In this document: positions 1-64,000 of the stretch, one piece after another
Layout: each line of letters starts with the position of its first letter
How positions within the stretch are numbered: position 1 is the stretch's first letter
Origin: Actinokineospora enzanensis DSM 44649
GTDB taxonomy: Bacteria > Actinomycetota > Actinomycetes > Mycobacteriales > Pseudonocardiaceae
Assembly (NCBI RefSeq): GCF_000374445.1
Contig: NZ_KB894404.1
Location: 124,001-188,000, forward strand
Reading direction: 5' to 3'
DNA length: 64,000 nt
Notes under the pieces: model-generated
Told to the model about the DNA's origin: nothing
Database searches by the model: none
What the model saw: only the letters and a program-made list of their open reading frames with translations
Position numbers and translations under genes: made by a program

Positions 1-170
1 CCGAGGTCCACCAGGCGGGTCAGCTCGACCCCGCAGGCACTCTGGGCGATGACGGTCTTGGGTGGTTCGGACTGGAAGAACCTCGGGCCGGCGTGGGTGT
101 GGATCCAGAGGGCCAGGCGCAGGCGGCTGGGCCTGCCGAACATCAAGCGGCCTACGTTTCCGGCGTCCAT
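1..170 (-). CDS. Partial winged-helix-like transcriptional regulator (C-terminus beyond window edge)
   Basis: Only the first 56 codons are visible; the gene runs off the left edge. The peptide starts MDAGNVGRLMFGRPSRLRLA and continues with LWIHTHAGPRFFQSEPP, then a segment ending ELTRLVDL. This resembles the first helices of an ArsR/MarR-like winged-helix domain, in which a helix with an R-L-x-L-W core is followed by a turn and a helix ending in a leucine-rich strand. The ATG at 170 is the first ATG after an in-frame stop upstream. A GAGGAG motif lies about 14 nt before it, which is long for a ribosome binding site. It shares orientation with the AlkB gene and begins about 100 nt downstream of that gene's stop. 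The family call is inference from a fragment. Confidence 0.5.
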   Translation of the reverse strand, partial: MDAGNVGRLMFGRPSRLRLALWIHTHAGPRFFQSEPPKTVIAQSACGVELTRLVDL

Positions 171-271
171 GGCTTCTCGGGTGGCTCCTCGTATGGCGTA
201 GTCATGTATCCGGATTCAAGATAGCGGCTGGGAAGGGGTGTGTCGAGGGGGAGTCGGCCTGCGGTCGAGAC

Positions 272-901
272 CTATCGAACCCCGGGCGGCCGGAACTGCA
301 CACTCACCCGAGTCCCGACTCCCCGCGCTTTGGGTACGGCATGCTCCCAAGTGCGTTGGCAAGACCCGCCCATCACCAACAAATCCCCATGTCCCAACAA
401 GAACCGCAACGACCGACCACCCCCACGTGGCCGCAACATCAACGCCCGCGCCGCCCCCAAGGACACGATCGCCACCAAAGTATCCGCATAAGCCCCGCGC
501 CCGATCATGTCGCCATGCCAGGCCACGCTATCCCGCCCGTCCCGGTAACAGCACAATCCCGCGGTGGTGAACCGGGTAGGCGAGTAATACCCCGACAACG
601 AATCCCGGGCCGTTTCCAACACCGGCGAGGGCAGCGCGACCCCCTCCACGTAGAATCGCAGCAACCGGGGAACATCCACCACCGAGTCGTACATCGCCCG
701 TCGCTCGGCCTGCCACGGCACCTCGCGCACCAGGGTGTCGAACACCGAGTCCGCGTCCGGCAGCCAGCCGGGCAGGTAGTCCACCCAGGCGCCGTGGGCC
801 AGCTCGGTCCGGTGGATCCCCTCGAACCCGCCGTCGACGCCCGGTAGCGCCGGTTGGAACAGTGATGCCTGAAACAGTGATGGCTGGAATCCCGCACCCA
901 T
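272..901 (-). CDS. alkB: AlkB-type 2-oxoglutarate/Fe(II)-dependent DNA-repair dioxygenase
   Basis: The 209-residue protein matches AlkB dioxygenases, which oxidatively remove alkyl lesions such as 1-methyladenine and 3-methylcytosine from nucleic acids using Fe(II), O2 and 2-oxoglutarate. The iron ligands are visible as WHGD (H129, D131) and the distal histidine in WEHAVP (H187). The 2-oxoglutarate-binding arginines lie in GTRVSVQFR (R198, R204). The N-terminus MGAGFQPSLFQ is typical of actinobacterial members. The ATG at 901 is preferred because a -10-like TATCGT lies 6 nt upstream with no Shine-Dalgarno, as expected for a leaderless mRNA. An exact LexA consensus box abuts that -10. In-frame starts further upstream would place the LexA box inside the coding region and are unlikely. 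Confidence 0.85.
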   Translation of the reverse strand: MGAGFQPSLFQASLFQPALPGVDGGFEGIHRTELAHGAWVDYLPGWLPDADSVFDTLVREVPWQAERRAMYDSVVDVPRLLRFYVEGVALPSPVLETARDSLSGYYSPTRFTTAGLCCYRDGRDSVAWHGDMIGRGAYADTLVAIVSLGAARALMLRPRGGGRSLRFLLGHGDLLVMGGSCQRTWEHAVPKARGVGTRVSVQFRPPGVR

Positions 902-907
902 GTCCAC

Positions 908-930
908 ACGATACTCGAACAGGAGTTCGA
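908..930 (-). promoter_or_regulatory. Leaderless promoter with perfect LexA (SOS) box upstream of alkB
   Basis: Positions 915-930 read TCGAACAGGAGTTCGA, a perfect 6-4-6 inverted repeat identical to the actinobacterial LexA consensus TCGAAC-N4-GTTCGA. On the minus strand it is followed after one base by TATCGT (908-913), a TANNNT -10 hexamer 6 nt before the ATG at 901. LexA bound here would overlap the core promoter, so SOS-inducible repression is the natural reading. Confidence 0.8.
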
Positions 931-1091
931 AGGCGGACTTGTGTGCGTGTGGAAGACTGGTCCGCGGCGATGTCCGCGCCGTCGGTCGGCGGAGTCCGGG
1001 AGATTCCTTCCCCCGCTGAGGTTTCCCGCCGCGGTGATCGGGGTAGCCGGTGTCGCCGGTTCGCCACCCGCTGCTGAGATCGAGGTATCCC

Positions 1092-1448
1092 ATGGTCACA
1101 ACCGCCGCGCCCACTCTCCTCCCCACCGCCCCCGTCCGCGAGCCCGTCCCGGCGGATCCGGTGAGACTGGGCGTGCGGCTGCGCGCGGCGATCGGACGGG
1201 CGGACGACCTGGTCGGGGCCGCCGCGGTCGCCGAGCTGCGGGCCGGGCTGGCGTGGACGGCGGCGGCGGGGGAGACGTGTCGGATCACTCGTCCGGTGGA
1301 CGCGGTGCGTCGGGCCATCACCGCGTTGCGGGCGGGCGACGAGGCCGCCGCGCGGGTCGCGCTCGACCACGCCGTCGCCGCGTTGCGGGAGGCGCCCGCG
1401 TTGCCGTTGCCCCGTCCGGCGACCTCGTTCGAGCGCCGTTCGATCTAG
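1092..1448 (+). CDS. Hypothetical small alanine-rich helical protein, paralogue of the gene at 1723
   Basis: This 118-residue protein has no family I recognise. It is Ala/Arg/Val-rich, without signal peptide or membrane segment, and looks mostly helical. Its core (GLAWTAAAGETCRITRPVDA, then RAGDEAAARVALDHAVAAL) aligns with the downstream protein at 1723 (ALARTAATGDTCLVLAAAEA, then MAGRDVDARAALVRARGLL). The two therefore look like diverged tandem duplicates. The ATG at 1092 is chosen for the GAGG seven bases upstream. The protein ends in a short Pro-rich tail. Confidence 0.55.
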   Translation: MVTTAAPTLLPTAPVREPVPADPVRLGVRLRAAIGRADDLVGAAAVAELRAGLAWTAAAGETCRITRPVDAVRRAITALRAGDEAAARVALDHAVAALREAPALPLPRPATSFERRSI

Positions 1449-1507
1449 CGCCGCGACCCAGAACGTCGACCACGTCTCGACCTGCCCACGCCGAGCCTGG
1501 CGGCGTT

Positions 1508-1548
1508 GCCGAAACGACCAAGTACATCCAGTACGAGGCCGTTCCGGC
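1508..1548. repeat. Imperfect extended palindrome with nested GTAC repeats
   Basis: The sequence reads GCCGAAACGACC, then AGTACATCCAGTAC, then GAGGCCGTTCCGGC. The outer arms pair with two mismatches around two inner GTAC elements. It lies in the 274-bp gap between two small paralogous genes and could be an operator, a transcript hairpin or a dispersed repeat. The rest of this gap (1449-1722) shows no convincing gene. Confidence 0.4.
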
Positions 1549-1722
1549 GCCTTGCCAGACACGACGTGGACAGGCCGATACGCGGCCGACGTCCTGGGTC
1601 GAGGCACTAGCACCGTTCATCCGGTCGAGTGGACCCTGCCGCTCCGAGTTCAGCCCCCGCCGCCCTGCGAGGCAATCTCAATCGACTGGCTCAACGAAGC
1701 GCCGGACCCCTGGGAGACCTTG

Positions 1723-2028
1723 ATGACACGGCAACTCGACGCGCTGCCCTACCCCGGATCCCCATCCCCCGGGCTCGACCTCCGCCGCGCGGTGGACACC
1801 GCCCTCGCCGCGCTGCTCACCCCGCCCACCCCCACCGCCGCCCGCGGCCTCGCCGACGACCTGCTCGGCGCGCTCGCCCGGACCGCCGCCACCGGCGACA
1901 CCTGCCTGGTGCTGGCCGCCGCCGAGGCGGTCGGCCTGGCCCGCGGGCACCTGATGGCGGGCCGGGACGTGGACGCCCGCGCCGCCCTGGTGCGCGCCCG
2001 CGGCCTGCTCGACCGACGCGACCCGTAG
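1723..2028 (+). CDS. Hypothetical small alanine-rich protein, paralogue of the gene at 1092
   Basis: This 101-residue protein of unknown function repeats the [A]-T-A-A-x-G-[ED]-T-C core and the G-R/D-x-x-A-R-x-A-L helix of the gene at 1092, indicating local duplication. The ATG at 1723 is preceded by GGGAGA. The frame is open for another 57 codons upstream, but that extension is Pro/Trp-rich, has no counterpart in the paralogue and contains part of an intergenic palindrome, so the short form is preferred. There is no signal peptide or membrane segment. The conserved cysteine in both paralogues is the only distinctive residue. Confidence 0.5.
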   Translation: MTRQLDALPYPGSPSPGLDLRRAVDTALAALLTPPTPTAARGLADDLLGALARTAATGDTCLVLAAAEAVGLARGHLMAGRDVDARAALVRARGLLDRRDP

Positions 2029-2071
2029 ATCGGGTGGTTGCCCACCGCGGCGCGCGGGTACCAGGTCCCTC

Positions 2072-2509
2072 GTGACCCGAGGAGACGACACCCCCGACGC
2101 CGCGCACCGCCGACCGGCGGGCGCCACCGACGCCACCGTCGCGGCGGTCGGGCGACTGAGCGAGGCCCTGGAGACGGTGGAACGCGCGCGCGGCCACCTG
2201 TACTCGTTCCACCAGCTCACCGGTTCCGCGGACCTCGCTCTCGGTGACGCCGTCGACCGGCTCGACCGGGCCGGGCACACCGAGCTGGCCGCGCGGCTGC
2301 GCCGGGACCTGGTCGGGCGCAACGTGCTGCCCGGCCGGTGGACGTTCCAGATCGTCGAGGAGTACGACGACGGCTACTACGCCGCGTTCCGGGCGGCCGA
2401 ACGGGCCGCCCGGGACGAGCTGCTGGCCGGGAAACGGCACCTCCACGAGGCCGAGATGAAAGAGGACCGCCGCACCCACGGCGCCCTCGGCCACGAGGCC
2501 CGGCCGTGA
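2072..2509 (+). CDS. Conserved hypothetical actinobacterial protein
   Basis: This 145-residue protein starts at GTG 2072, 43 nt after the preceding gene. It begins with a polar, probably disordered stretch. A helical pair follows (ATVAAVGRLSEALETVERAR, then LYSFHQLTGSADLALGDAVD), and then the distinctive segment VGRNVLPGRWTFQIVEEYDD. A charged C-terminal helix ends the protein. That GRWTFQIVEEYDDGYY-type block recurs in small actinobacterial hypothetical proteins of unknown function. No catalytic motif, signal peptide or membrane span is visible. It may share a transcript with the two small genes upstream. Confidence 0.6.
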   Translation: MTRGDDTPDAAHRRPAGATDATVAAVGRLSEALETVERARGHLYSFHQLTGSADLALGDAVDRLDRAGHTELAARLRRDLVGRNVLPGRWTFQIVEEYDDGYYAAFRAAERAARDELLAGKRHLHEAEMKEDRRTHGALGHEARP

Positions 2510-2849
2510 CCCCGCCCGCCGACTTACCCTCCTCGGTCCCGCACGCCACCCATCCCGCCCCGGCCGGGGACCGTCCCCGAACCGGCCGTGCCCGCGGGAA
2601 CCGGTGCGGGACTCCACATCGGAGCGGACCGCGGCGCGAGACCGCCGTGCCGGGTCCGCGGTGATCGGGCCCGTCCCGACCCGTGGGAACCCGACCGGCG
2701 GGGCCCTCCCCGCAGCTCATCCGGCGACCCGCGACCACCGGGCGTGGTCTGATCCACTTTTCGCGGTGCGCCCATCGGCCGGGCGCGCGAACCACGGCTA
2801 CGATCTGGCGACTGATTTCCCTGTCCCGAGTGCCATGGAGCCGGTGTGT
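2510..2849. other. Gene-poor stretch with probable promoter of the signalling operon
   Basis: I see no supportable gene in this 340-bp stretch. A TANNNT hexamer (TACGAT, 2799-2804) about 45 nt before the start of the response regulator-phosphatase gene is the best -10 candidate. GGAG at 2837-2840 is that gene's ribosome binding site. No strong hairpin was seen. Confidence 0.4.
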
Positions 2850-4041
2850 ATGGATGCTGTCATGGCATCGCGGGAGCTGGTCCGCGTCCTGCTCGTGGAG
2901 GACGACCCCGGTGACGCACTGCTGGTCGAGGAGCTGCTCGCCGAGGTCGCCGCGCCGATCCGGCTGACCAGGGCGCACTCGGTGCGGGAGGCGCAGCCGC
3001 TGCTGGCCGGGCAGGACTGCGTGCTGCTCGACCTCGGCCTGCCCGACGCCAGCGGCCTGCAGGCGCTGCGGCAGCTGGAGCAGGCGGCGGGCGACGTGGC
3101 GGTGGTCGTGCTGACCGGTCTGGCCGACGAGCAGCAGGGCATGGCCGCGGTCGCCGCGGGCGCGCAGGACTACCTGGTCAAGGGGCAGGTCGACGGCGAC
3201 CTGCTGAGCCGGGTCATCCGCTACGCGGTGGAACGCGCCCGCTCCGAGGAGATCCAGCGGCAGCTGCACGAGGAACGCCTGCACGCCAAGGAGAAGGCGC
3301 GTCTGGAACGCGGCCTGCTGCCCACCCCGCTGGTGTCGGACCCGTTGCTGCGGCACGACTTCGCCTACCAGCCGGGCAGGCAGCGGATGCTGCTCGGCGG
3401 CGACTTCTACGACCTGGTCCAGGCCGACGACGGCACCGTGCACGCGGTCATCGGCGACGTCTGCGGCCACGGGCCGGATGAGGCCGCGCTCGGCGTCCAC
3501 CTCCGCGTGGCCTGGCGCGCCATGGTGCTCGCGCAGCGGCCCGTCGACGAGGTACTGGACACCATGCAGCGCATCCTGGTGCACGAACGCCACCTCGACG
3601 GCCTGTTCGCCACCCTGTGCATGCTCTCGGTCTCCCCGGACCGCCGCACCGCCCGGCTGCGGCTCGCGGGCCACCCGCCGCCCGTGCTGGTGACCGAGCG
3701 CGGCGCGGAGCTGCTGTCCGGCCCGGTGGGCGTGCCGCTCGGGGTGCGCACGAAGGCCTCCTGGCCCGCCGCCACGATCGAGCTGGGCGACCGCTGGTCC
3801 GTGCTGCTCTACACCGACGGCCTCATCGAGGGCCGGTTGGACACCACCGCCGAGCGGCTCGGCTCGACCCGGCTGGTCGACCTGGTGGCCGCGCTGGCCC
3901 GCGCGCACCCGGACTGGCGGGCGACCGTGCTCGACGACCTGATCCGCGAGGTGTGCGACCTCAACCACGGCGACCTCGCCGACGACGTCGCGGCGATGCT
4001 GCTGACCCGGGAATCCGGCGCGGCGGGGGAGAGGGGCGCGG

Positions 4042-4049
<8 letters not shown>
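2850..4049 (+). CDS. Response regulator with C-terminal PP2C-type (SpoIIE/RsbU-like) phosphatase
   Basis: This 399-residue fusion combines a receiver domain (residues 11-130) with a PP2C-family serine phosphatase domain (about 160-390). In the receiver, the acidic pair is D18/D19, the phosphoacceptor is D61 in VLLDLGLPD and the switch lysine is K111. A charged coiled linker (130-155) joins the two. The phosphatase shows GGDFYD (183-188), GDVCGHG (202-208), LYTDGLIEG and a late DDVAAMLL, supplying the metal-binding aspartates. Such proteins dephosphorylate anti-anti-sigma factors in partner-switching cascades once the receiver is phosphorylated. The ATG at 2850 has GGAG 9 nt upstream; ATGs at 2835 and 2862 are alternatives. 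The gene overlaps the kinase gene by 8 nt, so the kinase is its likely phosphodonor. Confidence 0.88.
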
Positions 4050-5627
<1,578 letters not shown>

Positions 5628-5631
<4 letters not shown>

Positions 5632-6068
5632 CCGAACCCGATATCAAGGTCATCGACGTCCTGCTGGTCGAGGACGACGACGGCGACGTGCTGATGACCC
5701 GGGAGGCGTTCGAGCACTACAAGATCCGCAACCAGCTGCACGTGGTCCGCGACGGCGAACAGGCCGTCCAGTTCCTCCGCCGCGAGGGCCAGTACGCCGA
5801 CGCCCCCCGCCCGGACCTGATCCTGCTCGACCTCAACCTGCCACGGTTCGACGGCAGGCAGGTCCTGGCGGAGATCAAGGCGGACGCCGAGCTGCGGCTG
5901 ATCCCGGTGGTGGTGCTGACGACCTCGGAGGCGGAGGAGGACATCCTGCGCAGCTACCAGCTGCACGCGAACGCCTACGTCACCAAGCCGGTGGACTTCG
6001 ACCGCTTCATCGAGATCATCCGGAAAATTGACGAATTCTTCGTCACGGTGGTCAAACTCCCGCACTAG
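5628..6068 (+). CDS. Single-domain response regulator (Rcp1-like)
   Basis: This 146-residue protein is a receiver domain only. It has the acidic pair in VEDDDGD (residues 15-20), the phosphoacceptor D68 in LILLDLNLP, the conserved T99 and the switch lysine K120 in YVTKPVD. It lacks any DNA-binding output and fits the Rcp1 class that works with phytochrome or CHASE3-type kinases through protein contacts. The ATG overlaps the kinase stop as ATGA. With two regulators for one kinase, one plausible arrangement is a phosphate sink or shuttle beside the phosphatase-fused regulator; that role is inference. Confidence 0.88.
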
Positions 6069-6136
6069 GCCGCTCGGGTGAACCGGTGGGGCGTCCCGGT
6101 TCATCCCGGCCCGGGAAGGCGGGAAAGGTCGACCCG

Positions 6137-6155
6137 AAAGTGGCACTCCCACTTT
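6137..6155. promoter_or_regulatory. Inverted repeat upstream of DUF5753 gene (candidate operator)
   Basis: AAAGTGG (6137-6143) and CCACTTT (6149-6155) form a perfect 7-bp inverted repeat with a 5-nt spacer, 26 nt before the GTG of the DUF5753 gene. Its symmetry suits a dimeric HTH regulator of the XRE type. It could instead be a leader hairpin. Confidence 0.45.
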
Positions 6156-6181
6156 CCCGGCAGGCGGGTACGGTCGCAGGC

Positions 6182-6802
6182 GTGCTGGCCGATCCGAATG
6201 ACGTCACCACCGATCCTCCCGACGACCGGTTCGTGGCGCTGGTGCTGCCCGACGACGAATGGATCACCGAGTTCCTCGACCAGGAGCAGGCCGCGACGCG
6301 GATCGTGGTCGGGTCGACGATGTTCTTCCCGCGGCTGGTGCAGACCGGCGCGTACGCGCGGGCGGTGTTGAAGGACAAGGACGACGTCGAGGCCTGTGTC
6401 GCCACCCGGCTCCGGCGGCAGGACGTGCTCACCCGGACGAGGTTCCTCGCCTTCCTGCACTACCCGACGTTCCGTACCCCTCTGGTCGCGCCCGCCGACA
6501 TGGCCGAGCAGGCGCGCAAGCTGCTGGAACTGGGCGCCCGCGACAACGTCACCATCCGGATCGTGCCCGAGCAGGCCGGATACACGCCGCTGGCCAACGG
6601 GCCGTTCGGCTATCTGGAGTTCCGCGCCGCCACCCCGGTCGTGCAGCTGGAGCACCTGCGGCACGGCATCTCGTTCTGGCACGCGCGGGTGGTGGAGTCC
6701 GTACAGCGTTCCATCGACCAACTCGACGAATGCGCGCTCGACCCGGCCGCGTCCGCCGCGTTCATCGCCGCCGAGGCCGACCGCTGGACGGGCCTGGGCT
6801 GA
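6182..6802 (+). CDS. DUF5753-domain protein lacking the usual N-terminal HTH
   Basis: This 206-residue protein is almost entirely a DUF5753 domain. Recognisable parts are the opening helix (ITEFLDQEQAATRIVVGSTM), the FPRLVQTGAYARAVL block, the RLRRQDVLTR helix, the IRIVPEQAGY strand and the PFGYLEFRAATPVVQLEHL strand. In actinobacteria this domain normally forms the C-terminal part of XRE-type regulators (Scr1-like), usually paired with a small DUF397 protein. Here neither the HTH nor a DUF397 partner is present. The GTG at 6182 is the first plausible start; codons upstream would encode a leader that includes the inverted repeat. It may be a truncated regulator or a stand-alone sensor domain acting with an HTH protein elsewhere. 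Confidence 0.75.
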   Translation: MLADPNDVTTDPPDDRFVALVLPDDEWITEFLDQEQAATRIVVGSTMFFPRLVQTGAYARAVLKDKDDVEACVATRLRRQDVLTRTRFLAFLHYPTFRTPLVAPADMAEQARKLLELGARDNVTIRIVPEQAGYTPLANGPFGYLEFRAATPVVQLEHLRHGISFWHARVVESVQRSIDQLDECALDPAASAAFIAAEADRWTGLG

Positions 6803-6812
6803 CTTGCGGGCG

Positions 6813-7127
6813 TTACGGATGGGTGCGTGCCCGGTGCGGGACGCGGACCCGGATGCGGTGCTGGATCGGTACCGCGGCGGTCGTGTTCGGGCTGCAACCG
6901 AAGACCTGGGTGGTGCCCAACCGCCGCGGCTGCGGACGTCGTCGCAGCTCAGGGACGGTTCGCGGGTGGCGGTTCGGCCGCAGGCTGGCGCCGAGGCAGG
7001 CCAGCGCCACCCCGCCGAGCAGCGTCGCGACCACCGTGAGCAGGTCCACCGACGTGTGCACGGCGACCGCCGCGCTGGCCGCCGCGCCTGCCGCGGCCAG
7101 GAAGCCCTCCAGGTAGTACTTACGCAC
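6813..7127 (-). CDS. Small membrane protein, unknown
   Basis: A possible 104-residue protein starts at GTG 7127 behind a GGGGG stretch. It begins RKYYLEGFLAAAGAAASAAV, then VDLLTVVATLLGGVALACL, which looks like two membrane helices in the first 50 residues. A strongly basic, Pro/Arg-rich tail follows that may be non-native. It lies 89 nt downstream of the lipoprotein gene on the same strand and faces the DUF5753 gene tail to tail. No family is recognised; the helical half is more convincing than the tail. Confidence 0.4.
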   Translation of the reverse strand: MRKYYLEGFLAAAGAAASAAVAVHTSVDLLTVVATLLGGVALACLGASLRPNRHPRTVPELRRRPQPRRLGTTQVFGCSPNTTAAVPIQHRIRVRVPHRARTHP

Positions 7128-7216
7128 GGTGACCCCCGCCTTTCCGCTCGTCCTCGCCCGGGAGGTACCCGTTCCGCGAGGTTTCACGCGTCGGACTTGA
7201 AGTCCACTGTGGATGG

Positions 7217-7837
7217 TCACGGCGTGTTGTTGGTGGCGCTCACGGTCAGGTTCTGCGACACCGACTTCGCGCCCTTCGGCCACACGGTGTAGGTGTGCGT
7301 GGTCTTGCCCGGCGTGGTGTCGCACGGGAACGCCAGCTCCAGCTGGCCGGAGGCGGCGTAGTCCGAGCCGTACGACCCGTACATGCCGGGGCTGTCCACC
7401 GAGATCGCCGCCCCGGACGCGCCGCTGACCTGCCACGCGATCACCACCGGCGAGCCGGGGGAGGAGAACGGCGCGCCCGGCGACGCCTGCACCGGGCAGG
7501 ACGGCTTGCGCACCACGGTGAAGCTGACCACCTTGGCGCCCGCCCCCGCCGGTGCCGTCGTGGTGGTCGCCTTGGTGGTGGTCGTGCCCCGGTGGGTCGT
7601 GGTCGACGTCCGGTTCGAGGTCCGCACGCCCGCGGTGCCCGAGTCGCCCTGCGGGTCGGTGCCGTCCGTGCCCTGCTCGCCCGCGGACGTGACGACGGCG
7701 GGCGCGGCGGTCGTGGTCGTCCCCCCGGCGGGGATCTTCTGGTCCGCCGCCTGCACCTTGGTGCAGCCGACCGCCCCCGCCGCCACCGTCAGCCCGATGG
7801 TGCCCACCAGCAGTCTCCTGACCGTCTTGCCGTTCAT
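7217..7837 (-). CDS. Threonine-rich lipoprotein
   Basis: This 206-residue protein begins MNGKTVRRLLVGTIGLTVAA and has a lipobox ending AVGC at about residue 25, indicating export and lipid anchoring on the outer face of the membrane. A long Thr/Ala/Gly-rich linker follows, with runs such as TTTTKATTTT, likely spanning the cell wall. The last 100 residues look like a beta-sandwich with two cysteines (KPSCPV and AFPCDT) that could form a disulfide. The function is unknown. The ATG at 7837 was chosen over one 13 codons upstream because it gives a standard basic n-region. Confidence 0.65.
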   Translation of the reverse strand: MNGKTVRRLLVGTIGLTVAAGAVGCTKVQAADQKIPAGGTTTTAAPAVVTSAGEQGTDGTDPQGDSGTAGVRTSNRTSTTTHRGTTTTKATTTTAPAGAGAKVVSFTVVRKPSCPVQASPGAPFSSPGSPVVIAWQVSGASGAAISVDSPGMYGSYGSDYAASGQLELAFPCDTTPGKTTHTYTVWPKGAKSVSQNLTVSATNNTP

Positions 7838-7907
7838 GTTCCCCACCCCTGTCCCGCTGTTCCCGTCACCGAACAAGACGCGTCGCCGCGGGCGAGGTTG
7901 CGGGCGA

Positions 7908-9368
7908 TCACCAGGGGGAGGGCGCGTAGTCCTTCAGGAAGCAGCCGTACACGTCCTCACCGGACTCGCCGCGGACGATCGGGTCGTACACCCGGGCGGC
8001 GCCGTCGACGAGGTCGAGCGGGGCGTGGAAACCCTCGTCCGCCAAGCGGAGCTTGGTCGGGTGTGGACGCTCGTCGGTGATCCATCCGGTGTCCACGGCG
8101 GTCATCAGGATGCCGTCGGTGAGCATCTCCTCGGCGCTGGTGCGGGTCAACATGTTCAGCGCGGCCTTGGCCATGTTCGTGTGCGGGTGGCCGGGTCCTT
8201 TGTAGGCGCGGCTGAACTGTCCCTCCATGGCCGAGACATTCACCACGTACTTGCGGCGCGCGGCGGCCGCGGCCATCGCCGGGCGCAGACGGCTGACGAG
8301 GATGAACGGCGCGGTCTGGTTGCACAGCTGCACTTCCAGCAGCTCCATCGCGTCCACCTCGTGCACCCGCTGCGTCCAGCTGTTCACCGGATGCAGGTCG
8401 GGCACGAGCCCGCCCGCGTCGATCGCGGTGTTCGCCGCGATCCGCTCCGGACTGGCCGACCCGGCGGTCAACGCGAGCGCGGTCACCGGGTGCACCTCGT
8501 GCGGGGTGTGGTCGACCGCCCCGACCAACGCGGCCGGGTGCGCGGCACCGGTCTGGCCGAGCGTGAGCATCTCGGGCAACGCCCCGGGCGGCAACGGCGC
8601 CGACTCCGCCTCGGCCAACGGCGCGTACGCCCCGGGGGAGCGACGCACGGTCTGCGCGGCGTTGTTGATGAGAATGTCCAACGGCCCCTGCGCGGCTACC
8701 TCGTCGGCCAGCTGCACGACCTGGGCGGGATCCCGCAGATCGATGCCGACAACCCGCAACCGGTGCAACCAGTCACCCGCGTCCGGCATGGCCGCGAACC
8801 GGCGCACGGCATCCCGGGGGAACCGCGTGGTGATCGTCGTGTGCGCCCCGTCCCGGAGCAGCCGCAACGCGATGTACATCCCGATCTTGGCCCGCCCGCC
8901 GGTGAGCAGGGCCCGCCGCCCGGAGAGATCGGCACGCGCGTCCCGGCGGGATCGGTTCAACTCGGCGCAGGGCGGACACAGCTGGTGGTAGAACGCGTCG
9001 ACCACGTGGTACCGCTGCTTGCAGGTGTAGCAGGCCCGCGCCCGCAACAGCGTGCCCGCCGTGGCCCCCGGCACTGCCGACACCAACGGGATCCCCTGCG
9101 TCTCGTCGTCGATCCGGTTCGGCGCCCCGGTCGCCGTCGCCGCCGTCACCGCGTTGTCGGCGTCGGTCACCGCCGCCCGCTTCGCCGCCCGCCGCCGCTG
9201 CCGCACCGACTTGTAGATCCGCGCCGTCGCCCGCCGCACCGCCACCGCGTCCGGGTGCTCGGTCGGCAACCCGTCCACCTCGGCGAGCACGGCCAGGCAC
9301 TCCCGGAGCCGGTCGGGATCGATCCCGTACCCGAACTCCTCGATCGGACCATCCTGCAGCGCCGTCAT
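7908..9368 (-). CDS. SDR-family protein with N-terminal zinc knuckle and non-standard active site
   Basis: This 486-residue protein has a helical N-terminal region, a four-cysteine knuckle (CYTC at 113-116 and CPPC at 131-134) and a Rossmann-fold short-chain dehydrogenase/reductase domain from about 148. The nucleotide loop is TGGRAKIG (156-163) and NNAA is at 235-238. The expected catalytic serine is S379 in NVSAMEG. The Tyr-x3-Lys pair is not standard: Y389 and K401 are twelve residues apart (a YKGPGHPHTNMAK segment), and the position next to the lysine carries His/Thr. The domain is also longer than usual owing to an insert around 245-330. Substrate is unknown; activity may be altered or lost. 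Confidence 0.75.
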   Translation of the reverse strand: MTALQDGPIEEFGYGIDPDRLRECLAVLAEVDGLPTEHPDAVAVRRATARIYKSVRQRRRAAKRAAVTDADNAVTAATATGAPNRIDDETQGIPLVSAVPGATAGTLLRARACYTCKQRYHVVDAFYHQLCPPCAELNRSRRDARADLSGRRALLTGGRAKIGMYIALRLLRDGAHTTITTRFPRDAVRRFAAMPDAGDWLHRLRVVGIDLRDPAQVVQLADEVAAQGPLDILINNAAQTVRRSPGAYAPLAEAESAPLPPGALPEMLTLGQTGAAHPAALVGAVDHTPHEVHPVTALALTAGSASPERIAANTAIDAGGLVPDLHPVNSWTQRVHEVDAMELLEVQLCNQTAPFILVSRLRPAMAAAAARRKYVVNVSAMEGQFSRAYKGPGHPHTNMAKAALNMLTRTSAEEMLTDGILMTAVDTGWITDERPHPTKLRLADEGFHAPLDLVDGAARVYDPIVRGESGEDVYGCFLKDYAPSPW

Positions 9369-9477
9369 CCCCCGCCGTCCTGTCGCACCGGAAACCCCAT
9401 CCAGGGTAAAAGCGCCCGACAACAACCCCCGGACCCGCCCCCACCATCCACCCGACCCAGCACGCCAAACTCCCGAC

Positions 9478-9845
9478 GAAGATCATCCCCAGCCCCTCGC
9501 GATAGACCCCGCCCGCCTGGGCGCCGGCCCGCCCGCGATTCTATCGCCGCAGGTCAAAGGCTTGGAAGAGGCCCAAGCGCGCCTGTGGATAGCTGACGTG
9601 GGATGTGGACAACCCTCGCGCCCCTGGCATTCCGCCGAGCTCACCCGCAACCACGAACAAGTGCGGAGAAGCCACCCCGCCAAGATCATCAACGGACCTC
9701 GCGATAAGCCCCTCCCGCCCGGGGGCTGGCCTGCGCGCGATCCTATCGCCCCAGGTCAGGGGCCTGGAAGGGGTGCCGCTGTGGCTGTGGATGGTTGGCC
9801 GAGCATGTGGACAACTCGATCGCCGCGTGCCCGGCCAAGATCATC
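9478..9845. repeat. Intergenic repeat array A with DnaA-box-like sites
   Basis: Most of the 540-bp gap 9369-9908 is repetitive. AAGATCATC recurs at 9479-9487, 9682-9690 and 9837-9845 (spacing 203 and 155 bp). Two longer copies (about 9478-9622 and 9681-9825) share CTCGCGATA, a CCCGCC/GGCC-rich centre, CTATCGCC, CAGGTCA, TGGAAG, then TGTGGAT and TGTGGACAAC. GCGATAG and CTATCGC pair within copy 1. TGTGGACAA at 9604-9612 and 9806-9814 is the reverse complement of the actinobacterial DnaA box TTGTCCACA; TGTGGATA and TGTGGATGG are near matches. Unlike arrays B and C, no G-run/C-run hairpin is present. The first ~110 bp of the gap hold nothing recognisable beyond the upstream region of the SDR gene. 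Confidence 0.7.
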
Positions 9846-9864
9846 GACAGCCCCCCGGACATGC

Positions 9865-9903
9865 GAAGGGGCCGCCACCCCGGCGCGGGATGGCGGCCCC
9901 TTC
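9865..9903 (-). terminator. Strong hairpin at the end of the helical protein gene
   Basis: GAAGGGGCCGCCA (9865-9877) and TGGCGGCCCCTTC (9891-9903) are perfect 13-bp arms around a 13-nt loop, 5 bp past the stop codon of the minus-strand gene. This is an intrinsic-type terminator of the kind common in actinobacteria, without a long U tract. Confidence 0.75.
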
Positions 9904-9908
9904 GAGGC

Positions 9909-10334
9909 TCAGCTCTCCTGGAGGTCGGCGAGCGCGGCCTTGACCTTGGACAGCTCGGCCTCCAGTTCCTCCATCCGCGCCCGGTGCTGCTCGCGCGCGG
10001 TGTCGAGGACGGACTCGATGGCCTTGGAGATGTCCTCGTGCAGTTCGGCCGCCGCGCGGGACACGGCCGCCGCGGGCACCGAGATGCCCTGCAGGACCCG
10101 CTTGCCTGCCTGGGTGAGCTCGGCCTGCCACTCGCCCTCGGCGGTGCCGGTGACGGTGAGGGTCAGCTCGACCGTGCGGGTCTTCTTCGCGGTGCTCTGA
10201 GCGCGCGGCACCCTCGGCTTCTTGGCGGGTGGCGCGGCCTGCTCCTGGGCGACCTCGGGCTGCCCGGCCTCGGGGACCATCGGTGCCTGCGGGGTCTCGG
10301 ACTCCGCGGACACGTTCTCAGTCTCTGTGGACAA
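9909..10334 (-). CDS. Small acidic/coiled-coil protein, DUF6319-like
   Basis: This 141-residue soluble protein has a disordered Glu/Pro/Ala N-terminus, a basic patch (KKPRVPRAQSTAKK), a short beta region (TVELTLTVTGTAEGEW) and a long C-terminal coiled coil (about 95-140) rich in Glu, Lys and Leu. It resembles the uncharacterised actinobacterial DUF6319 family; that assignment is from memory of the pattern. The start appears to be TTG at 10334, because AAGGAG lies 6 nt upstream on the minus strand. The first codons, TTG TCC ACA, are themselves a perfect DnaA-box nonamer. The basic patch could bind nucleic acid. Confidence 0.65.
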   Translation of the reverse strand: MSTETENVSAESETPQAPMVPEAGQPEVAQEQAAPPAKKPRVPRAQSTAKKTRTVELTLTVTGTAEGEWQAELTQAGKRVLQGISVPAAAVSRAAAELHEDISKAIESVLDTAREQHRARMEELEAELSKVKAALADLQES

Positions 10335-10376
10335 GATCCACTCCTTCTCGCGACGCCTGGTGAATCCGGGGTGAAT

Positions 10377-10392
10377 TAGAACACTCGTTCGC
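10377..10392. promoter_or_regulatory. Imperfect LexA-like box between divergent genes
   Basis: TAGAACACTCGTTCGC differs from TCGAAC-N4-GTTCGA at one position in each arm. It lies 43 bp from the start of the minus-strand coiled-coil protein gene and 92 bp from the GAF kinase gene. It is a candidate only. Confidence 0.3.
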
Positions 10393-10483
10393 CTGTTCGA
10401 GATCGCCGGGGTTGGTCACCCGATCGGGCGCACCTCCCTGGTGACGGCGAACCCGCAGGTCAGCCGGGTCCGATACTGTCCAG

Positions 10484-11692
10484 GTGACCACCACCGGTTG
10501 GGACTCCGAGATTCAGCGACTGGCGGCCGTGCGCGCGCTCCGGCTGCTCGACACGCCCCGCGAAGAACGGTTCGACCGGATCACCCGGTTGGCGCAGAGA
10601 CTGTTGAACGTGCCGATAGCGCTGGTCACCCTGGTGGACGCGGACCGGCAGTGGTTCAAGTCGTGCATGGGCTTGGACGCCGACGAGACGGCCCGCAGCG
10701 TGTCGTTCTGCTCGCACGCGGTGGCGGCGCAGCAGTTGTTGGAGGTCCCGGACGCGACCGAGGACCCCCGGTTCGCCGACAACCCGTACGTGGTCGGCGA
10801 CCCGTACATCCGCTTCTACGCAGGTCAGCCGGTTGCCGCACCGTCGGGCGCGTTGGTCGGCACCCTGTGCGTGGTCGACCGCGTCCCGCGCACGCTCACC
10901 GACGACGAACGGTCGATGCTGCTCGACCTGGCCGCGTGGGTGGAACTGGAGTGCACGGTCGTGCAGGCGACGCAGTGGGAGACGGCCCGCCGCGACTTCG
11001 TGTCGATGGTCAGCCACGAGATGCGCACCCCGTTGACGTCGGTCCGCAGCTCACTGGAGATGGTGTGCACCGGCGAGTTCGGCAGACTGCCCCCGCAGGT
11101 GGACAAGCTGCTGGACATCGCAGCCCGAAACTCCGACCGATTGATCCGACTGTGCACCGACGTGCTGGACCTGCACAACATGGGCCGCGGCGAACTCCGC
11201 CTCCGCCTGGACAAGGTCGCCCTGCCGGAGGTCATCGACCAGGCCGTCCACGCCGTCGGCCACGCCTCCCACGAAGCAGGCGTCCCGGTCGTCGTGACCT
11301 CCCCGGAGTCGCTGTACCTGCGCGGTGACGCCGACCGCCTGGCCCAGGTGATCATCAACCTGCTCGCCAACGCCATCCGCTTCTCCGCCTGCGGCGACGT
11401 CGTCGAGGTCGACTGCGAACCACTGGGCAAATGGGCCTCGATCAACATCCGCGACCACGGCCCCGGCATCCCCCCGGACCGCCTGGAGGCGATCTTCGAA
11501 CCCTTCGTCCAGTTCGAGGTCGCCGACCAACGCCGAGCAGGCGGCGCGGGCCTCGGCCTGGCCATCACCCGCGGCATCGTCGAAGCCCACGGCGGCAGCA
11601 TCCACGCCTTCGCGGCGGAAGGCGGGGGAGCGATCTTCGAGATCCTCATCCCGGCCAACGGCCCCCAGGACGAAGACCGCCCCTGGTGGTGA
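10484..11692 (+). CDS. Cytosolic GAF-domain sensor histidine kinase
   Basis: This 402-residue kinase has no membrane segment. Residues 10-160 are a GAF domain of the class opening with RLAAVRALRLLDTPREERFD and including FCSHAV and GTLCVVDRVPR, which typically senses small ligands, light or redox state. The dimerisation/phosphoacceptor helix contains SHEMRTPLTSV, and the ATPase domain contains NLLANAIRF, DHGPGIP and GAGLGLAI. No response regulator is adjacent, so it is an orphan kinase. The GTG at 10484 follows a TACTGT hexamer (10474-10479) by only 4 nt with no Shine-Dalgarno, suggesting a leaderless or nearly leaderless message. Its 3' end faces the FAD oxidoreductase gene across repeat array B. 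Confidence 0.88.
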   Translation: MTTTGWDSEIQRLAAVRALRLLDTPREERFDRITRLAQRLLNVPIALVTLVDADRQWFKSCMGLDADETARSVSFCSHAVAAQQLLEVPDATEDPRFADNPYVVGDPYIRFYAGQPVAAPSGALVGTLCVVDRVPRTLTDDERSMLLDLAAWVELECTVVQATQWETARRDFVSMVSHEMRTPLTSVRSSLEMVCTGEFGRLPPQVDKLLDIAARNSDRLIRLCTDVLDLHNMGRGELRLRLDKVALPEVIDQAVHAVGHASHEAGVPVVVTSPESLYLRGDADRLAQVIINLLANAIRFSACGDVVEVDCEPLGKWASINIRDHGPGIPPDRLEAIFEPFVQFEVADQRRAGGAGLGLAITRGIVEAHGGSIHAFAAEGGGAIFEILIPANGPQDEDRPWW

Positions 11693-11718
11693 CGGGCCCG
11701 TCAAGCCCCGGCTCGCCC

Positions 11719-12230
11719 CTGTGGATGGATCCCCGCCCTGTGGACAACTCTCGGGGACCCCCTAGATCAATTCTACTGGTGACGAGCCGGAGATGCGCGG
11801 GGTTGTCCACAGGGTGCTTGCCCGTGCAGGACGGCTCCCGGGGTCAAGGAATGGGTGTGGACCTGTGGATGATTCAAAGAGGATGTGGATAACCGCCGGG
11901 GACCCCCGAATTCCACTTTACGTGGTGCGCTCGGCAGGCGCGCGGAATTGTCCACAGGGGCTGGCATCCAAGGCGGCCGGATGGTCACACCGTCAACCGG
12001 AGTCCGCGCCCTGTGGATGCCTCGACCACGTGTGGACAACCTCTCAGGGACCCCCGGCTTCCATCTTATCGGGGTTGGCTCAGGGGATGTGCGGAGTCGT
12101 CCACACGGGGCGCGTCAAGGGGGTGGGGCGGTCCTGTGGATGATTCGCGGGGATGTGGATAACCGCCCAGGGAACCCCCCGAGTTCTATTCTACCGGCTC
12201 TGAGCTGCGGAGATGAATAACTGTCCACAG
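11719..12230 (-). repeat. Intergenic repeat array B: four units with DnaA-like boxes, -10-like hexamer and G/C hairpin
   Basis: The 541-bp gap between convergent genes (11693-12233) is filled by four units starting at 11719, 11863, 12011 and 12134 (spacing 144, 148, 123). Each holds CTGTGGATG, then TGTGGACAA or TGTGGATAA (11739, 11884, 12031, 12154), then a G-run/C-run hairpin (11753-11762, 11898-11907, 12047-12055, 12170-12180). The complement of a TANNNT hexamer follows (11770-11775, 11915-11920, 12063-12068, 12188-12193), then a box in the opposite sense (TTGTCCACA at 11803 and 11948, TCGTCCACA at 12097, CTGTCCACA at 12221). Read on the minus strand the core is TANNNT, exactly 7 nt, hairpin, 5-7 nt, TTRTCCACA in all four units. 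Confidence 0.85.
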
Positions 12231-12233
12231 CAC

Positions 12234-13442
12234 CTACGACGTAGCCGCCAGTACCGCACGAGCGGCCCGTCGCCCCGACACCAGGGCTCCCTGGATCGAC
12301 GGGGTATCCCGATGGTCCCCACAGACATAGATTCCGGAACCGAGATCGACCGCCGCCCGAAGCCCAGTCGTCACCGGCACCGCGTCCGCGATCCGGTACG
12401 AACGGACATGCCGCCACCGAGCAGTGTCCACGTGATACAGCTCCGCCAAGTGCGCGAGCACCGCATCGTCCCCAGGATGCTCGACCCCCAACGAAGTAGA
12501 CGACACCAACACCGCCCCAGGCGCATACTCCGGCGCGGCGTTCGTCAATACCACACTGTTCACCAACGGCCCCCGCCGCTCCGCGTCCACCACCAGTGCA
12601 CCCTCGGCAATCGGCGGGAAGTCGGCCAGGTGGTAGTGCGTCACACACCCCCGAGTCCGCACCACCGGCACCCGATCCCCCAACAACCCGTGCGCCGCAG
12701 GTCCGCCCACCGCCACGATTACCGAGCGGGCGGTGACGGTCCCGAAGTCCCCGGTGACGCGACCAGGTTGGATCTCACGGATGGGGTAGCTGTACTTCAC
12801 CGGCAGTCCCACCGCCAACTGGTCCGGGATCGCCCGCATGCCTCCCGCGGGTACGCCGATGGGGCCGCGAGCCAGGCTCCGGATGACGAACTCGGCGAAG
12901 CGGCCGGGCACCGTCAGGTCCCAGTCCAGGAACACGCCCGCGAGGAACGGGCGGACGAAGCGTTCGAGGATGGGGCCGGTGATGCCGTAGTCCGCGAGGC
13001 GGGCGCGGAGTGGCCGGTCGTCGCGGGTGCGCAGGGTCGACGCGGGGGCCGCGGCGAGGGCGGTGGCGTAGGCGCCGAGGAGGAACTTGCGGCCCAGGGG
13101 GCCGATGGGGGCGGACATGGTCTCGGCGAGGCGGGTGGGCAGGCGGCGGGGGTCGGCGACGAGGTGGGGGCCTTGGGAGTCGCTCACGATCACGGCGGGG
13201 AGGAAGGTGCGGAGGCGGAGGGTGTCCAGGTCGAGCAGGCCTGCTGCGGGGTAGGCGGCGTTGAAGACCTGGAAGCCGCGGTCGAGCAGGAGGCCGTCGA
13301 CGCGGTCGGTGCGGACGCGGCCGCCGGGGGCCTCGTCGGCCTCTAGGACCAGCACCTCGCGGCCCGCCTCGGTCAGCAGGCGGGCCGCGGCGAGGCCCGC
13401 CAGGCCTGCGCCCACGATCACGGTGTCGGTGTCGATCGCCAC
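12234..13442 (-). CDS. FAD-dependent amine oxidase/phytoene desaturase-like oxidoreductase
   Basis: This 402-residue protein starts MAIDTDTVIVGAGLAGLAAA, a dinucleotide-binding GxGxxG motif, followed by the acidic ribose-binding end of strand 2 (LVLEADEAPGGRVRT), the typical NAD(P)/FAD-binding_8 plus amine-oxidase arrangement. GFQVFNAAYPA and the C-terminal GIYVCGDHRDTPSIQGALVSG (FAD-contacting) fit the NAD(P)/FAD-dependent oxidoreductase family related to protoporphyrinogen oxidase and phytoene desaturase. No signal peptide or membrane segment is evident. The substrate cannot be told. The next gene upstream on the same strand, an acetyltransferase, ends 43 bp before this start. Confidence 0.85.
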   Translation of the reverse strand: MAIDTDTVIVGAGLAGLAAARLLTEAGREVLVLEADEAPGGRVRTDRVDGLLLDRGFQVFNAAYPAAGLLDLDTLRLRTFLPAVIVSDSQGPHLVADPRRLPTRLAETMSAPIGPLGRKFLLGAYATALAAAPASTLRTRDDRPLRARLADYGITGPILERFVRPFLAGVFLDWDLTVPGRFAEFVIRSLARGPIGVPAGGMRAIPDQLAVGLPVKYSYPIREIQPGRVTGDFGTVTARSVIVAVGGPAAHGLLGDRVPVVRTRGCVTHYHLADFPPIAEGALVVDAERRGPLVNSVVLTNAAPEYAPGAVLVSSTSLGVEHPGDDAVLAHLAELYHVDTARWRHVRSYRIADAVPVTTGLRAAVDLGSGIYVCGDHRDTPSIQGALVSGRRAARAVLAATS

Positions 13443-13485
13443 GGCGCCACCGTAGCCGTCCTGGACGGCGGGCGCATCGAGCGTC

Positions 13486-14304
13486 CTAAGTGGACAGCGA
13501 GGCCAGCTCGGCCGGGTCGAGCGGGAGTCCGAATCGGGCGGTCAGCAGGTCGGGCAGGTCCTGGTCGGACACCGTGGTGATCTCCTCGGTGCCGTCGCCG
13601 CGGCGGCGGGTCAGGACCCGGTCGTTGAGGTTGAGGCGTTCCTCCGCGCCCACGTGCCCGACGAACACCCGGCCCACGAACGGCGAGCGCCGATGCGTCG
13701 AGATGAAGTAGTTCGCGACCACGATGTCCACCAGGTGGTGCGCCTCCTCGGCGAACCGGTACAACGGGAACCACTCGTCGCCCCGGCGCAGGGACAGCAG
13801 CCACGGCAGCGCGGCGGACGGCTCGTGCGCCAGCCGGTACACCCAGCCGTCCTGTTCGGAGACCACGCCCGCGGTGAGCGGCACCGGCTCCAGCAGGCCG
13901 TCGTTGCCGAAGCCCACATCGGTCAGGAACGTCTCGTCACCCGCGCCGACCAGCAGCGTCATGTGCGTGCGCGGGATCGGCCGCGGCGCGTTCAGCGCGG
14001 GCCGCCCCAGCACCCGGGTCACCCGGAAGCCGAGACGGTCCAGGGCGGCGCCCATCAGCAGGTTGTGCTCGTAGCAGTAGCCGCCGCGGCCCCGCGTGAC
14101 GAGCTTGTCCTGGATCGCGGGCAGGTCCACGTCGATGCCGCGGCCGAGCACGACGTCCAGGTTCTCGAACGGGATGGCGAAGGTGTGCGCGCGGGACAGG
14201 GCGCGCAGTGTGTCGGCGGTCGGCGGCAGCGGTCCGCGCACGCCGATCCGCGTCAGGTAGGCGTCCAGGTCCAGCCGCTCGACCTGCCACTCGGTGTCGT
14301 CCAT
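13486..14304 (-). CDS. nat: Arylamine N-acetyltransferase
   Basis: This 272-residue enzyme transfers acetyl from acetyl-CoA to arylamines or hydrazines. The Cys-His-Asp triad is clear: C77 in GGYCYEHN, H114 in RTHMTLLV and D129 in LTDVGFG. IPFENLDVVLGR near residue 44 is the conserved N-terminal helix motif, and the length matches the family norm of about 270-280. The ATG at 14304 has GGTGGAG close upstream; a GTG at 14313 is an alternative. In mycobacteria NAT can act in lipid or cholesterol metabolism, but nothing nearby indicates such a role here. Confidence 0.9.
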   Translation of the reverse strand: MDDTEWQVERLDLDAYLTRIGVRGPLPPTADTLRALSRAHTFAIPFENLDVVLGRGIDVDLPAIQDKLVTRGRGGYCYEHNLLMGAALDRLGFRVTRVLGRPALNAPRPIPRTHMTLLVGAGDETFLTDVGFGNDGLLEPVPLTAGVVSEQDGWVYRLAHEPSAALPWLLSLRRGDEWFPLYRFAEEAHHLVDIVVANYFISTHRRSPFVGRVFVGHVGAEERLNLNDRVLTRRRGDGTEEITTVSDQDLPDLLTARFGLPLDPAELASLST

Positions 14305-14347
14305 GGGCTCCACCGCCCGAGGATGTCACGGGCGGCGCCCGCGATGA

Positions 14348-15394
14348 TCACGTCGGGTCGACGTCCGGCAGGGTGAGTCGGATCCGGCAGCCGCGCGCCG
14401 AGTCGACCACCGCGATCGAGCCGCCGTGCAGCTCGGTCACCCACCGAGCGATCGACAGCCCCAGGCCGGTCCCGCCGCCGCGGGCGCGTTCGCCCCGGGT
14501 GAACCGGCGGAACACCAGGTCGCGCTCGGCCGCCGCGATGCCCGGTCCCTCGTCGCGCACCTCCAGCAGGGTCGCCCCCGTGCCGCGGTCGGCCACCAGC
14601 CGCACCTCGCCGTCGGCAGGCCCGTGCCGCACGGCGTTGTCCAGCAGGTTGACCAGCACCTGGTGCAGCCGCTCCCGGTCGGCGTGCACCTTCTCCGCCC
14701 GGTCGGACACGGTCGTGGCGAACCGCACCCCGGAGCGCCCGGCCGCCACCGCGTTCACCTTCGCCTCGGCCACCACCTCGGTGAACAGCTGCGCCACCGC
14801 CACCGGCTCGCGGACCAGCGCCTGCGCGCCCGCGTCGATACGGGACAGGTCCAACAGCTCGGTCACCAGCCTGCCCAGCCGCTCGGTCTGGGCCAGCGCG
14901 GTGCGCATGGTCGCCGGGTCGGCGTCGCTGACCCCGTCCACCACGTTCTCCAGCACCGCCTGCAGCGCCGCGATCGGGGTGCGCAGCTCGTGCGAGACGT
15001 TCGCGATCAGCTCCCGGCGGTGCCGGTCGGCGGCGTCCAGGTCGGCGCTCATCTGGTTGAACGCCCGGCCCAGCTCGCCCACCTCGTCCCGGGCGCTGAC
15101 CCGGATCCGGCGCGAGTAGTCGCCGCGGGCCATGGACCGGGCGGCGGCGGTCATCTCGCGCAGCGGTCGGGTCATGCCGTGCGCGAGCACCTGGGAGACC
15201 AGCAGCGCGCCGACGATGGCGGTGATCGAGGTGGTCGGCGGGATCCAGCCGATCATGACCCAGAAGTAGGACAGCCCGGCCGCGCCGGAGGCCACCAGCA
15301 GGATGCCGATCTTGAGCTTGATCGACCGGACCGGGTCCAGCGGCCGCGGCAGCAGCTCCAGCAGGGCGACGGCGCGCTCGCGGGGCGTGCTCAC
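14348..15394 (-). CDS. Two-component sensor histidine kinase (OmpR-partner class)
   Basis: This 348-residue kinase has two membrane helices (about 27-45 and 50-70) with almost no extracytoplasmic loop. A HAMP linker follows (TRPLREMTAAARSMARGDYS). The phosphoacceptor lies in NVSHELRTPI, and the ATPase domain shows NLLDNAVRHG, DEGPGI and GGTGLGLSI. The short loop suggests that it senses within the membrane or through a partner. The GTG at 15394 overlaps the regulator stop by 4 nt (GTGA), so kinase and regulator are translationally coupled. It resembles the CseC/MprB/BaeS-like class. Confidence 0.9.
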   Translation of the reverse strand: MSTPRERAVALLELLPRPLDPVRSIKLKIGILLVASGAAGLSYFWVMIGWIPPTTSITAIVGALLVSQVLAHGMTRPLREMTAAARSMARGDYSRRIRVSARDEVGELGRAFNQMSADLDAADRHRRELIANVSHELRTPIAALQAVLENVVDGVSDADPATMRTALAQTERLGRLVTELLDLSRIDAGAQALVREPVAVAQLFTEVVAEAKVNAVAAGRSGVRFATTVSDRAEKVHADRERLHQVLVNLLDNAVRHGPADGEVRLVADRGTGATLLEVRDEGPGIAAAERDLVFRRFTRGERARGGGTGLGLSIARWVTELHGGSIAVVDSARGCRIRLTLPDVDPT

Positions 15395-16077
15395 TCGGGT
15401 ACCTCCAGGGCGTAGCCGACACCGTGGACGGTGCGGATCAGGTCCGCGCCCAGCTTGCGGCGCAGCGCCTTGACGTGACTGTCCACGGTACGGGTGCCCG
15501 CCGCCTCGCCCCAGCCCCAGATCTCGGCCAGCAGCCGCTCCCTGGGCTGCACCGCGCGCGGCCGGGCGGCCAGGTAGGCGAGCAGGTCGAACTCGATCGG
15601 GGTCAGGTGCGCCTCGGTGCCCGCCCGGCGCACCCGCCGCTGCACCGGGTCCACCTCCAGGTCGCCCACCGCGATGGTCGACCCGTCCGGCTCCGGCTGC
15701 GCGGCCCGCTCGACCCGGCGCAGCAGCGCGTGCACCCTGGCCACCAGCTCGCGCGGGGAGAACGGCTTGGTCATGTAGTCGTCGGCGCCCACGCCAAGCC
15801 CGACCAGCAGGTCGGTCTCGTCGTCGCGGGCGGTGAGCATGAGCACCGGCACCGGCCGGGCCGCCTGCACCCGGCGGCACACCTCCAGGCCGTCGTAGCC
15901 GGGCAGCATGACGTCGAGCACGATCAGGTCCGGCCTGCCGCGCTCGGCCGCGGCCACCCCGCCCGGCCCGTCGTGGGCCAGGTCGACCTCGAAGCCCTCG
16001 GCGCGCAGCCGGGCGGCCACCGACTCGGCGATCGTCTGCTCGTCCTCGACCACCAGCACACGGCGCTTGTTCCCCAT
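15391..16077 (-). CDS. OmpR/PhoB-family response regulator
   Basis: This 228-residue regulator has a receiver domain (VVEDE near residue 9, phosphoacceptor aspartate in LIVLDVMLPG, switch lysine in MTKPFSPREL) and a C-terminal winged helix. The output domain is recognised by LTPIEFDLLAYL, LLAEIWGWG, TVDSHVKALRRKL and HGVGYAL. It is co-translated with the downstream kinase. The ATG at 16077 is chosen because it starts directly before RRVLVVEDE; an upstream extension would be basic and unconserved. It is divergent from hrpA with about 130 bp between the starts. Confidence 0.9.
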   Translation of the reverse strand: MGNKRRVLVVEDEQTIAESVAARLRAEGFEVDLAHDGPGGVAAAERGRPDLIVLDVMLPGYDGLEVCRRVQAARPVPVLMLTARDDETDLLVGLGVGADDYMTKPFSPRELVARVHALLRRVERAAQPEPDGSTIAVGDLEVDPVQRRVRRAGTEAHLTPIEFDLLAYLAARPRAVQPRERLLAEIWGWGEAAGTRTVDSHVKALRRKLGADLIRTVHGVGYALEVPE

Positions 16078-16207
16078 GAATGTGCACTGTAAGGAGCGGC
16101 GGGAGCGAACCTGTGGGCGGTTGTGGCGCGGAATGTGAAGTTTGTGTGGAGCCCGCCGCGAAACCGAGGTGAAGCGGCCCCGGGCCATTGCCTACGCTGG
16201 GGGGCAA

Positions 16208-19200
16208 ATGAGCAGCACTGACACCGCCGCCACCGCGGCCGACCTGCGTGCCGCCCTGCCCGAGCTGACGCTGCGGGACGAGCGGCGGCTGGGGCGCAGG
16301 CTCGACGGACTGCGCAAGACCCGGGACCCGGCCAGGCGGGCGGCCGCCACCGCGCGGATCGCCGAGGAGGTCGCGGCCGCCCGGCGGCGGGTGGAGCTGC
16401 GCCGGTCGTCCGTGCCCAGGATCAAGTACCCGGACGAGCTGCCGGTCAGCCAACGCCGCGACGACATCCTGGCCGCCATCCGCGACCACCAGGTGGTGAT
16501 CGTCGCGGGCGAGACCGGCTCGGGCAAGACCACCCAGCTGCCCAAGATCTGCCTGGAGCTGGGCCGGGGCGTGCGCGGCCTGATCGGGCACACCCAGCCG
16601 CGCCGGATCGCCGCGCGCACGGTGGCCGAGCGGGTCGCCGAGGAGGTCGGCACCCCACTGGGGGAGACAGTCGGCTGGAAGGTCCGGTTCACCGACCAGG
16701 TGGGTGACCGCACGCTGGTGAAGCTGATGACCGACGGCATCCTGCTCGCCGAGATCCAGCACGACCGGCTGCTGTCGGCCTACGACACGATCATCATCGA
16801 CGAGGCGCACGAGCGCAGCCTCAACATCGACTTCCTGCTCGGCTACCTGGCCAGGCTGCTGCCGAGCAGGCCGGACCTGAAGATCGTGATCACCTCGGCC
16901 ACCATCGACCCGGAGCGGTTCGCCCGGCACTTCGGCGGCGCCCCGGTCGTGGAGGTCTCCGGGCGCACGTACCCGGTGGAGGTGCGCTACCGGCCGCTGG
17001 TCGACCAGGAGGACCCGGACGCCGACCCGGACCGCGACCAGACCCAGGGCATCCTGGACGCGGTCGACGAGCTGTGCGCGGAGGGGCCGGGCGACATCCT
17101 GGTGTTCCTCTCCGGCGAGCGCGAGATCCGCGACACCGCCGAGGCGCTGGCGGGGCGCAACCTGCGCAACACCGAGATCCTGCCGCTCTACGCGCGACTG
17201 TCCAGCGGCGAGCAGCACCGCGTGTTCCAACAGCACACCGGCAGACGCGTGGTGCTGGCCACCAACGTCGCCGAGACCTCGTTGACCGTGCCGGGCATCA
17301 AGTACGTCGTCGACCCCGGCACCGCGCGCATCTCCCGCTACAGCAACCGCCTGAAGGTCCAGCGGCTGCCCATCGAGCCGGTGTCGCAGGCCTCGGCCAA
17401 CCAGCGCAAGGGCCGCTGCGGTCGTACCTCCGACGGCATCTGCGTCCGCCTCTACAGCGAGGACGACTTCCTCGCCCGCCCGGAGTTCACCGACCCGGAG
17501 ATCCTGCGCACCAACCTGGCCTCGGTCATCCTGCAGATGAGCGCGGCCGACCTCGGCGAGATGGCCGACTTCCCGTTCATCGACCCGCCGGACAAGCGGC
17601 ACATCGCCGACGGTGTGCAGCTGCTGCGCGAGCTGGGCGCGCTGGACCCGGCCGAGAAGGAACCCGCCAAGCAGCTGACCCCGCTGGGCCGCAAGCTGGC
17701 CCAGCTGCCGGTCGACCCGCGACTGGCCCGGATGGTCATCGAGGCGGAGAACAACGGCTGCGTCGCCGAGGTCATGGTCATCGCCGCCGCGCTGTCCATC
17801 CAGGACCCGCGCGAACGGCCGCAGGAGAAACAGCAGGCGGCGGCGGAGAAGCACGCCCGGTTCGCCGACCCGGACTCGGACTTCCTCAGCTTCCTGAACC
17901 TCTGGGAGTACGTGCGGGAACAGCAGAAGGAGCTGTCCGGCAACCGGTTCCGCAGGCAGTGCAAGGCCGAGTTCCTCAACTACCTGCGCATCCGCGAGTG
18001 GCAGGACATCCACGGTCAGCTGCGCCAGATGGCCAAGCAGCTGGGCGTCACGCCCAACGACGTGCGGCCCGACCCGCGCAACATCCACATCGCACTGCTG
18101 TCGGGCCTGTTGTCGCACCTCGGTTTCCGCGACCCGGCGGGCAAGGAGTACTTCGGCGCCCGCAACGCCAAGTTCGCCGTGTTCCCCGGCTCGGCCCTGT
18201 TCAAGAAGCCGCCGCGCTGGGTGATGGCCGCCGAGCTGGTGGAGACCACCCGGCTGTGGGCGCGGGTGGCCGCGCGGATCGAGCCGGAGTGGGTGGAGCC
18301 GCTGGCCGCGCACCTGGTCAAGCGCGTCTACAGCGAGCCGCACTGGGAGGCGCGCCAGGGCTCGGTGGTGGCGACCGAGCGGGTGACCCTCTACGGGCTG
18401 CCGATCGTCGTCGACCGCAAGGTCCACTATGGACGCATCGACCCGGGGATGTCCCGCGACCTGTTCATCCGCAACGCGTTGGTGGAAGGCGACTGGCAGA
18501 CCCGGCACCACTTCTTCCGCGACAACCGGGCGCTGCTGCGCGAGGTCGAGGACCTGGAGCACCGGGCGCGGCGCCGCGACATCCTGGTCGACGACGAGAC
18601 CCTGTTCCGCTTCTACGACGAGCGTGTCCCGGCCGAGGTGGTGTCCGGGCGGCACTTCGACACCTGGTGGAAGAAGGTCCGGCACGAGCAGCCGGAGCTG
18701 CTGAACTTCTCGAAGTCCATGCTGCTCAACGAGAACGCCGACGCCATCCGCGCGGAGGACTTCCCGGACACGTTGCAGCAGCACGGCCTGTCGCTGCCGC
18801 TGACCTACCGGTTCGAGCCGGGCCGCGCCGACGACGGGGTGACCGCGCGAGTACCGATCGCGGTGCTCAACCAGCTGGCGGGCGACGGGTTCTCGGTGCA
18901 GGTGCCGGGACAGCGCGAGGAGATCGTGACCGCGTTGATCCGTTCGCTGCCGAAACCGTTGCGCCGCAACTTCGTCCCGGTCCCGGACTTCGCCAAGGCC
19001 GTGGTCCGCAGGCTGGGCGAGACCGAGGAGTCGCTGCCCGAGGCGGTCGGCCGCGAGCTGCGTGCCCTGACCGGCGTCACCATCCCGCGCGACGCGTGGC
19101 AGCTGGACGCGGTGCCGGACCACCTCAAGACCACGTTCCAGATCGTCGACGGCGAGAAGACCCTGGCCACCGGCAAGGACCTGCTGGCACTGAAAGACCA

Positions 19201-20116
19201 GCTCAAGTCCCGGCTGCGCGCCTCGCTCGCGGAGGCGACGGTCGACCTGGAACGCACCGGCCTGACCGGCTGGACCGTCGGCACGCTCCCGAAGGTCGCC
19301 CGCACCGAGCAGAACGGACTGGTCGTCACGGCCTACCCGGCACTGGTCGACGAGGGCACCACGGTCGCCGTCCGGATGCTCGACACCGAGACCGACCAAC
19401 GCGCCGCGATGTGGCTGGGCACCAGGAAACTCGTGCTGCTCAACGTGCCCTCACCGGCCAAACACGTCGTGCGCACCCTGTCCAACCAGGCCAAACTCAC
19501 TCTCTCGCACAACCCGCACGGCGGCGTCCCCGCCCTGCTGGCCGACTGCGTCGACGCCGCCGCCGACCACCTGATCACCCAGGCGGGCGGCCCGGCCTGG
19601 GACGAGCCGGGGTTCACCCGGCTGAGCGCGTACGTCCGCAAGCACCTCAACGAGACCACGGTGGAGGTGCTCGACCGGGTCCGCAAGGTGGTGATGGCCT
19701 GGCACGACGTGCAGAACCGCGTCTCCCGCACCAAGGGGCCGATCTTCACCGAACCGCTCGCCGACATCCGCGAGCAGCTGACCCACCTGATCTTCCCCGG
19801 CTTCGCCACCGCGACCGGCGTGGCCCGACTGGGCGACCTGGAACGCTATCTCCGCGCCATCGAGCGACGACTGGACAAACTGCCCGAACGTCCCGATCGC
19901 GACACCACGTGGATGCACATCGTCCAGGACCTGGAGGACGGCTACCACGAGGCGCTGGAACAGCTGCGGCCCAGCGCGCGGGAGAGCGACGCCGCGCGGG
20001 CGGTGCGGTGGATGATCGAGGAACTGCGGGTCAGCTACTTCGCCCAGACACTCGGCACCCCGGGCTCGATCTCCGACAAACGCGTGTTGAAGGCGATCCA
20101 GGCCCTGACGCCCTGA
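16208..20116 (+). CDS. hrpA: ATP-dependent RNA helicase HrpA
   Basis: This 1302-residue protein is a DEAH-box helicase of the HrpA family, which acts on mRNA or stalled ribosomes. Motif I is GETGSGKTT (about 101-109), motif II is DEAH (about 198), motif III is SATID, and motif VI lies in NQRKGRCGRTS. The helicase-associated HA2 and OB-fold regions follow, then the long C-terminal DUF3418 region typical of bacterial HrpA; total length matches the family. The ATG at 16208 follows TACGCT and a G-run. An N-terminal helical region rich in Arg (RRLGRRLDGL) precedes the core. It is transcribed alone and ends at a hairpin. Confidence 0.95.
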   Translation: MSSTDTAATAADLRAALPELTLRDERRLGRRLDGLRKTRDPARRAAATARIAEEVAAARRRVELRRSSVPRIKYPDELPVSQRRDDILAAIRDHQVVIVAGETGSGKTTQLPKICLELGRGVRGLIGHTQPRRIAARTVAERVAEEVGTPLGETVGWKVRFTDQVGDRTLVKLMTDGILLAEIQHDRLLSAYDTIIIDEAHERSLNIDFLLGYLARLLPSRPDLKIVITSATIDPERFARHFGGAPVVEVSGRTYPVEVRYRPLVDQEDPDADPDRDQTQGILDAVDELCAEGPGDILVFLSGEREIRDTAEALAGRNLRNTEILPLYARLSSGEQHRVFQQHTGRRVVLATNVAETSLTVPGIKYVVDPGTARISRYSNRLKVQRLPIEPVSQASANQRKGRCGRTSDGICVRLYSEDDFLARPEFTDPEILRTNLASVILQMSAADLGEMADFPFIDPPDKRHIADGVQLLRELGALDPAEKEPAKQLTPLGRKLAQLPVDPRLARMVIEAENNGCVAEVMVIAAALSIQDPRERPQEKQQAAAEKHARFADPDSDFLSFLNLWEYVREQQKELSGNRFRRQCKAEFLNYLRIREWQDIHGQLRQMAKQLGVTPNDVRPDPRNIHIALLSGLLSHLGFRDPAGKEYFGARNAKFAVFPGSALFKKPPRWVMAAELVETTRLWARVAARIEPEWVEPLAAHLVKRVYSEPHWEARQGSVVATERVTLYGLPIVVDRKVHYGRIDPGMSRDLFIRNALVEGDWQTRHHFFRDNRALLREVEDLEHRARRRDILVDDETLFRFYDERVPAEVVSGRHFDTWWKKVRHEQPELLNFSKSMLLNENADAIRAEDFPDTLQQHGLSLPLTYRFEPGRADDGVTARVPIAVLNQLAGDGFSVQVPGQREEIVTALIRSLPKPLRRNFVPVPDFAKAVVRRLGETEESLPEAVGRELRALTGVTIPRDAWQLDAVPDHLKTTFQIVDGEKTLATGKDLLALKDQLKSRLRASLAEATVDLERTGLTGWTVGTLPKVARTEQNGLVVTAYPALVDEGTTVAVRMLDTETDQRAAMWLGTRKLVLLNVPSPAKHVVRTLSNQAKLTLSHNPHGGVPALLADCVDAAADHLITQAGGPAWDEPGFTRLSAYVRKHLNETTVEVLDRVRKVVMAWHDVQNRVSRTKGPIFTEPLADIREQLTHLIFPGFATATGVARLGDLERYLRAIERRLDKLPERPDRDTTWMHIVQDLEDGYHEALEQLRPSARESDAARAVRWMIEELRVSYFAQTLGTPGSISDKRVLKAIQALTP

Positions 20117-20130
20117 CCGTTGTCGGACCA

Positions 20131-20155
20131 GCCTGCTCGGCGGAAGGCAGCAGGC
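20131..20155 (+). terminator. Hairpin after hrpA
   Basis: GCCTGCT (20131-20137) and AGCAGGC (20149-20155) pair around an 11-nt loop 15 bp past the hrpA stop. There is no U tract, so terminator function is probable rather than certain. It may also serve the convergent minus-strand gene. Confidence 0.5.
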
Positions 20156-20210
20156 GCTCGCCGAAAGGAAGGCCGCGCCCCACGGAGGCTGCGTGGGACG
20201 GAGGACGTGG

Positions 20211-21131
20211 TCAGCGGCGGACGTGCAGGCGCACCACGGTCCCGGCGGTCGGCGTGGACCGGATCCGCACCAGATCGCACAGCTGGTTCGCCAGCCACAC
20301 CCCGCGCCCGCCCTGCACCGACGGCACCGGCGCGATCCGCCCCACCAGCGGATCCAGGATGTGCCCGGAGTCGCTGACCTCGCACACCAGCGCGTCGCCA
20401 TCGGTCCACAGCCGCAGCGTCCCGCGCTCACCGCCGTGGCAGATGCTGTTCGTGACCATCTCGTTGGTGGCCAGCGTCAGGTCCAGCGCCCGACCACGCG
20501 GCAACCCGAACTGCCGCGCTCGCACCCCGACCAGGTCACGCAGCTCCGGCAGGTCGTCCAGGCAGAAGTGGACCATGTCCGACACCGTCTCCGGCGCGGG
20601 CAGCGGATCGGTGAACCGGGCGTGCGCGTAGGCGTGGTCGAAGGTCTCGCTGACCTGGCGGCCGCCGTCGATCACCACCGGGTGCGTGCAGACGGTGGTG
20701 ATCGCCACCTGCTCGGGCAGGCCGGAATGGTCGACGGTGCAGCGCAGCCGCAGCGCGCGCTCCTCCTCGAACGCCAGGTTGACCAGCGCCTCGTGCAGTA
20801 CGACCTCGGCCAGCTCGTCCCCGCCGCGGCCCGCCCAGGCCGACTCGCCGACCCCGCGCACCGGCCGCTCGCCCGCCTCGCGCAGCTGTCCACGGATGGC
20901 CGGGATGAGCCGCGCCGGGTTGCGCCCGAGCTCGGCGGCGTCCAGGAACCGCACGTCCTCGGCGGCGGGCCCGAGCGCCTCGCGCAGCAGCTTGGCCCCC
21001 GGCGGCGGCAGCACGGCGAACACCGACTCGCCCGCACGCAGGCCGTCGTGCAGGAACCCGGCGGTGCCGTCGACGAAGCCAGCCGCGTCGCGGTAGACCA
21101 GTGCCTCGTGGGCGAACCCCGGTGCGCTCAT
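20211..21131 (-). CDS. MEDS-domain / anti-sigma-type ATPase regulator
   Basis: This 306-residue protein joins an N-terminal MEDS-like sensory domain (opening GFAHEALVYRDAAGFVDGTA, about 1-150) to a C-terminal HATPase domain of the RsbW/anti-sigma kinase type (about 190-306). The latter has TLATNEMVTNSICHGG as N box, VSDSGH and GGRGVWLANQL. Such proteins are usually annotated as sensor histidine kinases but lack a phosphoacceptor histidine domain. They more likely act as serine kinases or anti-sigma factors in partner switching. The signalling operon at 2850-6068 encodes a matching PP2C-type phosphatase, though a link between the two is inference. Confidence 0.8.
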   Translation of the reverse strand: MSAPGFAHEALVYRDAAGFVDGTAGFLHDGLRAGESVFAVLPPPGAKLLREALGPAAEDVRFLDAAELGRNPARLIPAIRGQLREAGERPVRGVGESAWAGRGGDELAEVVLHEALVNLAFEEERALRLRCTVDHSGLPEQVAITTVCTHPVVIDGGRQVSETFDHAYAHARFTDPLPAPETVSDMVHFCLDDLPELRDLVGVRARQFGLPRGRALDLTLATNEMVTNSICHGGERGTLRLWTDGDALVCEVSDSGHILDPLVGRIAPVPSVQGGRGVWLANQLCDLVRIRSTPTAGTVVRLHVRR

Positions 21132-21330
21132 GCGGTCACGTCCTCGAACCCGGATCGGGGCGGTTTCCTCGCTTTCCAGGACGCGGCGGGCTCTGTCGAG
21201 TTCCCGCCGCCCGCCGATGAGGCCAGTCACATACTGGCCGGATCCTACCCGGGCGAGGGGTCCGGGGCGACCGCTCCACCAGGGCGGACATCCACAATTC
21301 GACAGGGTTGTCCGTCAACGGCACACGGAC

Positions 21331-21975
21331 CTATTTGTCCTCAGTGGACAGTTCGGCGCCGTCGACGACCAGCGTGGTCCGCTCGTGGTAGAAGCAGGCC
21401 AGCCCGGCGACCTTCTGGCTTTCCGGCAGCGGCGCGCGGTAGCACCACACCAGGTCACGGTGCACGACGCCGTCCGACACGACGTCCCAGTAGGTTGCCG
21501 TTCCCTTGTAGGGGCACATCGTGGTGGTGGTCGACGGCCGCAACAGGTCCATCCGTATGTCGTGCAGCGGCAGGTAGAACCGTGGTGGAAGTCCGGTCTC
21601 GAACAGAATCCTCGGCTGTCGAGACTCGGCCAGCCGCACCCCGCCCAACTCGACCACCACATGCCGTGACGAGCCGAGAATGTCGACCCGCGTATACGGA
21701 TCGCGCGCGTGCACGTAGACCGGTTCGTCCTCCTCGAACCACTCGTCCACCGCGCCCCATTCGACCCGGACCAGCCCCGCGACCTCGGGCCGGTCCGGCG
21801 TGGTCACGGCGGCGCGCGGGAGAAGATCGACGCGGACGTCGGCGGCCGCGAAGTAGTAGGTGGGATAGGCCCGCTCCCAGACCAGCCACGGCCCGGCCGA
21901 GTCCACCACCAGCGTCCGACCGAGATAGCCCCGCACCCGTTTGGCCGACCGCTCGACCCGCGATGATCCGCTCAC
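21331..21975 (-). CDS. DUF427-domain protein
   Basis: This 214-residue cytosolic protein contains two DUF427-like segments: WERAYPTYYFAAADVRVDLL near the N-terminus and LPPRFYLPLHDIRMDLLRPS followed by MCPYKGTATYWDV in the second half. The second is the canonical signature. The family is widespread in actinobacteria and of unknown biochemical function. The GTG at 21975 is chosen because TAGCGT (a -10 hexamer) lies 7 nt upstream with no Shine-Dalgarno, indicating a leaderless mRNA. It is divergent from the voltage-sensor-like gene. Confidence 0.85.
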   Translation of the reverse strand: MSGSSRVERSAKRVRGYLGRTLVVDSAGPWLVWERAYPTYYFAAADVRVDLLPRAAVTTPDRPEVAGLVRVEWGAVDEWFEEDEPVYVHARDPYTRVDILGSSRHVVVELGGVRLAESRQPRILFETGLPPRFYLPLHDIRMDLLRPSTTTTMCPYKGTATYWDVVSDGVVHRDLVWCYRAPLPESQKVAGLACFYHERTTLVVDGAELSTEDK

Positions 21976-21982
21976 CCGACCG

Positions 21983-21988
21983 ACGCTA
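21983..21988 (-). promoter_or_regulatory. -10 element of the DUF427 gene
   Basis: TAGCGT on the minus strand ends 7 nt before the GTG start codon, with no ribosome binding site between. The geometry predicts transcription starting at or next to the start codon. Confidence 0.55.
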
Positions 21989-22036
21989 CCGGCCCGGCGA
22001 GTGGCCACGGGCCAGACGCCGTGGAAGGTTTCACGC

Positions 22037-22813
22037 ATGGTCATCTCGGTTGAGCCCGCACCGCACCGCCACCGGGTGGGCGTGGACGACTGGTTCATGC
22101 TCCTGCTCGCGGTGCTCGCCGTGGGCCTGCTGACCTACCGCGCGTTCTGGCACCCGGCGCCCGACGTGGCCCGGACGATCGTGTGGGTCGATCGCGGCCT
22201 GTGCGCGGTGTTCGCCGTGGAGTTCGTCTGGCGGTGGGCCCTGTCCGGGTTCGCTCGACGGTTCCTGTGGGTGAACTGGTACGACATCGTCGGCCTGGTC
22301 CCGGTGGCCCATCTGGGATTCCGCGCGTTCCGGCTGTTGCGGGCGGTGCGGGTCGGGGTGCAGCTGAGCCTGGGGCGGGTGATCGACCGGTCGGTGGGGG
22401 AGGAGCTGGCGTACCGGGCCATGGTCCGGTTCGGCGGGGTGCTGATCGACGTGATCAAGAAGCCGCTGACCGTCGCGGTGTTGGAGGAAGTGGTGTCGGT
22501 TCTGCGCACCGGGCACTACGCGCGGAATCTGGCGGCGGCCTTGGACGAGAACCGGGCGGAGATCCGGGAGATGGTGTTGGAGAAGATCCGGGCCGATCCG
22601 CGGGCCGGGGTGTTCCGGCGGTTGCCGTTCCATGACGAGATCGTGGGGGCGGTCACGGATGCCACTTTGCGGGTGGTGCTGGAGATGTTGGCGGATGCCC
22701 GGACCGATGAGCTGATCGCCGATCTGTTGCGGGAGAATATCGAGCAGATTCGGGAAGCGGTGTATGCGGACGCGCATCGGAACCTGCCCGAGCAGAAGCC
22801 CGCGGACCGGTGA
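22037..22813 (+). CDS. Voltage-sensor-like membrane protein without a pore domain
   Basis: This 258-residue protein has three or four membrane helices in its first 120 residues: WFMLLLAVLAVGLLTYRAFW, a helix around VDRGLCAVFAVEFVWRW, and one or two in WYDIVGLVPVAHLGF. An arginine-bearing RAFRLLRAVRVG segment follows, reminiscent of S4 of voltage-gated cation channels. No S5-pore-S6 or selectivity filter follows. Instead there is a 130-residue charged cytosolic helical region (ENRAEIREMVLEKI and LLRENIEQIREAV). It fits the ion-transporter superfamily loosely. The ATG at 22037 has GGAAGG upstream. Function is unknown; it may be a stand-alone sensor or proton path. Confidence 0.65.
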   Translation: MVISVEPAPHRHRVGVDDWFMLLLAVLAVGLLTYRAFWHPAPDVARTIVWVDRGLCAVFAVEFVWRWALSGFARRFLWVNWYDIVGLVPVAHLGFRAFRLLRAVRVGVQLSLGRVIDRSVGEELAYRAMVRFGGVLIDVIKKPLTVAVLEEVVSVLRTGHYARNLAAALDENRAEIREMVLEKIRADPRAGVFRRLPFHDEIVGAVTDATLRVVLEMLADARTDELIADLLRENIEQIREAVYADAHRNLPEQKPADR

Positions 22814-22846
22814 CCCCGAGCGATGGACTGACGGGTCAGGGGGAAC

Positions 22847-23077
22847 TCACTGCACTCCACTCCCGGGATGCGGCACCTGAAACCCGCCTCCGCCCCGCTC
22901 CACAGCCACAACCCCCTCCACCTTTCTCAACGACCCCAACCGATCCTCGTCAACCCTCCCCACCACAGTGAGAATCTCCGGCAAAGCCCGCTCCACCCGC
23001 ATCCCGGCCTCCGCCAAACCGGCGACCACGGACACGAACGAAGCGGACTCCGCCACCGACACCAGAACCGATATCAC
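22847..23077 (-). CDS. Small I9-inhibitor-like partner of the adjacent subtilase
   Basis: This 76-residue protein starts with GTG overlapping the protease stop by 4 nt (GTGA), so the two are translationally coupled. The sequence (VISVLVSVAESASFVSVVAG, then helix and strand segments ending LRKVEGVVAVE) has the beta-alpha-beta-beta-alpha-beta rhythm and the VEGVxxVE ending of peptidase inhibitor I9/subtilisin propeptides. Similar small proteins next to actinobacterial S8 peptidases are often mislabelled as aldolases. It may inhibit or chaperone the protease in the cytoplasm, which is inference. No export signal is present. Confidence 0.7.
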   Translation of the reverse strand: MISVLVSVAESASFVSVVAGLAEAGMRVERALPEILTVVGRVDEDRLGSLRKVEGVVAVERGGGGFQVPHPGSGVQ

Positions 23078-24273
23078 GGAGCGAGCACCAACCCCGCCCC
23101 CACATCCGTGGAAACCAACGACAACCTCCGGGCACTCTGCGCCAACCGAGCCCACAACTCCCACCCACGTGCCCCGGTGGCCTGTGAGATCAACGCGGCG
23201 ATCCCGGCGACATGCGGCGTTGCCATGCTCGTCCCACTGATCTTGTTGTACAACTTCGGCCGAGGCCAGGACGAATAGACATCGACCCCGGGCGCCACCA
23301 CGTCGACCGCTCCGATCTTGTCCACCGTCCCGCACGAGAACCACCCCACCGCGGTCGCCACATCAATCGCTCCCACGGCCAGGATCGACGGGCAGTTGGC
23401 CGGATGCCCGACCGGCGCGATCACCCCGTTCTGCCGCTTCGAGTCATTCCCCGCGGCAGCGACGATCAATGTCCCCTGGGCAAGCGCGCGTGCAGCAACC
23501 GACTCGTAGACAGTCGAGTAAGGCGTCCCCGCCCGCACAGTCGCGCCGAGCGACATCGACACGACGTGGCAGTTGTTCGACACCGCCCAGGCGATCCCGG
23601 CCAGGATTCCGCCATCGTTGCCCGATCCCTCGTTGCTCAGCACCTTTCCCGCGAAGATCTCCGCCTGGTACGCGAGCCCGTACCCCGGCCGCGTCGCCGG
23701 TTCACGCGGGCCCGTGGCGGTGCCGATGCAGTGGGTGCCGTGCCCGTGTCCGTCCGCCGCGTCCTCGCCCTGGACGAAGGAGCTGGTGGTCACCGTGCGG
23801 CCCGCGAAGTCCGGGTGCTCGGCGTCGAAGCCGGTGTCCAGGACGGCGACGCGGATACCCGCGCCGGTCGCCTTGCTCAGCGGGGCGCCGACGGCCTGCA
23901 GGCCCCAGGTGTACGTGGTCTCGTCGGCCGGGGGAGCGGCGGCGTCGTCCGCCTCGATCGTGGCGCTGATCGCGTAGACGCGGCGTTCCTGCTCCAGGGC
24001 GGCGATCGGGCCCGGCTCGTCGACCGCGCGGGCCAGGGCCTCGGCCTGGTCGGCGTCGGCGTCCACGACCGCGACGCCGAGGCGGTCGAACACCAGGCCG
24101 TCGGCGCCGTGCGCGCCGGGGTAGGCGCTGCCCGCCGCCTCCGCGGTGCTGGTCGCGCGGATGCCCGCGACGCGATGCAGTTCACGGGTGCCCGCGGCGA
24201 CCGAGTCGTCCGCCAGCAGCACCAGGTAGCGGCCGGTCGTGTCGTCCTGGGGGGAGTTCTCGGGAGTGCTCAC
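23074..24273 (-). CDS. S8 family (subtilisin-like) serine peptidase without signal peptide
   Basis: This 399-residue subtilase has its complete catalytic triad: D146 in VAVLDTGFD, H178 in GHGHGTHCIG and S349 in GTSMATPHVAG. The oxyanion asparagine lies in AAAGNDS. The first 110 residues resemble an I9 prodomain (GRYLVLLADD, then ERRVYAISATIEADD). There is no signal peptide or membrane segment, so the enzyme is probably cytosolic or exported by an unusual route. The GTG at 24273 has GGTGG upstream. It overlaps by 4 nt the small I9-like gene that follows. Confidence 0.88.
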   Translation of the reverse strand: MSTPENSPQDDTTGRYLVLLADDSVAAGTRELHRVAGIRATSTAEAAGSAYPGAHGADGLVFDRLGVAVVDADADQAEALARAVDEPGPIAALEQERRVYAISATIEADDAAAPPADETTYTWGLQAVGAPLSKATGAGIRVAVLDTGFDAEHPDFAGRTVTTSSFVQGEDAADGHGHGTHCIGTATGPREPATRPGYGLAYQAEIFAGKVLSNEGSGNDGGILAGIAWAVSNNCHVVSMSLGATVRAGTPYSTVYESVAARALAQGTLIVAAAGNDSKRQNGVIAPVGHPANCPSILAVGAIDVATAVGWFSCGTVDKIGAVDVVAPGVDVYSSWPRPKLYNKISGTSMATPHVAGIAALISQATGARGWELWARLAQSARRLSLVSTDVGAGLVLAP

Positions 24274-24443
24274 TGGTCCACCCTTCGTAGCCTGTAGCCC
24301 ACCTGTAAGTGTGATCGCAACCGTGGATCGGGTGTAACGCGCATCACACTTTTGTCCCAACTGGGCCGGACGGGTGACAACCGGCGGATCTGTTCCACGC
24401 GGTCCACCCCGTGGCACGACCGGGGCTGACCGGTGCGGACGTT

Positions 24444-24449
24444 TACTGT
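24444..24449 (+). promoter_or_regulatory. -10 element of mshC
   Basis: TACTGT ends 6 nt before the mshC ATG with no Shine-Dalgarno, the geometry of a leaderless promoter. CGGTG lies 8 nt further upstream, only a weak resemblance to the PafBC motif. Confidence 0.55.
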
Positions 24450-24455
24450 CGAACC

Positions 24456-25694
24456 ATGCAGACCTGGCAATCCCACCCGGTGCCGCGGGTGGAGGGCACC
24501 CCGCGGCCGCTGCGGCTGTTCGACACCGCGGCCGGGGAGATCCGGCCGACGGCCCCCGGCCCCACGGCGACCATGTACGTCTGCGGGATCACCCCGTACG
24601 ACGCGACCCACCTCGGGCACGCGGCCACCTACCTGGCCTTCGACCTGGTCCACCGGCAGTGGCTGGACAACGGGCACGAGGTGCACTACGTGCAGAACGT
24701 CACCGACATCGACGACCCGCTGCTGGAGCGGGCCGCGCGCGACCGGGACGACTGGGTGGTGCTCGGCATGCGCGAGACCGCGCTGTTCCGGGAGGACATG
24801 ACCGCGCTGCGGGTGCTGCCGCCGCGCGACTACGTCGGTGCGGTCGAGTCCATCCCGGAGATCGTGGAGGCGGTCGCCAAGCTGCTCGCCGACGGCGCCG
24901 CCTACCGGGTCGACGACACCGAGTTCCCGGACGTCTATTTCGACCACACCGCCACCGGCCGGTTCGGCGCCGAGTCCAACTACGACGGGCCCACCATGAA
25001 CCGGTTCTTCGCCGAACGCGGCGGCGACCCGGACCGCGCGGGCAAGCGGCACCCGCTGGACGCACTGCTCTGGCGCGCGGCCCGCCCCGGCGAGCCGAGC
25101 TGGGAGAGTGAGCTGGGCCCGGGGCGGCCCGGCTGGCACATCGAGTGCAGCGTGATCGCGCTCAACCGGCTGGGCATGACCCTGGACGTCCAGGGCGGCG
25201 GCAGCGACCTGATCTTCCCGCACCACGAGTTCAGCGCCGCGCACGCCGAGGCCCTCACCCGGCAGCACCCGTTCGCCCGGCACTACACGCACTCGGCGAT
25301 GATCGCCCTGGACGGCGAGAAGATGTCCAAGTCGCGCGGCAACCTGGTGTTCGTCTCCCGCCTCCGCGCCGACCAGGTCGACCCGATGGCGATCCGGCTC
25401 GGCCTGCTGTCCGGCCACTACCGCACCGACCGCTCCTGGACCACCGACATCCTCCGCGACGCCGAGTCCCGGGTACACCGGTGGCGCACCGCCGTCGACG
25501 CGTCGACCGGCGCCGACGCTCGCCCGTTGGTCGCGGCGCTGCGCGACCACTTGGCCGACGACCTGGACACCCCTGCGGCCCTGGCCGCCGTCGACGCTTG
25601 GGCTGCCCGCACTGCCACTGGTGGGGAGTCCGATCCGGACGCTCCTGCGTTGGCGCGTGCCGCTATCGATGCACTGTTGGGGGTCGCGCTCTGA
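24456..25694 (+). CDS. mshC: Cysteine:glucosaminyl-inositol ligase MshC (mycothiol synthesis)
   Basis: This 412-residue enzyme belongs to the cysteinyl-tRNA synthetase-derived MshC family. It joins cysteine to the amino group of GlcN-Ins with ATP, the penultimate step of mycothiol synthesis. The zinc-binding start is [16 protein letters not shown] (C43, and HLGH at 52-55 in place of HIGH). The second signature is KMSKSRGN at about 289-296. [11 protein letters not shown] and [10 protein letters not shown] complete the active site. The short C-terminus lacks the tRNA-binding part of CysS, which separates it from that enzyme. The order mshC-PAC2 nearby matches mycobacteria. A strong hairpin follows. 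Confidence 0.95.
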
Positions 25695-25698
25695 GCGA

Positions 25699-25735
25699 GG
25701 TTCGGTGACGGTGCCCTGGGTGCCGTCACCGAACC
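25699..25735 (+). terminator. Hairpin after mshC
   Basis: GGTTCGGTGACGG (25699-25711) pairs perfectly with CCGTCACCGAACC (25723-25735) around an 11-nt loop, 4 bp past the mshC stop. It separates mshC from repeat array C. Confidence 0.8.
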
Positions 25736-25768
25736 GGTCGCCGGTGCCTGGCCGATCCGGCTTGCCGG

Positions 25769-26190
25769 TTGTCCACAGGCAAGATCATCGGGTGTGGTGG
25801 GATGGTGGTTTGCCCAGGTAGAATTGACTTCGGGGGTCCCCCCGGGGGTTGTCCACAAGGGGTCGGAGGCATCCACAGCCCGGCTGCCCTGCTTGACGGA
25901 GGCGGGGCCATGTGGGCGCGGGGTTATCCACAGGCAAGATCGAGAGCGCTCGCGAGCCCGCTATTCCCGCTGGTAGCGTTGAAATCCGGGGATCCCCTGA
26001 CAAGTTGTCCACATGCCGTGCGAACAGTCCACAGGGCGGCGGAGGGCTTGACGGGGCGCGGTCCAGGGGGTCGGCGCGGCTGTCCACAGGCATGATCGTT
26101 TGTCGGCCGGAATGTCGGTGGGGTCGGGTAATGTGGATTTCGGGGATCCCCCGGCGAGTTGTCCACAAGGCAGGCGAGCCATCCACATCG
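25769..26190 (+). repeat. Intergenic repeat array C: three units with DnaA-like boxes, -10-like hexamer and G/C hairpin
   Basis: Three units with a 155-156 bp period fill the gap between the mshC and MFS gene ends. Unit starts are TTGTCCACA 25769, TTATCCACA 25924 and CTGTCCACA 26080, each followed by GGCAAGATC or GGCATGATC. Then come a TANNNT hexamer (TAGAAT 25819, TAGCGT 25974, TAATGT 26129), 7, 8 and 7 nt, and a hairpin (25832-25842, 25988-25997, 26142-26151). After 6-7 nt lies a perfect TTGTCCACA (25849, 26005, 26159), then a third looser box (GCATCCACA 25869, CAGTCCACA 26025, CCATCCACA 26179). The core is the same as in array B but in the opposite orientation. No gene is supportable in 25736-26220. 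Confidence 0.87.
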
Positions 26191-26220
26191 GCCCGCGTGG
26201 GGTGGCGGTGGGCAGGCAGG

Positions 26221-27354
26221 TCAGTCCGAGGTGGACTTTCGGCGCGGGAAGGCCAGTAGGACAGGAGCGTTCACGGCCACCAACGCGGCCGGGATGAGAA
26301 AGCCCAGCACCGGTTCCGCCTGGTAAAGCGGCGTAAAGGCCAGCGGCGACACCGCCGCCCCGGTGAACCGCAGCGACTGCACCACCGACACCGCGCCCGC
26401 CCGGTTCGGCCCCTCGCCCCCCAGTACCAGCGCGTTCACGCCCACCAGCACCAGCTGCGCGGCGATCCCCGTCGACGCCCACAGCACGATCACCGCAGGC
26501 AACCAGGTCAGCGTCCCCACCAGCGCGATCGGTATCGCCCCCGCGACCGAGCCGATCAGTACCGCTCGTCGGGCGCCGATGCGGTCGATGCCCTGGCCGA
26601 CCGGCCGCGCGCTCAGCAGGCCCACCACGCCGAAGCCGGTCAGTACCAACCCGCGTTCGGCCGCGCTCAGGCCGAACACGTCCTCCGCGCGCAGCGCCAG
26701 CAGTACGTTCATGCCGCCCAGACAGGCCCAGCCCACCAGCGCCAGCCAACCCGCGCGCACCACCGACGGGCGCCAGGCCGAACGGAGTGTCGCCTGTGTC
26801 CGTTGGCGTTCGCGCATCTGCTCGGGGAGCCCGGCCAGTGCCAGAGCCAGGGATACCACCGCGACACCGATGAACGCGATGCGCCAGTTCACCTCGGCCG
26901 CCACCCCGCCCAGCAGTGGCGCGCTGGTCTGGCCTGCGGCCTGCAACGAGGAGAACAGGCCCAGTGTGCGGCCGAGTCGTTCGGGGGTGGTGATCGTGGC
27001 GATCGCGGCCAGCAGCAGGGGAGTGGTGAACGCGTTGGCCGCGCCCTGCAACGCTCGTGCGCCCAGGAACAGTGAGTACGAGTCGGCCAGGGCGCAGACG
27101 ACCGACGCGACCACGTACACCAGGTAGGCGACTCGCACGCTTCTTGCGGCGCCCCAGCGGGCGCCCAGTGTGCCGCTGAACAGCATGAACGCCGCGAACG
27201 GCACCAGGTAGGCGGTCAGCGAGTACGACGCGGCCTGCGGGGACACGCCGAAGTCGTGGCCAAGCTCGGGCAGCATCGAGGTGGTGATCCCGCCCGCGAA
27301 CGGGCCGAGGAAGCCGCCCGCGTACAGCGCGGCGAGCGTGATCCGCTGCTTCAC
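26221..27354 (-). CDS. MFS transporter
   Basis: This 377-residue protein has about twelve hydrophobic segments. It shows the MFS signature after helix 2 (GARWGAARSVRVAYL), RALQGAANAFTTPLLLAAI in helix 4, and a second half beginning near a cytosolic loop rich in Arg and Gln (about residue 190). It probably exports small molecules; no substrate clue is visible. The GTG at 27354 overlaps the PAC2 gene's stop by 4 nt (GTGA), so the pair is one operon. Its 3' end faces mshC across repeat array C, whose -10-like elements point toward this gene's antisense strand. Confidence 0.85.
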   Translation of the reverse strand: MKQRITLAALYAGGFLGPFAGGITTSMLPELGHDFGVSPQAASYSLTAYLVPFAAFMLFSGTLGARWGAARSVRVAYLVYVVASVVCALADSYSLFLGARALQGAANAFTTPLLLAAIATITTPERLGRTLGLFSSLQAAGQTSAPLLGGVAAEVNWRIAFIGVAVVSLALALAGLPEQMRERQRTQATLRSAWRPSVVRAGWLALVGWACLGGMNVLLALRAEDVFGLSAAERGLVLTGFGVVGLLSARPVGQGIDRIGARRAVLIGSVAGAIPIALVGTLTWLPAVIVLWASTGIAAQLVLVGVNALVLGGEGPNRAGAVSVVQSLRFTGAAVSPLAFTPLYQAEPVLGFLIPAALVAVNAPVLLAFPRRKSTSD

Positions 27355-28277
27355 ACCCCGGTCGGGCCCGGCCCCGAGCCGCCCCGGCCGGGACCGTTGG
27401 GGCGGCGCCTGCGCAGGTAGCGCTCGAACTCGGCGGCGATGGCGTCGCCGCTGGTCTCGTTGAGGGTGTTCTCCGCGTCGCCGCGTTCCTCCAGGGCGCG
27501 CACGTAGTTGCGCACGTCCTCGTCCTCCTCGGCCATCTCGCTGACCGTCTGCTGCCACTCCTCGGCCTGGTCGGGCAGGGTGCCCAGCGGCACCTCCACG
27601 TCCAGGACCTCCTCCACCCGGTGCAGCAGCGCGAGCGTGGCCTTCGGCGACGGCGGCTGGGAGACGTAGTGCGGGACCGCCGCCCAGATCGAGATGGCGG
27701 GCACCCCGGCCCGCACGCACGCGTCCTGCAGCACGCCGACGATGCCGGTCGGGCCCTCGTAGCGGGAGCGCTCCAGGCCGAAGCGGGCCGCCGAGGTGGC
27801 GTCGTAGGCGGTGCCGGTGACCGGCACCGGGCGGGTGTGCGGGGTGTCGGCCAGCAGCGCACCCAGGGTGACCACGGTGGTGATGTTCAGGTCCTCGATG
27901 TGCTTGAGCAGGTCGGCGCAGAACCGACGCCAGCGCATGTTCGGCTCGATGCCGTGCACCAGCACGACGTCCCGGTTGGACCCCGGCGGGCGGCAGCGGT
28001 AGAGCCGGGTGGTTGGCCACTCGACCCGCCGGGTGACACCGTCCACCATGCGCACCGTCGGGCGGGTCACCTGGAAGTCGTAGTAGTCGTCCGGATCGAT
28101 CTCCAGCAGCGGGCTCGCGTCCCAGGTCAGCTGCAGGTGCTCGATCGCGGTACTCGCCGCGTCCCCCGCGTCGTTCCAGCCCTCGAACGCCGCCACCATG
28201 ACGGGGTCGACGAGATCCTGCTGCTGCGCCGTGGGCTCGCGGTCGTCAGCCATCTGCGGGTGGTCCGGGTCGGTCAC
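27351..28277 (-). CDS. PAC2 family protein
   Basis: This 308-residue protein belongs to the PAC2 family (related to eukaryotic proteasome assembly chaperone 2). It shows the PVMVAAFEGWNDAGDAAS opening, the VVLVHGIEPNMRWRRFC block, LGALLADTPHTRPVPVTGTA and ISIWAAVPHYV. The actinobacterial family has been structurally studied, but its role in the bacterial proteasome is unproven; the gene lies about 8 kb from mpa, as in mycobacteria. The last 60 residues are acidic and then Arg/Gly/Pro-rich. The GTG at 28277 has TAGGCT 6 nt upstream, indicating a leaderless mRNA divergent from the HAD gene. Confidence 0.88.
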   Translation of the reverse strand: MTDPDHPQMADDREPTAQQQDLVDPVMVAAFEGWNDAGDAASTAIEHLQLTWDASPLLEIDPDDYYDFQVTRPTVRMVDGVTRRVEWPTTRLYRCRPPGSNRDVVLVHGIEPNMRWRRFCADLLKHIEDLNITTVVTLGALLADTPHTRPVPVTGTAYDATSAARFGLERSRYEGPTGIVGVLQDACVRAGVPAISIWAAVPHYVSQPPSPKATLALLHRVEEVLDVEVPLGTLPDQAEEWQQTVSEMAEEDEDVRNYVRALEERGDAENTLNETSGDAIAAEFERYLRRRRPNGPGRGGSGPGPTGV

Positions 28278-28283
28278 CCGGCC

Positions 28284-28322
28284 AGCCTACGGCCCGGACC
28301 CCGGGGGCGGAGATCGTAGGCT
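28284..28322. promoter_or_regulatory. Divergent TAGGCT promoters for PAC2 and HAD genes
   Basis: TAGGCT on the minus strand (28284-28289) lies 6 nt before the PAC2 GTG. TAGGCT on the plus strand (28317-28322) lies 6 nt before an ATG at 28329 in the HAD gene frame. The two -10 elements are back to back within 39 bp. Confidence 0.6.
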
Positions 28323-28409
28323 GGGGACATGCCGGGGCACCCGTCCCGGCACCCGGGGCGCGGCGTGGCGAACCGGTCGAACCGGACATCCCCGTCGAGA
28401 GGAACGCCC

Positions 28410-29099
28410 GTGCCTGGACCGTCCACTGTGGATGGCCTGCCCGCCGCTGTGCTCTGGGACATGGACGGCACCCTGCTGGACTCGGAGAAGCTGTGGGACA
28501 TCCCGCTGTCCGAGTACTCGCTCAAGCTGGGCGCCCCGCTGTCCGCCGAGATCCGCGCCGCCATGGTCGGCAGCAACGTGCCGACCAGCATGGGCCTGCT
28601 GTTCGGCGGGGTCGGCCGGGTGCCGACCGAGGCCGACATCGCCGAGGCCATGGGCTGGATCGAGGCCCGCATGGTCGAGCTGTTCCGCACCTCGCTCACC
28701 TTCCGCCCCGGCGCCCCCGAGGCGTTGCGCGCGGTCCGCGCCACCGGGCTGCCGGTCGCCCTGGTCACCTCCACCGAGCGGGCCCTGACCGAGATCGCGT
28801 TGGACACCATCGGCCGCGAGCTCTTCGACGTCACGGTCTGCGGGGACGAGGTCGACGGCCGGAACAAACCGCTGCCCGAGCCCTACCTCAAGGCGGCCCG
28901 GCTGCTCGGCGTCCCCCCGGCCGACTGCCTGGCCATCGAGGACTCGCCCACCGGCACGGCCTCGGCCGTCGCCGCGGGCTGCACCGTGCTGGTCGTGCCC
29001 TGCGAGGTCCCGGTAGAACCGGGCGAACGCCGCGTCCTGCGCGACTCGCTCATCGGTCTCGACGAGGCCCTCCTGCGCGAGCTGGTCGGGGCGAGCTGA
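28410..29099 (+). CDS. HAD-superfamily phosphatase (beta-phosphoglucomutase-like)
   Basis: This 229-residue hydrolase shows all HAD motifs: [12 protein letters not shown] (nucleophile Asp and acid/base Asp), VTSTERAL (motif II), the motif III lysine in [10 protein letters not shown] and [11 protein letters not shown] (motif IV). The helical cap between motifs I and II places it with the beta-phosphoglucomutase/CbbY-like phosphatases acting on small phosphorylated metabolites. The GTG at 28410 has AGGA 6-7 nt upstream. An ATG at 28329, 6 nt after TAGGCT, could instead give a leaderless form with a 27-residue Arg/Pro/Ser extension; the shorter start is preferred because the extension looks non-native. 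Confidence 0.85.
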
Positions 29100-29136
29100 T
29101 TTCTCCCGTGCGCGCGCGGGTGGCAGGATCGGGTCC

Positions 29137-29400
29137 GTGAAGACCTTCGACGAACTGTTCGCCGAGCTCACCGATCGCGCCAAGACCCGACCGGAGGGCT
29201 CGGGCACGGTCCAGGCGCTGGACGCGGGAGTGCACGCGCAGGGCAAGAAGGTCCTGGAGGAGGCGGGCGAGGTGTGGATCGCCGCCGAGTACCAGTCCGA
29301 CGCCGAGCTGGCCGAGGAGATCTCGCAGCTGCTCTACCGGGTGCAGGTCCTGATGATCGGCCGCGGCCTGACCCTGGACGAGGTCTACAAGTACCTCTGA
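29137..29400 (+). CDS. hisE: Phosphoribosyl-ATP pyrophosphatase
   Basis: This 87-residue protein is HisE, which hydrolyses phosphoribosyl-ATP to phosphoribosyl-AMP in histidine synthesis. It is an all-alpha MazG-like fold with the metal-binding [14 protein letters not shown] helix and the [13 protein letters not shown] helix; length matches the family. The GTG at 29137 follows CAGGAT by 7 nt with no ribosome binding site, fitting a leaderless mRNA. hisG, which normally follows hisE in actinobacteria, is absent: the next gene is convergent and starts on the other strand 20 bp away. Confidence 0.93.
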
Positions 29401-29419
29401 GCGAACCGCCACCGCTGAG

Positions 29420-30184
29420 TCACCGCGGGCGGACCAGGAGCGACTGGGTGCCGCGGGCGACCGGGCCGGTGCGGTCGTGCAGCACGGTCATGGCCGTGCC
29501 GGTGCCGTTGGCGCCGATCACCGTGTGGGCGTCCAGACCGATCCAGTCGCCGGTGGGGACCCTGGTCACGTGGACGGTCAGCTCGGTGTTGATGAACCAC
29601 CAGTGCCGGATGTCCAGGACGCCCGAGGCGCCGCTGCCCGAGTCGGCGACCGTGACCAGCCGTTGCAGGCCGGTCGGCTGTTCGCCCGCCACCAGCGGGA
29701 CCCGCTGGCGAGCCCACACCGTGGCCGGACCCGGGTCGGCCAGCGAACCGCGCAGGGCGCGCCATTCCATCGCGTCGAGGTAGCCGGGTCCCCAGTACTC
29801 CGGTCTGGTCAGGGGCGTCGCCTCCGCCGGTGGCGCCAGGGGTGGCACGTCGTCGGTGCGGACGGCGGTGGTGTCGGTGACGGACATGCGCCAGGCGGCG
29901 GCTCGGGCGACGGCGCGGTCGCCCGCCACCAGTTCGGCGCGGAGCAGCTCCACCGAGCGGCCGGGGCGTTCGACCGCGGCGGTGACCGTCAGGTCGGCGA
30001 CCGGGACCGGGCCCAGGATCTCCACCGTGACCCGGGTGATCGCCTTGTCCGACGGCAGCGCCTCCAGCGCGCGGACCAGCAACGCCGACGGCGGCCCGAG
30101 GTGTTGGTCGCCCGGGGTCCACGGACCGGCGGTGTGCTCGGTGGAGCGGAACCGGCCGCCCCCCAGCGGCTCGTAGAACGACAT
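29420..30184 (-). CDS. Acyl-CoA thioesterase-like double hotdog protein
   Basis: This 254-residue protein looks like a TesB-like thioesterase with two hotdog repeats. The first half has FRSTEHTAGPWTPGDQHLGP, where the hotdog helix begins, and VTVEILGPVPVADLTV. The second has ILDIRHWWFINTELTVHV-like strands (DIRHWWFINTELTVHVTRVP), IGLDAHTVIGANGTGTAM and a C-terminal GTQSLLV strand. It would hydrolyse acyl-CoA esters; substrate length is not predictable. The ATG overlaps the upstream nuclease stop by one base (TGATG), so both genes form an operon. Confidence 0.8.
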   Translation of the reverse strand: MSFYEPLGGGRFRSTEHTAGPWTPGDQHLGPPSALLVRALEALPSDKAITRVTVEILGPVPVADLTVTAAVERPGRSVELLRAELVAGDRAVARAAAWRMSVTDTTAVRTDDVPPLAPPAEATPLTRPEYWGPGYLDAMEWRALRGSLADPGPATVWARQRVPLVAGEQPTGLQRLVTVADSGSGASGVLDIRHWWFINTELTVHVTRVPTGDWIGLDAHTVIGANGTGTAMTVLHDRTGPVARGTQSLLVRPR

Positions 30185-31095
30185 CAGTCGGACCGGTCCA
30201 GGGCCGACTCCTCGCCGGGGTCGGGTTCCGGCCAGCCCGGGTACGCGGGCGGCGTGCCGCCGAACTCCGGGCAGAGGGCCTGGTAGGAGCACCAGCCGCA
30301 CAGCTTGCTCTTGTTCGGGCGGAAGTCGCCGGAGTGCCCCGCGCGCAGGATGGCCTGCCAGATGGCCTCCAGGGTGCGCTCGAAGCGGGTCAGCTCCGCC
30401 TCGTCCGGGGTGTAGGCCAGGGACTGGCGGTCGGCCAGGTACATCAGGCGCAGCTGGCGGGGTACCTCGCCGCGCAGACGCCAGACGGCCAGTGCGTAGA
30501 ACTTCATCTGGAACAGGGCCTTGGCCTCGCCGATCTCGCGCGGGGCGGTGCCGGTCTTGTAGTCGACCACCCGGATCTCGCCGGTCGGCGCCACGTCCAG
30601 CCGGTCGATGTAGCCGCGCAGCAGCACCCCGGACGGCAGCTCGGTCTCCACCAGCAGCTCGCAGGCCTGTGGTTGCAGCCTGCGGGGGTCCTCCAGGGTG
30701 AAGTAGCCGTCGATCAGCGCGGTGGCCGACGCCAGCCACTCGGCGGGCTCCTCGCCCTCGGCGAAGATCCCCAGCAGCTCCGGGCGCTCGGCGGACAGCG
30801 CCTCCCAGGTGGGCGCGAGCAGCCCGTGCGCGGTGTCCGGCAGCCGGTCGGCGGCGGGCAGCCCGTACAGCCGCTCCAGCACCGCGTGCACCACCGTGCC
30901 GCGCACCTGCGCCTTCGTCGGCGTCTCGGGCAGCCGGTCGACGGCGCGGAACCGGTACAGCAGCGGGCATTGCTTGAAGTCGCCCGCGCGCGACGGCGAG
31001 AGCGCGGGACGGCGACGGGTGGCCCGCGTTGTCGTGGTCGCTGTCTCGGTTCCTGTGGCGTCGGTTCCTGGAGCATCGGTTCCTGGGGGGACCAT
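30184..31095 (-). CDS. RecB-family PD-(D/E)XK nuclease with Fe-S cluster cysteines
   Basis: This 303-residue protein is a stand-alone RecB-like exonuclease. It has GTVVHAVLERLYG (motif helix), GYIDRLDV (acidic residue of the nuclease core), VVDYKTG (the D-Y-K catalytic signature) and QMKFYALAV (QxxxY motif). C in FKQCPLLYRFR and three cysteines in KLCGWCSYQALCPEF form the four-cysteine pattern that binds a 4Fe-4S cluster in AddB/Cas4-like nucleases. It probably processes DNA ends. The ATG at 31095 lies 7 nt after TAGGGT, which itself belongs to a match to the PafBC DNA-damage promoter motif. The Thr/Pro N-terminal 30 residues are unstructured. Confidence 0.88.
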   Translation of the reverse strand: MVPPGTDAPGTDATGTETATTTTRATRRRPALSPSRAGDFKQCPLLYRFRAVDRLPETPTKAQVRGTVVHAVLERLYGLPAADRLPDTAHGLLAPTWEALSAERPELLGIFAEGEEPAEWLASATALIDGYFTLEDPRRLQPQACELLVETELPSGVLLRGYIDRLDVAPTGEIRVVDYKTGTAPREIGEAKALFQMKFYALAVWRLRGEVPRQLRLMYLADRQSLAYTPDEAELTRFERTLEAIWQAILRAGHSGDFRPNKSKLCGWCSYQALCPEFGGTPPAYPGWPEPDPGEESALDRSD

Positions 31096-31102
31096 GACCG
31101 GA

Positions 31103-31125
31103 ACCCTAGTGTCGACCACCGACAG
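31103..31125 (-). promoter_or_regulatory. PafBC/RecA-NDp-type promoter of the RecB-like nuclease
   Basis: On the minus strand the sequence is CTGTCGGTG (31117-31125), 8 nt, TAGGGT (31103-31108), then 7 nt to the ATG. This matches tTGTCRgtg-N8-TAnnnT except the first, weakly conserved base. The spacing and the DNA-repair gene downstream both fit. Confidence 0.75.
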
Positions 31126-31364
31126 TTTCGTGCCGGGGCCGTTTCCGCGCGAGTTTCCGTCGCCACCCGCCGGAGTGGCTATTGCTTTCCCGCCGGTCAC
31201 CAGGGCCGGGACCACTTCGGAAGTCGTCGGTCAATACCCCGCGCGAACCATGCGGGGATGGATTCGTGCCCTTGTGGGCAACTCGCCAATAGCGGCGGGG
31301 AATGTTTTCCGAGAGCGGAATCATGGTCCGCCCCGGGATCACTCAGGACATACGTGTGTGTGGT

Positions 31365-33428
<2,064 letters not shown>

Positions 33429-33432
33429 ACGA

Positions 33433-33463
33433 GAAAGGGGCGGCCCGGCGGGCCGCCCCTTTC
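33433..33463. terminator. Bidirectional terminator hairpin
   Basis: GAAAGGGGCGGCCC and GGGCCGCCCCTTTC are perfect 14-bp arms around a 3-nt loop, flanked by A- and T-rich ends on both sides. It lies between trmI and the convergent Pro/Gly/Gln-rich protein gene and can serve both. Confidence 0.88.
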
Positions 33464-33477
33464 GCACGCCGAACGCC

Positions 33478-34260
33478 TCAGAGCGAGACGCACCAGCCCT
33501 TGGACTTCTTCTCGAACACGATCGGGAACGGGATCGGCTCGCCGCTGCCCAGCGACACCTCGGTGTCGACCTTGCCGCTGGTCGCGTCATAGGTCTCCGG
33601 CTCGCCGACCACCTTCACCACGCCGCCGTTGGGTGCCACGCTGGTGTACATGATCCCGGGGCTGGTGGCCTCGCACATCAGGCCCTTCGCGGTCGCCTCG
33701 TCCTTGGCGTTGACCGCCGCCACGTACTTGGCGCCCGCGGCCTTCAGGTCGCTGCCGCCGCCCCCGGACGCGCCCCCGCCGCCGCCCGAGCTCTCGCTGG
33801 TCTCGGTGGTGGTCTCGTCCTCGGTGGTGGTCTCGTCCTCGCTCGTGGTCTTCGTGGACTTGTGCGACGAGGTCGAGGAGGTGGACCCGCCGCCGCCACC
33901 GGTACCGCCGGGGCTCGCGGTGTTGGTCTTGTTGTCCTTGGTCAGGAAGTAGATCGCGGCGCCGCCGCCGCCGAGCACCAGCAGCACGATCGCCACGATG
34001 GCGACGATCTTGCCGACGTTCTTCTTCGGCGGCTCACCGCCGAACCCGGGCTGCCCGTAGGGCTGCTGGCCGTACGGGTCCTGACCGAACTGCTGGGTGC
34101 CGCCGTAGCCGGGGTAGCCCTGCTGCTGGGGCTGGCCGTAGGGGTCGGGCTGCTGCGGGTACTGGCCCTGGCCGGGCTGCTGCTGCCCGTACGGGTTGTA
34201 CGGCTGCTGTCCGTACGGGTCCTGTCCGTAGGGCCCCGGCTGGTTCGGTGGTTGGGTCAT
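33478..34260 (-). CDS. Pro/Gly/Gln/Tyr-rich single-pass membrane protein (first of three tandem paralogues)
   Basis: This 260-residue protein has a low-complexity cytosolic N-terminus of about 75 residues built from PYGQ-like repeats ([18 protein letters not shown]), a basic KKN stop, one membrane helix ([23 protein letters not shown], about 80-103), then a Thr/Ser/Gly/Glu-rich linker. A 90-residue extracytoplasmic domain follows with two cysteines (LMCEAT and GWCVSL). The layout is that of actinobacterial DUF4878/lumazine-binding-like membrane proteins; ligand and role are unknown. The two genes upstream encode the same architecture. Confidence 0.75.
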
Positions 34261-34368
34261 GTATCCCTGACTCCTCGATGGTCACCGGCGTTCCGGCCGG
34301 TCGGGCGGTGGCGTGGGCGGCCGACGGACTCCGCGGAGGATACGCCGGTCGGGTGACGGCTTGGCGGC

Positions 34369-35034
34369 TCAGCCCCGCTGCTCACCGCAGAACTTCCAGT
34401 GCCCGTCCTCTTTCACGATCTTGATCTCGATCGGCACCCGCTGGGTGTTCCCGTTCTCGGTCAGCTCAAGGTCGATCCTGGCCGACGCGGTCGAGCCGCT
34501 GACGTCCGCGTCCCCGTCCGCGCTCGCCTTGACCTCGTAGGGCTTCAGCGTCTTCTCCAGCTCGGCGGCGTCGGTGCCGTACTTCTGCTTGTAGGCGTCG
34601 CAGGCGCCGTCGAGCACGTCGGCGAAGTGGTTGGCCTCGTAGGCGGCCATGTAGTCGTCCCGGACGCTGTCCGGGCTGTCCTTCGCGGCGCCGGTCTTCG
34701 AGCCGCTGTCGTCGCCGGTGCTGCCCGTCCTGCCGCCGGTCTTGCCCGTGCTCGCGCTCGTGCCGGTGTCGGCCGAGCCGCCCTTGTCCCTGGTCAGCGC
34801 CCACACGCCGACCCCGGCGCCGCCGAGCACCAGCACCGCGATGATGGCGATGGCGACGATCCGGCCGGTGTTGCGCGGCGGCCTTGGCGGCTCGCCCCCG
34901 CCGAAGGTGCCCAGGCCCTGGTAGCCGCCGGGCTGCGCCGGGTAGCCGGGGGGCTGCTGCGGTGGACCCCACCCCGGGGCGCCGTAGCCGGGGCCGTTGG
35001 GGTCTGGTCCGGGCGGCTGGGGCGGGTAGGTCAT
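34369..35034 (-). CDS. Pro/Gly-rich single-pass membrane protein (second tandem paralogue)
   Basis: This 221-residue protein repeats the architecture of its neighbours. A Pro/Gly/Gln N-terminus (MTYPPQPPGPDPNGPGYGAP) is followed by the membrane helix GRIVAIAIIAVLVLGGAGVG at about 64-83. A Ser/Thr/Gly/Asp linker and an extracytoplasmic domain with two cysteines come next (DGACDAYKQ and KFCGEQR). The C-terminal half (VRDDYMAAYEANHFADVLDG, then a strand-rich part ending KIVKEDGHWKFC) looks like a small NTF2/DUF4878-type fold. The ATG at 35034 follows the third gene's terminator region by about 130 bp. Confidence 0.72.
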   Translation of the reverse strand: MTYPPQPPGPDPNGPGYGAPGWGPPQQPPGYPAQPGGYQGLGTFGGGEPPRPPRNTGRIVAIAIIAVLVLGGAGVGVWALTRDKGGSADTGTSASTGKTGGRTGSTGDDSGSKTGAAKDSPDSVRDDYMAAYEANHFADVLDGACDAYKQKYGTDAAELEKTLKPYEVKASADGDADVSGSTASARIDLELTENGNTQRVPIEIKIVKEDGHWKFCGEQRG

Positions 35035-35166
35035 CGCGATCCCTGGCTTCCTGTGCGCTGGTTCACCGGCCGCCTGCCGCGGGGGCTCGGCGGCGGTGTC
35101 GGTCGAGGTAGACGGCCGGGAGGGCGTTCGCGTTCCCGGTATCCGGCGAACCGCCGAACGGGTGGT

Positions 35167-35196
35167 GGGGCGTGCCCATGGTATTGGGCACGCCCC
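35167..35196 (-). terminator. Hairpin after the third paralogue
   Basis: GGGGCGTGCCC (35167-35177) and GGGCACGCCCC (35186-35196) are perfect arms with an 8-nt loop, 23 bp past the stop of the minus-strand gene at 35220. It should separate that gene from the two paralogues downstream. Confidence 0.8.
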
Positions 35197-35219
35197 GGCC
35201 GCCGGACAGGGCCGAGGGG

Positions 35220-35990
35220 TCAGCGGAAGTCGAAGTCCAGGTCGCTGACGCACCAGTCGCCGCCGACCTTCTTCATCTTGAGCACGGCGGTGCCCTGCTG
35301 GCCGCCGATCGAGGCGTTGATGTCGGCGGTGGCGGTGTCGCCGGTCTCCTTGACGTCGCCGACGGTGAACTCGACGCCCATCGTGGGCATCTTGCCGCCG
35401 GTCTTCTCCAGGTCCTTCTGGCTGGGCCGCATGCTGGTGTTGTCGTCGCACAGCAGCTTGGTGAAGTCGTCCACGTCCGTGCCCTTCATGGCCGAGACGA
35501 ACGCGTCCGCGGTGCCCTTGGGCGTGCCGGTGCCGCCGGAGAGGACCAGCACCAGGGTCACCACGATGCCGATGACGACCAGGCCGCCACCGCCGAGCAG
35601 CAGCGGCAGCTTGTTGTTGCGCGGCCGCGGCGGCGGGATGGGGTTGCCGTACGGGTCGAACGCCTGCTGCGGCGGGTAACCGGGCTGCGGCTGTCCGTAC
35701 GGCTGCTGCGGTTGCTGCGGATAGCCGCCCTGCTGGGGGAGGGGTCCGGATTGTGGGAACTGGTTCGGGTCACCGTACTGGCCGGGCGCGCCCGGCTGCG
35801 GCTGTCCGTACTGACCACCGGCCGGGTACTGGCCGGGCTGCGGCTGGGCGCCCGGCTGCGGGTACTGGCCCGGTGCGGGCGGGTACTGCCCCGGCTGGCC
35901 GTACGTACCCGGCTGCTGGGGGTATCCGCCCTGGTAGGGCTGGTTGCCGGGCTGGCCGTACGGGTCCGGCTGGGAAGGAGGCTGGGTCAT
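35220..35990 (-). CDS. Pro/Gly/Gln/Tyr-rich single-pass membrane protein (third tandem paralogue)
   Basis: This 256-residue protein begins [19 protein letters not shown], nearly the same start as the paralogue at 34260, and carries about 120 residues of PYGQ/PGQYP-like repeats. A single membrane helix follows ([21 protein letters not shown]). The extracytoplasmic domain ([26 protein letters not shown], then strands ending [13 protein letters not shown]) again has two cysteines and the W-C-V-S ending shared with the first paralogue. It is first in the minus-strand series and divergent from mpa. The role is unknown. Confidence 0.75.
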
Positions 35991-36181
35991 GGTTCCCGGG
36001 TTCTCGTGAGGGTAAGGGTGGCCCCGCCGTGCCGGTCTGCCGTGCGCGCGGTCGGCCTAGTACACCGACGCACGGTAACCGCCGGCCGGTTCCCGCCGGC
36101 ACCGGGATGGCGGATCCGGTGCCGCCGAGCGAGTGTCGATGTGGGATGACACGGAAGTTCCGCGCTGTTCATGCTCTGTCC

Positions 36182-36204
36182 TTGTCGGTGATCGCCGGTA
36201 CCGT
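36182..36204 (+). promoter_or_regulatory. PafBC/RecA-NDp-type promoter upstream of mpa
   Basis: TTGTCGGTG (36182-36190), 8 nt, TACCGT (36199-36204) is an exact match to tTGTCRgtg-N8-TAnnnT, the motif of PafBC-dependent DNA-damage promoters. It lies 30 nt before the mpa ATG, leaving a short 5' UTR that contains a good ribosome binding site (GGGAGGAGG). The rest of the gap 35991-36234 shows nothing else. Confidence 0.8.
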
Positions 36205-36234
36205 AGGGGTACGAGTTCGGGAGGAGGTGCCGAC

Positions 36235-38052
36235 ATGCAGCACGATCGTCCCGGCAGTCGGCCGGAAAACGCCGACGGTGAGCACGGAGGCGCGGAGACC
36301 GGGCGGGAACGCCACGACCGGTCGGATGCCGCGCAGATCCGTTTCCTCGAAGAGGAAGTCGCTCTGCTTCGCCGGAAACTGACGGAATCGCCACGGCATT
36401 CGCGACTGCTGGAGCAACGGCTGGCGGAGGCGTCCGAGCGGGTGAGTCAACTCACCGAGCGGAACGCCAAGCTCGTCGACACGCTTCGCGAGGCCCGGGG
36501 CCAGCTACTCGCCCTGCGCGAGGAGGTCGACCGCCTTGCCCAACCGCCCAGCGGCTACGGCGTGTTCCTCGAAGGACACGAGGACGGCACGGTCGACGTG
36601 TTCACCGCGGGCCGCAGGATGCGGGTCTCGGTGTCCCCGGCGGTGGAGTCGGGCACGCTGCGGCGCGGGCAGTCGGTACGCCTCAACGAGGCGCTCACCG
36701 TGGTCGAGGGCGGCGGCTTCGAGCGCACCGGTGAAGTGTCCACACTGCGCGAGCTGCTCGTCGCCGACGGCGAGGAGGTCGCCAGCCGGGCACTGGTCGT
36801 CGGGCACGCCGACGAGGAGCGGGTGGTCTGGCTGGCCGACCCGCTCACCGCGTCCCCGCTGAAGCCGGGCGACTCGCTGCTGGTCGACGCCAAGTCCGGG
36901 TACGCCTACGAGCGGGTGCCCAAGGCCGAGGTCGAGGACCTGGTGCTGGAGGAGGTGCCGGACGTCGACTACGCCGACATCGGCGGCCTGTTCCGGCAGA
37001 TCGAGCAGATCCGCGACGCGGTCGAGCTGCCATTCCTGCACAAGGACCTGTTCGCCGAGTACGAGCTGCGCCCGCCCAAGGGCGTGCTGCTCTACGGCCC
37101 GCCCGGCTGCGGCAAGACGCTGATCGCCAAGGCGGTGGCGAACTCGCTGGCCAAGAAGGTCGCGGCGGCCCGCGGTGACCACGCGCCCAAGGACGCCAAG
37201 TCGTACTTCCTCAACATCAAGGGTCCCGAGCTGCTCAACAAGTTCGTCGGCGAGACCGAGCGGCACATCCGGCTCATCTTCCAGCGGGCGCGGGAGAAGG
37301 CCTCCGAGGGCACCCCGGTGATCGTGTTCTTCGACGAGATGGACTCGATCTTCCGTACCCGCGGCAGCGGCGTGTCCTCCGATGTGGAGACCACGATCGT
37401 GCCCCAGCTGCTCAGCGAGATCGACGGCGTGGAGGGCCTGGAGAACGTCATCGTGATCGGCGCGTCCAACCGCGAGGACATGATCGACCCGGCGATCCTG
37501 CGACCGGGCAGGCTCGACGTGAAGATCAAGATCGAGCGGCCGGACGCGGAGGCGGCCAAGGACATCTTCTCCAAGTACCTCACCGCCAACCTGCCCATCC
37601 ACGCCGACGACCTGGCGGAGTTCGGCGGCGACCGGCAGACCTGCGTGGCCGCGATGATCCAGCACACCGTGGAGCGGATGTACGAGGAGACCGAGGACAA
37701 CCGCTTCCTGGAGGTCACCTACGCCAACGGCGACAAGGAAGTGCTCTACTTCCGGGACTTCAACTCCGGCGCGATGATCCAGAACATCGTGGACCGGGCG
37801 AAGAAGGCGGCCATCAAGTCCGTGCTGGACACCCGCCAGCCGGGGCTGCGCGTGCAGCACCTGCTGGACGCCATCGTGGACGAGTTCGCCGAGAACGAGG
37901 ACCTGCCCAACACCACCAACCCCGATGACTGGGCGCGGATCTCGGGCAAGAAGGGCGAGCGCATCGTCTACATCCGGACACTGGTCACGGGCAAGAACCA
38001 GGAGTCCGGCCGGGCGATCGACACGGCCACCAACACCGGCCAGTACCTGTAA
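36235..38052 (+). CDS. mpa: Proteasomal ATPase Mpa/ARC
   Basis: This 605-residue AAA+ ATPase recognises Pup and unfolds pupylated proteins into the 20S core. It has the N-terminal coiled coil that binds Pup (about 30-100), the tandem OB interdomain ([20 protein letters not shown] onward), Walker A GPPGCGKT (about 288-295), Walker [11 protein letters not shown] and the arginine-finger region in [14 protein letters not shown]. It ends in GQYL, the penultimate-tyrosine docking tail that opens the proteasome gate. The ATG at 36235 has GGGAGGAGG upstream. It is transcribed alone, from a PafBC-like promoter to a strong terminator. Confidence 0.97.
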
Positions 38053-38076
38053 GCAGCAGCGAGTGGACAGTCCCGT

Positions 38077-38107
38077 GTGGGCCCCGCCGGATCCCGGCGG
38101 GGCCCAC
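38077..38107 (+). terminator. Terminator after mpa
   Basis: GTGGGCCCCGCCGG (38077-38090) and CCGGCGGGGCCCAC (38094-38107) form a perfect 14-bp stem with a 3-nt loop, about 25 bp past the mpa stop. Confidence 0.88.
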
Positions 38108-38267
38108 CCGTTTCCACACCACCGTCCGGCAGGTGTGGTCGGCTCGGGCGGCCTGCGCCGCGACGTGCTCGATGCCCAGGGTGCGGTGTGGTTGCCAGGC
38201 CGGGGACGGTGCCGGGCGGGGATGAGGGGGCGGGTGGTGGGAGAGATCGAGCAGGGTACGGTCGTGA

Positions 38268-38332
38268 CTTGATCACCCGCTGTACTCGATCACGCCGTAC
38301 TCGATCACCCGCCCTGTGCTTGATCACCCGCC
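38268..38332 (+). repeat. Four direct repeats of a GATCAC motif in the lipoprotein promoter region
   Basis: CTTGATCACCCGC (38268-38280), CTCGATCACGCC (38285-38296), CTCGATCACCCGCC (38300-38313) and CTTGATCACCCGCC (38319-38332) repeat with start-to-start spacing of 17, 15 and 19 bp. They lie in the 306-bp gap 38053-38358, just upstream of the lipoprotein gene. A related inverted form (GATCGAG after GGCGGGTG) lies at about 38228-38251. Arrays like this suit cooperative regulator binding. Confidence 0.55.
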
Positions 38333-38358
38333 CGCCGATCTGTCGAAGGGGACGACCG

Positions 38359-39039
38359 TTGCGTCGTGTCCACGTGCTCGCCTGCGCCGCCGTGCTACCC
38401 GTGACCCTGCTCACCGCGTGTTCCAACCGCGACAACGATCTGTACACCTACTACGACGAGCCCACGGCCACGACCACCGTTCCCATGACGAGCGCGCAGG
38501 CGGCCGCGGCGGTCACCACCACGACGACGACGGCCAGGCAGGCCACCCCGGCCTCGATTGTCGAGTCTGCCTCGATGACCGCCGCCGACCTGGTCGAGGA
38601 GGAGGTCCAGGCGGTCGGGGTGCCCGCGCAGAACACCGTTCAGGCCCTGCACTGCGGTTTCCACCTGGAGACCGGGTTCGACGCCACCCGGCTGACGAAG
38701 TGGCGCTACGCCAGCGGGGCGACCCTGGACCAGTACGTGGTGCACGCGGAGGACGCGGTCGACACCACCACCGGCATCGACCCCAAGACGTGCCCGAAGC
38801 AGGGACCGAACCGGGTCGAGGACGGCATTCCGGCGACCGCGCTGTCTGCGCTGTCCGGGGTGGACGCCCAGGTCAGCTGGTGCGCGCCGGGCGCGGCGAA
38901 ACCGCAGTGCACGCTGGTGCTCGCCGAGGGCGAGCTGGCCACCGCGGTCACCGTGGAGGCGGCCAGCACCTCCCGGGCCCGCACCGCCCTGGTCCGCGTC
39001 GCCCCCAAGGCCGCCGCGGCCCTGAGCCGCGAGTCCTGA
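38359..39039 (+). CDS. Lipoprotein with TTG start (DUF3558-like?)
   Basis: This 226-residue lipoprotein starts with TTG at 38359, supported by AAGGGG 7 nt upstream. The signal peptide LRRVHVLACAAVLPVTLLTA ends in a lipobox with C22 (LTAC). A Thr/Ala-rich linker (residues 35-60) leads to a C-terminal domain of about 150 residues with four cysteines (ALHCGF, KTCPK, SWCAPG, PQCTLV), probably two disulfides. The pattern is reminiscent of DUF3558-type mycobacterial lipoproteins, but that is a loose resemblance. It sits between mpa and dop, where no lipoprotein is expected, and may be functionally unrelated to the proteasome. Confidence 0.7.
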   Translation: MRRVHVLACAAVLPVTLLTACSNRDNDLYTYYDEPTATTTVPMTSAQAAAAVTTTTTTARQATPASIVESASMTAADLVEEEVQAVGVPAQNTVQALHCGFHLETGFDATRLTKWRYASGATLDQYVVHAEDAVDTTTGIDPKTCPKQGPNRVEDGIPATALSALSGVDAQVSWCAPGAAKPQCTLVLAEGELATAVTVEAASTSRARTALVRVAPKAAAALSRES

Positions 39040-39193
39040 ACTCCAGCGACAGCTGACCTGCCGCGACAGCTGATTTGCACAGCGCCCGAACTTCGGCGAC
39101 ATCCGAACTCCGGTCGCGCCGGGACCACCGGGCAGCCGGGGCGATCGAGGTCACCACGGACGGTCGCGTGCCGGTCACCGTGTCCCGACCGCC

Positions 39194-39216
39194 CGGTCGG
39201 TGCGGACCCGTAGGCT
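39194..39216 (+). promoter_or_regulatory. Leaderless promoter of dop with partial PafBC motif
   Basis: CGGTCGGTG (39194-39202), 8 nt, TAGGCT (39211-39216), then 7 nt to the dop ATG. The GTCGGTG core and N8 spacing match the PafBC consensus; the first two bases do not. The surrounding gap 39040-39193 has two GCGACAGCTGA repeats and nothing else seen. Confidence 0.55.
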
Positions 39217-39223
39217 TGGGCGT

Positions 39224-40738
39224 ATGCGGCGGATCATGGGGACCGAGGTCGAGTACGGCATCGCCGTGCCGGGCGACCCGACGGCCAACCCGGTGTTGAC
39301 ATCGACCCAGGTCGTGCTGGCCTACGCGGCCGCGGCGGACATCCCGCGGGCGCGCCGGGCGCGCTGGGACTACGAGGTGGAGTCGCCGCTGCGCGACGCG
39401 CGCGGGTTCGACCTCGGCGTGCCGGGCATGGCCCCGGCCGACCCGGACGTGGAGGACCTGGGGGCGGCCAACGTCATCCTCACCAACGGCGCCCGGCTCT
39501 ACGTCGACCACGCGCACCCCGAGTACTCCGCGCCCGAGGTCACCAACGCCCGCGACGCCGTCGTCTGGGACAAGGCGGGGGAGCGGGTGATGGAGGAGGC
39601 GGCGCTGCGCGCGGCCACCGTGCCCGGCCAGCCCCGGCTGCAGCTGTACAAGAACAACGTCGACGGCAAGGGCGCCAGCTACGGCACCCACGAGAACTAC
39701 CTGATGGCCCGCAGCACCCCGTTCACCTCGGTGATCGGCGGTCTGACCCCGTTCTTCGCCTCCCGCCAGGTGGTCTGCGGCTCCGGCCGGGTCGGCCTGG
39801 GCGCCTCCGGCGAGGAGGCGGGCTTCCAGCTCTCCCAGCGCGCCGACTACATCGAGGTCGAGGTCGGCCTGGAGACCACGCTCAAGCGCGGCATCATCAA
39901 CACCAGGGACGAGCCGCACGCCGACGCGGACAAGTACCGCAGGCTGCACGTCATCATCGGCGACGCGAACCTGGCCGAGACCAGCACCTACCTCAAGGTC
40001 GGCACCACCGCGCTGGTGCTCGACCTGATCGAGGCGGGCACCCGCTTCGACCACCTGAAGCTGGCCGACCCGGTGCGGGCGGTGCACGTACTCAGCCACG
40101 ACCCGACGCTGAAGGCCACCGTCGAGCTGTCCAACGGCCGCAAGTTCACCGGCCTGGACATCCAGCACGCCTACCACGAGCTGGTCGCCGCATATATCGA
40201 GCGCGGCGACGTCGAGGTGGACCGGGTCTCCCGGGACGTGCACCGGGTCTGGGGCGAGGTGCTGGACGCGCTGCGCCGGGACCCGATGGAGTGCGCCGAC
40301 CGGCTGGACTGGCCCGCCAAGCTGCGGCTGCTGGAGGGCTTCCGGGCCCGCGACGGGCTGGCCTGGTCCTCGCCCCGGCTGCAGCTGGTCGACCTGCAGT
40401 ACTCGGACGTGCGGCTGGACAAGGGCCTGTACAACCGGCTGGTCGCGCGCGGCTCGATGCAGCGGCTGGTCAGCGAGGAGGAGGTGCGCGCGGCCATCAC
40501 CACCCCGCCGCAGGACACCCGCGCCTACTTCCGCGGCCGCTGCCTTGAGCGTTACCCGAACGCGATCGCGGCCGCCTCCTGGGACTCGGTGATCTTCGAC
40601 CTGGGCCGCGAGTCGCTGGTCCGGATCCCCACCCTTGAGCCGCTGCGCGGGACGAAGGCGCACGTCGGAGAGCTGCTGGACGCCGCGAACACGGCCGAGG
40701 AGCTGGTCGACGCGCTCACCGGGGTGGCCCGCCGCTGA
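39224..40738 (+). CDS. dop: Deamidase of Pup / depupylase Dop
   Basis: This 504-residue carboxylate-amine ligase-fold protein converts the C-terminal Gln of Pup to Glu and removes Pup from substrates. It begins [19 protein letters not shown] with the metal/ATP-binding glutamates. [14 protein letters not shown] holds the catalytic aspartate position shared with PafA. The segment around [20 protein letters not shown] and [20 protein letters not shown] are conserved family blocks. Length and start match Dop rather than PafA, which is shorter. The ATG at 39224 appears leaderless. pup follows 121 nt downstream. Confidence 0.96.
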
Positions 40739-40859
40739 CCCGGAATCCGATCTTGTCCCCGGCGCGGCCCGCGACGAACGTGGGTTCGACTGGGTAGTGT
40801 TCCCAGTAGGCAGGTGCAGCAGTTCGGCAGGCACGCCGGCCACAGGACCGGGAGGCGAC

Positions 40860-41054
40860 ATGTCCCAGGAGCAGACGACCCGCCAGGGCGGCGGGGACGG
40901 CGACGACGGCATCGAGGACACCACCGCGGCGGGCCAGGAGCGGCGGGAGAAGCTCGGCGACGACACCGACGCGATCCTCGACGAGATCGATGACGTGCTG
41001 GAGGAGAACGCGGAGGACTTCGTCCGCGCCTACGTGCAGAAGGGCGGCCAATAG
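40860..41054 (+). CDS. pup: Prokaryotic ubiquitin-like protein Pup
   Basis: This 64-residue intrinsically disordered modifier ends in ...YVQKGGQ. The terminal Gln must be deamidated by Dop before PafA can attach it to lysines. The C-terminal half (DAILDEIDDVLEENAEDFVR) is the acidic helix that docks on the Mpa coiled coil. The N-terminus is rich in Gln, Gly and Asp and provides the flexible initiation region. GGGAGG precedes the ATG at 40860. prcB and prcA follow in the usual order. Confidence 0.97.
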   Translation: MSQEQTTRQGGGDGDDGIEDTTAAGQERREKLGDDTDAILDEIDDVLEENAEDFVRAYVQKGGQ

Positions 41055-41109
41055 GCCGGCCGGGTAGAACCGCCCTGGTCCCATCCCCCGCGACAGGATG
41101 AAAGAAGGC

Positions 41110-41964
41110 ATGGAACACATCTCGTCCCAGCGGCTGGGGACCTCGCTCCCCGCCGCCTACCTGTCGGCAGGCACCTCGTCGTTCACCGAGTTCCTGCGCG
41201 CCCAGGCCCCCGAGCTGCTGCCCGGGGTCCGGGGCGCGAGCGAGGCGCACCCGGGGGCGCGGGTCGACGCGCCGCACGGCACCACGATCGTCGCGCTCGC
41301 CTTCTCCGGCGGCGTGCTGATCGCCGGTGACCGGCGGGCCACCTCGGGCAACCTGATCGCGCAGCGGGACATCGAGAAGGTGTTCGTCACCGACGACCAC
41401 TCGGCGGTGGGCATCGCGGGCACCGCGGGCCTAGCCGTCGAGCTGGTCCGGCTCTACGCGGTGGAGCTGGAGCACTACGAGAAGATCGAGGGCGTGCCGC
41501 TCTCGCTGGACGGCAAGACGAACAAGCTGGCCAGCATGGTGCGCGGGAACCTGGACGTGGCGCTGGCCGGGCTGGCCGTGGTGCCGCTGTTCGTCGGCTA
41601 CGACATCGACGCCGAGGACCCGGCCCGCGCGGGCCGGATCGTGTCCTTCGACGTCACCGGCGGCCGCTACGAGGAGCGCGCCGGGTTCCACGCCATCGGC
41701 TCCGGGTCGATGTTCGCCAAGTCCGCGCTGAAGAAGCTCTACCGGCCCGACGGCGACCGCGACGCGGCGTTCCTGGCCGCGGTGGAGGCGCTCTACGACG
41801 CGGCCGACGACGACTCGGCCACCGGCGGTCCGGACATGGCGCGGCGGATCTTCCCCAGCGTCGTCACCATCACCGCCGAGGGCGCGGCGCGCGCGACCGA
41901 GGAGGAGGCGGCCGCGGTCGCCACCGCCGTGGTCGCGGAGCGCGCCGAGCGGCCGCGCGGCTGA
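41110..41964 (+). CDS. prcB: 20S proteasome beta subunit
   Basis: This 284-residue precursor carries a propeptide of 57 residues. Cleavage at HG|TTIVAL exposes T58, the catalytic N-terminal nucleophile. Other active-site features are the D-R-R segment ([16 protein letters not shown]) with the conserved lysine in [10 protein letters not shown], and [33 protein letters not shown] is the conserved region near the C-terminus. The ATG at 41110 is chosen with AGGA and GAAGG upstream; an ATG at 41098 in frame is possible. prcA follows by 52 nt. Confidence 0.96.
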
Positions 41965-42016
41965 GACCCCACCCGAACACACCCGAGCCGGACACCAGGA
42001 CCCGAGGAGCCGCCCC

Positions 42017-42793
42017 GTGACGATGCCGTTGTACGCCTCGCCCGAGCAGTTGATGCGCGACCGCTCGGAGTACGCCCGCAAGGGCATCGCCCGGGGCCGC
42101 AGCGTCGTCGCGCTGAAGTACGCCGACGGCGTGCTGTTCGTCGCGGAGAACCCGCAGGCGACGCTGCACAAGCTCTCCGAGATCCACGACCGGATCGGGT
42201 TCGCCGCGGCGGGCCGCTACAGCGAGTACGAGAGCCTGCGCCGGGGCGGTATCCGGCACGTCGACCTGTGGGGCTACTCCTACGACCGGCGCGACGTGTC
42301 GGCCCGGCAGCTGGCCAACGTGTACGCGCAGACGCTGAGCACGTTCTTCGGCGAGCAGGTGAAGCCGCTGGAGGTGGAGCTCTGCGTGGCCGAGGTGGGT
42401 GCCACCGCCAAGCAGGACCAGCTCTACCGGCTCACCTACGACGGCTCGATCGTCGACGAGCCGCGCTACCTGGTGATGGGCGGGCAGACCGAGCCCATCG
42501 CGGCGGCGCTGAAGGAGAGCTTCGCCGACGGGCTCGCGCTGGCCGACGCCGTGCGGCTGGCGGTCAAGGCGCTGGGCACGAGCTCGACCGGCAACGGCAC
42601 CGAGTCGGCGCTGACCCAGGACCGGCTGGAGGTGGCGATCCTCGACCGCGGGCGGCCGCGCCGGGCGTTCCGGCGGGTCCAGGGCGCCGCGCTCACCGCG
42701 CTGCTGCCCGCCGAGACGGGGGGCGCCAAGAACGCCGACCGGCCGGTCGAGGACGTGGAGCTGCCCCCGCCGCCGGACGGCGCCGACGGCTGA
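42017..42793 (+). CDS. prcA: 20S proteasome alpha subunit
   Basis: This 258-residue subunit forms the outer rings and gate of the core particle. The N-terminal gating segment ([20 protein letters not shown]) is followed by the alpha-type helix H0 ([20 protein letters not shown]) and [19 protein letters not shown]. It lacks the beta-type catalytic threonine, as expected. The acidic/proline C-terminal tail is disordered. The GTG at 42017 has GAGGAG 7-8 nt upstream; an internal ATG at 42023 is an alternative. A hairpin terminates the dop-pup-prcBA stretch. Confidence 0.96.
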
Positions 42794-42837
42794 CCCTTGA
42801 TAGGGACCGACAATTCAATACGGTGAATGGGCTTCCA

Positions 42838-42869
42838 GACGGCCGCGGACCTTCGGGTTCGCGGCCGTC
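42838..42869 (+). terminator. Terminator after prcA
   Basis: GACGGCCGCG (42838-42847) and CGCGGCCGTC (42860-42869) form a perfect 10-bp stem with a 12-nt loop, 45 bp past the prcA stop. Confidence 0.78.
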
Positions 42870-42943
42870 GACGTAGGGTGTGCCGTTTTCACACGCCGCC
42901 GACGGAAATTGTGCGGTTGTCCCCAACAGGCCCCCGGAGGTTT

Positions 42944-42977
42944 GCATAACTTCGGTGCGCGGGGCATAACTCTGATG
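42944..42977 (+). promoter_or_regulatory. Two direct repeats before the LysR gene (candidate operator)
   Basis: GCATAACTTCGGTG (42944-42957) and GCATAACTCTGATG (42964-42977) share 11 of 14 bases at 20-bp spacing, two helical turns. The second copy runs into the GTG start, so a bound regulator would block initiation. Autoregulation by the LysR protein is a reasonable guess. Confidence 0.5.
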
Positions 42978-43954
42978 TGAGCGAGTTGGAACTACGTCAT
43001 CTGCGCGTCATCCGCGCGGTCGCCGACGCGGGCAGCCTGTCCAAGGCCGCCATCCAGCTCGGCGTGTCCCAACCCGCCCTCACCGCCCAGCTCCAGCGGC
43101 TGGAACGGCGCATCGGCGGCCTGCTGTTCTCCCGCACCGGCACCGGGGTCGTGCCCACCGACCTGGGCACCTATGTGCTGGCCGGGGCGCGGGAGCTGCT
43201 CGCCGAGGTGGACGAGCTGATGGCGGGCATCCGCAGCCGCACCCAGGCGGGCCGGGAGACCGGCCAGGTCCGGGTGGGCGGCCCGCCGGGACCGACCATC
43301 CCGCTGTTCGCCGACGCCCTGGCCGAGCGGCTGGGCGGCGCCGAGACCAGCATCGACATCGACATGCACCCGGCCGAGCTGGTGCGCAAGGTGCTCGACC
43401 GCAAGGTGGACTTCGCCGTGCTGGAGGAGAACCCCGGCTTCCGCACGCCGATCCCGTCCGGCCTGATCAGCCGGGTGATCCTGCGCGCGCCGCTGTTCGT
43501 GGCACTGTCCGAGGAGCACCGGCTGGCCGGGCGCGGGGAGATCGACCTGGCCGAGCTGGCGGGGGAGAGCTGGGTGATGCCGCCGGTGGCCGAGGGCACC
43601 GAGCAGCTCGCGTTCACCAGGGTGTGCGCCGCGGCGGGGTTCAGCCCGGTCATCAAGCACCAGCTGTCGGACTCGACCACGACCCGGGTGCTGGTCCAGT
43701 CCGGCTCGGTCACGTTGGCCAAGCCGGTGGCGCGGGAGGGCAACGGCGTGGTGATCCGCGGTCTCGTGGGCACGCCGCTGCGTCAGGAGGTCGTGCTGGT
43801 GTGGCACGAGGAGAACGCCGCCGCGGGCGCGGCCGAGCAGGCCCCCGCCGCGCTCCTCGACTCCTACGCGCATCTCCTGGACACCAACCCGCTGTTCGCC
43901 GCCTGGTGGGCGGAGTCCGGCCCGGCCGGGAACCGCAATACATCGACCGGTTGA
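42977..43954 (+). CDS. LysR-family transcriptional regulator
   Basis: This 325-residue regulator has an N-terminal winged HTH (LRHLRVIRAVADAGSLSKAA, then LGVSQPALTAQLQRLERRIG) and a periplasmic-binding-like effector domain from about 95 onward. The latter includes VRVGGPPGPTIPLFADALA, ISRVILRAPLFVALSEEHRL and SVTLAKPVAREG. The effector is unknown. The GTG at 42977 directly follows TAACTC in a likely leaderless arrangement. No adjacent divergent enzyme gene identifies its target. The gene separates prcA from pafA, unlike the compact mycobacterial layout. Confidence 0.9.
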   Translation: MSELELRHLRVIRAVADAGSLSKAAIQLGVSQPALTAQLQRLERRIGGLLFSRTGTGVVPTDLGTYVLAGARELLAEVDELMAGIRSRTQAGRETGQVRVGGPPGPTIPLFADALAERLGGAETSIDIDMHPAELVRKVLDRKVDFAVLEENPGFRTPIPSGLISRVILRAPLFVALSEEHRLAGRGEIDLAELAGESWVMPPVAEGTEQLAFTRVCAAAGFSPVIKHQLSDSTTTRVLVQSGSVTLAKPVAREGNGVVIRGLVGTPLRQEVVLVWHEENAAAGAAEQAPAALLDSYAHLLDTNPLFAAWWAESGPAGNRNTSTG

Positions 43955-43979
43955 CCCACCCGCGTGAGCCGGTCGATGT
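43940..43979 (+). terminator. Hairpin overlapping the end of the LysR gene
   Basis: ACATCGACCGG (43940-43950) and CCGGTCGATGT (43969-43979) form a perfect 11-bp stem around the stop codon. It probably ends the LysR transcript. Confidence 0.6.
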
Positions 43980-44042
43980 GATCCGGTCCGCCGCGCGACA
44001 GGCTTGGTGCTGTCATGGTGGATCGCACAGGAATGGCTGGTC

Positions 44043-44552
44043 ATGGGGTTGTCGGGGGTTCCGGCGAGCGTGTTGTTGGTCGTCGCGGTGCTGGCTCTGG
44101 TGTTGTTCACGCAGTTCAGCACGCGGCCGGTGCGGGCGTCGGCGTTCATCTGGGTCGCGCTGCTGGTGGCGCGCGGCATCGCCCCGCCCGGACCGGCGGC
44201 ACCGACCACCACCGGGATCACGTTCCTGGTCGGCGGGTTGCTGCTCTCGGCGGCGCTGGGTGCGTGGCGGGGCGCGACCATGCCGATGTGGCGGGACGAC
44301 ACGGGACGGGTGGTGCGGCGGGGCAACCGGGTCACGCTCGCGTTGTGGTTGTTGACGCTCGCGGTCCGGGTCGTGTCGGCGGTGGCCGAGCACCTCGTCG
44401 ACCACGCGGCGTTCAACCCCAACGGCCTGTGGCTCGGTTTCGGCGTGACGCTGGCGGCCCAGCACGCGCTGTTGCTGCGCCGGGCGAGCGCGCTGCCCGC
44501 GTCGGTATCGTCCCGGGTGGACCGGACCGCCGGGTCCGGGAAGCCGAGGTGA
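44043..44552 (+). CDS. DUF1453-like integral membrane protein
   Basis: This 169-residue protein has about four membrane helices: SVLLVVAVLALVLFTQF, ASAFIWVALLVARGIA, GITFLVGGLLLSAALGAWRG and VTLALWLLTLAVRVVSAVAE. A polar MWRDDTGRVVRRGN loop connects the third and fourth. The pattern of a GAWRGATMPMWRDDTG-type loop matches DUF1453/CcdC-like small membrane proteins often found next to two-component systems. The ATG at 44043 has AGGAA 9 nt upstream; an open frame extends to a TTG at 44004. The kinase gene starts 4 nt after the stop. Confidence 0.7.
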   Translation: MGLSGVPASVLLVVAVLALVLFTQFSTRPVRASAFIWVALLVARGIAPPGPAAPTTTGITFLVGGLLLSAALGAWRGATMPMWRDDTGRVVRRGNRVTLALWLLTLAVRVVSAVAEHLVDHAAFNPNGLWLGFGVTLAAQHALLLRRASALPASVSSRVDRTAGSGKPR

Positions 44553-44556
44553 CGCT

Positions 44557-45708
44557 GTGCCCCGCCTGCCGAGCCTGGAGGTGTTGTGGCACCTGCTGCC
44601 CGCGGGCGTGGTGTTGGTACCGACCGTGATCACGGTCTGCGACGGCACCCGGTCCGCGGGAGAGCGGTGGGCCGTGGCCGGGCTGGCGGCCGGTCTCGCG
44701 GTCTGGCACGGGGTGTTCTTCGCGCGCCGCGCCCCTGGGCGTTGGGCGCTGGTGGGTTACTGGGCCGGGGTCGTCGTGGTCTCCGCGTTGTTGGCGGGGT
44801 ATGCGGGCGTGTTCGTGGTGCTGCTGTACGGGTTCTATCCGCTGGCGTTCGTCACCCTCGACCTGTGGGGTCTGGTGCCGATGGTCGTGCTGACCGCCGT
44901 GGTGTCGTGGCGGGTCGGGCACTGGACGGACGACCGGGGTCTGTTGAGCGACACGGGTTTGCTGAGCCTGGGCGGCACGGTGGGGCTCGCGCTGGTGATC
45001 GCGGTGGTCGTGCGCGCGGTCCGTATGCAGAACCGGGAACTGCGGACCGCGTTGGACGAACTGGCCCGCACCCGCGCGGAACTGTCCGAGACTGCGCGCC
45101 GCACGGGTGTTCTGGAGGAGCGGCAACGGTTGTCGCGAGAGCTGCACGACACCGTGGCGCAGGGGTTCACCAGCATCGTCACGCATCTCGAAGCGGCCGA
45201 ACAGGCCTTGGACGCCGCGCCCGCGCGGGCGCGTGAACATGTGGACATCGCCCGGGGCACCGCGCGGGAAGGTCTGGGTGAACTGCGCCGGACCGTGCGG
45301 GCGTTGCGTCCGGACCTGCTCGACGGCGTGCCACTCGGGCAGGCACTGCGCACGGCGGCCGATCGGTGGACCGGGCTGCACGCGACGGTGGCCCGGGTGG
45401 AGATCACCGGCGCGCCGGTGGACCTGCACCCGGACACCGAACTGGCACTGCTTCGGGTTGCGCAGGAGGCGCTGACCAACGTCGCCCGGCACGCGGGCGC
45501 CTCCCGGGCCGTGATCACCCTGTCCTACCTGGGCGACGTGGTCACCCTCGACGTGGACGACGACGGCGCCGGGTTCGATCCGGACACCCCGGTCGACGGG
45601 TTGGGACTGGTGGGCATGCGAGAACGGATCACCGCCGTGGGCGGACGGCTGGACGTGGAGACCGTGCCGGGCGAGGGCACCACGATCGCGGCGTCGGTGC
45701 CCGCGTGA
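44557..45708 (+). CDS. NarL-type sensor histidine kinase (HisKA_3)
   Basis: This 383-residue kinase has five or six membrane helices in the first 160 residues, then a coiled linker. A HisKA_3 phosphoacceptor helix follows (RQRLSRELHDTVAQGFTSIV, with the phosphorylated histidine in ELHDT) and an HATPase domain with AQEALTNVARHAGAS (N box), DDDGAGFDP and GLGLVGMRERI. This is the DesK/NarX-like membrane class that often senses envelope or membrane state. GAGG precedes the GTG at 44557. It overlaps its regulator by 4 nt. Confidence 0.9.
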   Translation: MPRLPSLEVLWHLLPAGVVLVPTVITVCDGTRSAGERWAVAGLAAGLAVWHGVFFARRAPGRWALVGYWAGVVVVSALLAGYAGVFVVLLYGFYPLAFVTLDLWGLVPMVVLTAVVSWRVGHWTDDRGLLSDTGLLSLGGTVGLALVIAVVVRAVRMQNRELRTALDELARTRAELSETARRTGVLEERQRLSRELHDTVAQGFTSIVTHLEAAEQALDAAPARAREHVDIARGTAREGLGELRRTVRALRPDLLDGVPLGQALRTAADRWTGLHATVARVEITGAPVDLHPDTELALLRVAQEALTNVARHAGASRAVITLSYLGDVVTLDVDDDGAGFDPDTPVDGLGLVGMRERITAVGGRLDVETVPGEGTTIAASVPA

Positions 45709-46352
45709 GCGGCATCCGCGTCCTGGTCGTCGACGACCACCCGATCGTCCGCGACGGCCTGCGCGGCCTGCTCGACGGCCAGCCCGACCTGCGGGTGGTC
45801 GCCGAGGCGGGGGACGGCCACGAGGCGTTGGCACTGGTCGCCGCGCACGAGCCGGACGTGGTCCTGATGGACCTGCGCATGCCCCGCCTCGACGGCGTGG
45901 CCGCGATCGCCGCGATCACCCGCGCGCACCCGACCGTCCGCGTACTCGTCCTGACCACCTACGACGAGGACCACGACATCGTCCGCGCGGTGGCGGCAGG
46001 CGCGGCTGGGTACCTGCTCAAGGACACCCCACGCGCCGACCTGTTCCACGCGGTCCGGGCGGTCGCGCGCGGGGAGTCGGTGCTCGGCCCGGCGATCACC
46101 GCCAGGCTGATGGGGCGGATGCGCGCGGACGAGGTGGAGACGCCGTCCGAGCGGGAGCTGGAGGTGCTCGCGCTGGTGGCCAAGGGCATGATGAACCGGG
46201 CCATCGGGCGCGCGCTGTCGATCTCCGAGGCGACCGTGAAGACGCACCTGGTGCATGTCTTCGGCAAACTCGGCGCCACCGACCGGACGTCAGCGGTCAC
46301 GATCGCCATCGAACGCGGTTTGCTGGGCGTCTCCCGAGGTCACGACCGGTAG
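45705..46352 (+). CDS. NarL/LuxR-family response regulator
   Basis: This 215-residue regulator has a receiver domain (VVDDHPIVRDGL, phosphoacceptor in VVLMDLRMPRLDG, lysine in YLLKDTPR) and a C-terminal LuxR HTH (SERELEVLALVAKGMMNRAIGRALSISEATVKTHLVHVF). The recognition helix begins at EATVKTH. The GTG at 45705 overlaps the kinase stop as GTGA. Its last 13 bases overlap the convergent lipid-kinase gene end. Confidence 0.93.
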   Translation: MSGIRVLVVDDHPIVRDGLRGLLDGQPDLRVVAEAGDGHEALALVAAHEPDVVLMDLRMPRLDGVAAIAAITRAHPTVRVLVLTTYDEDHDIVRAVAAGAAGYLLKDTPRADLFHAVRAVARGESVLGPAITARLMGRMRADEVETPSERELEVLALVAKGMMNRAIGRALSISEATVKTHLVHVFGKLGATDRTSAVTIAIERGLLGVSRGHDR

Positions 46353-47833
46353 ATCGACAACGCCCCCGGTTCCGAGCTGAACTCGAAGTGGGTGCCCAGG
46401 GGGCCGACCTCGCCGTCGGTGGCCACTCGCCGTTTCTCGCCGTCCAGTAGGCACACGTCCAGGGCCGAGACCTCGCGTTGGCGGTAGACGTGGCTGGTGG
46501 AGAGAGTGCCGGTGAGGGTGGCGAGGACGAAGCGGGCGCGGGAGTACGGGATGTCGGCGCGCAGGTAGCGGACGTCCAGGAGGCCGGAGTCGAGGTCGGG
46601 GCGGCGGGTCGGGGCCGGGCCCTTGGGCTCGTAGCTGCCGTTGCCCACGAACAGCATCCACACCAGGTGCGGTTTGCCGTTGAGCGCCACCCGGATCGGC
46701 TGCGCGTGTCGCAGGGTGCGGATGAGTGCCACCGCGCCCGCGGGCCACTTCGGCCAGCCGCGGCCCTCCAGGCGTTCGCGGAGGCGGACCATCTCGGGGT
46801 AGCCGCCCAGGCTGGCGGTGTTGACGAACCAGCGGTGGCCGGTGTCGTCGGTGCCGCCGTCGATGCGCACGCCCGCGAGGTCGATGCGTACTCCGGAGCC
46901 CGCGCGCACGGCCGAGACCGACTCCTCGGTGGAGTCCACGCCGACGTCGCGGGCGAAGTGGTTGAGGGTGCCCGCCGGGATCAGCACCAGTGGCAGCTCG
47001 AACTCCGCGGCCACCGAGGCGACCGCCGCCACCGTGCCGTCGCCGCCCGCCACGCCGACCGCGCGGATGTCGCCGGGGGAGGTGGTGAGCTGGTCGGACA
47101 GCTGTTCGATCAGGTCCCGGCCGGGCTCCGGGTAGACGACCGTGGCGCGCGGCCACTGCCGTTTGATGTCGTCCGCCGGGTCCTCGCCCGACACGCCCGA
47201 GTTCGGGTTGACCAGGACCAGCAGGCCGTCGCCCTCGTCCAGCGCGGGCAGCTCGGTCTCGTGCGCCACCTCCGCGCGCCCATCCCCGGTCTTGGGCCAC
47301 CAGTGTCGGGTCGCGAACGCCGCACCGACGCCGATCGCGGTGCCCGCGGCGATGTCGGTTGGCCAGTGCACGCCGGTGTGCGTCCGCGAGTACGCCACCG
47401 CCGCGGCCAGCGGGGCCAGAGCGATGGCCGCACCCGGGTGCTCCATCGCCACCGCCACGGTGAACGCGGCCGCCGACGCCGAGTGCCCGGACGGGAACGA
47501 CGAGCTGGTCGGCCGCTTCTGCAGCCGCCGGTGCTCGGGCAGCAGGTCCGCGGCCGGGCGTCGGCGCGGGAACAGGTTCTTGCCCACCAGGTTCGCCGAG
47601 CTGCTGGCGAAGGCGATGGCGGCGACCCCGCGCAGCGCCGCGCGCCTGGTCCGGCCCTTGCGGGCGGCCAGCAGGGCGGCCACGCCGAACCACAGCAGAC
47701 CCTTGTTGGCCGACTTGGACAGCGACTTCAGCGCCTCGTCCGCGCCGGAGCGCGGCAAGCGGGCGCTACGGCCCATCAGGGCGAGGTCGAGCTTGCCGAC
47801 CTGGCGGCCGGTGCGGCGGACGTGACCGAACAT
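46340..47833 (-). CDS. Fused PAP2 phosphatase-diacylglycerol kinase
   Basis: This 497-residue protein fuses an N-terminal PAP2-type phosphatase (about 30-190) to a C-terminal diacylglycerol/sphingosine-kinase-like domain (about 200-497). The PAP2 part shows KNLFPRRRP, SSFPSGHSASAAAF and the SRTHTGVHWPTD signature, within several membrane helices. The kinase part shows LVLVNPNSGVSG, GVAGGDGTVAAVASVA (nucleotide loop) and IPAGTLNHFARDVGV. It may interconvert phosphatidic acid and diacylglycerol or act on undecaprenyl pyrophosphate. The ATG at 47833 faces pafA divergently. Its 3' end overlaps the response regulator gene by 13 bp. Confidence 0.88.
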   Translation of the reverse strand: MFGHVRRTGRQVGKLDLALMGRSARLPRSGADEALKSLSKSANKGLLWFGVAALLAARKGRTRRAALRGVAAIAFASSSANLVGKNLFPRRRPAADLLPEHRRLQKRPTSSSFPSGHSASAAAFTVAVAMEHPGAAIALAPLAAAVAYSRTHTGVHWPTDIAAGTAIGVGAAFATRHWWPKTGDGRAEVAHETELPALDEGDGLLVLVNPNSGVSGEDPADDIKRQWPRATVVYPEPGRDLIEQLSDQLTTSPGDIRAVGVAGGDGTVAAVASVAAEFELPLVLIPAGTLNHFARDVGVDSTEESVSAVRAGSGVRIDLAGVRIDGGTDDTGHRWFVNTASLGGYPEMVRLRERLEGRGWPKWPAGAVALIRTLRHAQPIRVALNGKPHLVWMLFVGNGSYEPKGPAPTRRPDLDSGLLDVRYLRADIPYSRARFVLATLTGTLSTSHVYRQREVSALDVCLLDGEKRRVATDGEVGPLGTHFEFSSEPGALSIYRS

Positions 47834-47966
47834 GATCGTAGATTCAACCCGAGACCGGCGGTCCGCGCCGCCCGAGCCGGGTCCGGTGAACAATCGGTTA
47901 CCGTGTGCTCGATAACAGAATGTGGACCACCCCGATCGGCGCACGGTCCGCACCGCTGTTTGCGCC

Positions 47967-47972
47967 TACGCT
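47967..47972 (+). promoter_or_regulatory. -10 element of pafA
   Basis: TACGCT ends 6 nt before the pafA ATG. The intervening bases (TAGAGG) could double as a weak ribosome binding site, but a leaderless message is likelier. No PafBC-type element is present at the expected distance. Confidence 0.55.
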
Positions 47973-47978
47973 TAGAGG

Positions 47979-49337
47979 ATGCAGCGGCGGATCTTCGGCA
48001 TCGAGACCGAGTTCGGCGTGACCTGTACGTTCCACGGACAGCGGCGGCTGTCGCCGGACGAGGTCGCGCGGTACCTGTTCCGGCGGGTGGTTTCGTGGGG
48101 GCGTTCCTCGAACGTGTTCCTGCGCAACGGTTCACGCCTCTACCTGGACGTCGGATCGCACCCGGAGTACGCGACCGCGGAATGCGACGACCTCGTGCAA
48201 CTGGTCACCCACGACAAGGCGGGGGAGCGGATCCTGGAGGACCTGCTCGTCGACGCCGAGCGGCGGCTGGCCGACGAGGGCATCGGCGGTGACATCTTCC
48301 TGTTCAAGAACAACACCGACTCGGCGGGCAACTCCTACGGTTGCCACGAGAACTTCCTGGTCACCAGGGCGGGCGAGTTCTCCCGGATCGCCGACGTGCT
48401 GCTGCCGTTCCTGGTCACCAGGCAGCTGATCTGCGGCGCGGGCAAGGTCCTGCAGACCCCGCGCGGCGCGGTGTACTGCCTCTCGCAGCGCGCCGAGCAC
48501 ATCTGGGAGGGCGTCTCCAGCGCCACCACCCGCTCCCGCCCGATCATCAACACCCGGGACGAGCCGCACGCCGACGCCGAGCGCTACCGCAGGCTGCACG
48601 TGATCGTCGGCGACTCGAACATGTCCGAGTCGACGACGCTGCTCAAGGTCGGCACCGCCAACCTGGTGCTGGAGATGATCGAGGAGGGGGTGCAGTTCCG
48701 GGACTTCAGCCTGGACAACCCCATCCGCGCCATCCGCGAGATCAGCCACGACCTGACCGGCCGCAAACCGGTCCGCCTGGCGGGCGGCCGCGAGGCCTCC
48801 GCACTCGACATCCAGCGCGAGTACTACGCCAAGGCCGTCGAACACGTTGCCCGCCGCGCCCCCGACCCGGTCGGTGAACGCGTCGTCGAGATGTGGGGGC
48901 GGGTGCTGGACGCGGTCGAGGCGCAGGACCTCTCGCGCATCGATCGTGAGGTCGACTGGGCTATCAAGCACCGGCTGGTCGAGCGCTATCGGGCCAAGCA
49001 TGATCTGGAGCTGTCGAGTCCGCGGATCGCTCAGTTGGACCTTGCCTACCATGACATTCGCCGTGGTCGGGGCATCTTCGACCTGCTTCAGCGCAAGGAT
49101 CTGGTGGCTCGGGTGACCGATGATGGTGAGATCGAGGCTGCCAAGGACACGCCGCCGCAGACGACACGGGCGAAGCTTCGGGGTGACTTCATCGCTGCTG
49201 CTCAGCAGGCGGGGCGTGACTTCACGGTCGACTGGGTGCACTTGAAGCTCAACGATCAGGCTCAGCGCACTGTGCTGTGCAAGGACCCGTTCCGTGCTGT
49301 GGACGAGCGGGTGGAGAGGCTGATCGCTTCGTTGTAA
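47979..49337 (+). CDS. pafA: Pup-protein ligase PafA
   Basis: This 452-residue ligase attaches deamidated Pup to substrate lysines with ATP. It shares the Dop fold: [20 protein letters not shown] holds the metal-binding glutamates, and [15 protein letters not shown] contains the catalytic aspartate. [40 protein letters not shown] and [11 protein letters not shown] complete the family blocks. The length is that of PafA; Dop is about 50 residues longer. The ATG at 47979 is placed by the -10. It is separated from pafBC by a 416-bp repeat-rich gap. Confidence 0.97.
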
Positions 49338-49342
49338 TTTGG

Positions 49343-49523
49343 CTCGGCTTCGCCTCGGCGGCGGGATCGCCTTCAGCCGGTCTCTTCCCACCCGATCACT
49401 GTGTTGTTGGCCTCGGCTTCGCCTCGGCGGCGGGATCGCCTTTAGCCGGTCTCTTCCCACCCGATCCCACTCGGCCCTGGGGGCCTCCTGGGATCGGGTG
49501 GGAAGAGACCGGCGCGATCCCGC
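49343..49523. repeat. Two direct 55-bp repeats and a very long inverted repeat between pafA and pafB
   Basis: A 55-bp sequence at 49343-49397 recurs at 49412-49466 with one difference. The second copy runs into a left arm (49445-49469) whose exact 25-bp complement lies at 49489-49513 across a 19-nt loop. Beyond it, GCGATCCCGC (49514-49523) pairs with GCGGGATCGC (49430-49439), leaving a 5-nt bulge (CTTTA). The stem totals about 35 bp. It could end the pafA transcript, but size and duplication suggest a mobile or structural element. Nothing coding was seen in 49338-49753. Confidence 0.8.
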
Positions 49524-49537
49524 GTGGTGGTCGAGTC

Positions 49538-49623
49538 AGGGGTGGCTGAGTTCGGGGTGGTTGAGGTTGGGGGTGGCTGGGTTGGGGTGGTTGGGTTGGG
49601 GGGGCTGGGTTGAGGGGGAAGGG
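49538..49623 (+). other. G-rich tract with repeated GGTTGGG-like runs
   Basis: The plus strand carries at least eight runs of three or more guanines separated by short GT, T or CT stretches (for example GGGTTGGGGTGGTTGGG). It lies 130-215 bp upstream of pafB and could fold as a G-quadruplex. It shows no coding potential. Confidence 0.5.
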
Positions 49624-49741
49624 CGTGCCCTCGGAGCCCATGCTTGCTACGCAAAGTGACTCATGGGTTGCCCGCTGAAGTGTCGAAGACTTCGCACGGG
49701 TGTTCGAGGGTGTCGCGTCACCGTTGTGTTGGCTAGCACGT

Positions 49742-49747
49742 TAAGGT
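49742..49747 (+). promoter_or_regulatory. -10 element of pafB
   Basis: TAAGGT ends 6 nt before the pafB GTG with no ribosome binding site, indicating a leaderless transcript. No TGTCRGTG is present 8 nt upstream, so autoactivation through the usual motif is not supported. Confidence 0.55.
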
Positions 49748-49753
49748 GCCGGG

Positions 49754-50728
49754 GTGTCTGTTGCACGCGCCGAGAGACTTGTCAACCTGGTGCTGTGCTT
49801 GCTGTCTACTCGCCAGTACCTGAGTGCGGAGCGGATCCGGGGCATTGTGCCTGGGTACGCTGACGCGCCTTCCGATGATGCCTTTTTTCGGACCTTCGAG
49901 CGGGACAAGACCGAGCTTCGTGAGCTGGGGATCCCGTTGGAGGTCGGCCGTAACTCGGTGTTCGACACCGTGGATGGCTACCGGATCGCCCGGCGGGACT
50001 ATGAGTTGGGTGAGATCGATCTGGAGCCGGACGAGGCCGCTGCTGTCGCGCTTGCTGTGCGGCTGTGGGACTCGCCGGTGTTGACCGGGGCCGCGCATGG
50101 GGCGTTGATCAAGCTGCGGGCCGCGGGTGTCGATGTGGATCAGGCTGCGCCTACGGTGGTCGAGTCCAAGGTGCGGACTGCCGAGCCTGCGTTCGGGCCG
50201 TTGTTGGCCGCTGTACAGGCGGGGCAGGCTGTCACCTTCGACTATCGGCGTCCGTCGCCTACCGATCTGCGGGCTCGGACGTTGGAGCCGTGGGGTGTGG
50301 TGTCGTGGCGCGGTCGGTGGTACGTGGTCGGTCATGACCGTGATCGGAACGCGCCTCGGTGTTTCCGGTTGTCGCGGATCGTGGGGGACGTGCGCAAGGT
50401 CGGTAAGCCTGGGGTTGTGCGCAGGCCCGACGACGTGAATCTGATGGCGTTCGTGGCCGATACCAACAGTGAGCCGCCCAGTGCGTCACCCGCGCGGATG
50501 TGGGTGGCGGCGGGGCGCTGTACCGGGTTGCGCAGGCGTGCGCGGGTGGTGGAGCAGCGGGAGGTCGACGGCGTCCCTGGTGATGTCATCGAGCTGGACC
50601 TGCATTACCTCGACTCGGCGACCAGCTGGATCGCCGGGTTCGGCGCGGATGTGCTGGTGCTGGAGCCGGAGGTGCTGGCCAAGTCGGTCCGCGAGCGGCT
50701 GCTGGCGGTGGCGAAGGGGGTGTCGTGA
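49754..50728 (+). CDS. pafB: DNA-damage transcription activator subunit PafB
   Basis: This 324-residue WYL-domain protein pairs with PafC to activate LexA-independent DNA-damage promoters with RNA polymerase. The N-terminal winged HTH (ERLVNLVLCLLSTRQYLSAE, then DAFFRTFERDKTELRELGIP) is followed by the WYL domain (AVTFDYRRPSPTDLRARTLE, WGVVSWRGRWYVVGHDRDRN, FRLSRI) and the WCX region (ELDLHYLDSATSWIAGFGAD). Despite the name, pupylation itself does not require it. GTG at 49754; the stop overlaps pafC's start by 4 nt (GTGA). Confidence 0.95.
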   Translation: MSVARAERLVNLVLCLLSTRQYLSAERIRGIVPGYADAPSDDAFFRTFERDKTELRELGIPLEVGRNSVFDTVDGYRIARRDYELGEIDLEPDEAAAVALAVRLWDSPVLTGAAHGALIKLRAAGVDVDQAAPTVVESKVRTAEPAFGPLLAAVQAGQAVTFDYRRPSPTDLRARTLEPWGVVSWRGRWYVVGHDRDRNAPRCFRLSRIVGDVRKVGKPGVVRRPDDVNLMAFVADTNSEPPSASPARMWVAAGRCTGLRRRARVVEQREVDGVPGDVIELDLHYLDSATSWIAGFGADVLVLEPEVLAKSVRERLLAVAKGVS

Positions 50729-51702
50729 TCGCGGCTCAGGAGCGGTTGCCCAGGCTGCTGGCGTTGGTGCCCTACCTGCTGGCCCGGCCGGGGATCCGGA
50801 TCGACGAGGCGGCGGCCGACTTCGGGGTGCCCGCCGGTCAGCTGCGCAAGGACCTGGAACTGCTGTGGATGTGCGGGCTGCCCGGCTACGGCCCCGGCGA
50901 CCTGATCGACATCTCGTTCGACGAGGACACCGTCACGGTGGCCTTCGACGCGGGCATGCGCAGGCCGCTGCGGCTGACCGGGGCGGAGGCGACGGCGCTG
51001 CTGGTCGCCCTGAGCGCGCTGTTGGACACGCCGGGCGCGGGGGACGCGGACGCGATCCGGCGGGCGGTGGCCAAGATCGAGGCGGCGGCCGGGCAGTCCC
51101 GGCCAGCCGGGGTCGCGGTGGAGATGGGCGTGCGCGAGGGCGCGGCGACCGCCGGGGTACGGGAGACCGTGCAGTCGGCGCTGCGCGCGGGCCGGGCGCT
51201 GCGGATCACCTACTACACCCCCGCCAAGGACGAGCTGAGCGACCGCACGGTCGACCCGATGCGGGTCCTGTTCGTGGACGGCCGCTCGTACCTGGAGGCC
51301 TGGTGCAGGCGCGCCGAGGCGGTGCGGTTGTTCCGGCTGGACCGGGTCGACGAGGTGGAGGTGCTGGCCGAGCCCGCCGCGCCGCCGCCCTACGCGGAGC
51401 CGACCGACACGTCGGCCGGGCTGTTCCAGGCCACGTCGGAGCACGCGGCCGCGGTCTTGGTCCTGCACCCGGACGCGCGCTGGGTGTCGGACTACTACCC
51501 GGTGGAGGACGTCGAGGACTTGGCGGGCGGCCTGGTCCGGGTGCGGATGCGGTACGCCGACCAGGCCTGGATCGTGCGGCTGCTGCTCGGACTGGGTGGG
51601 GACGTCGAGGTGGAGCACCCCGCCGAGCTGGCGGCCACGCTGCGTGAGCAGGCCGCGGCGGCGGTGGCGCGGATGGACCGGGCCCCAGTGAATCGGCTGT
51701 GA
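50725..51702 (+). CDS. pafC: DNA-damage transcription activator subunit PafC
   Basis: This 325-residue protein is the partner of PafB with the same HTH-WYL-WCX layout. It opens QERLPRLLALVPYLLARPGI and IDEAAADFGVPAGQLRKDLE as the HTH. The WYL block is LRITYYTPAKDELSDRTVDP, then FVDGRSYLEAWCRRAEAVRL, and a WCX region follows ending VRLLLGLGGDVEVEHP. Translation is coupled to pafB. A perfect hairpin starts within its final codons. Confidence 0.95.
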   Translation: MIAAQERLPRLLALVPYLLARPGIRIDEAAADFGVPAGQLRKDLELLWMCGLPGYGPGDLIDISFDEDTVTVAFDAGMRRPLRLTGAEATALLVALSALLDTPGAGDADAIRRAVAKIEAAAGQSRPAGVAVEMGVREGAATAGVRETVQSALRAGRALRITYYTPAKDELSDRTVDPMRVLFVDGRSYLEAWCRRAEAVRLFRLDRVDEVEVLAEPAAPPPYAEPTDTSAGLFQATSEHAAAVLVLHPDARWVSDYYPVEDVEDLAGGLVRVRMRYADQAWIVRLLLGLGGDVEVEHPAELAATLREQAAAAVARMDRAPVNRL

Positions 51703-51747
51703 GTTCCTCGGAGGGACAACGGCGGCGGCCCCCGAGGAACTCACAGC
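51696..51747 (+). terminator. Terminator overlapping the pafC stop codon
   Basis: GCTGTGAGTTCCTCGG (51696-51711) pairs perfectly with CCGAGGAACTCACAGC (51732-51747), a 16-bp stem with a 20-nt loop. The left arm includes the last pafC codon and the TGA. It may also serve the convergent gene at 51788. Confidence 0.82.
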
Positions 51748-51787
51748 TCATGAATGGCTATGAAAGCATTCTAGGCGATCTGTTCCG

Positions 51788-52417
51788 TCACGTGCCCTCG
51801 ATACCGGCGAGGGCGTAGTCCTCGACCCGAGGGTTGGCGGTGAGGTACCACGTGGCGTATGGGTACTCCGTGTGTACGCATCCGATGACGGGGATGCAGT
51901 TCTTGACCTCGATCTTCCGCTTGGTCTGCACGTTGTACGACGGAACGGGAGTCACCCAGTCCTCGACGACGGAGCCCTGCTCCATGAAGGTGCCGAGGCT
52001 GATGGTGTGGTTCCGGTAGTGCACGCTGGTGACCGCAGAAGAGTTCTCACACCAGTCGACGCGGTAGGTGTACGTGTACGCGACGCCGCCGGTCGCGTAG
52101 TGCCCGTCGATCGAGCGGTTTCCGATCCAGCACCCGGGACCGCCGAGCACCATGGCCTTGGTGGTGCCGTCGGCCGGGATGACTTCCTGGCGGTATGTGG
52201 TGGCTTCGGGGTCGATGATCCGGCTCGCGTAGGCCGGGTATCTCGCCAGGGTGGCCCGGTCGGCAGCCGAGAGTCTGCCGTTGGCCTCCAGGTGGCTTAC
52301 CACCTGACGTACCTGCTGCGGCACGGCGTCCGCGGATGCCACGCCGGGAGGCACCAGGAAGCCGACGCCGATTCCGGCGACAAGTGCGCCAAGCGCGCCG
52401 AGAATTCGCAATTTCAT
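51788..52417 (-). CDS. Secreted hypothetical protein
   Basis: This 209-residue protein has a clear Sec signal peptide (MKLRILGALGALVAGIGVGF, cleavage near VASA|DAV at about 30). The mature part has a helical segment (VRQVVSHLEANGRLSAADRA) and a beta-rich domain with four cysteines (GPGCWIGN, VDWCENS, KNCIPVIGC), likely two disulfides, and many Tyr/Thr strands (AYTYTYRVDW, HTEYPYATWYL). No family is recognised. The ATG at 52417 has GGAGAG just upstream. It interrupts the pafC-tatA neighbourhood and looks like accessory cargo. Confidence 0.7.
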   Translation of the reverse strand: MKLRILGALGALVAGIGVGFLVPPGVASADAVPQQVRQVVSHLEANGRLSAADRATLARYPAYASRIIDPEATTYRQEVIPADGTTKAMVLGGPGCWIGNRSIDGHYATGGVAYTYTYRVDWCENSSAVTSVHYRNHTISLGTFMEQGSVVEDWVTPVPSYNVQTKRKIEVKNCIPVIGCVHTEYPYATWYLTANPRVEDYALAGIEGT

Positions 52418-52906
52418 GAATCTCTCCATGCTGGATGAGGATGAGACAGTCGGAACCCGCCGAGCAGGACGGATTCCATGCTGTGGTATTCCGGAAGAGG
52501 TTTCGATCGGTGTTCGTATTAGCGTGTTGTCGCTGTGGACAGTAGAACAATGTCGAGGGCGTGTTTTGATGTCAAATGTTTGGGGGGTTTCTACGCCGGT
52601 CGATTTCGTTGATGGTTCTTTGGTTGTTGACTTCCCCTGATGAGCCCACTACGTGCGCCGTGTTTGCGTGCTCCGGGGCGTTCATCCTGGTTACGGGACA
52701 GAAGCGCCACTTGTCGCTGCGCGGTCGGATCACCCGCGGTCGCCGTCCATGCGTGGATCGACACGAGGCTGCTGGCAGGCTGGAAGCCCGATGGCCGACC
52801 CAATGGAACATCCGGCGTCGGTGTGATATGTATCACTTGCCGCGATGTCGCACCCTTCCGCGTCTTGATGTCTCGACATTCCGCGCGCCGTCGCTAGGCT
52901 GGAAGG
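52418..52906. other. Gene-free stretch upstream of the secreted protein and the tatA operon
   Basis: I see no supportable gene in this 489-bp gap. It includes CTGTGGACAGTAGAAC (52533-52548), which recalls pieces of the DnaA-like arrays but lacks their hairpin. At its right end TAGGCT (52895-52900) lies 6 nt before the next GTG and is the likely -10 of the small-protein/tatA/tatC operon. Confidence 0.5.
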
Positions 52907-53158
52907 GTGTCGTACCTGATCGTCGCCGCTCTGTGCACCGTCGGTTTGGTGCTTTTGGTGGTGACTGCGGTGTTGTTGGTCCGCAGTGTGCGTCGCACCC
53001 GCGCGGTCCTGGTCACGACCAGGTCGTCGTTGCGTGCGAGCCTGGGTTTGCTACGGGCACGCCGAGCCGCATTACGCGTCGGTATCGCCAATCGAAACGC
53101 GCTTCGTGGTCGGGTATCATCCGACCTGAGGCGTGCCCAGACAGGAGGATGGCAGTGA
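52907..53158 (+). CDS. Small membrane protein translationally coupled to tatA
   Basis: This 83-residue protein begins SYLIVAALCTVGLVLLVVTA as a single membrane helix (about 3-26). A strongly basic cytosolic tail follows (RSVRRTRAVLVTTRSSLRAS and RARRAALRVGIANRNAL). It starts at GTG 52907 behind TAGGCT and no ribosome binding site. Its stop overlaps the tatA start (GTGA), and its last codons contain the tatA ribosome binding site AGGAGG. I do not recognise the family. Position and coupling suggest a role linked to the Tat system, as an inference. Confidence 0.65.
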   Translation: MSYLIVAALCTVGLVLLVVTAVLLVRSVRRTRAVLVTTRSSLRASLGLLRARRAALRVGIANRNALRGRVSSDLRRAQTGGWQ

Positions 53159-53481
53159 GCCCAGGACCATGGGAAATCTTGATCATCGCGGTGGTGGTCG
53201 TGCTGCTGTTCGGGGCGCGCAAGATGCCTACGATGGCGCGGTCTCTCGGGCAGTCGATGCGCATCCTGAAGGCCGAGACCAAGGGCATGCGCGCGGACGG
53301 CTCCGATGAGGAACAGCCCGCCGCGAAGCCCGCGGAGGCGCTGCCCGCCGCCGCCAAGCCCGCCGAGGCGTTGCCCGCCGCCAAGCCGGAGCAGACCCCG
53401 GAGCAGATTCGCCAGGAGATCGACGCCCTGCAGCGCAAGCTCAACGAGTCGCAGACCCAGGCGCAGAAGAACGCGGGCTGA
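53155..53481 (+). CDS. tatA: Sec-independent protein translocase TatA
   Basis: This 108-residue protein forms the Tat translocation pore. It has a short N-terminal membrane helix (WEILIIAVVVVLLFGARKMP), the conserved FG hinge and an amphipathic helix (TMARSLGQSMRILKAETKGM). The tail is acidic and Ala/Pro-rich, with a duplicated AAKPAEALPA-like unit, and ends in a Gln-rich helix. The GTG at 53155 is preferred to the ATG at 53149 because AGGAGG lies exactly 6 nt before it. tatC follows after 17 nt. Confidence 0.94.
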   Translation: MSPGPWEILIIAVVVVLLFGARKMPTMARSLGQSMRILKAETKGMRADGSDEEQPAAKPAEALPAAAKPAEALPAAKPEQTPEQIRQEIDALQRKLNESQTQAQKNAG

Positions 53482-53498
53482 GAGGACCGGTCCCCACG

Positions 53499-54533
53499 GT
53501 GGCGAGCAACGACTCGTCCAGCCGGTCGTCTCCTCGCCGCGACAGGCGGAAGCTGCGCAGCCGTAGGCACAATCCCGAGGGCGCCATGTCCCTGCGGGAG
53601 CATCTCTACGACCTGCGCAGCCGGATCGGCTGGGCCATTCTCTTCATCCTGATCGGCAGCGTGTTCGGTTTCGTCTGGTACCAGGTCGACCTCGGTCCCA
53701 TCCCGTCGTTGGGCCAGATCCTGCTGAAACCCTACTGCGCGCTCGGCCCGGATGTGCGGTTCTCACCGAACGGCAAGTGTCAGCTGTTGCAGACCCAGCC
53801 GTTCGAGGCCTTCATGGTCAACTTCAAGGTGGGCGTCGGCGCGGGCATGGTGGTGAGCGCGCCGCTGTGGCTCTACCAGCTGTGGGCGTTCATCACGCCG
53901 GGGCTTTACCACAAGGAGCGCAAGTTCGCGGGCATCTTCGTGTTCTGCGCGTCGTTCCTGTTCGTCCTGGGTGGTGTGCTGGCCTTCTTCGTGATCCCGC
54001 AGGGGCTCGCGGTGCTGGTCAGCTTCGGCAGCGACACCTTCATCACCGCGCTGAACGCCACCTCGTACATCTCGTTCGTGCTGGTCATGCTGCTGGTCTT
54101 CGGGGTCAGCTTCGAGGTGCCGCTGCTGATCGTGATGCTCAACCGGGTCGGGGTGCTCAGCTACGCGAACCTGAGCCGGTGGCGGCGCGGGATCATCTTC
54201 GGCGTCTTCGTCTTCGCCGCGTTCGCCACGCCGGGCACCGACCCGGTGTCCATGGTGGCGCTGGCGGTGGCCATGACGGTGCTGGTGGAGTTCGCGATCC
54301 AGGTCTCCAGGGTGCACGACAAGCGCAAGGCCCGGCGGCTGGACGCGGACGACCCGGCGGCGGGTCTCTCGGATGACGAGGCGACGCCGTTGAACTATCG
54401 TCCCGAGCCGGTCGACCAGTCCACCTTGCCCACCGAGCCGCAGCCGAGCGCGACCACGAACGCGTCCAGTACCGCGTCGGGTCCCGGCACTGCGGACCAG
54501 GGCAAGAGCGGCGGGTACGACGACGTGACCTGA
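53499..54533 (+). CDS. tatC: Sec-independent protein translocase TatC
   Basis: This 344-residue protein is the twin-arginine signal receptor. After a basic N-terminus (RRDRRKLRSRRHNPEGAMSL) comes the conserved LREHLYDLRSRIGWAI start of helix 1, then six membrane helices with QPFEAFMVNFKVG and APLWLYQLWAFITPGLY in the usual places. FGVSFEVPLLIVMLNRVGVL and FVFAAFATPGTDPVSM lie in the last two. A 75-residue disordered acidic tail follows. The GTG at 53499 and short gap to tatA indicate an operon ended by a hairpin. Confidence 0.96.
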   Translation: MASNDSSSRSSPRRDRRKLRSRRHNPEGAMSLREHLYDLRSRIGWAILFILIGSVFGFVWYQVDLGPIPSLGQILLKPYCALGPDVRFSPNGKCQLLQTQPFEAFMVNFKVGVGAGMVVSAPLWLYQLWAFITPGLYHKERKFAGIFVFCASFLFVLGGVLAFFVIPQGLAVLVSFGSDTFITALNATSYISFVLVMLLVFGVSFEVPLLIVMLNRVGVLSYANLSRWRRGIIFGVFVFAAFATPGTDPVSMVALAVAMTVLVEFAIQVSRVHDKRKARRLDADDPAAGLSDDEATPLNYRPEPVDQSTLPTEPQPSATTNASSTASGPGTADQGKSGGYDDVT

Positions 54534-54540
54534 TCCCTGT

Positions 54541-54575
54541 TCGGCACGGGCCGGTCCGGAACCGGTTCGTGCCGA
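54541..54575 (+). terminator. Hairpin after tatC
   Basis: TCGGCACG (54541-54548) pairs with CGTGCCGA (54568-54575), with an inner CCGGT/ACCGG stem. It lies 7 bp past the tatC stop. Confidence 0.65.
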
Positions 54576-54594
54576 GCGGGGAGTCGGTGGTCGC

Positions 54595-55476
54595 ATGCGG
54601 GTGGCGTTGGCGGTTCATCCCGGTTCCGGGCACGGCGCGGCCGCGCGCGTGCTGGACGAGGTGTCGGCGCGGATCCGGCCGGTGGTGGACGACCTGCGGG
54701 TGGTCTCGGCGCACACGGTCGAGGACTCGCGCGCGTTGATGACGCGGGCCCGGGACACCGGGCTCGATCTCCTGGTGGTGCTCGGCGGTGACGGTGCCGT
54801 CCACCAGGGTGTGCAGTTCTGTGCCGACCACGACGTGCCGTTGGCGATCGTGCCCGCGGGCACGGGCAACGACCTGGCGCGGGCGCTCGGCTCGCCGATG
54901 ACCCCGCTGGCGGCGGCCGACGCGGTGGCCGCGGCGATCGTCGCGGACCGGCGCAGGCGGATCGACCTGGGCAGGCTGTCGGGTGGGCCCTGGTTCGGCA
55001 GCGTCCTGTGCGCGGGGTTCGACTCGGCGGTCAACGAGCGGGTCAACCGGATGCGCTGGCCGCACGGTCGCAGGCGCTATGACCTGGCGATCGTCGCCGA
55101 GCTCGCGGCGCTGCGGTCGCGTGAGCTGGTGGTGGAGACCGACACCGAGCGTCTGGAGCTGGACGCCACCATGATCGCGATCGGCAACACCGGGTGCTAC
55201 GGCGGCGGCATCCCGGTCTGCCCGGACGCGGACCCGGCCGACGGGCTGTTCGACCTGACCGTGGTGCGCCGCGCAAGCAGGCTGGACCTGCTGCGGATCC
55301 TGCCCAGGCTGCGCACCGGCAACCACGTGGCCCACCCGTTCGTGAGCACCGTGCGGGCACGCAGCGTGTCGTTGACCCCGGCCAACGGCTGGGTCGCCTA
55401 CGCCGACGGCGAACGGCTGGGGCCGCTGCCGGTCGAGGTGGACTGCGTGCCGGGCGCGCTGACAGTGCTCGGCTGA
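54595..55476 (+). CDS. Diacylglycerol kinase-family lipid kinase
   Basis: This 293-residue soluble or peripheral enzyme phosphorylates a lipid such as diacylglycerol. It opens with ALAVHPGSGHG (conserved Asn replaced by His). The nucleotide loop is VVLGGDGAVHQG, and IVPAGTGNDLARALG is the signature that follows. GNTGCYGGGIPVCPDADPAD and a late YADGE, the usual catalytic-region aspartate, support activity. It is the second lipid kinase in the window, the other being the PAP2 fusion at 46340. In mycobacteria a related gene occupies the same place next to tatC and helY. Confidence 0.88.
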   Translation: MRVALAVHPGSGHGAAARVLDEVSARIRPVVDDLRVVSAHTVEDSRALMTRARDTGLDLLVVLGGDGAVHQGVQFCADHDVPLAIVPAGTGNDLARALGSPMTPLAAADAVAAAIVADRRRRIDLGRLSGGPWFGSVLCAGFDSAVNERVNRMRWPHGRRRYDLAIVAELAALRSRELVVETDTERLELDATMIAIGNTGCYGGGIPVCPDADPADGLFDLTVVRRASRLDLLRILPRLRTGNHVAHPFVSTVRARSVSLTPANGWVAYADGERLGPLPVEVDCVPGALTVLG

Positions 55477-55504
55477 TCATCCCGGCTGGTATGTCGCAGG
55501 ACGG

Positions 55505-55527
55505 ACGTCGGTGTCATGTGGAAGTCT
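55505..55527 (+). promoter_or_regulatory. Possible PafBC-like promoter of helY
   Basis: ACGTCGGTG (55505-55513), 8 nt, AAGTCT (55522-55527), then 6 nt to the helY GTG. Core sequence and both spacings fit the PafBC-type leaderless layout. The -10 starts with A instead of T, so the match is imperfect. Confidence 0.4.
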
Positions 55528-55533
55528 TGATGT

Positions 55534-58323
55534 GTGTCCGCAGGCTCCTCCAGAACTCCCGCGTCGCGCACACCGGCCGAGGCCTACTCCGCCTCCCGGA
55601 AGCGGTCGACCAGTCCCAAGCTGGCGGAGTTCACCGGTCAACTGTCCTTCGAGCTCGACCCGTTCCAGGAACGGGCCTGCGCGGCCCTGGAGGAGGGGCA
55701 CGGCGTGCTGGTCTGCGCGCCGACCGGCGCGGGCAAGACCGTGGTCGGCGAGTTCGCCGTGCACCTCGCGCTCGGCGAGGGCCGCAAGTGCTTCTACACC
55801 ACGCCGATCAAGGCGCTGTCCAACCAGAAGTTCGCCGACCTGACCGCCCGGTACGGGCCGAAGTCGGTCGGCCTGCTCACCGGCGACAGCTCGGTCAACG
55901 GCAACGCGCCGATCGTGGTGATGACCACCGAGGTGCTGCGCAACATGCTCTACGCCGAGTCCTCGGCACTCGACGGGCTCGGCTACGTGGTGATGGACGA
56001 GGTGCACTACCTGGCCGACCGGTTCCGCGGCGCGGTGTGGGAGGAGGTGATCCTGCACCTGCCCGAGTGGGTGAACCTGGTGAGCCTCTCGGCCACGGTG
56101 AGCAACGCCGAGGAGTTCGGCGAGTGGCTGGTCGAGGTGCGCGGCGACACCACGATCGTGGTGGACGAGCACCGGCCGGTGCCGCTGTGGCAGCACATGC
56201 TGGTCGGCGGTCGGATGCTGGATCTGTTCGCGGGCGAGGGCGAGGACGGCGAGACCCGGATCAACCCGCAGCTGGTGCGCCGCACCGAGGAGGTCGGCCG
56301 GGTGCACGCGCCCTGGCACAACCCGCGTGCACGGGGCGGCCGGGAGCGGGAACGCTCGCGCGGGCCGCGGTTCCGGCCGCCGAGCCGGGTGGAGGTCGTC
56401 GAACGGCTGGACAGCGCGGGCCTGCTGCCCTCGATCGTGTTCGTGTTCTCCCGGGCGGGCTGCCAGGCCGCGGTTACCCAGTGCGTGCGGTCCGGGCTGC
56501 GGCTCAACTCCGAGGACGAGGTCGCCGAGGTGCGCCGGATCGTCGACTCCAAGACCCGCGACCTGCCCGACGCCGACCTGACCGTGCTGGGCTTCTGGGA
56601 GTGGCGGGACGCGCTGGAGCGCGGGTTCGCCGGGCACCACGCCGGGCTGCTGCCCGCGTTCAAGGAGACCGTGGAGGAGCTGTTCGTCCGCGGTCTGGTG
56701 AAGGCGGTGTTCGCGACCGAGACGCTGGCGCTCGGCATCAACATGCCCGCCCGCACGGTCGTGCTGGAGCGGCTGGTCAAGTACAACGGCGAGGCGCACG
56801 TCGAGCTGACGCCGGGGGAGTACACCCAGCTCACCGGCCGGGCAGGGCGGCGCGGCATCGACGTGGAGGGCCACGCCGTCGTGGTGTGGCAGCCGGGGGT
56901 GGACCCCAAGCAGGTCGCAGGCCTGGCCTCGACCCGCACCTACCCGCTGAAGTCGTCGTTCCGGCCGGGCTACAACATGGCGGTCAACCTGGTCGACCGG
57001 CTCGGCGCGCGGCAGGCGCGGGAGATCCTGGAGCAGTCGTTCGCCCAGTTCCAGGCCGACCGCTCGGTGGTCGGGGTGTCCCGGCGGCTGGAGCGCAACC
57101 GGGAGGCGCTGGCGGGCTACGCCGAGTCGATGACCTGTCACCTCGGCGACTTCGTCGAGTACGCGGACATGCGCAAGCGGATCTCGGAGCGGGAGAAGGC
57201 GCTGTCCCGGCAGAACAGCGCGGCGCGGCGGGCCGAGGCGGCGCACTCGCTGGAGCAGCTGCGCAAGGGCGACGTGATCGCGGTGCCCGCCGGGCGGCGG
57301 TCCGGGCTGGCGGTGGTGATCGACCCGGGGCTGGACCCGATGGGCGAGCCGCGGCCGCTGGTGGTGACCGAGGACCGGTGGGCGGGTCGGCTGTCGGTGT
57401 CGGACTTCCCGGCGCCGGTGGCCCCGCTGGGCCGGGTGCGGCTGCCCAAGCAGGTCGACATCCGCTCGCCGAAGTCCCGCCGGGACCTGGCCGCCACGCT
57501 GCGGGCCACCGGCATCGAGCCGCCGGAGCGGCAGCGCAAGCGGTCCGGCTCGGACGACGACGCCGAGCTGGCGGCGCTGCGCCGGGCCATGCGCGCGCAC
57601 CCGTGCCACGGCTGCCAGGACCGGGAGGCGCACGCCCGCTGGGCCGAGCGCCACCACCGGCTGGTCGCCGAGACCGAGGCGATGGAGCGCAAGGTCGCGG
57701 CCACCACGCACTCGCTGGCGCGGGCCTTCGACCGGATCAGGGCGCTGTTGGCCGAGCGCGGCTACCTGGCGCCGGGCACCGGGGAGCGGGCGGGCGAGCA
57801 GGTGGTGACCGAGCACGGGCGCAGGCTGGCCCGGCTCTACAGCGAGTCCGACCTGTTGGCCGCGGAGTGCCTGCGGCACGGGGTGTGGGACGGGCTGGGC
57901 CCGGCCGAGCTGGCCGCGGTGGTCTCGGCGCTGGTATACGAGGCGCGGCGGGACGGCACGATGGAGGCCAGGGTGCCCGGCGGCGCGGTGAGCGACGCGC
58001 TGACCGCGACCGCGCGGCTGTGGGCGGAGCTGGAGTCCGACGAGCGCCACCACCGGCTGGAGCGGACCCGGCAGCCGGACGCGGGGTTCGCCTGGACGGT
58101 CTACCGGTGGGTGCGCGGCGAGTCGCTGGAGAAGGTGATCACGGCGGCGGACTCGGCCGGGCAGGAGCTGTCGGCAGGCGACTTCGTGCGCTGGTGCAGA
58201 CAGGTGATCGACCTGCTCGACCAGATCAGGGACGTGGTCGGGCCCGGCGAGCCGGTGGGCAAGGCGGCCGCGGAGGCGGTCCGGGGGATCCGCCGCGGCG
58301 TGGTGGCGCTGGCCTCCGCCTGA
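55534..58323 (+). CDS. helY: Ski2/Mtr4-like DEAD/DEAH helicase HelY
   Basis: This 929-residue superfamily 2 helicase shows motif I CAPTGAGKTVVGEF, motif II VMDEVHYLADRFRG (DEVH), motif III SLSATVSN and motif VI QLTGRAGRRGID. The RGLVKAVFATETLALGINMP segment is motif V. A long C-terminal region carries the arch-like insertion and ratchet/winged-helix parts common to Ski2, Mtr4 and HelY proteins. It probably remodels RNA with an RNA-degradation machine. The GTG at 55534 seems leaderless. It follows the lipid kinase as in mycobacteria. Confidence 0.93.
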   Translation: MSAGSSRTPASRTPAEAYSASRKRSTSPKLAEFTGQLSFELDPFQERACAALEEGHGVLVCAPTGAGKTVVGEFAVHLALGEGRKCFYTTPIKALSNQKFADLTARYGPKSVGLLTGDSSVNGNAPIVVMTTEVLRNMLYAESSALDGLGYVVMDEVHYLADRFRGAVWEEVILHLPEWVNLVSLSATVSNAEEFGEWLVEVRGDTTIVVDEHRPVPLWQHMLVGGRMLDLFAGEGEDGETRINPQLVRRTEEVGRVHAPWHNPRARGGRERERSRGPRFRPPSRVEVVERLDSAGLLPSIVFVFSRAGCQAAVTQCVRSGLRLNSEDEVAEVRRIVDSKTRDLPDADLTVLGFWEWRDALERGFAGHHAGLLPAFKETVEELFVRGLVKAVFATETLALGINMPARTVVLERLVKYNGEAHVELTPGEYTQLTGRAGRRGIDVEGHAVVVWQPGVDPKQVAGLASTRTYPLKSSFRPGYNMAVNLVDRLGARQAREILEQSFAQFQADRSVVGVSRRLERNREALAGYAESMTCHLGDFVEYADMRKRISEREKALSRQNSAARRAEAAHSLEQLRKGDVIAVPAGRRSGLAVVIDPGLDPMGEPRPLVVTEDRWAGRLSVSDFPAPVAPLGRVRLPKQVDIRSPKSRRDLAATLRATGIEPPERQRKRSGSDDDAELAALRRAMRAHPCHGCQDREAHARWAERHHRLVAETEAMERKVAATTHSLARAFDRIRALLAERGYLAPGTGERAGEQVVTEHGRRLARLYSESDLLAAECLRHGVWDGLGPAELAAVVSALVYEARRDGTMEARVPGGAVSDALTATARLWAELESDERHHRLERTRQPDAGFAWTVYRWVRGESLEKVITAADSAGQELSAGDFVRWCRQVIDLLDQIRDVVGPGEPVGKAAAEAVRGIRRGVVALASA

Positions 58324-58499
58324 CCGGCGCGCGCCGCCCGGCCGGTGGGGCGCGTGAGGGTGGTGTGAGCCCTGACGGGTGGGAATCCAACAGGTTGGAC
58401 ACGCCACCCGGGTTGGGTGTGGCCACGGCCGCCCGCTGTGGTTTGATCGCGCCCAAAGGTGTGCATGGCGGCGCTACCTCGATTCGGCGGAGGCGAGAG

Positions 58500-59264
58500 A
58501 TGAGCAGCCCCTACGGGCCGTCCGGTGGGCAGCCGGACCCACAGCAGCAGTGGGGCCAGCAGCCCTACGGACCGCCCGCGGGAACCCCGTCGGGCGGGTT
58601 CCCGGCCCAGGGCGAGCCGGGTGGTTATCCGGCGCAGGGCGGATACCCGGCGCAGGGTGGCCAGTACGGCCAGCCGCCCACGGGCACGCCCTCCGGTGGT
58701 TTCCCCGCCCAGGGCGGACAGTACGGCTATCCGCAGCAGCAGCCCCAGTACGGGCAGCCCGATCCGGCGCAGCAGCAGTACGGACAGCCCGGCTACGGCC
58801 AGCAGCCGCAGCCGACGCAGCAGTACCCGGGCGGTGAGTACGGCAACTGGGGCCAGCCCGGCCAGCAGCAGGCCCAGTACGGGCAGCAGCAGTACCAGCA
58901 GCCGGGCGCCTACCCCGGTTCCGGGTCGCCGGAGAAGAAGGGCGGCAGCACCTGGATCTGGATCACCGTGGTGGTGGTCGTGCTCGTCGCGGGCGCGGTG
59001 GCGGTGCTCGGCTTCATCACGCCGGGCTTCTTCAACCACAAGGTCTTCGACACCAACGCGGTGCAGAAGGGCGTGCAGGGCATCCTGACCGACAAGTACA
59101 GCATCGACAACGTCGAGTCGGTCACCTGCCCGACCGGGCAGCAGGTCAAGAAGGACGCGCAGTTCACCTGCACGGTGAAGATCGGCGGCGAGGACAAGAC
59201 GGTGCACATCACCGTCCGCGACGACAACGGCCAGTACGAGGTCGCGCCGCCCACCGACAACTGA
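58500..59264 (+). CDS. Gln/Pro/Gly/Tyr-rich membrane protein with DUF4333 domain
   Basis: This 254-residue protein has an N-terminal low-complexity region of about 140 residues (QYGQP, GYPAQGG and TPSGGFPAQG repeats). One membrane helix (WIWITVVVVVLVAGAVAVLG) and a 75-residue C-terminal DUF4333-like domain follow, with a cysteine pair at VTCPTG and FTCTVK. The domain fold resembles a cystatin-like carrier and is predicted outside the cell. It shares the low-complexity architecture with the three genes at 33478-35990. GGAGG precedes the ATG at 58500. Confidence 0.82.
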   Translation: MSSPYGPSGGQPDPQQQWGQQPYGPPAGTPSGGFPAQGEPGGYPAQGGYPAQGGQYGQPPTGTPSGGFPAQGGQYGYPQQQPQYGQPDPAQQQYGQPGYGQQPQPTQQYPGGEYGNWGQPGQQQAQYGQQQYQQPGAYPGSGSPEKKGGSTWIWITVVVVVLVAGAVAVLGFITPGFFNHKVFDTNAVQKGVQGILTDKYSIDNVESVTCPTGQQVKKDAQFTCTVKIGGEDKTVHITVRDDNGQYEVAPPTDN

Positions 59265-59296
59265 CGTACCGGCAGGCACACCGGACTACCGCCCAG

Positions 59297-59328
59297 GGGC
59301 GCGCGCACCGTATTCGGTTCGCGCGCCC
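59297..59328 (+). terminator. Hairpin after the DUF4333 gene
   Basis: GGGCGCGCG (59297-59305) and CGCGCGCCC (59320-59328) form a perfect 9-bp stem with a 14-nt loop, 33 bp past the stop. Confidence 0.65.
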
Positions 59329-59348
59329 TCGGTGTCTGCGGGCATGAT
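59329..59348 (+). promoter_or_regulatory. Leaderless promoter of the Eis-like gene
   Basis: CATGAT (59343-59348) ends 7 nt before the GTG at 59356. TCGGTG lies 8 nt upstream of it (59329-59334), recalling the PafBC motif at six positions; the match is weak and may be chance. Confidence 0.35.
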
Positions 59349-59355
59349 CGCCGGG

Positions 59356-60576
59356 GTGAGCGACATCGAGGTACGCCAGGTCCGGGAGTCCGAGCACCGC
59401 GCCACGATCGAGCTGTTCGGCCAGGCCATACATCGCCCGCCGTTGACCGACGCGGTGTGGGCGGGGGTCGCGGGCTCGTTCGAGCAGGGGCGCACGCTCG
59501 GCGCGTTCGCCGGTGGGCGGATGGTGGGCACAGCGTTGGCGTGGTCGTCGGATCTCGTGGTGCCGGGCGGTCGGCGGGTGCCGATGGCGGCGGTGACCCG
59601 GGTCGCGGTGCGCACGGACTTCCGGCGGCGCGGCACGTTGCGGGAGCTGATGCGCGCGCAGCTGGCGGACTTCGCCGCGCGCGGTGAGCCGCTGGCCGCG
59701 TTGCGCGCGTCGGAGCCGGGGATCTACGGCCGGTTCGGCTACGGCGAGGCGACCCGGACGGCGACGTTGACCTTGCGGAGCGCGGATGTGGCGCTGCGGC
59801 CCGAGGTGCCCGACGAGGGCGAGGTGCGGCTGCTGGACTCGGCGCCGTTGGCGGCGGCCCTGGAGATCTCCCCGCTGCTGTCGGACATCCACGCGCGGGT
59901 GGGGCGCGGCCGGGTGGGGACGATCGCGCGGCCCGCCGAGTGGTGGCCGACGAGCTACGACGTGATGTACCGGCTGGGGGAGGGCCTGTCCGTCGCGGTG
60001 CACCGGGGGTCGGGCGGGGACGACGGGTTCGTCGCCTACCGCGTGACGCGGCCGGGCCATGGGCACGAGTCGGTGCTGGAGGTCCAGGACCTGGTGGCGG
60101 CCACACCCGCGGTCGCGGCCGCGCTGTGGCGGTTCGTGCTGGGCGTCGACCTGGTGGACACGGTGCGGGCGCTGTTCCGGCCGGTGGACGAGCCGGTCGC
60201 GGCGATGCTGGTGGACCCGCGCGCGGTGACGAAGGCGGTGACACACGGCGACCTGTGGGTGCGCCTGGTGGATGTGCCCGCGGCGTTGGCGGCGCGGTGC
60301 TACGGCGCGGGTTCGGTCGTGGTGGAGGTCGAGGACGCGTTCCTGCCCGGCAATTCCGGTCGCTACCGGGTCGGCGCGGACGGCGCGGTGCGCACCGGGG
60401 ACGCGCCGGAGCTGGCAATGGACGTGGACGTACTGGGGATGCTGTACCTGGGTGGATGGGCGCCGAGCGTGCTGGCGGGGATCGGGCGGGTGCGTGAGCT
60501 CGTTCCGGGCGCGGCGGAACGGGCGGACACGGTCTTCACCGTGCCCGTGAAGCCCTGGTCGGGCACACGGTACTGA
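59356..60576 (+). CDS. eis: Eis-family GNAT N-acetyltransferase
   Basis: This 406-residue protein matches the Eis architecture: an N-terminal GNAT domain, a second GNAT-like domain and a C-terminal SCP2-like domain. The acetyl-CoA loop is in VTRVAVRTDFRRRGTLRELM (R-R-x-G-x-L type), and EPGIYGRFGYGEAT is the typical following block. DVMYRLGEGLSVAVHRGSGG leads into the second domain. The C-terminus ends in ...KPWSGTRY; the C-terminal carboxylate reaches the active site in Eis. Eis enzymes acetylate lysines or aminoglycosides at several positions. The GTG at 59356 is placed by the -10 and matches the family length of about 400. Confidence 0.88.
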   Translation: MSDIEVRQVRESEHRATIELFGQAIHRPPLTDAVWAGVAGSFEQGRTLGAFAGGRMVGTALAWSSDLVVPGGRRVPMAAVTRVAVRTDFRRRGTLRELMRAQLADFAARGEPLAALRASEPGIYGRFGYGEATRTATLTLRSADVALRPEVPDEGEVRLLDSAPLAAALEISPLLSDIHARVGRGRVGTIARPAEWWPTSYDVMYRLGEGLSVAVHRGSGGDDGFVAYRVTRPGHGHESVLEVQDLVAATPAVAAALWRFVLGVDLVDTVRALFRPVDEPVAAMLVDPRAVTKAVTHGDLWVRLVDVPAALAARCYGAGSVVVEVEDAFLPGNSGRYRVGADGAVRTGDAPELAMDVDVLGMLYLGGWAPSVLAGIGRVRELVPGAAERADTVFTVPVKPWSGTRY

Positions 60577-60591
60577 GTCTCCGCAAGCGCC

Positions 60592-60605
60592 GATCGGGCC
60601 CGATC
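60592..60605. repeat. Perfect 14-bp palindrome GATCGGGCCCGATC
   Basis: This palindrome lies 16 bp past the Eis-like stop in the 176-bp gap before the secreted protease gene. It may be a compact terminator or a protein-binding site; the loopless symmetry favours binding. TAGTCT (60718-60723) further right is a -10 candidate for the protease. Confidence 0.4.
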
Positions 60606-60752
60606 ACGGGTGCGGGACGGAGCAGCGCGCGCGACCGTTCGAGTGCTCGACCGTTGCGGCGCAGGGCATCCGGGGTAATCGTGGCCGGAATCCGCGTGGT
60701 GACCGGCTGTCGTCCCTAGTCTCTGCTCGTTCACACGAGCGGAGGGGATCCG

Positions 60753-62663
60753 ATGCGCGGTAGGCGAAGCAGAGCGTGGTTAGTGGTGCCCGCGATGGTC
60801 GCGGGCACCATCGTGGGCATGGCACCGGCGGCGACGGCTGAGGTGGTCGGCGCCGGGGTGGGCGCGATCGACGGCAGCTACATCGTGGTGCTCAAGGACG
60901 GGCCCGCCAGCCCGGAAGCGTTGGCGGGCAAGTACTCCGGACGGGTCAACCGGACCTTCATGCACGCCCTGCACGGGTTCTCGGCCACTCTGGACGCGCG
61001 CGCCGCGCGCAGGCTTGCCGCAGATCCCGCGGTCGCGTATGTGCAGGCGAACCGGCGGGTGAGCAAGGCGGACGTGCAGGACTACCCGCGTTCCTGGGGG
61101 CTGGACCGGATCGACCAGCGGTATGGGCCGATCGACAACAAGTACACCTACGCCACCAAGGCCACCAACGTCACCGCGTATGTGGTCGACACCGGTATCC
61201 GCGTCACCCACGAGGAGTTCGGCGGCCGCGCGGTGTGGGGGACCAACACCAGCGGTGACGGCAGGAACGAGGACTGCAACGGGCACGGCACGCACGTGTC
61301 CGGCACCATCGGCGGCACCGAGTACGGCGTGGCCAAGGGCGTGCGGCTGGTCGCGGTGAAGGTGCTGGACTGCGACGGGTACGGCAGCAGCGAGAGCGTG
61401 GCGGCCGGGCTGGACTGGGTCGTGGCCAACCACGTGTCCGGTCCCGCGGTGGCGAACATGAGCCTCGGCGGCGACGCGCCGGACCAGGTCCTGGAGGACG
61501 CGGTGCGGCGCGCGATCGCCGACGGCGTGGTGGTGTCGGTCGCGGCGGGCAACGACAGCGGCGACGCGTGCGCCCACTCGCCCGCGCGCGTGCCGGAGGC
61601 GTTGACCGTGGCGGCCGCCAACGACTTCGACGGGCGGGCCTCGTTCTCCAACTACGGGTCCTGTGTGGACCTGTTCGCGCCGGGGGAGTACATCTGGTCG
61701 GCGAGCGCGGGCTACGACTCCGACTGGGAGATCCTCAGCGGTACCTCGATGGCGACCCCGCACGTGTCGGGCGCGGCGGCGCTGCTGCTGGCGCGGGACC
61801 CGGGGCTGACGCCCGCGCAGCTGTCGGCCGGGCTGCTGCTGGACTCGACCAAGGACGTGATCTCCGACGCGCAGGGCTCGCCGAACCGGATGCTGGTCGT
61901 CAACACCGGGTACCGGCCGGGGTATCCGCTGGTCGCGGACCCGGGCGTGCGGGCGGGCCGGATCGGGACGCCGATGTCCGTGCCGCTGTCGGTGAACGGC
62001 GGGACCGCCCCGTACACGTGGACCTCGACGGCGCTGCCCGCCGGGTTGACGCTGAACGCGAGCACCGGGGTGATCTCCGGCAAGCCGACCGCGACGGTGA
62101 TCGACAGGTCGGTGACCGCGACCGCCACGGACCGGAACAAGCGCACCGGCACGGTCACCTTCCGGATGTTCACCACACCGCCGGGCTGGGCCTGCCCGTC
62201 GAAGGGACAGAAGCTGCGCAACCCCGGCTTCGAGGAGGGGCGCGGGATCGGCAACGGCTGGGACCAGAGCAGGACGCTGCTGATCACCGACGACGCCGGG
62301 GTCACCCCGCACGCGGGCAGGTGGGGTGCCTACTTCGCGGGCCTGGGCATGCCGTTCGGGGACACGCTGCAGCAGACCGCGACGATCCCGGCCGACTGCC
62401 CGTACTCCACGCTGTCGTTCTGGGTGCGGACCACGACCGAGGAGCCGACCTCGGCCGGTCCGGTGGACACGCTGACCGTCACCGCGGACACGTCCCGGGT
62501 CGCGGTGCTCTCCAACCTGGACGCCGCGCCCGGCTGGGTCCGACGCAGCTACGACGTGGGCTCGCTGGCGGGCAAGACCGTGCGGTTCACGTTCTTCGGC
62601 CAGGAGGACTACGGCGAGCCGACCGGTTTCGACCTCGACGACGTCGCCCTGGACGTCGCCTGA
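60753..62663 (+). CDS. Secreted subtilisin/proteinase K-like S8 peptidase
   Basis: This 636-residue preproprotein has a signal peptide (MRGRRSRAWLVVPAMVAGTI, cleavage near ATA|EVV at 29). An I9 propeptide covers about 40-105 (GSYIVVLKDGPASPEALAGK). The catalytic domain carries D146 in VVDTGI, H178 in NGHGTHVSG and S332 in SGTSMATPHVSG, and resembles proteinase K. C-terminal to it are an Ig-like putative binding domain (APYTWTSTALPAGLTLNAST, about 415-475) and a carbohydrate-binding-like sandwich (LRNPGFEEG to FDLDDVALDV). GGAGGGG precedes the ATG. Its stop is 3 bp from the convergent exonuclease stop. Confidence 0.93.
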   Translation: MRGRRSRAWLVVPAMVAGTIVGMAPAATAEVVGAGVGAIDGSYIVVLKDGPASPEALAGKYSGRVNRTFMHALHGFSATLDARAARRLAADPAVAYVQANRRVSKADVQDYPRSWGLDRIDQRYGPIDNKYTYATKATNVTAYVVDTGIRVTHEEFGGRAVWGTNTSGDGRNEDCNGHGTHVSGTIGGTEYGVAKGVRLVAVKVLDCDGYGSSESVAAGLDWVVANHVSGPAVANMSLGGDAPDQVLEDAVRRAIADGVVVSVAAGNDSGDACAHSPARVPEALTVAAANDFDGRASFSNYGSCVDLFAPGEYIWSASAGYDSDWEILSGTSMATPHVSGAAALLLARDPGLTPAQLSAGLLLDSTKDVISDAQGSPNRMLVVNTGYRPGYPLVADPGVRAGRIGTPMSVPLSVNGGTAPYTWTSTALPAGLTLNASTGVISGKPTATVIDRSVTATATDRNKRTGTVTFRMFTTPPGWACPSKGQKLRNPGFEEGRGIGNGWDQSRTLLITDDAGVTPHAGRWGAYFAGLGMPFGDTLQQTATIPADCPYSTLSFWVRTTTEEPTSAGPVDTLTVTADTSRVAVLSNLDAAPGWVRRSYDVGSLAGKTVRFTFFGQEDYGEPTGFDLDDVALDVA

Positions 62664-62666
62664 CGG

Positions 62667-63587
62667 TCAGCCGAGCGCGGTGAGCAGACGGTCCACGGCG
62701 GACCCCAGGTTCCACCGCTCCTGCAGCTGCCGCACGCGGTCCACGTCGACCGCGTGCGGCACCTCCGGCGTTCCGGTCGCCTCGATACCCACATCGGTGG
62801 CGACCCGCACCACCAGCGGTGCCTTGGCCAGGTAGTCGGCGTCGTGCGTGAACGCCTCGCGCACCTTGAGCGGGACGTCCTTGGAGCCTGCGTCGGCGGC
62901 CTCGACGAGCGCGGCCAGCGAGCCGAACTTGGTGATCAGCTTGGCGGCGGTCTTCTCGCCGATGCCGGTGATCCCGGGCAGCCCGTCGGACGGGTCGCCG
63001 CGCAACACGGCCATGTCGGCGTACGCGAGCCCCTCGGCGGGCAGCCCGTAGCGGGCGGCGAGCTCCTCCGGCCCGACGACCTCGGCCTTCGACCACCCCC
63101 GCCCGACGTAGACGACGCGCACGGGGGTGGGGGTGTCGCGGACGCACTGGAACAGGTCGCGGTCGCCGGTGACGATCTCGACCGGGGCGTCCTGCTCGCG
63201 GTGGGCCAGCGTGCCGATCACGTCGTCGGCCTCGTACCCGGCGGCCTGCGCGGTGGCGATCCCGGCGGCGTCCAGCAGGTCGAGGATGATCGGCACCTGC
63301 GGCGTGAGCGTGTCCGGCACCTCCTCGGCGTTCACGCTGGGGTCGGCCACCCGCTGCGCCTTGTAGCTGGGGATCGCGGCCACCCGGAACGCGGGCCGCC
63401 AGTCCGCGTCCAGACAGGCCACGAGCCGCGACGGCTTCCGGTCGTTGAGGATCTGCGCGATCATCCCGGCAAACCCACGCACGGCGTTCACCGGCTTACC
63501 GTCCGGCGAGGTCATCGACTCCGGCAGGGCGAAGAACGACCGGAAGTACAGGCTGGCCGAGTCCAACAACACCACAGGTCCACTCAC
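62667..63587 (-). CDS. 5'-3' exonuclease (PolA N-terminal-like / FEN)
   Basis: This 306-residue nuclease matches the stand-alone actinobacterial 5'-3' exonuclease. It opens VVLLDSASLYFRSFFALPES (first metal aspartate). LVACLDADWRPAFRVAAIPSYKAQR, EADDVIGTLA and IVTGDRDLFQCV give the acidic cluster. GLPGITGIGEKTAAKLI is the helix-hairpin-helix DNA-binding motif. It removes flaps or RNA primers during replication and repair. The GTG at 63587 follows CAGGCT by 7 nt (63595-63600, minus strand), fitting a leaderless mRNA. Confidence 0.93.
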   Translation of the reverse strand: MSGPVVLLDSASLYFRSFFALPESMTSPDGKPVNAVRGFAGMIAQILNDRKPSRLVACLDADWRPAFRVAAIPSYKAQRVADPSVNAEEVPDTLTPQVPIILDLLDAAGIATAQAAGYEADDVIGTLAHREQDAPVEIVTGDRDLFQCVRDTPTPVRVVYVGRGWSKAEVVGPEELAARYGLPAEGLAYADMAVLRGDPSDGLPGITGIGEKTAAKLITKFGSLAALVEAADAGSKDVPLKVREAFTHDADYLAKAPLVVRVATDVGIEATGTPEVPHAVDVDRVRQLQERWNLGSAVDRLLTALG

Positions 63588-63667
63588 GGCCGAGAGCCTG
63601 CCACACCTGACCGCGCGGAGCCCGGCACACCGGGTACGGGACTCACTCCCGCCCGAACCCGCGCCGG

Positions 63668-63943
63668 TCAGAGCGCGAACGCGATCGACCGGAGAACCAA
63701 GGCCACGACGAACACGATCGTGAAGGCCAGGTCGATCCCGATGCCCCCGGCCCGCACCGGCGGCACCACCCGCCGCACCGGGGCGATGGCGGGTTCGGTG
63801 GTCGCGCGGGTGAAGGTCCGGGCACGGCCGACCCAGGCCGGGCCCCGGCCCGCCATCGCCGCCCAGTCCAGCACCATCCTGGCGACGAGCAGCAGGATGA
63901 ACGCCGTGAGGGCGTAGCCGACCAGTATTCCGATGAAGTCCAT
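63668..63943 (-). CDS. YggT family membrane protein
   Basis: This 91-residue protein has two membrane helices, IGILVGYALTAFILLLVARM near the N-terminus and IDLAFTIVFVVALVLRSIAF near the C-terminus. The YggT-type central block is ATTEPAIAPVRRVVPPV (P-x-x-x-P-x-R). YggT proteins are linked to turgor or cell-division functions, and in actinobacteria they normally sit near sepF and divIVA; here neither is within the window. The ATG at 63943 has GGGAGGAG upstream. The exonuclease gene begins 80 bp downstream on the same strand. Confidence 0.85.
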   Translation of the reverse strand: MDFIGILVGYALTAFILLLVARMVLDWAAMAGRGPAWVGRARTFTRATTEPAIAPVRRVVPPVRAGGIGIDLAFTIVFVVALVLRSIAFAL

Positions 63944-64000
63944 GTTCGCTCCTCCCGGGACCGATTGCGCCTGGTCAACGCATGCCATATCCGGAAAGTG

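Follow-up and report, generated by a model that had tools for sequence, protein, structure and literature searches.

Dispersed intergenic elements with predicted DnaA box pairs and a promoter-like core in Actinokineospora enzanensis and other Pseudonocardiaceae

Short composite elements made of paired DnaA-box-like 9-mers, a TANNNT hexamer and a G/C tract are dispersed in the intergenic DNA of Actinokineospora enzanensis, and a more basic module built of the same parts recurs across the Pseudonocardiaceae. The form seen in A. enzanensis is best explained as a composite, its core directly adjoining an additional box pair, and as a lineage-specific member of a dispersed intergenic element of this family. 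As to function, the best reading, which we hold at somewhat under an even chance, is that these are dispersed predicted DnaA-binding elements, acting as a reservoir or in titration, with a promoter-like core.

The element was recognised in a window of 64,000 nucleotides (the whole stretch of DNA that was analysed), where a preliminary description had reported seven units in two arrays, B (11719-12230, minus sense) and C (25769-26190, plus sense). The regular expression TANNNT-N7,8-G3-6-N0-2-C3-6-N4-8-TTRTCCACA returns exactly these seven in the window and none in any of 200 dinucleotide shuffles of it. Their hexamers (TAGAAT, TAAAGT, TAAGAT, TAGAAT, TAGAAT, TAGCGT and TAATGT), the distance from hexamer to tract (7 nt in six units, 8 nt in one) and that from tract to box (5-7 nt, as read from the unit sequences) are as first reported. 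The window holds 14 copies of the word TTRTCCACA where 0.13 would be expected, and the units repeat every 123-156 nt.

In array C, on the plus strand, unit 1 (25812-25878; model R1, E=7.9e-19) joins a TAGAAT core to the tract GGGGGTCCCCCC, unit 2 (25967-26034; R1, E=9.3e-16) a TAGCGT core with the 8-nt gap to GGGGATCCCC, and unit 3 (26125-26187; R1, E=7.8e-17) a TAATGT core to GGGGATCCCCC; in all three, TTGTCCACA and a second box follow. Each unit is preceded by a box on the same strand: TTGTCCACA at 25769-25777, followed by GGCAAGATCA and lying about 41 nt ahead of the TAGAAT of unit 1; TTATCCACA at 25924-25932, followed by GGCAAGATC, before unit 2; and the variant CTGTCCACA at 26080-26088, followed by GGCATGATC, before unit 3. 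The family model R2 matches 25763-25847 on this strand with its positions 18-100 (E=1.2e-6) and gives partial matches around the other two boxes, at 25917-25976 (E=0.0019) and 26072-26154 (E=2.2e-5). The four units of array B, on the minus strand, each run from the core through a G/C tract to a box and a second box: unit 1 (12134-12198; TAGAAT, TTATCCACA; R1, E=2.9e-18), unit 2 (12011-12074; TAAGAT, TTGTCCACA; R1, E=3.8e-14), unit 3 (11863-11925; TAAAGT, TTATCCACA; R1, E=4.8e-16) and unit 4 (11719-11781; TAGAAT, TTGTCCACA; R1, E=1.5e-15). Inverted upstream boxes lie on the plus strand at 11803-11811 (TTGTCCACA) for unit 4 and at 11948-11956 for unit 3.

A third array, A (9506-9817), lies beyond the seven units first reported. 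It holds two family-type modules with a G/C tract on the minus strand, each with a hexamer that begins 40 nt past the box pair: one at 9709-9817 (pair at 9786-9814, TAGGAT; R2 positions 2-109, E=1.8e-7) and one at 9506-9615 (pair at 9584-9612, TAGAAT; R2 positions 2-110, E=1.5e-8).

The composite core, which had been proposed to be under constraint, is repeated across the genome. The pattern GGGGNTCCCCN{5,16}TTRTCCACA has 60 exact matches and the reversed pattern none, so that the proposal withstood the comparison of the genome-wide count with a control. Out of 150 matches of the unit model scored in the genome, 114 reach E<=1e-8, the E-values of the model being rough. TTRTCCACA itself has 520 occurrences, the maximum among the 120 family genomes searched, and its reversed word 35; the box-pair pattern has 58 against 0 for its control. 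When units were picked by G/C tract and box alone, at loci selected via the exact pattern, 67 of 82 carried TANNNT (null about 0.45); the 15 others have CAGAAT, AAGAAT or other hexamers, and two or more of these seem to be opposite-strand artefacts. Positions 1, 2 and 6 of the 67 TANNNT hexamers are conserved and positions 3-5 variable, as expected of a -10 hexamer. Box 1 has a weaker partner downstream, at a pitch of 19-20 nt. Most of the 67 units also have a further box, direct or inverted, upstream of the hexamer (six have neither), and in 23 of them inverted boxes end 27-28 nt ahead of the TA. Outside the boxes, the hexamer and the G/C tract the copies of this genome have diverged, which points to constraint and not to recent copying.

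The basic module of the family consists of a direct box pair, TTRTCCACA-N10-NNRTCCACAGG, followed after 37-40 nt by a -10-like TANNNTG, a G-run and a C-run, the gap between the paired boxes being 10-11 nt. The box pair is present in all 16 Actinokineospora genomes, with 6 to 295 pairs per genome, and in 2 of 295 other genomes of a phylum sample, for which a fixed 13-nt gap was used. When up to 19 candidates per genome were scored, the model built on the complete module had matches in 163 of the 200 family genomes; in 82 of them, from 26 of 46 genera, E<=1e-8 was reached. At E<=0.01, a profile of 32 modules finds 13 matches in the stretches searched of A. enzanensis and 9 and 48 in those of two relatives, G119 and G202, against 0 in each set of reversed stretches. 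Among the 80 stretches of relative genomes examined, out of at least 120, one from a Kutzneria species also carries the module. The exact GGGGNTCCCC form is nearly confined to A. enzanensis (60 matches, against one match in 1 of 199 other genomes), whereas restriction to one species is rejected for the module as a whole, which recurs across the family. No description of a layout with box pair, TANNNT and G/C tract was found in titles and abstract beginnings among the matches listed in the open-access literature.

The pairs followed by a TARNNT that begins 37-40 nt downstream number 28 of 30 in G202, 13 of 22 at other loci, 15 of 81 in A. enzanensis and 0 of 1 in G119. This geometry, recurrent across species, indicates that the hexamer belongs with the upstream box or pair and that the junction between core and downstream box, stressed in the preliminary description, is a form special to this genome. 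The unit as first described links a module's core with the box pair belonging to the following module, and the pairing of the boxes had been missed.

Because the pair-to-TANNNT distance recurs in several species and the variable positions 3-5 of the hexamer, in units picked without using it, fit a promoter of the sigma-70 type, DnaA on the box pair might activate or repress a small non-coding or antisense RNA, starting at or near the G-run and extending into the facing gene from its 3' end. Of the 81 pairs of A. enzanensis, 45 have a TTGAC that begins 15 nt downstream, which with a TANNNT at 39 would leave an 18-nt spacer; 28 of 30 pairs in G202, and 8 of 13 in 464 kb of A. enzanensis, are directed at an opposite-strand gene from its 3' side. 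However, a convergent location by itself forces the antisense direction, and in tandem settings 13 of 20 are antisense (p=0.26). TTGAC (at 13-19 nt) and TANNNT (at 37-40 nt) follow the same pair in 6 of 81 cases in A. enzanensis, 1 of 30 in G202 and 0 of 22 elsewhere, no -35 is evident in the alignment of the 32 modules, and the small-RNA version finds neither an Rfam family nor a structure better than shuffles. We regard such a DnaA-controlled promoter as on balance unlikely.

No unit among the 82 shares as much as 35 nt with a called gene, the gene calls coming from a simple codon-usage script trained on A. enzanensis and applied to the other species too. Exact boxes are intergenic in 25 of 30 cases in A. 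enzanensis (464 kb), 17 of 21 in G119 (400 kb) and 64 of 65 in G202 (400 kb), and DNA outside called genes amounts to 10-17% of these stretches. The sole pair of the G119 stretch and 2 of 28 modules outside Actinokineospora lie inside called genes. Whether copies lie between convergent genes had been put forward as a check, and often they do: the units occupy 45 intergenic regions, of which 23 are convergent, 18 tandem, 3 divergent and 1 at an edge, against 16, 75 and 44 (convergent, tandem, divergent) for all 135 intergenic regions of at least 100 bp (convergent excess, p=1.3e-7). The corresponding numbers in G202 are 14, 6 and 0 against a background of 29, 78 and 52 (p=3.9e-8). That divergent, i.e., promoter, regions are avoided speaks for a role in structure or titration over control of the neighbouring genes.

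The same preference for convergent 3' ends, with few copies at divergent promoters, would suit a transcription-end element, in which G/C tract and box-bound DnaA would form a terminator plus roadblock between converging genes, and a C-run/G-run stem (-8.9 kcal/mol) is predicted for the family form. This is nonetheless very improbable, as no U-run is seen, the own form has a stem of 3 bp only, the distance from pair or module to the next gene varies from 27 to 1368 nt, and at the mshC junction of some relatives other inverted repeats are found, by eye, where the element is absent.

The facing runs of G and C had been described as a hairpin, which finds no support as an RNA structure; we call them a G-run/C-run tract instead. 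RNAalifold gives three pairs for the own form (-2.75 kcal/mol) with no two-sided change, none of five single folds surpasses shuffled sequence (z-scores of -0.73 to 1.28), and the main form in Actinokineospora diospyrosa is devoid of the C-run. An RNA hairpin was rejected, there being no covariation and no folding energy better than that of shuffles. So was a longer stem, in which the sequences flanking the tract would pair with the DnaA box: the cross-tabulation of positions hp-2 and box-2 (T-G 28, T-A 25, C-G 13, C-A 11, rest 5) shows no linkage. A known structured RNA was ruled out by the lack of any Rfam match in the window and at the modules in 14 loci of relatives.

Comparison of relatives indicates a fast turnover of the arrays, which are absent at some matching junctions. 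Array B is missing from the matching junction in G119, and another array of A. enzanensis, at C2:98921, from those in both G119 and G202. Eight of the 19 box clusters examined in G202 occupy 360-1363 bp where its sister G201 (89.5% identity) has 2-60 bp, a difference that may reflect gain or loss; one of the eight rests on a flank of 72.8% identity, and for another the right flank consists of repeat sequence. These absences also fit selfish spread. A non-autonomous mobile or recombining repeat (MITE- or REP-like), tolerated behind genes and carrying DnaA boxes as passengers or for its own copying, would account for the lineage-specific versions and the many copies as well. Such an origin is nevertheless unlikely: no target-site duplication or constant ends were seen by eye in nine junctions, and the own copies are diverged outside the conserved parts. 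A Y1 transposase gene is absent from A. enzanensis and is found in 2 of the 16 genomes of the genus, those with 7 and 13 pairs. A REP/RAYT repeat was rejected on this lack of a Y1_Tnp (RAYT) gene in the own genome and of a conserved hairpin. A plasmid or phage origin found no match either, with one query per collection (array C in plasmids, a two-module stretch of Streptoalloteichus in phages).

The preferred reading, a DnaA reservoir, starts from the 9-mer, which is identical to the high-affinity DnaA box reported for Streptomyces coelicolor and Mycobacterium tuberculosis (PMC4285127). Its likeness to a DnaA box, noted from the outset, is strengthened by the presence of TTGTCCACA and TTATCCACA in the intergenic region adjoining dnaA in A. 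enzanensis itself (with dnaN, by position, on the other side). The boxes of the elements thus match 9-mers of the own dnaA region and, as in datA, are clustered outside oriC beyond chance, judging from the excess of single and paired boxes over their controls. A copy of oriC was rejected: at the dnaA loci of A. enzanensis and four related genomes the layout is not matched, R2 giving weak partial matches only (E 0.003-0.6) in A. enzanensis and three relatives and none among the matches listed for the fourth.

DnaA would bind the box pairs, and the numerous pairs, retained at neutral sites behind genes, would form a chromosomal reservoir of the protein, which may buffer or time replication initiation; the promoter-like core could make local DnaA occupancy sensitive to transcription, or able to influence it. 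In E. coli, DnaA is reported to prefer double boxes (PMC11317965) and to be titrated on the chromosome (PMC12371093). A placement near the origin, which would suit a reservoir, is seen in G201 for the pairs, of whose 62 loci 45 fall within the oriC half (KS p=0.0015; one genome, assumed circular, with gene content uncontrolled); its 17 core loci show no such bias, and strand shows no bias with the replication fork (36 of 62, p=0.25). Several observations weigh against a reservoir. The gap within the pair is wider than the spacing preferred by E. coli DnaA. A pure titration site needs neither TANNNT nor G/C tract, yet both are conserved, and the range of pair numbers within the genus means that the species can do without a large reservoir. 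In Kutzneria albida, oriC is reported to have no classic TT(G/A)TCCACA boxes (PMC4210621), yet a Kutzneria species carries the module, so that in this genus the 9-mer may not be the oriC site of DnaA. A more ambitious version, which we consider quite improbable, would make these a new class of chromosomal elements of the Pseudonocardiaceae, with predicted DnaA box pairs at a fixed distance from promoters at gene 3' ends: free DnaA would control non-coding, mostly antisense starts genome-wide, and transcription would release DnaA, tying initiation to transcription.

Known systems resemble these elements in part. In E. coli, datA is a DnaA-box cluster outside oriC, and a DnaA-box cluster of Streptomyces reportedly regulates replication. 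Like both, the elements have boxes, here of the actinobacterial DnaA consensus, that cluster in non-coding DNA at a distance from oriC; unlike them, they exist in many dispersed copies instead of one or few and show the recurrent geometry of TANNNT and G/C tract. REP/BIME and RAYT-associated repeats are short, dispersed, intergenic and palindromic, often behind genes. The elements share with REP/BIME their small size, dispersal and intergenic location, often behind genes, whereas they have conserved DnaA boxes, no supported hairpin and no RAYT-type transposase in the genome. Actinobacterial TANNNT promoters have free middle positions, as does the hexamer of the elements, which in contrast often have no downstream gene and carry a box pair at a recurrent upstream distance. 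As in the double DnaA box of E. coli, two boxes of the same direction lie close together and are probably bound as a pair, but the gap is 10-11 nt against the 2-3 bp reported as preferred in E. coli (PMC11317965), and the elements are depleted at divergent promoters.

The elements bear on whether bacteria beyond the usual models count their initiator protein via chromosomal titration. With 6 to 295 paired boxes per genome, a single genus offers a natural series for a direct test of titration and of its link with transcription. If true, the reservoir role would also provide a large class of actinomycete intergenic repeats with a function.

The preliminary description had recognised seven composite units, each made of a TANNNT hexamer, a G-run/C-run tract and a DnaA-box-like TTRTCCACA, in array B (11719-12230, minus strand) and array C (25769-26190, plus strand). 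These units are indeed present: the corresponding regular expression finds seven in the window but nothing in 200 dinucleotide shuffles, and R1, a sequence-only model built from 54 copies, gives E values of 7.9e-19 to 3.8e-14 at the seven, which belong to its training set. Array B lies at the junction where a GAF-HisKA-HATPase kinase gene converges with an amine-oxidase-type gene. Array C occupies another convergent junction, between a class I tRNA-synthetase-type gene (Pfam tRNA-synt_1e), which we take to be mshC by resemblance, and a facing MFS gene. In another genome (locus L104 of G100), the junction downstream of mshC is filled by a different dense palindromic repeat, ATCATCCGGATGATG-like. 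The genome-wide search for the composite, set beforehand, covered the assembly of 8.12 Mb in 87 contigs: the pattern GGGGNTCCCCN{5,16}TTRTCCACA occurs 60 times and its reversed form never, while R1 yields 114 matches at E<=1e-8 among 150 scored. The count is therefore above the level of shuffled sequence.

A profile of 82 units of this genome, picked by G/C tract plus box, reveals the conserved order G-TA-NNN-T-G-G-A, CGGGGG(A/-)TCCCC, GAG-TTRTCCACA, a spacer of 10-11 nt and RTCCACAGG, followed about 15 nt later by (Y)TTGAC. T, A and T stand at hexamer positions 1, 2 and 6 in 67 of the 82 (expected about 0.45), and 12 others agree at two of these three positions; at least two of the 82 look like artefacts, a neighbouring unit being read on the opposite strand. 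Upstream of the 67 TANNNT units, direct boxes end 38-42 nt before TA in 36 cases and inverted boxes 27-28 nt before it in 23, six units having neither. The tract had been read as a hairpin; as an RNA structure this does not hold, since its three pairs display no two-sided changes and five single folds give z = -0.73 to 1.28.

The relatives carry a wider layout. A pair of direct boxes (TTRTCCACA-N10-13-TCCACA) occurs in all 16 genomes of the genus searched, with 6 to 295 copies each (control 0-1), and with a fixed 13-nt gap in two of 295 other genomes of the phylum sample. In several other genera (e.g., genomes G076, G099, G023), exact boxes are paired at a pitch of 17-18 nt, not 19-20. The core GTARNNTGNANNYCGGGG is found in 11 of the 16 (control 0-1): 42 copies in the genome under study, 91 in G202 (taken as Actinokineospora diospyrosa), 34, 31 and 21 in its congeners G204, G119 and G201, and 1-16 in the remaining six. 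A TARNNT begins 37-40 nt past the end of the pair in 28/30 cases in A. diospyrosa, 13/22 at other loci of the genus, 15/81 in the genome under study and 0/1 in the G119 stretch. The pair-gap-TARNNTG layout is present in at least 120 stretches of named genomes. Among the 80 matches listed, it appears in Actinokineospora, Streptoalloteichus, Actinophytocola, Goodfellowiella, Umezawaea, Kutzneria, Allokutzneria and one Pseudonocardia, with singles in Micromonospora (two), Plantactinospora (one) and Rhodococcus (one). Near a module-bearing locus of Streptoalloteichus tenebrarius lies a cobalamin riboswitch (L195, 7453-7575, plus strand).

Alignment of 32 modules chosen from these listed stretches gives the family form GAG-TTGTCCACA-N10-TTGTCCACAGG-N35-38-(A/G)TAGRCTGG-N3-4-GGGG-NCG-CCCCCC-GGG-NN-GGGTGGGGG. 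Its profile matches 13, 9 and 48 times in stretches of the genome under study, G119 and A. diospyrosa, versus 0 in each reversed stretch. In the search of related Pseudonocardiaceae advised in the preliminary description, the model derived from this alignment, R2, matches 163/200 family genomes (45/46 genera) at E<=1e-3 and 82/200 (26 genera) at E<=1e-8, the boxes alone perhaps explaining weak matches, whereas the exact tract-plus-box form (gap 4-9 nt) has a single match in 1/199 other family genomes and none in the nine of the genus among them.

R2 covers nearly the full length of two modules in array A (9506-9817, minus strand; E=1.5e-8 and 1.8e-7), where TANNNT begins 40 nt past each pair; its match in array C extends from the second box as far as the tract (E=1.2e-6). 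The composite is therefore most likely derived from the family module. The core most likely belongs with the box upstream, the pair after the tract opening the next module.

Location was assessed with gene calls from a simple script. All 82 units overlap called genes by less than 35 nt, if at all. The 45 intergenic regions that contain them comprise 23 convergent and 18 tandem ones, three divergent ones and one at an edge, against 16, 75 and 44 convergent, tandem and divergent among 135 background regions of at least 100 bp. Positions between convergent genes, which the preliminary description proposed to check, are thus enriched (Fisher p=1.3e-7), and divergent regions are depleted (p=6e-4). 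A 464-kb stretch of the same genome has 13 pairs (8 convergent, 4 tandem, 1 divergent); of the regions that hold the 30 pairs of A. diospyrosa, 14 are convergent, 6 tandem and 0 divergent (background 29/78/52; p=3.9e-8), and the sole pair of the G119 stretch falls within a called gene. Among the matches listed, Actinokineospora loci are convergent (47), tandem (12) or at an edge (12), and those outside it convergent (10), tandem (8), divergent (2), in-gene (2) or at an edge (6). In tandem settings, 13/20 are antisense, which is not significant (p=0.26).

The conserved TANNNT makes a promoter a serious reading, as rival or partner of a DnaA reservoir. However, TTGAC plus TANNNT at promoter distance follow the same pair in only 6 of 81 pairs of this genome. 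Array A is flanked by two minus-strand genes, one for a DUF6319 protein and one of the short-chain dehydrogenase type; its modules aim at the start of the dehydrogenase-type gene and could therefore be the promoter of that gene. At 10326-10334 (minus strand), an exact TTGTCCACA contains the TTG start codon given for the DUF6319 ORF. In Micromonospora (two) and Plantactinospora (one), at loci L203, L218 and L264, the pair with TANNNT precedes genes with mutually similar products, and may therefore be an ordinary promoter element there.

The arrays also turn over, their presence differing between relatives. Seven clusters on the examined part of contig 2 were compared with junctions of G119 and A. 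diospyrosa. The junction matching array B is 19 bp in G119, and that matching C2:98921-99281 is 9 bp in G119 and 38 bp in A. diospyrosa. At the array C junction, G119 has a single box, from a copy in a different orientation, and A. diospyrosa has none; the other four clusters either could not be placed in both relatives or correspond to longer sequence in which boxes are scattered. Between A. diospyrosa and its sister G201 (89.5% identity, blocks above 1 kb), 8 of 19 clusters span 360-1363 bp in the former versus a junction of 2-60 bp in the latter, gain and loss being unpolarised; among these eight, the flank of 386387 is only 72.8% identical and the right flank of 286374 is repeat sequence. 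Three more are unplaced and eight face longer or box-bearing sequence. The other rival is a mobile repeat that lacks an enzyme of its own; RAYT is excluded for the genome under study, and a single query per collection returned no plasmid or phage match. No target-site duplication is evident by eye at the nine junctions inspected. In three intergenic regions of A. diospyrosa inspected by eye (about 1.2 kb each; L268, L262; C2:281344-282548, 286301-287508, 367313-368468), box-pair units are followed by a repeated stretch, about 200 nt long and with extended inverted arms, and by GGACCTGACGG... repeats that resemble a minisatellite.

Clusters of DnaA boxes are already known from sites other than oriC. 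Listings of open-access papers gave no description of a dispersed family-wide element in which a box pair is combined with a -10-like hexamer and a G/C tract. TTRTCCACA is the actinobacterial DnaA box (PMC4285127). This genome has 520 copies of it and 35 of the reversed word, and ranks first among 120 family genomes, most of which have an excess of variable size. DnaA of E. coli prefers double boxes (PMC11317965), paired as here but 2-3 bp apart instead of separated by a 10-11 nt spacer, and DnaA titration on the E. coli chromosome was recently supported (PMC12371093). Against a reservoir counts a passage of PMC4210621 reporting the Kutzneria albida oriC without classic boxes. In G201, one complete genome with gene content uncontrolled, the oriC half holds 45/62 pair loci (KS p=0.0015), while 17 core loci are unbiased. 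That the boxes are paired, strongly conserved in otherwise diverged copies and avoid divergent promoters suggests, as the most likely reading, that the elements bind DnaA as such and would act as a reservoir of it.
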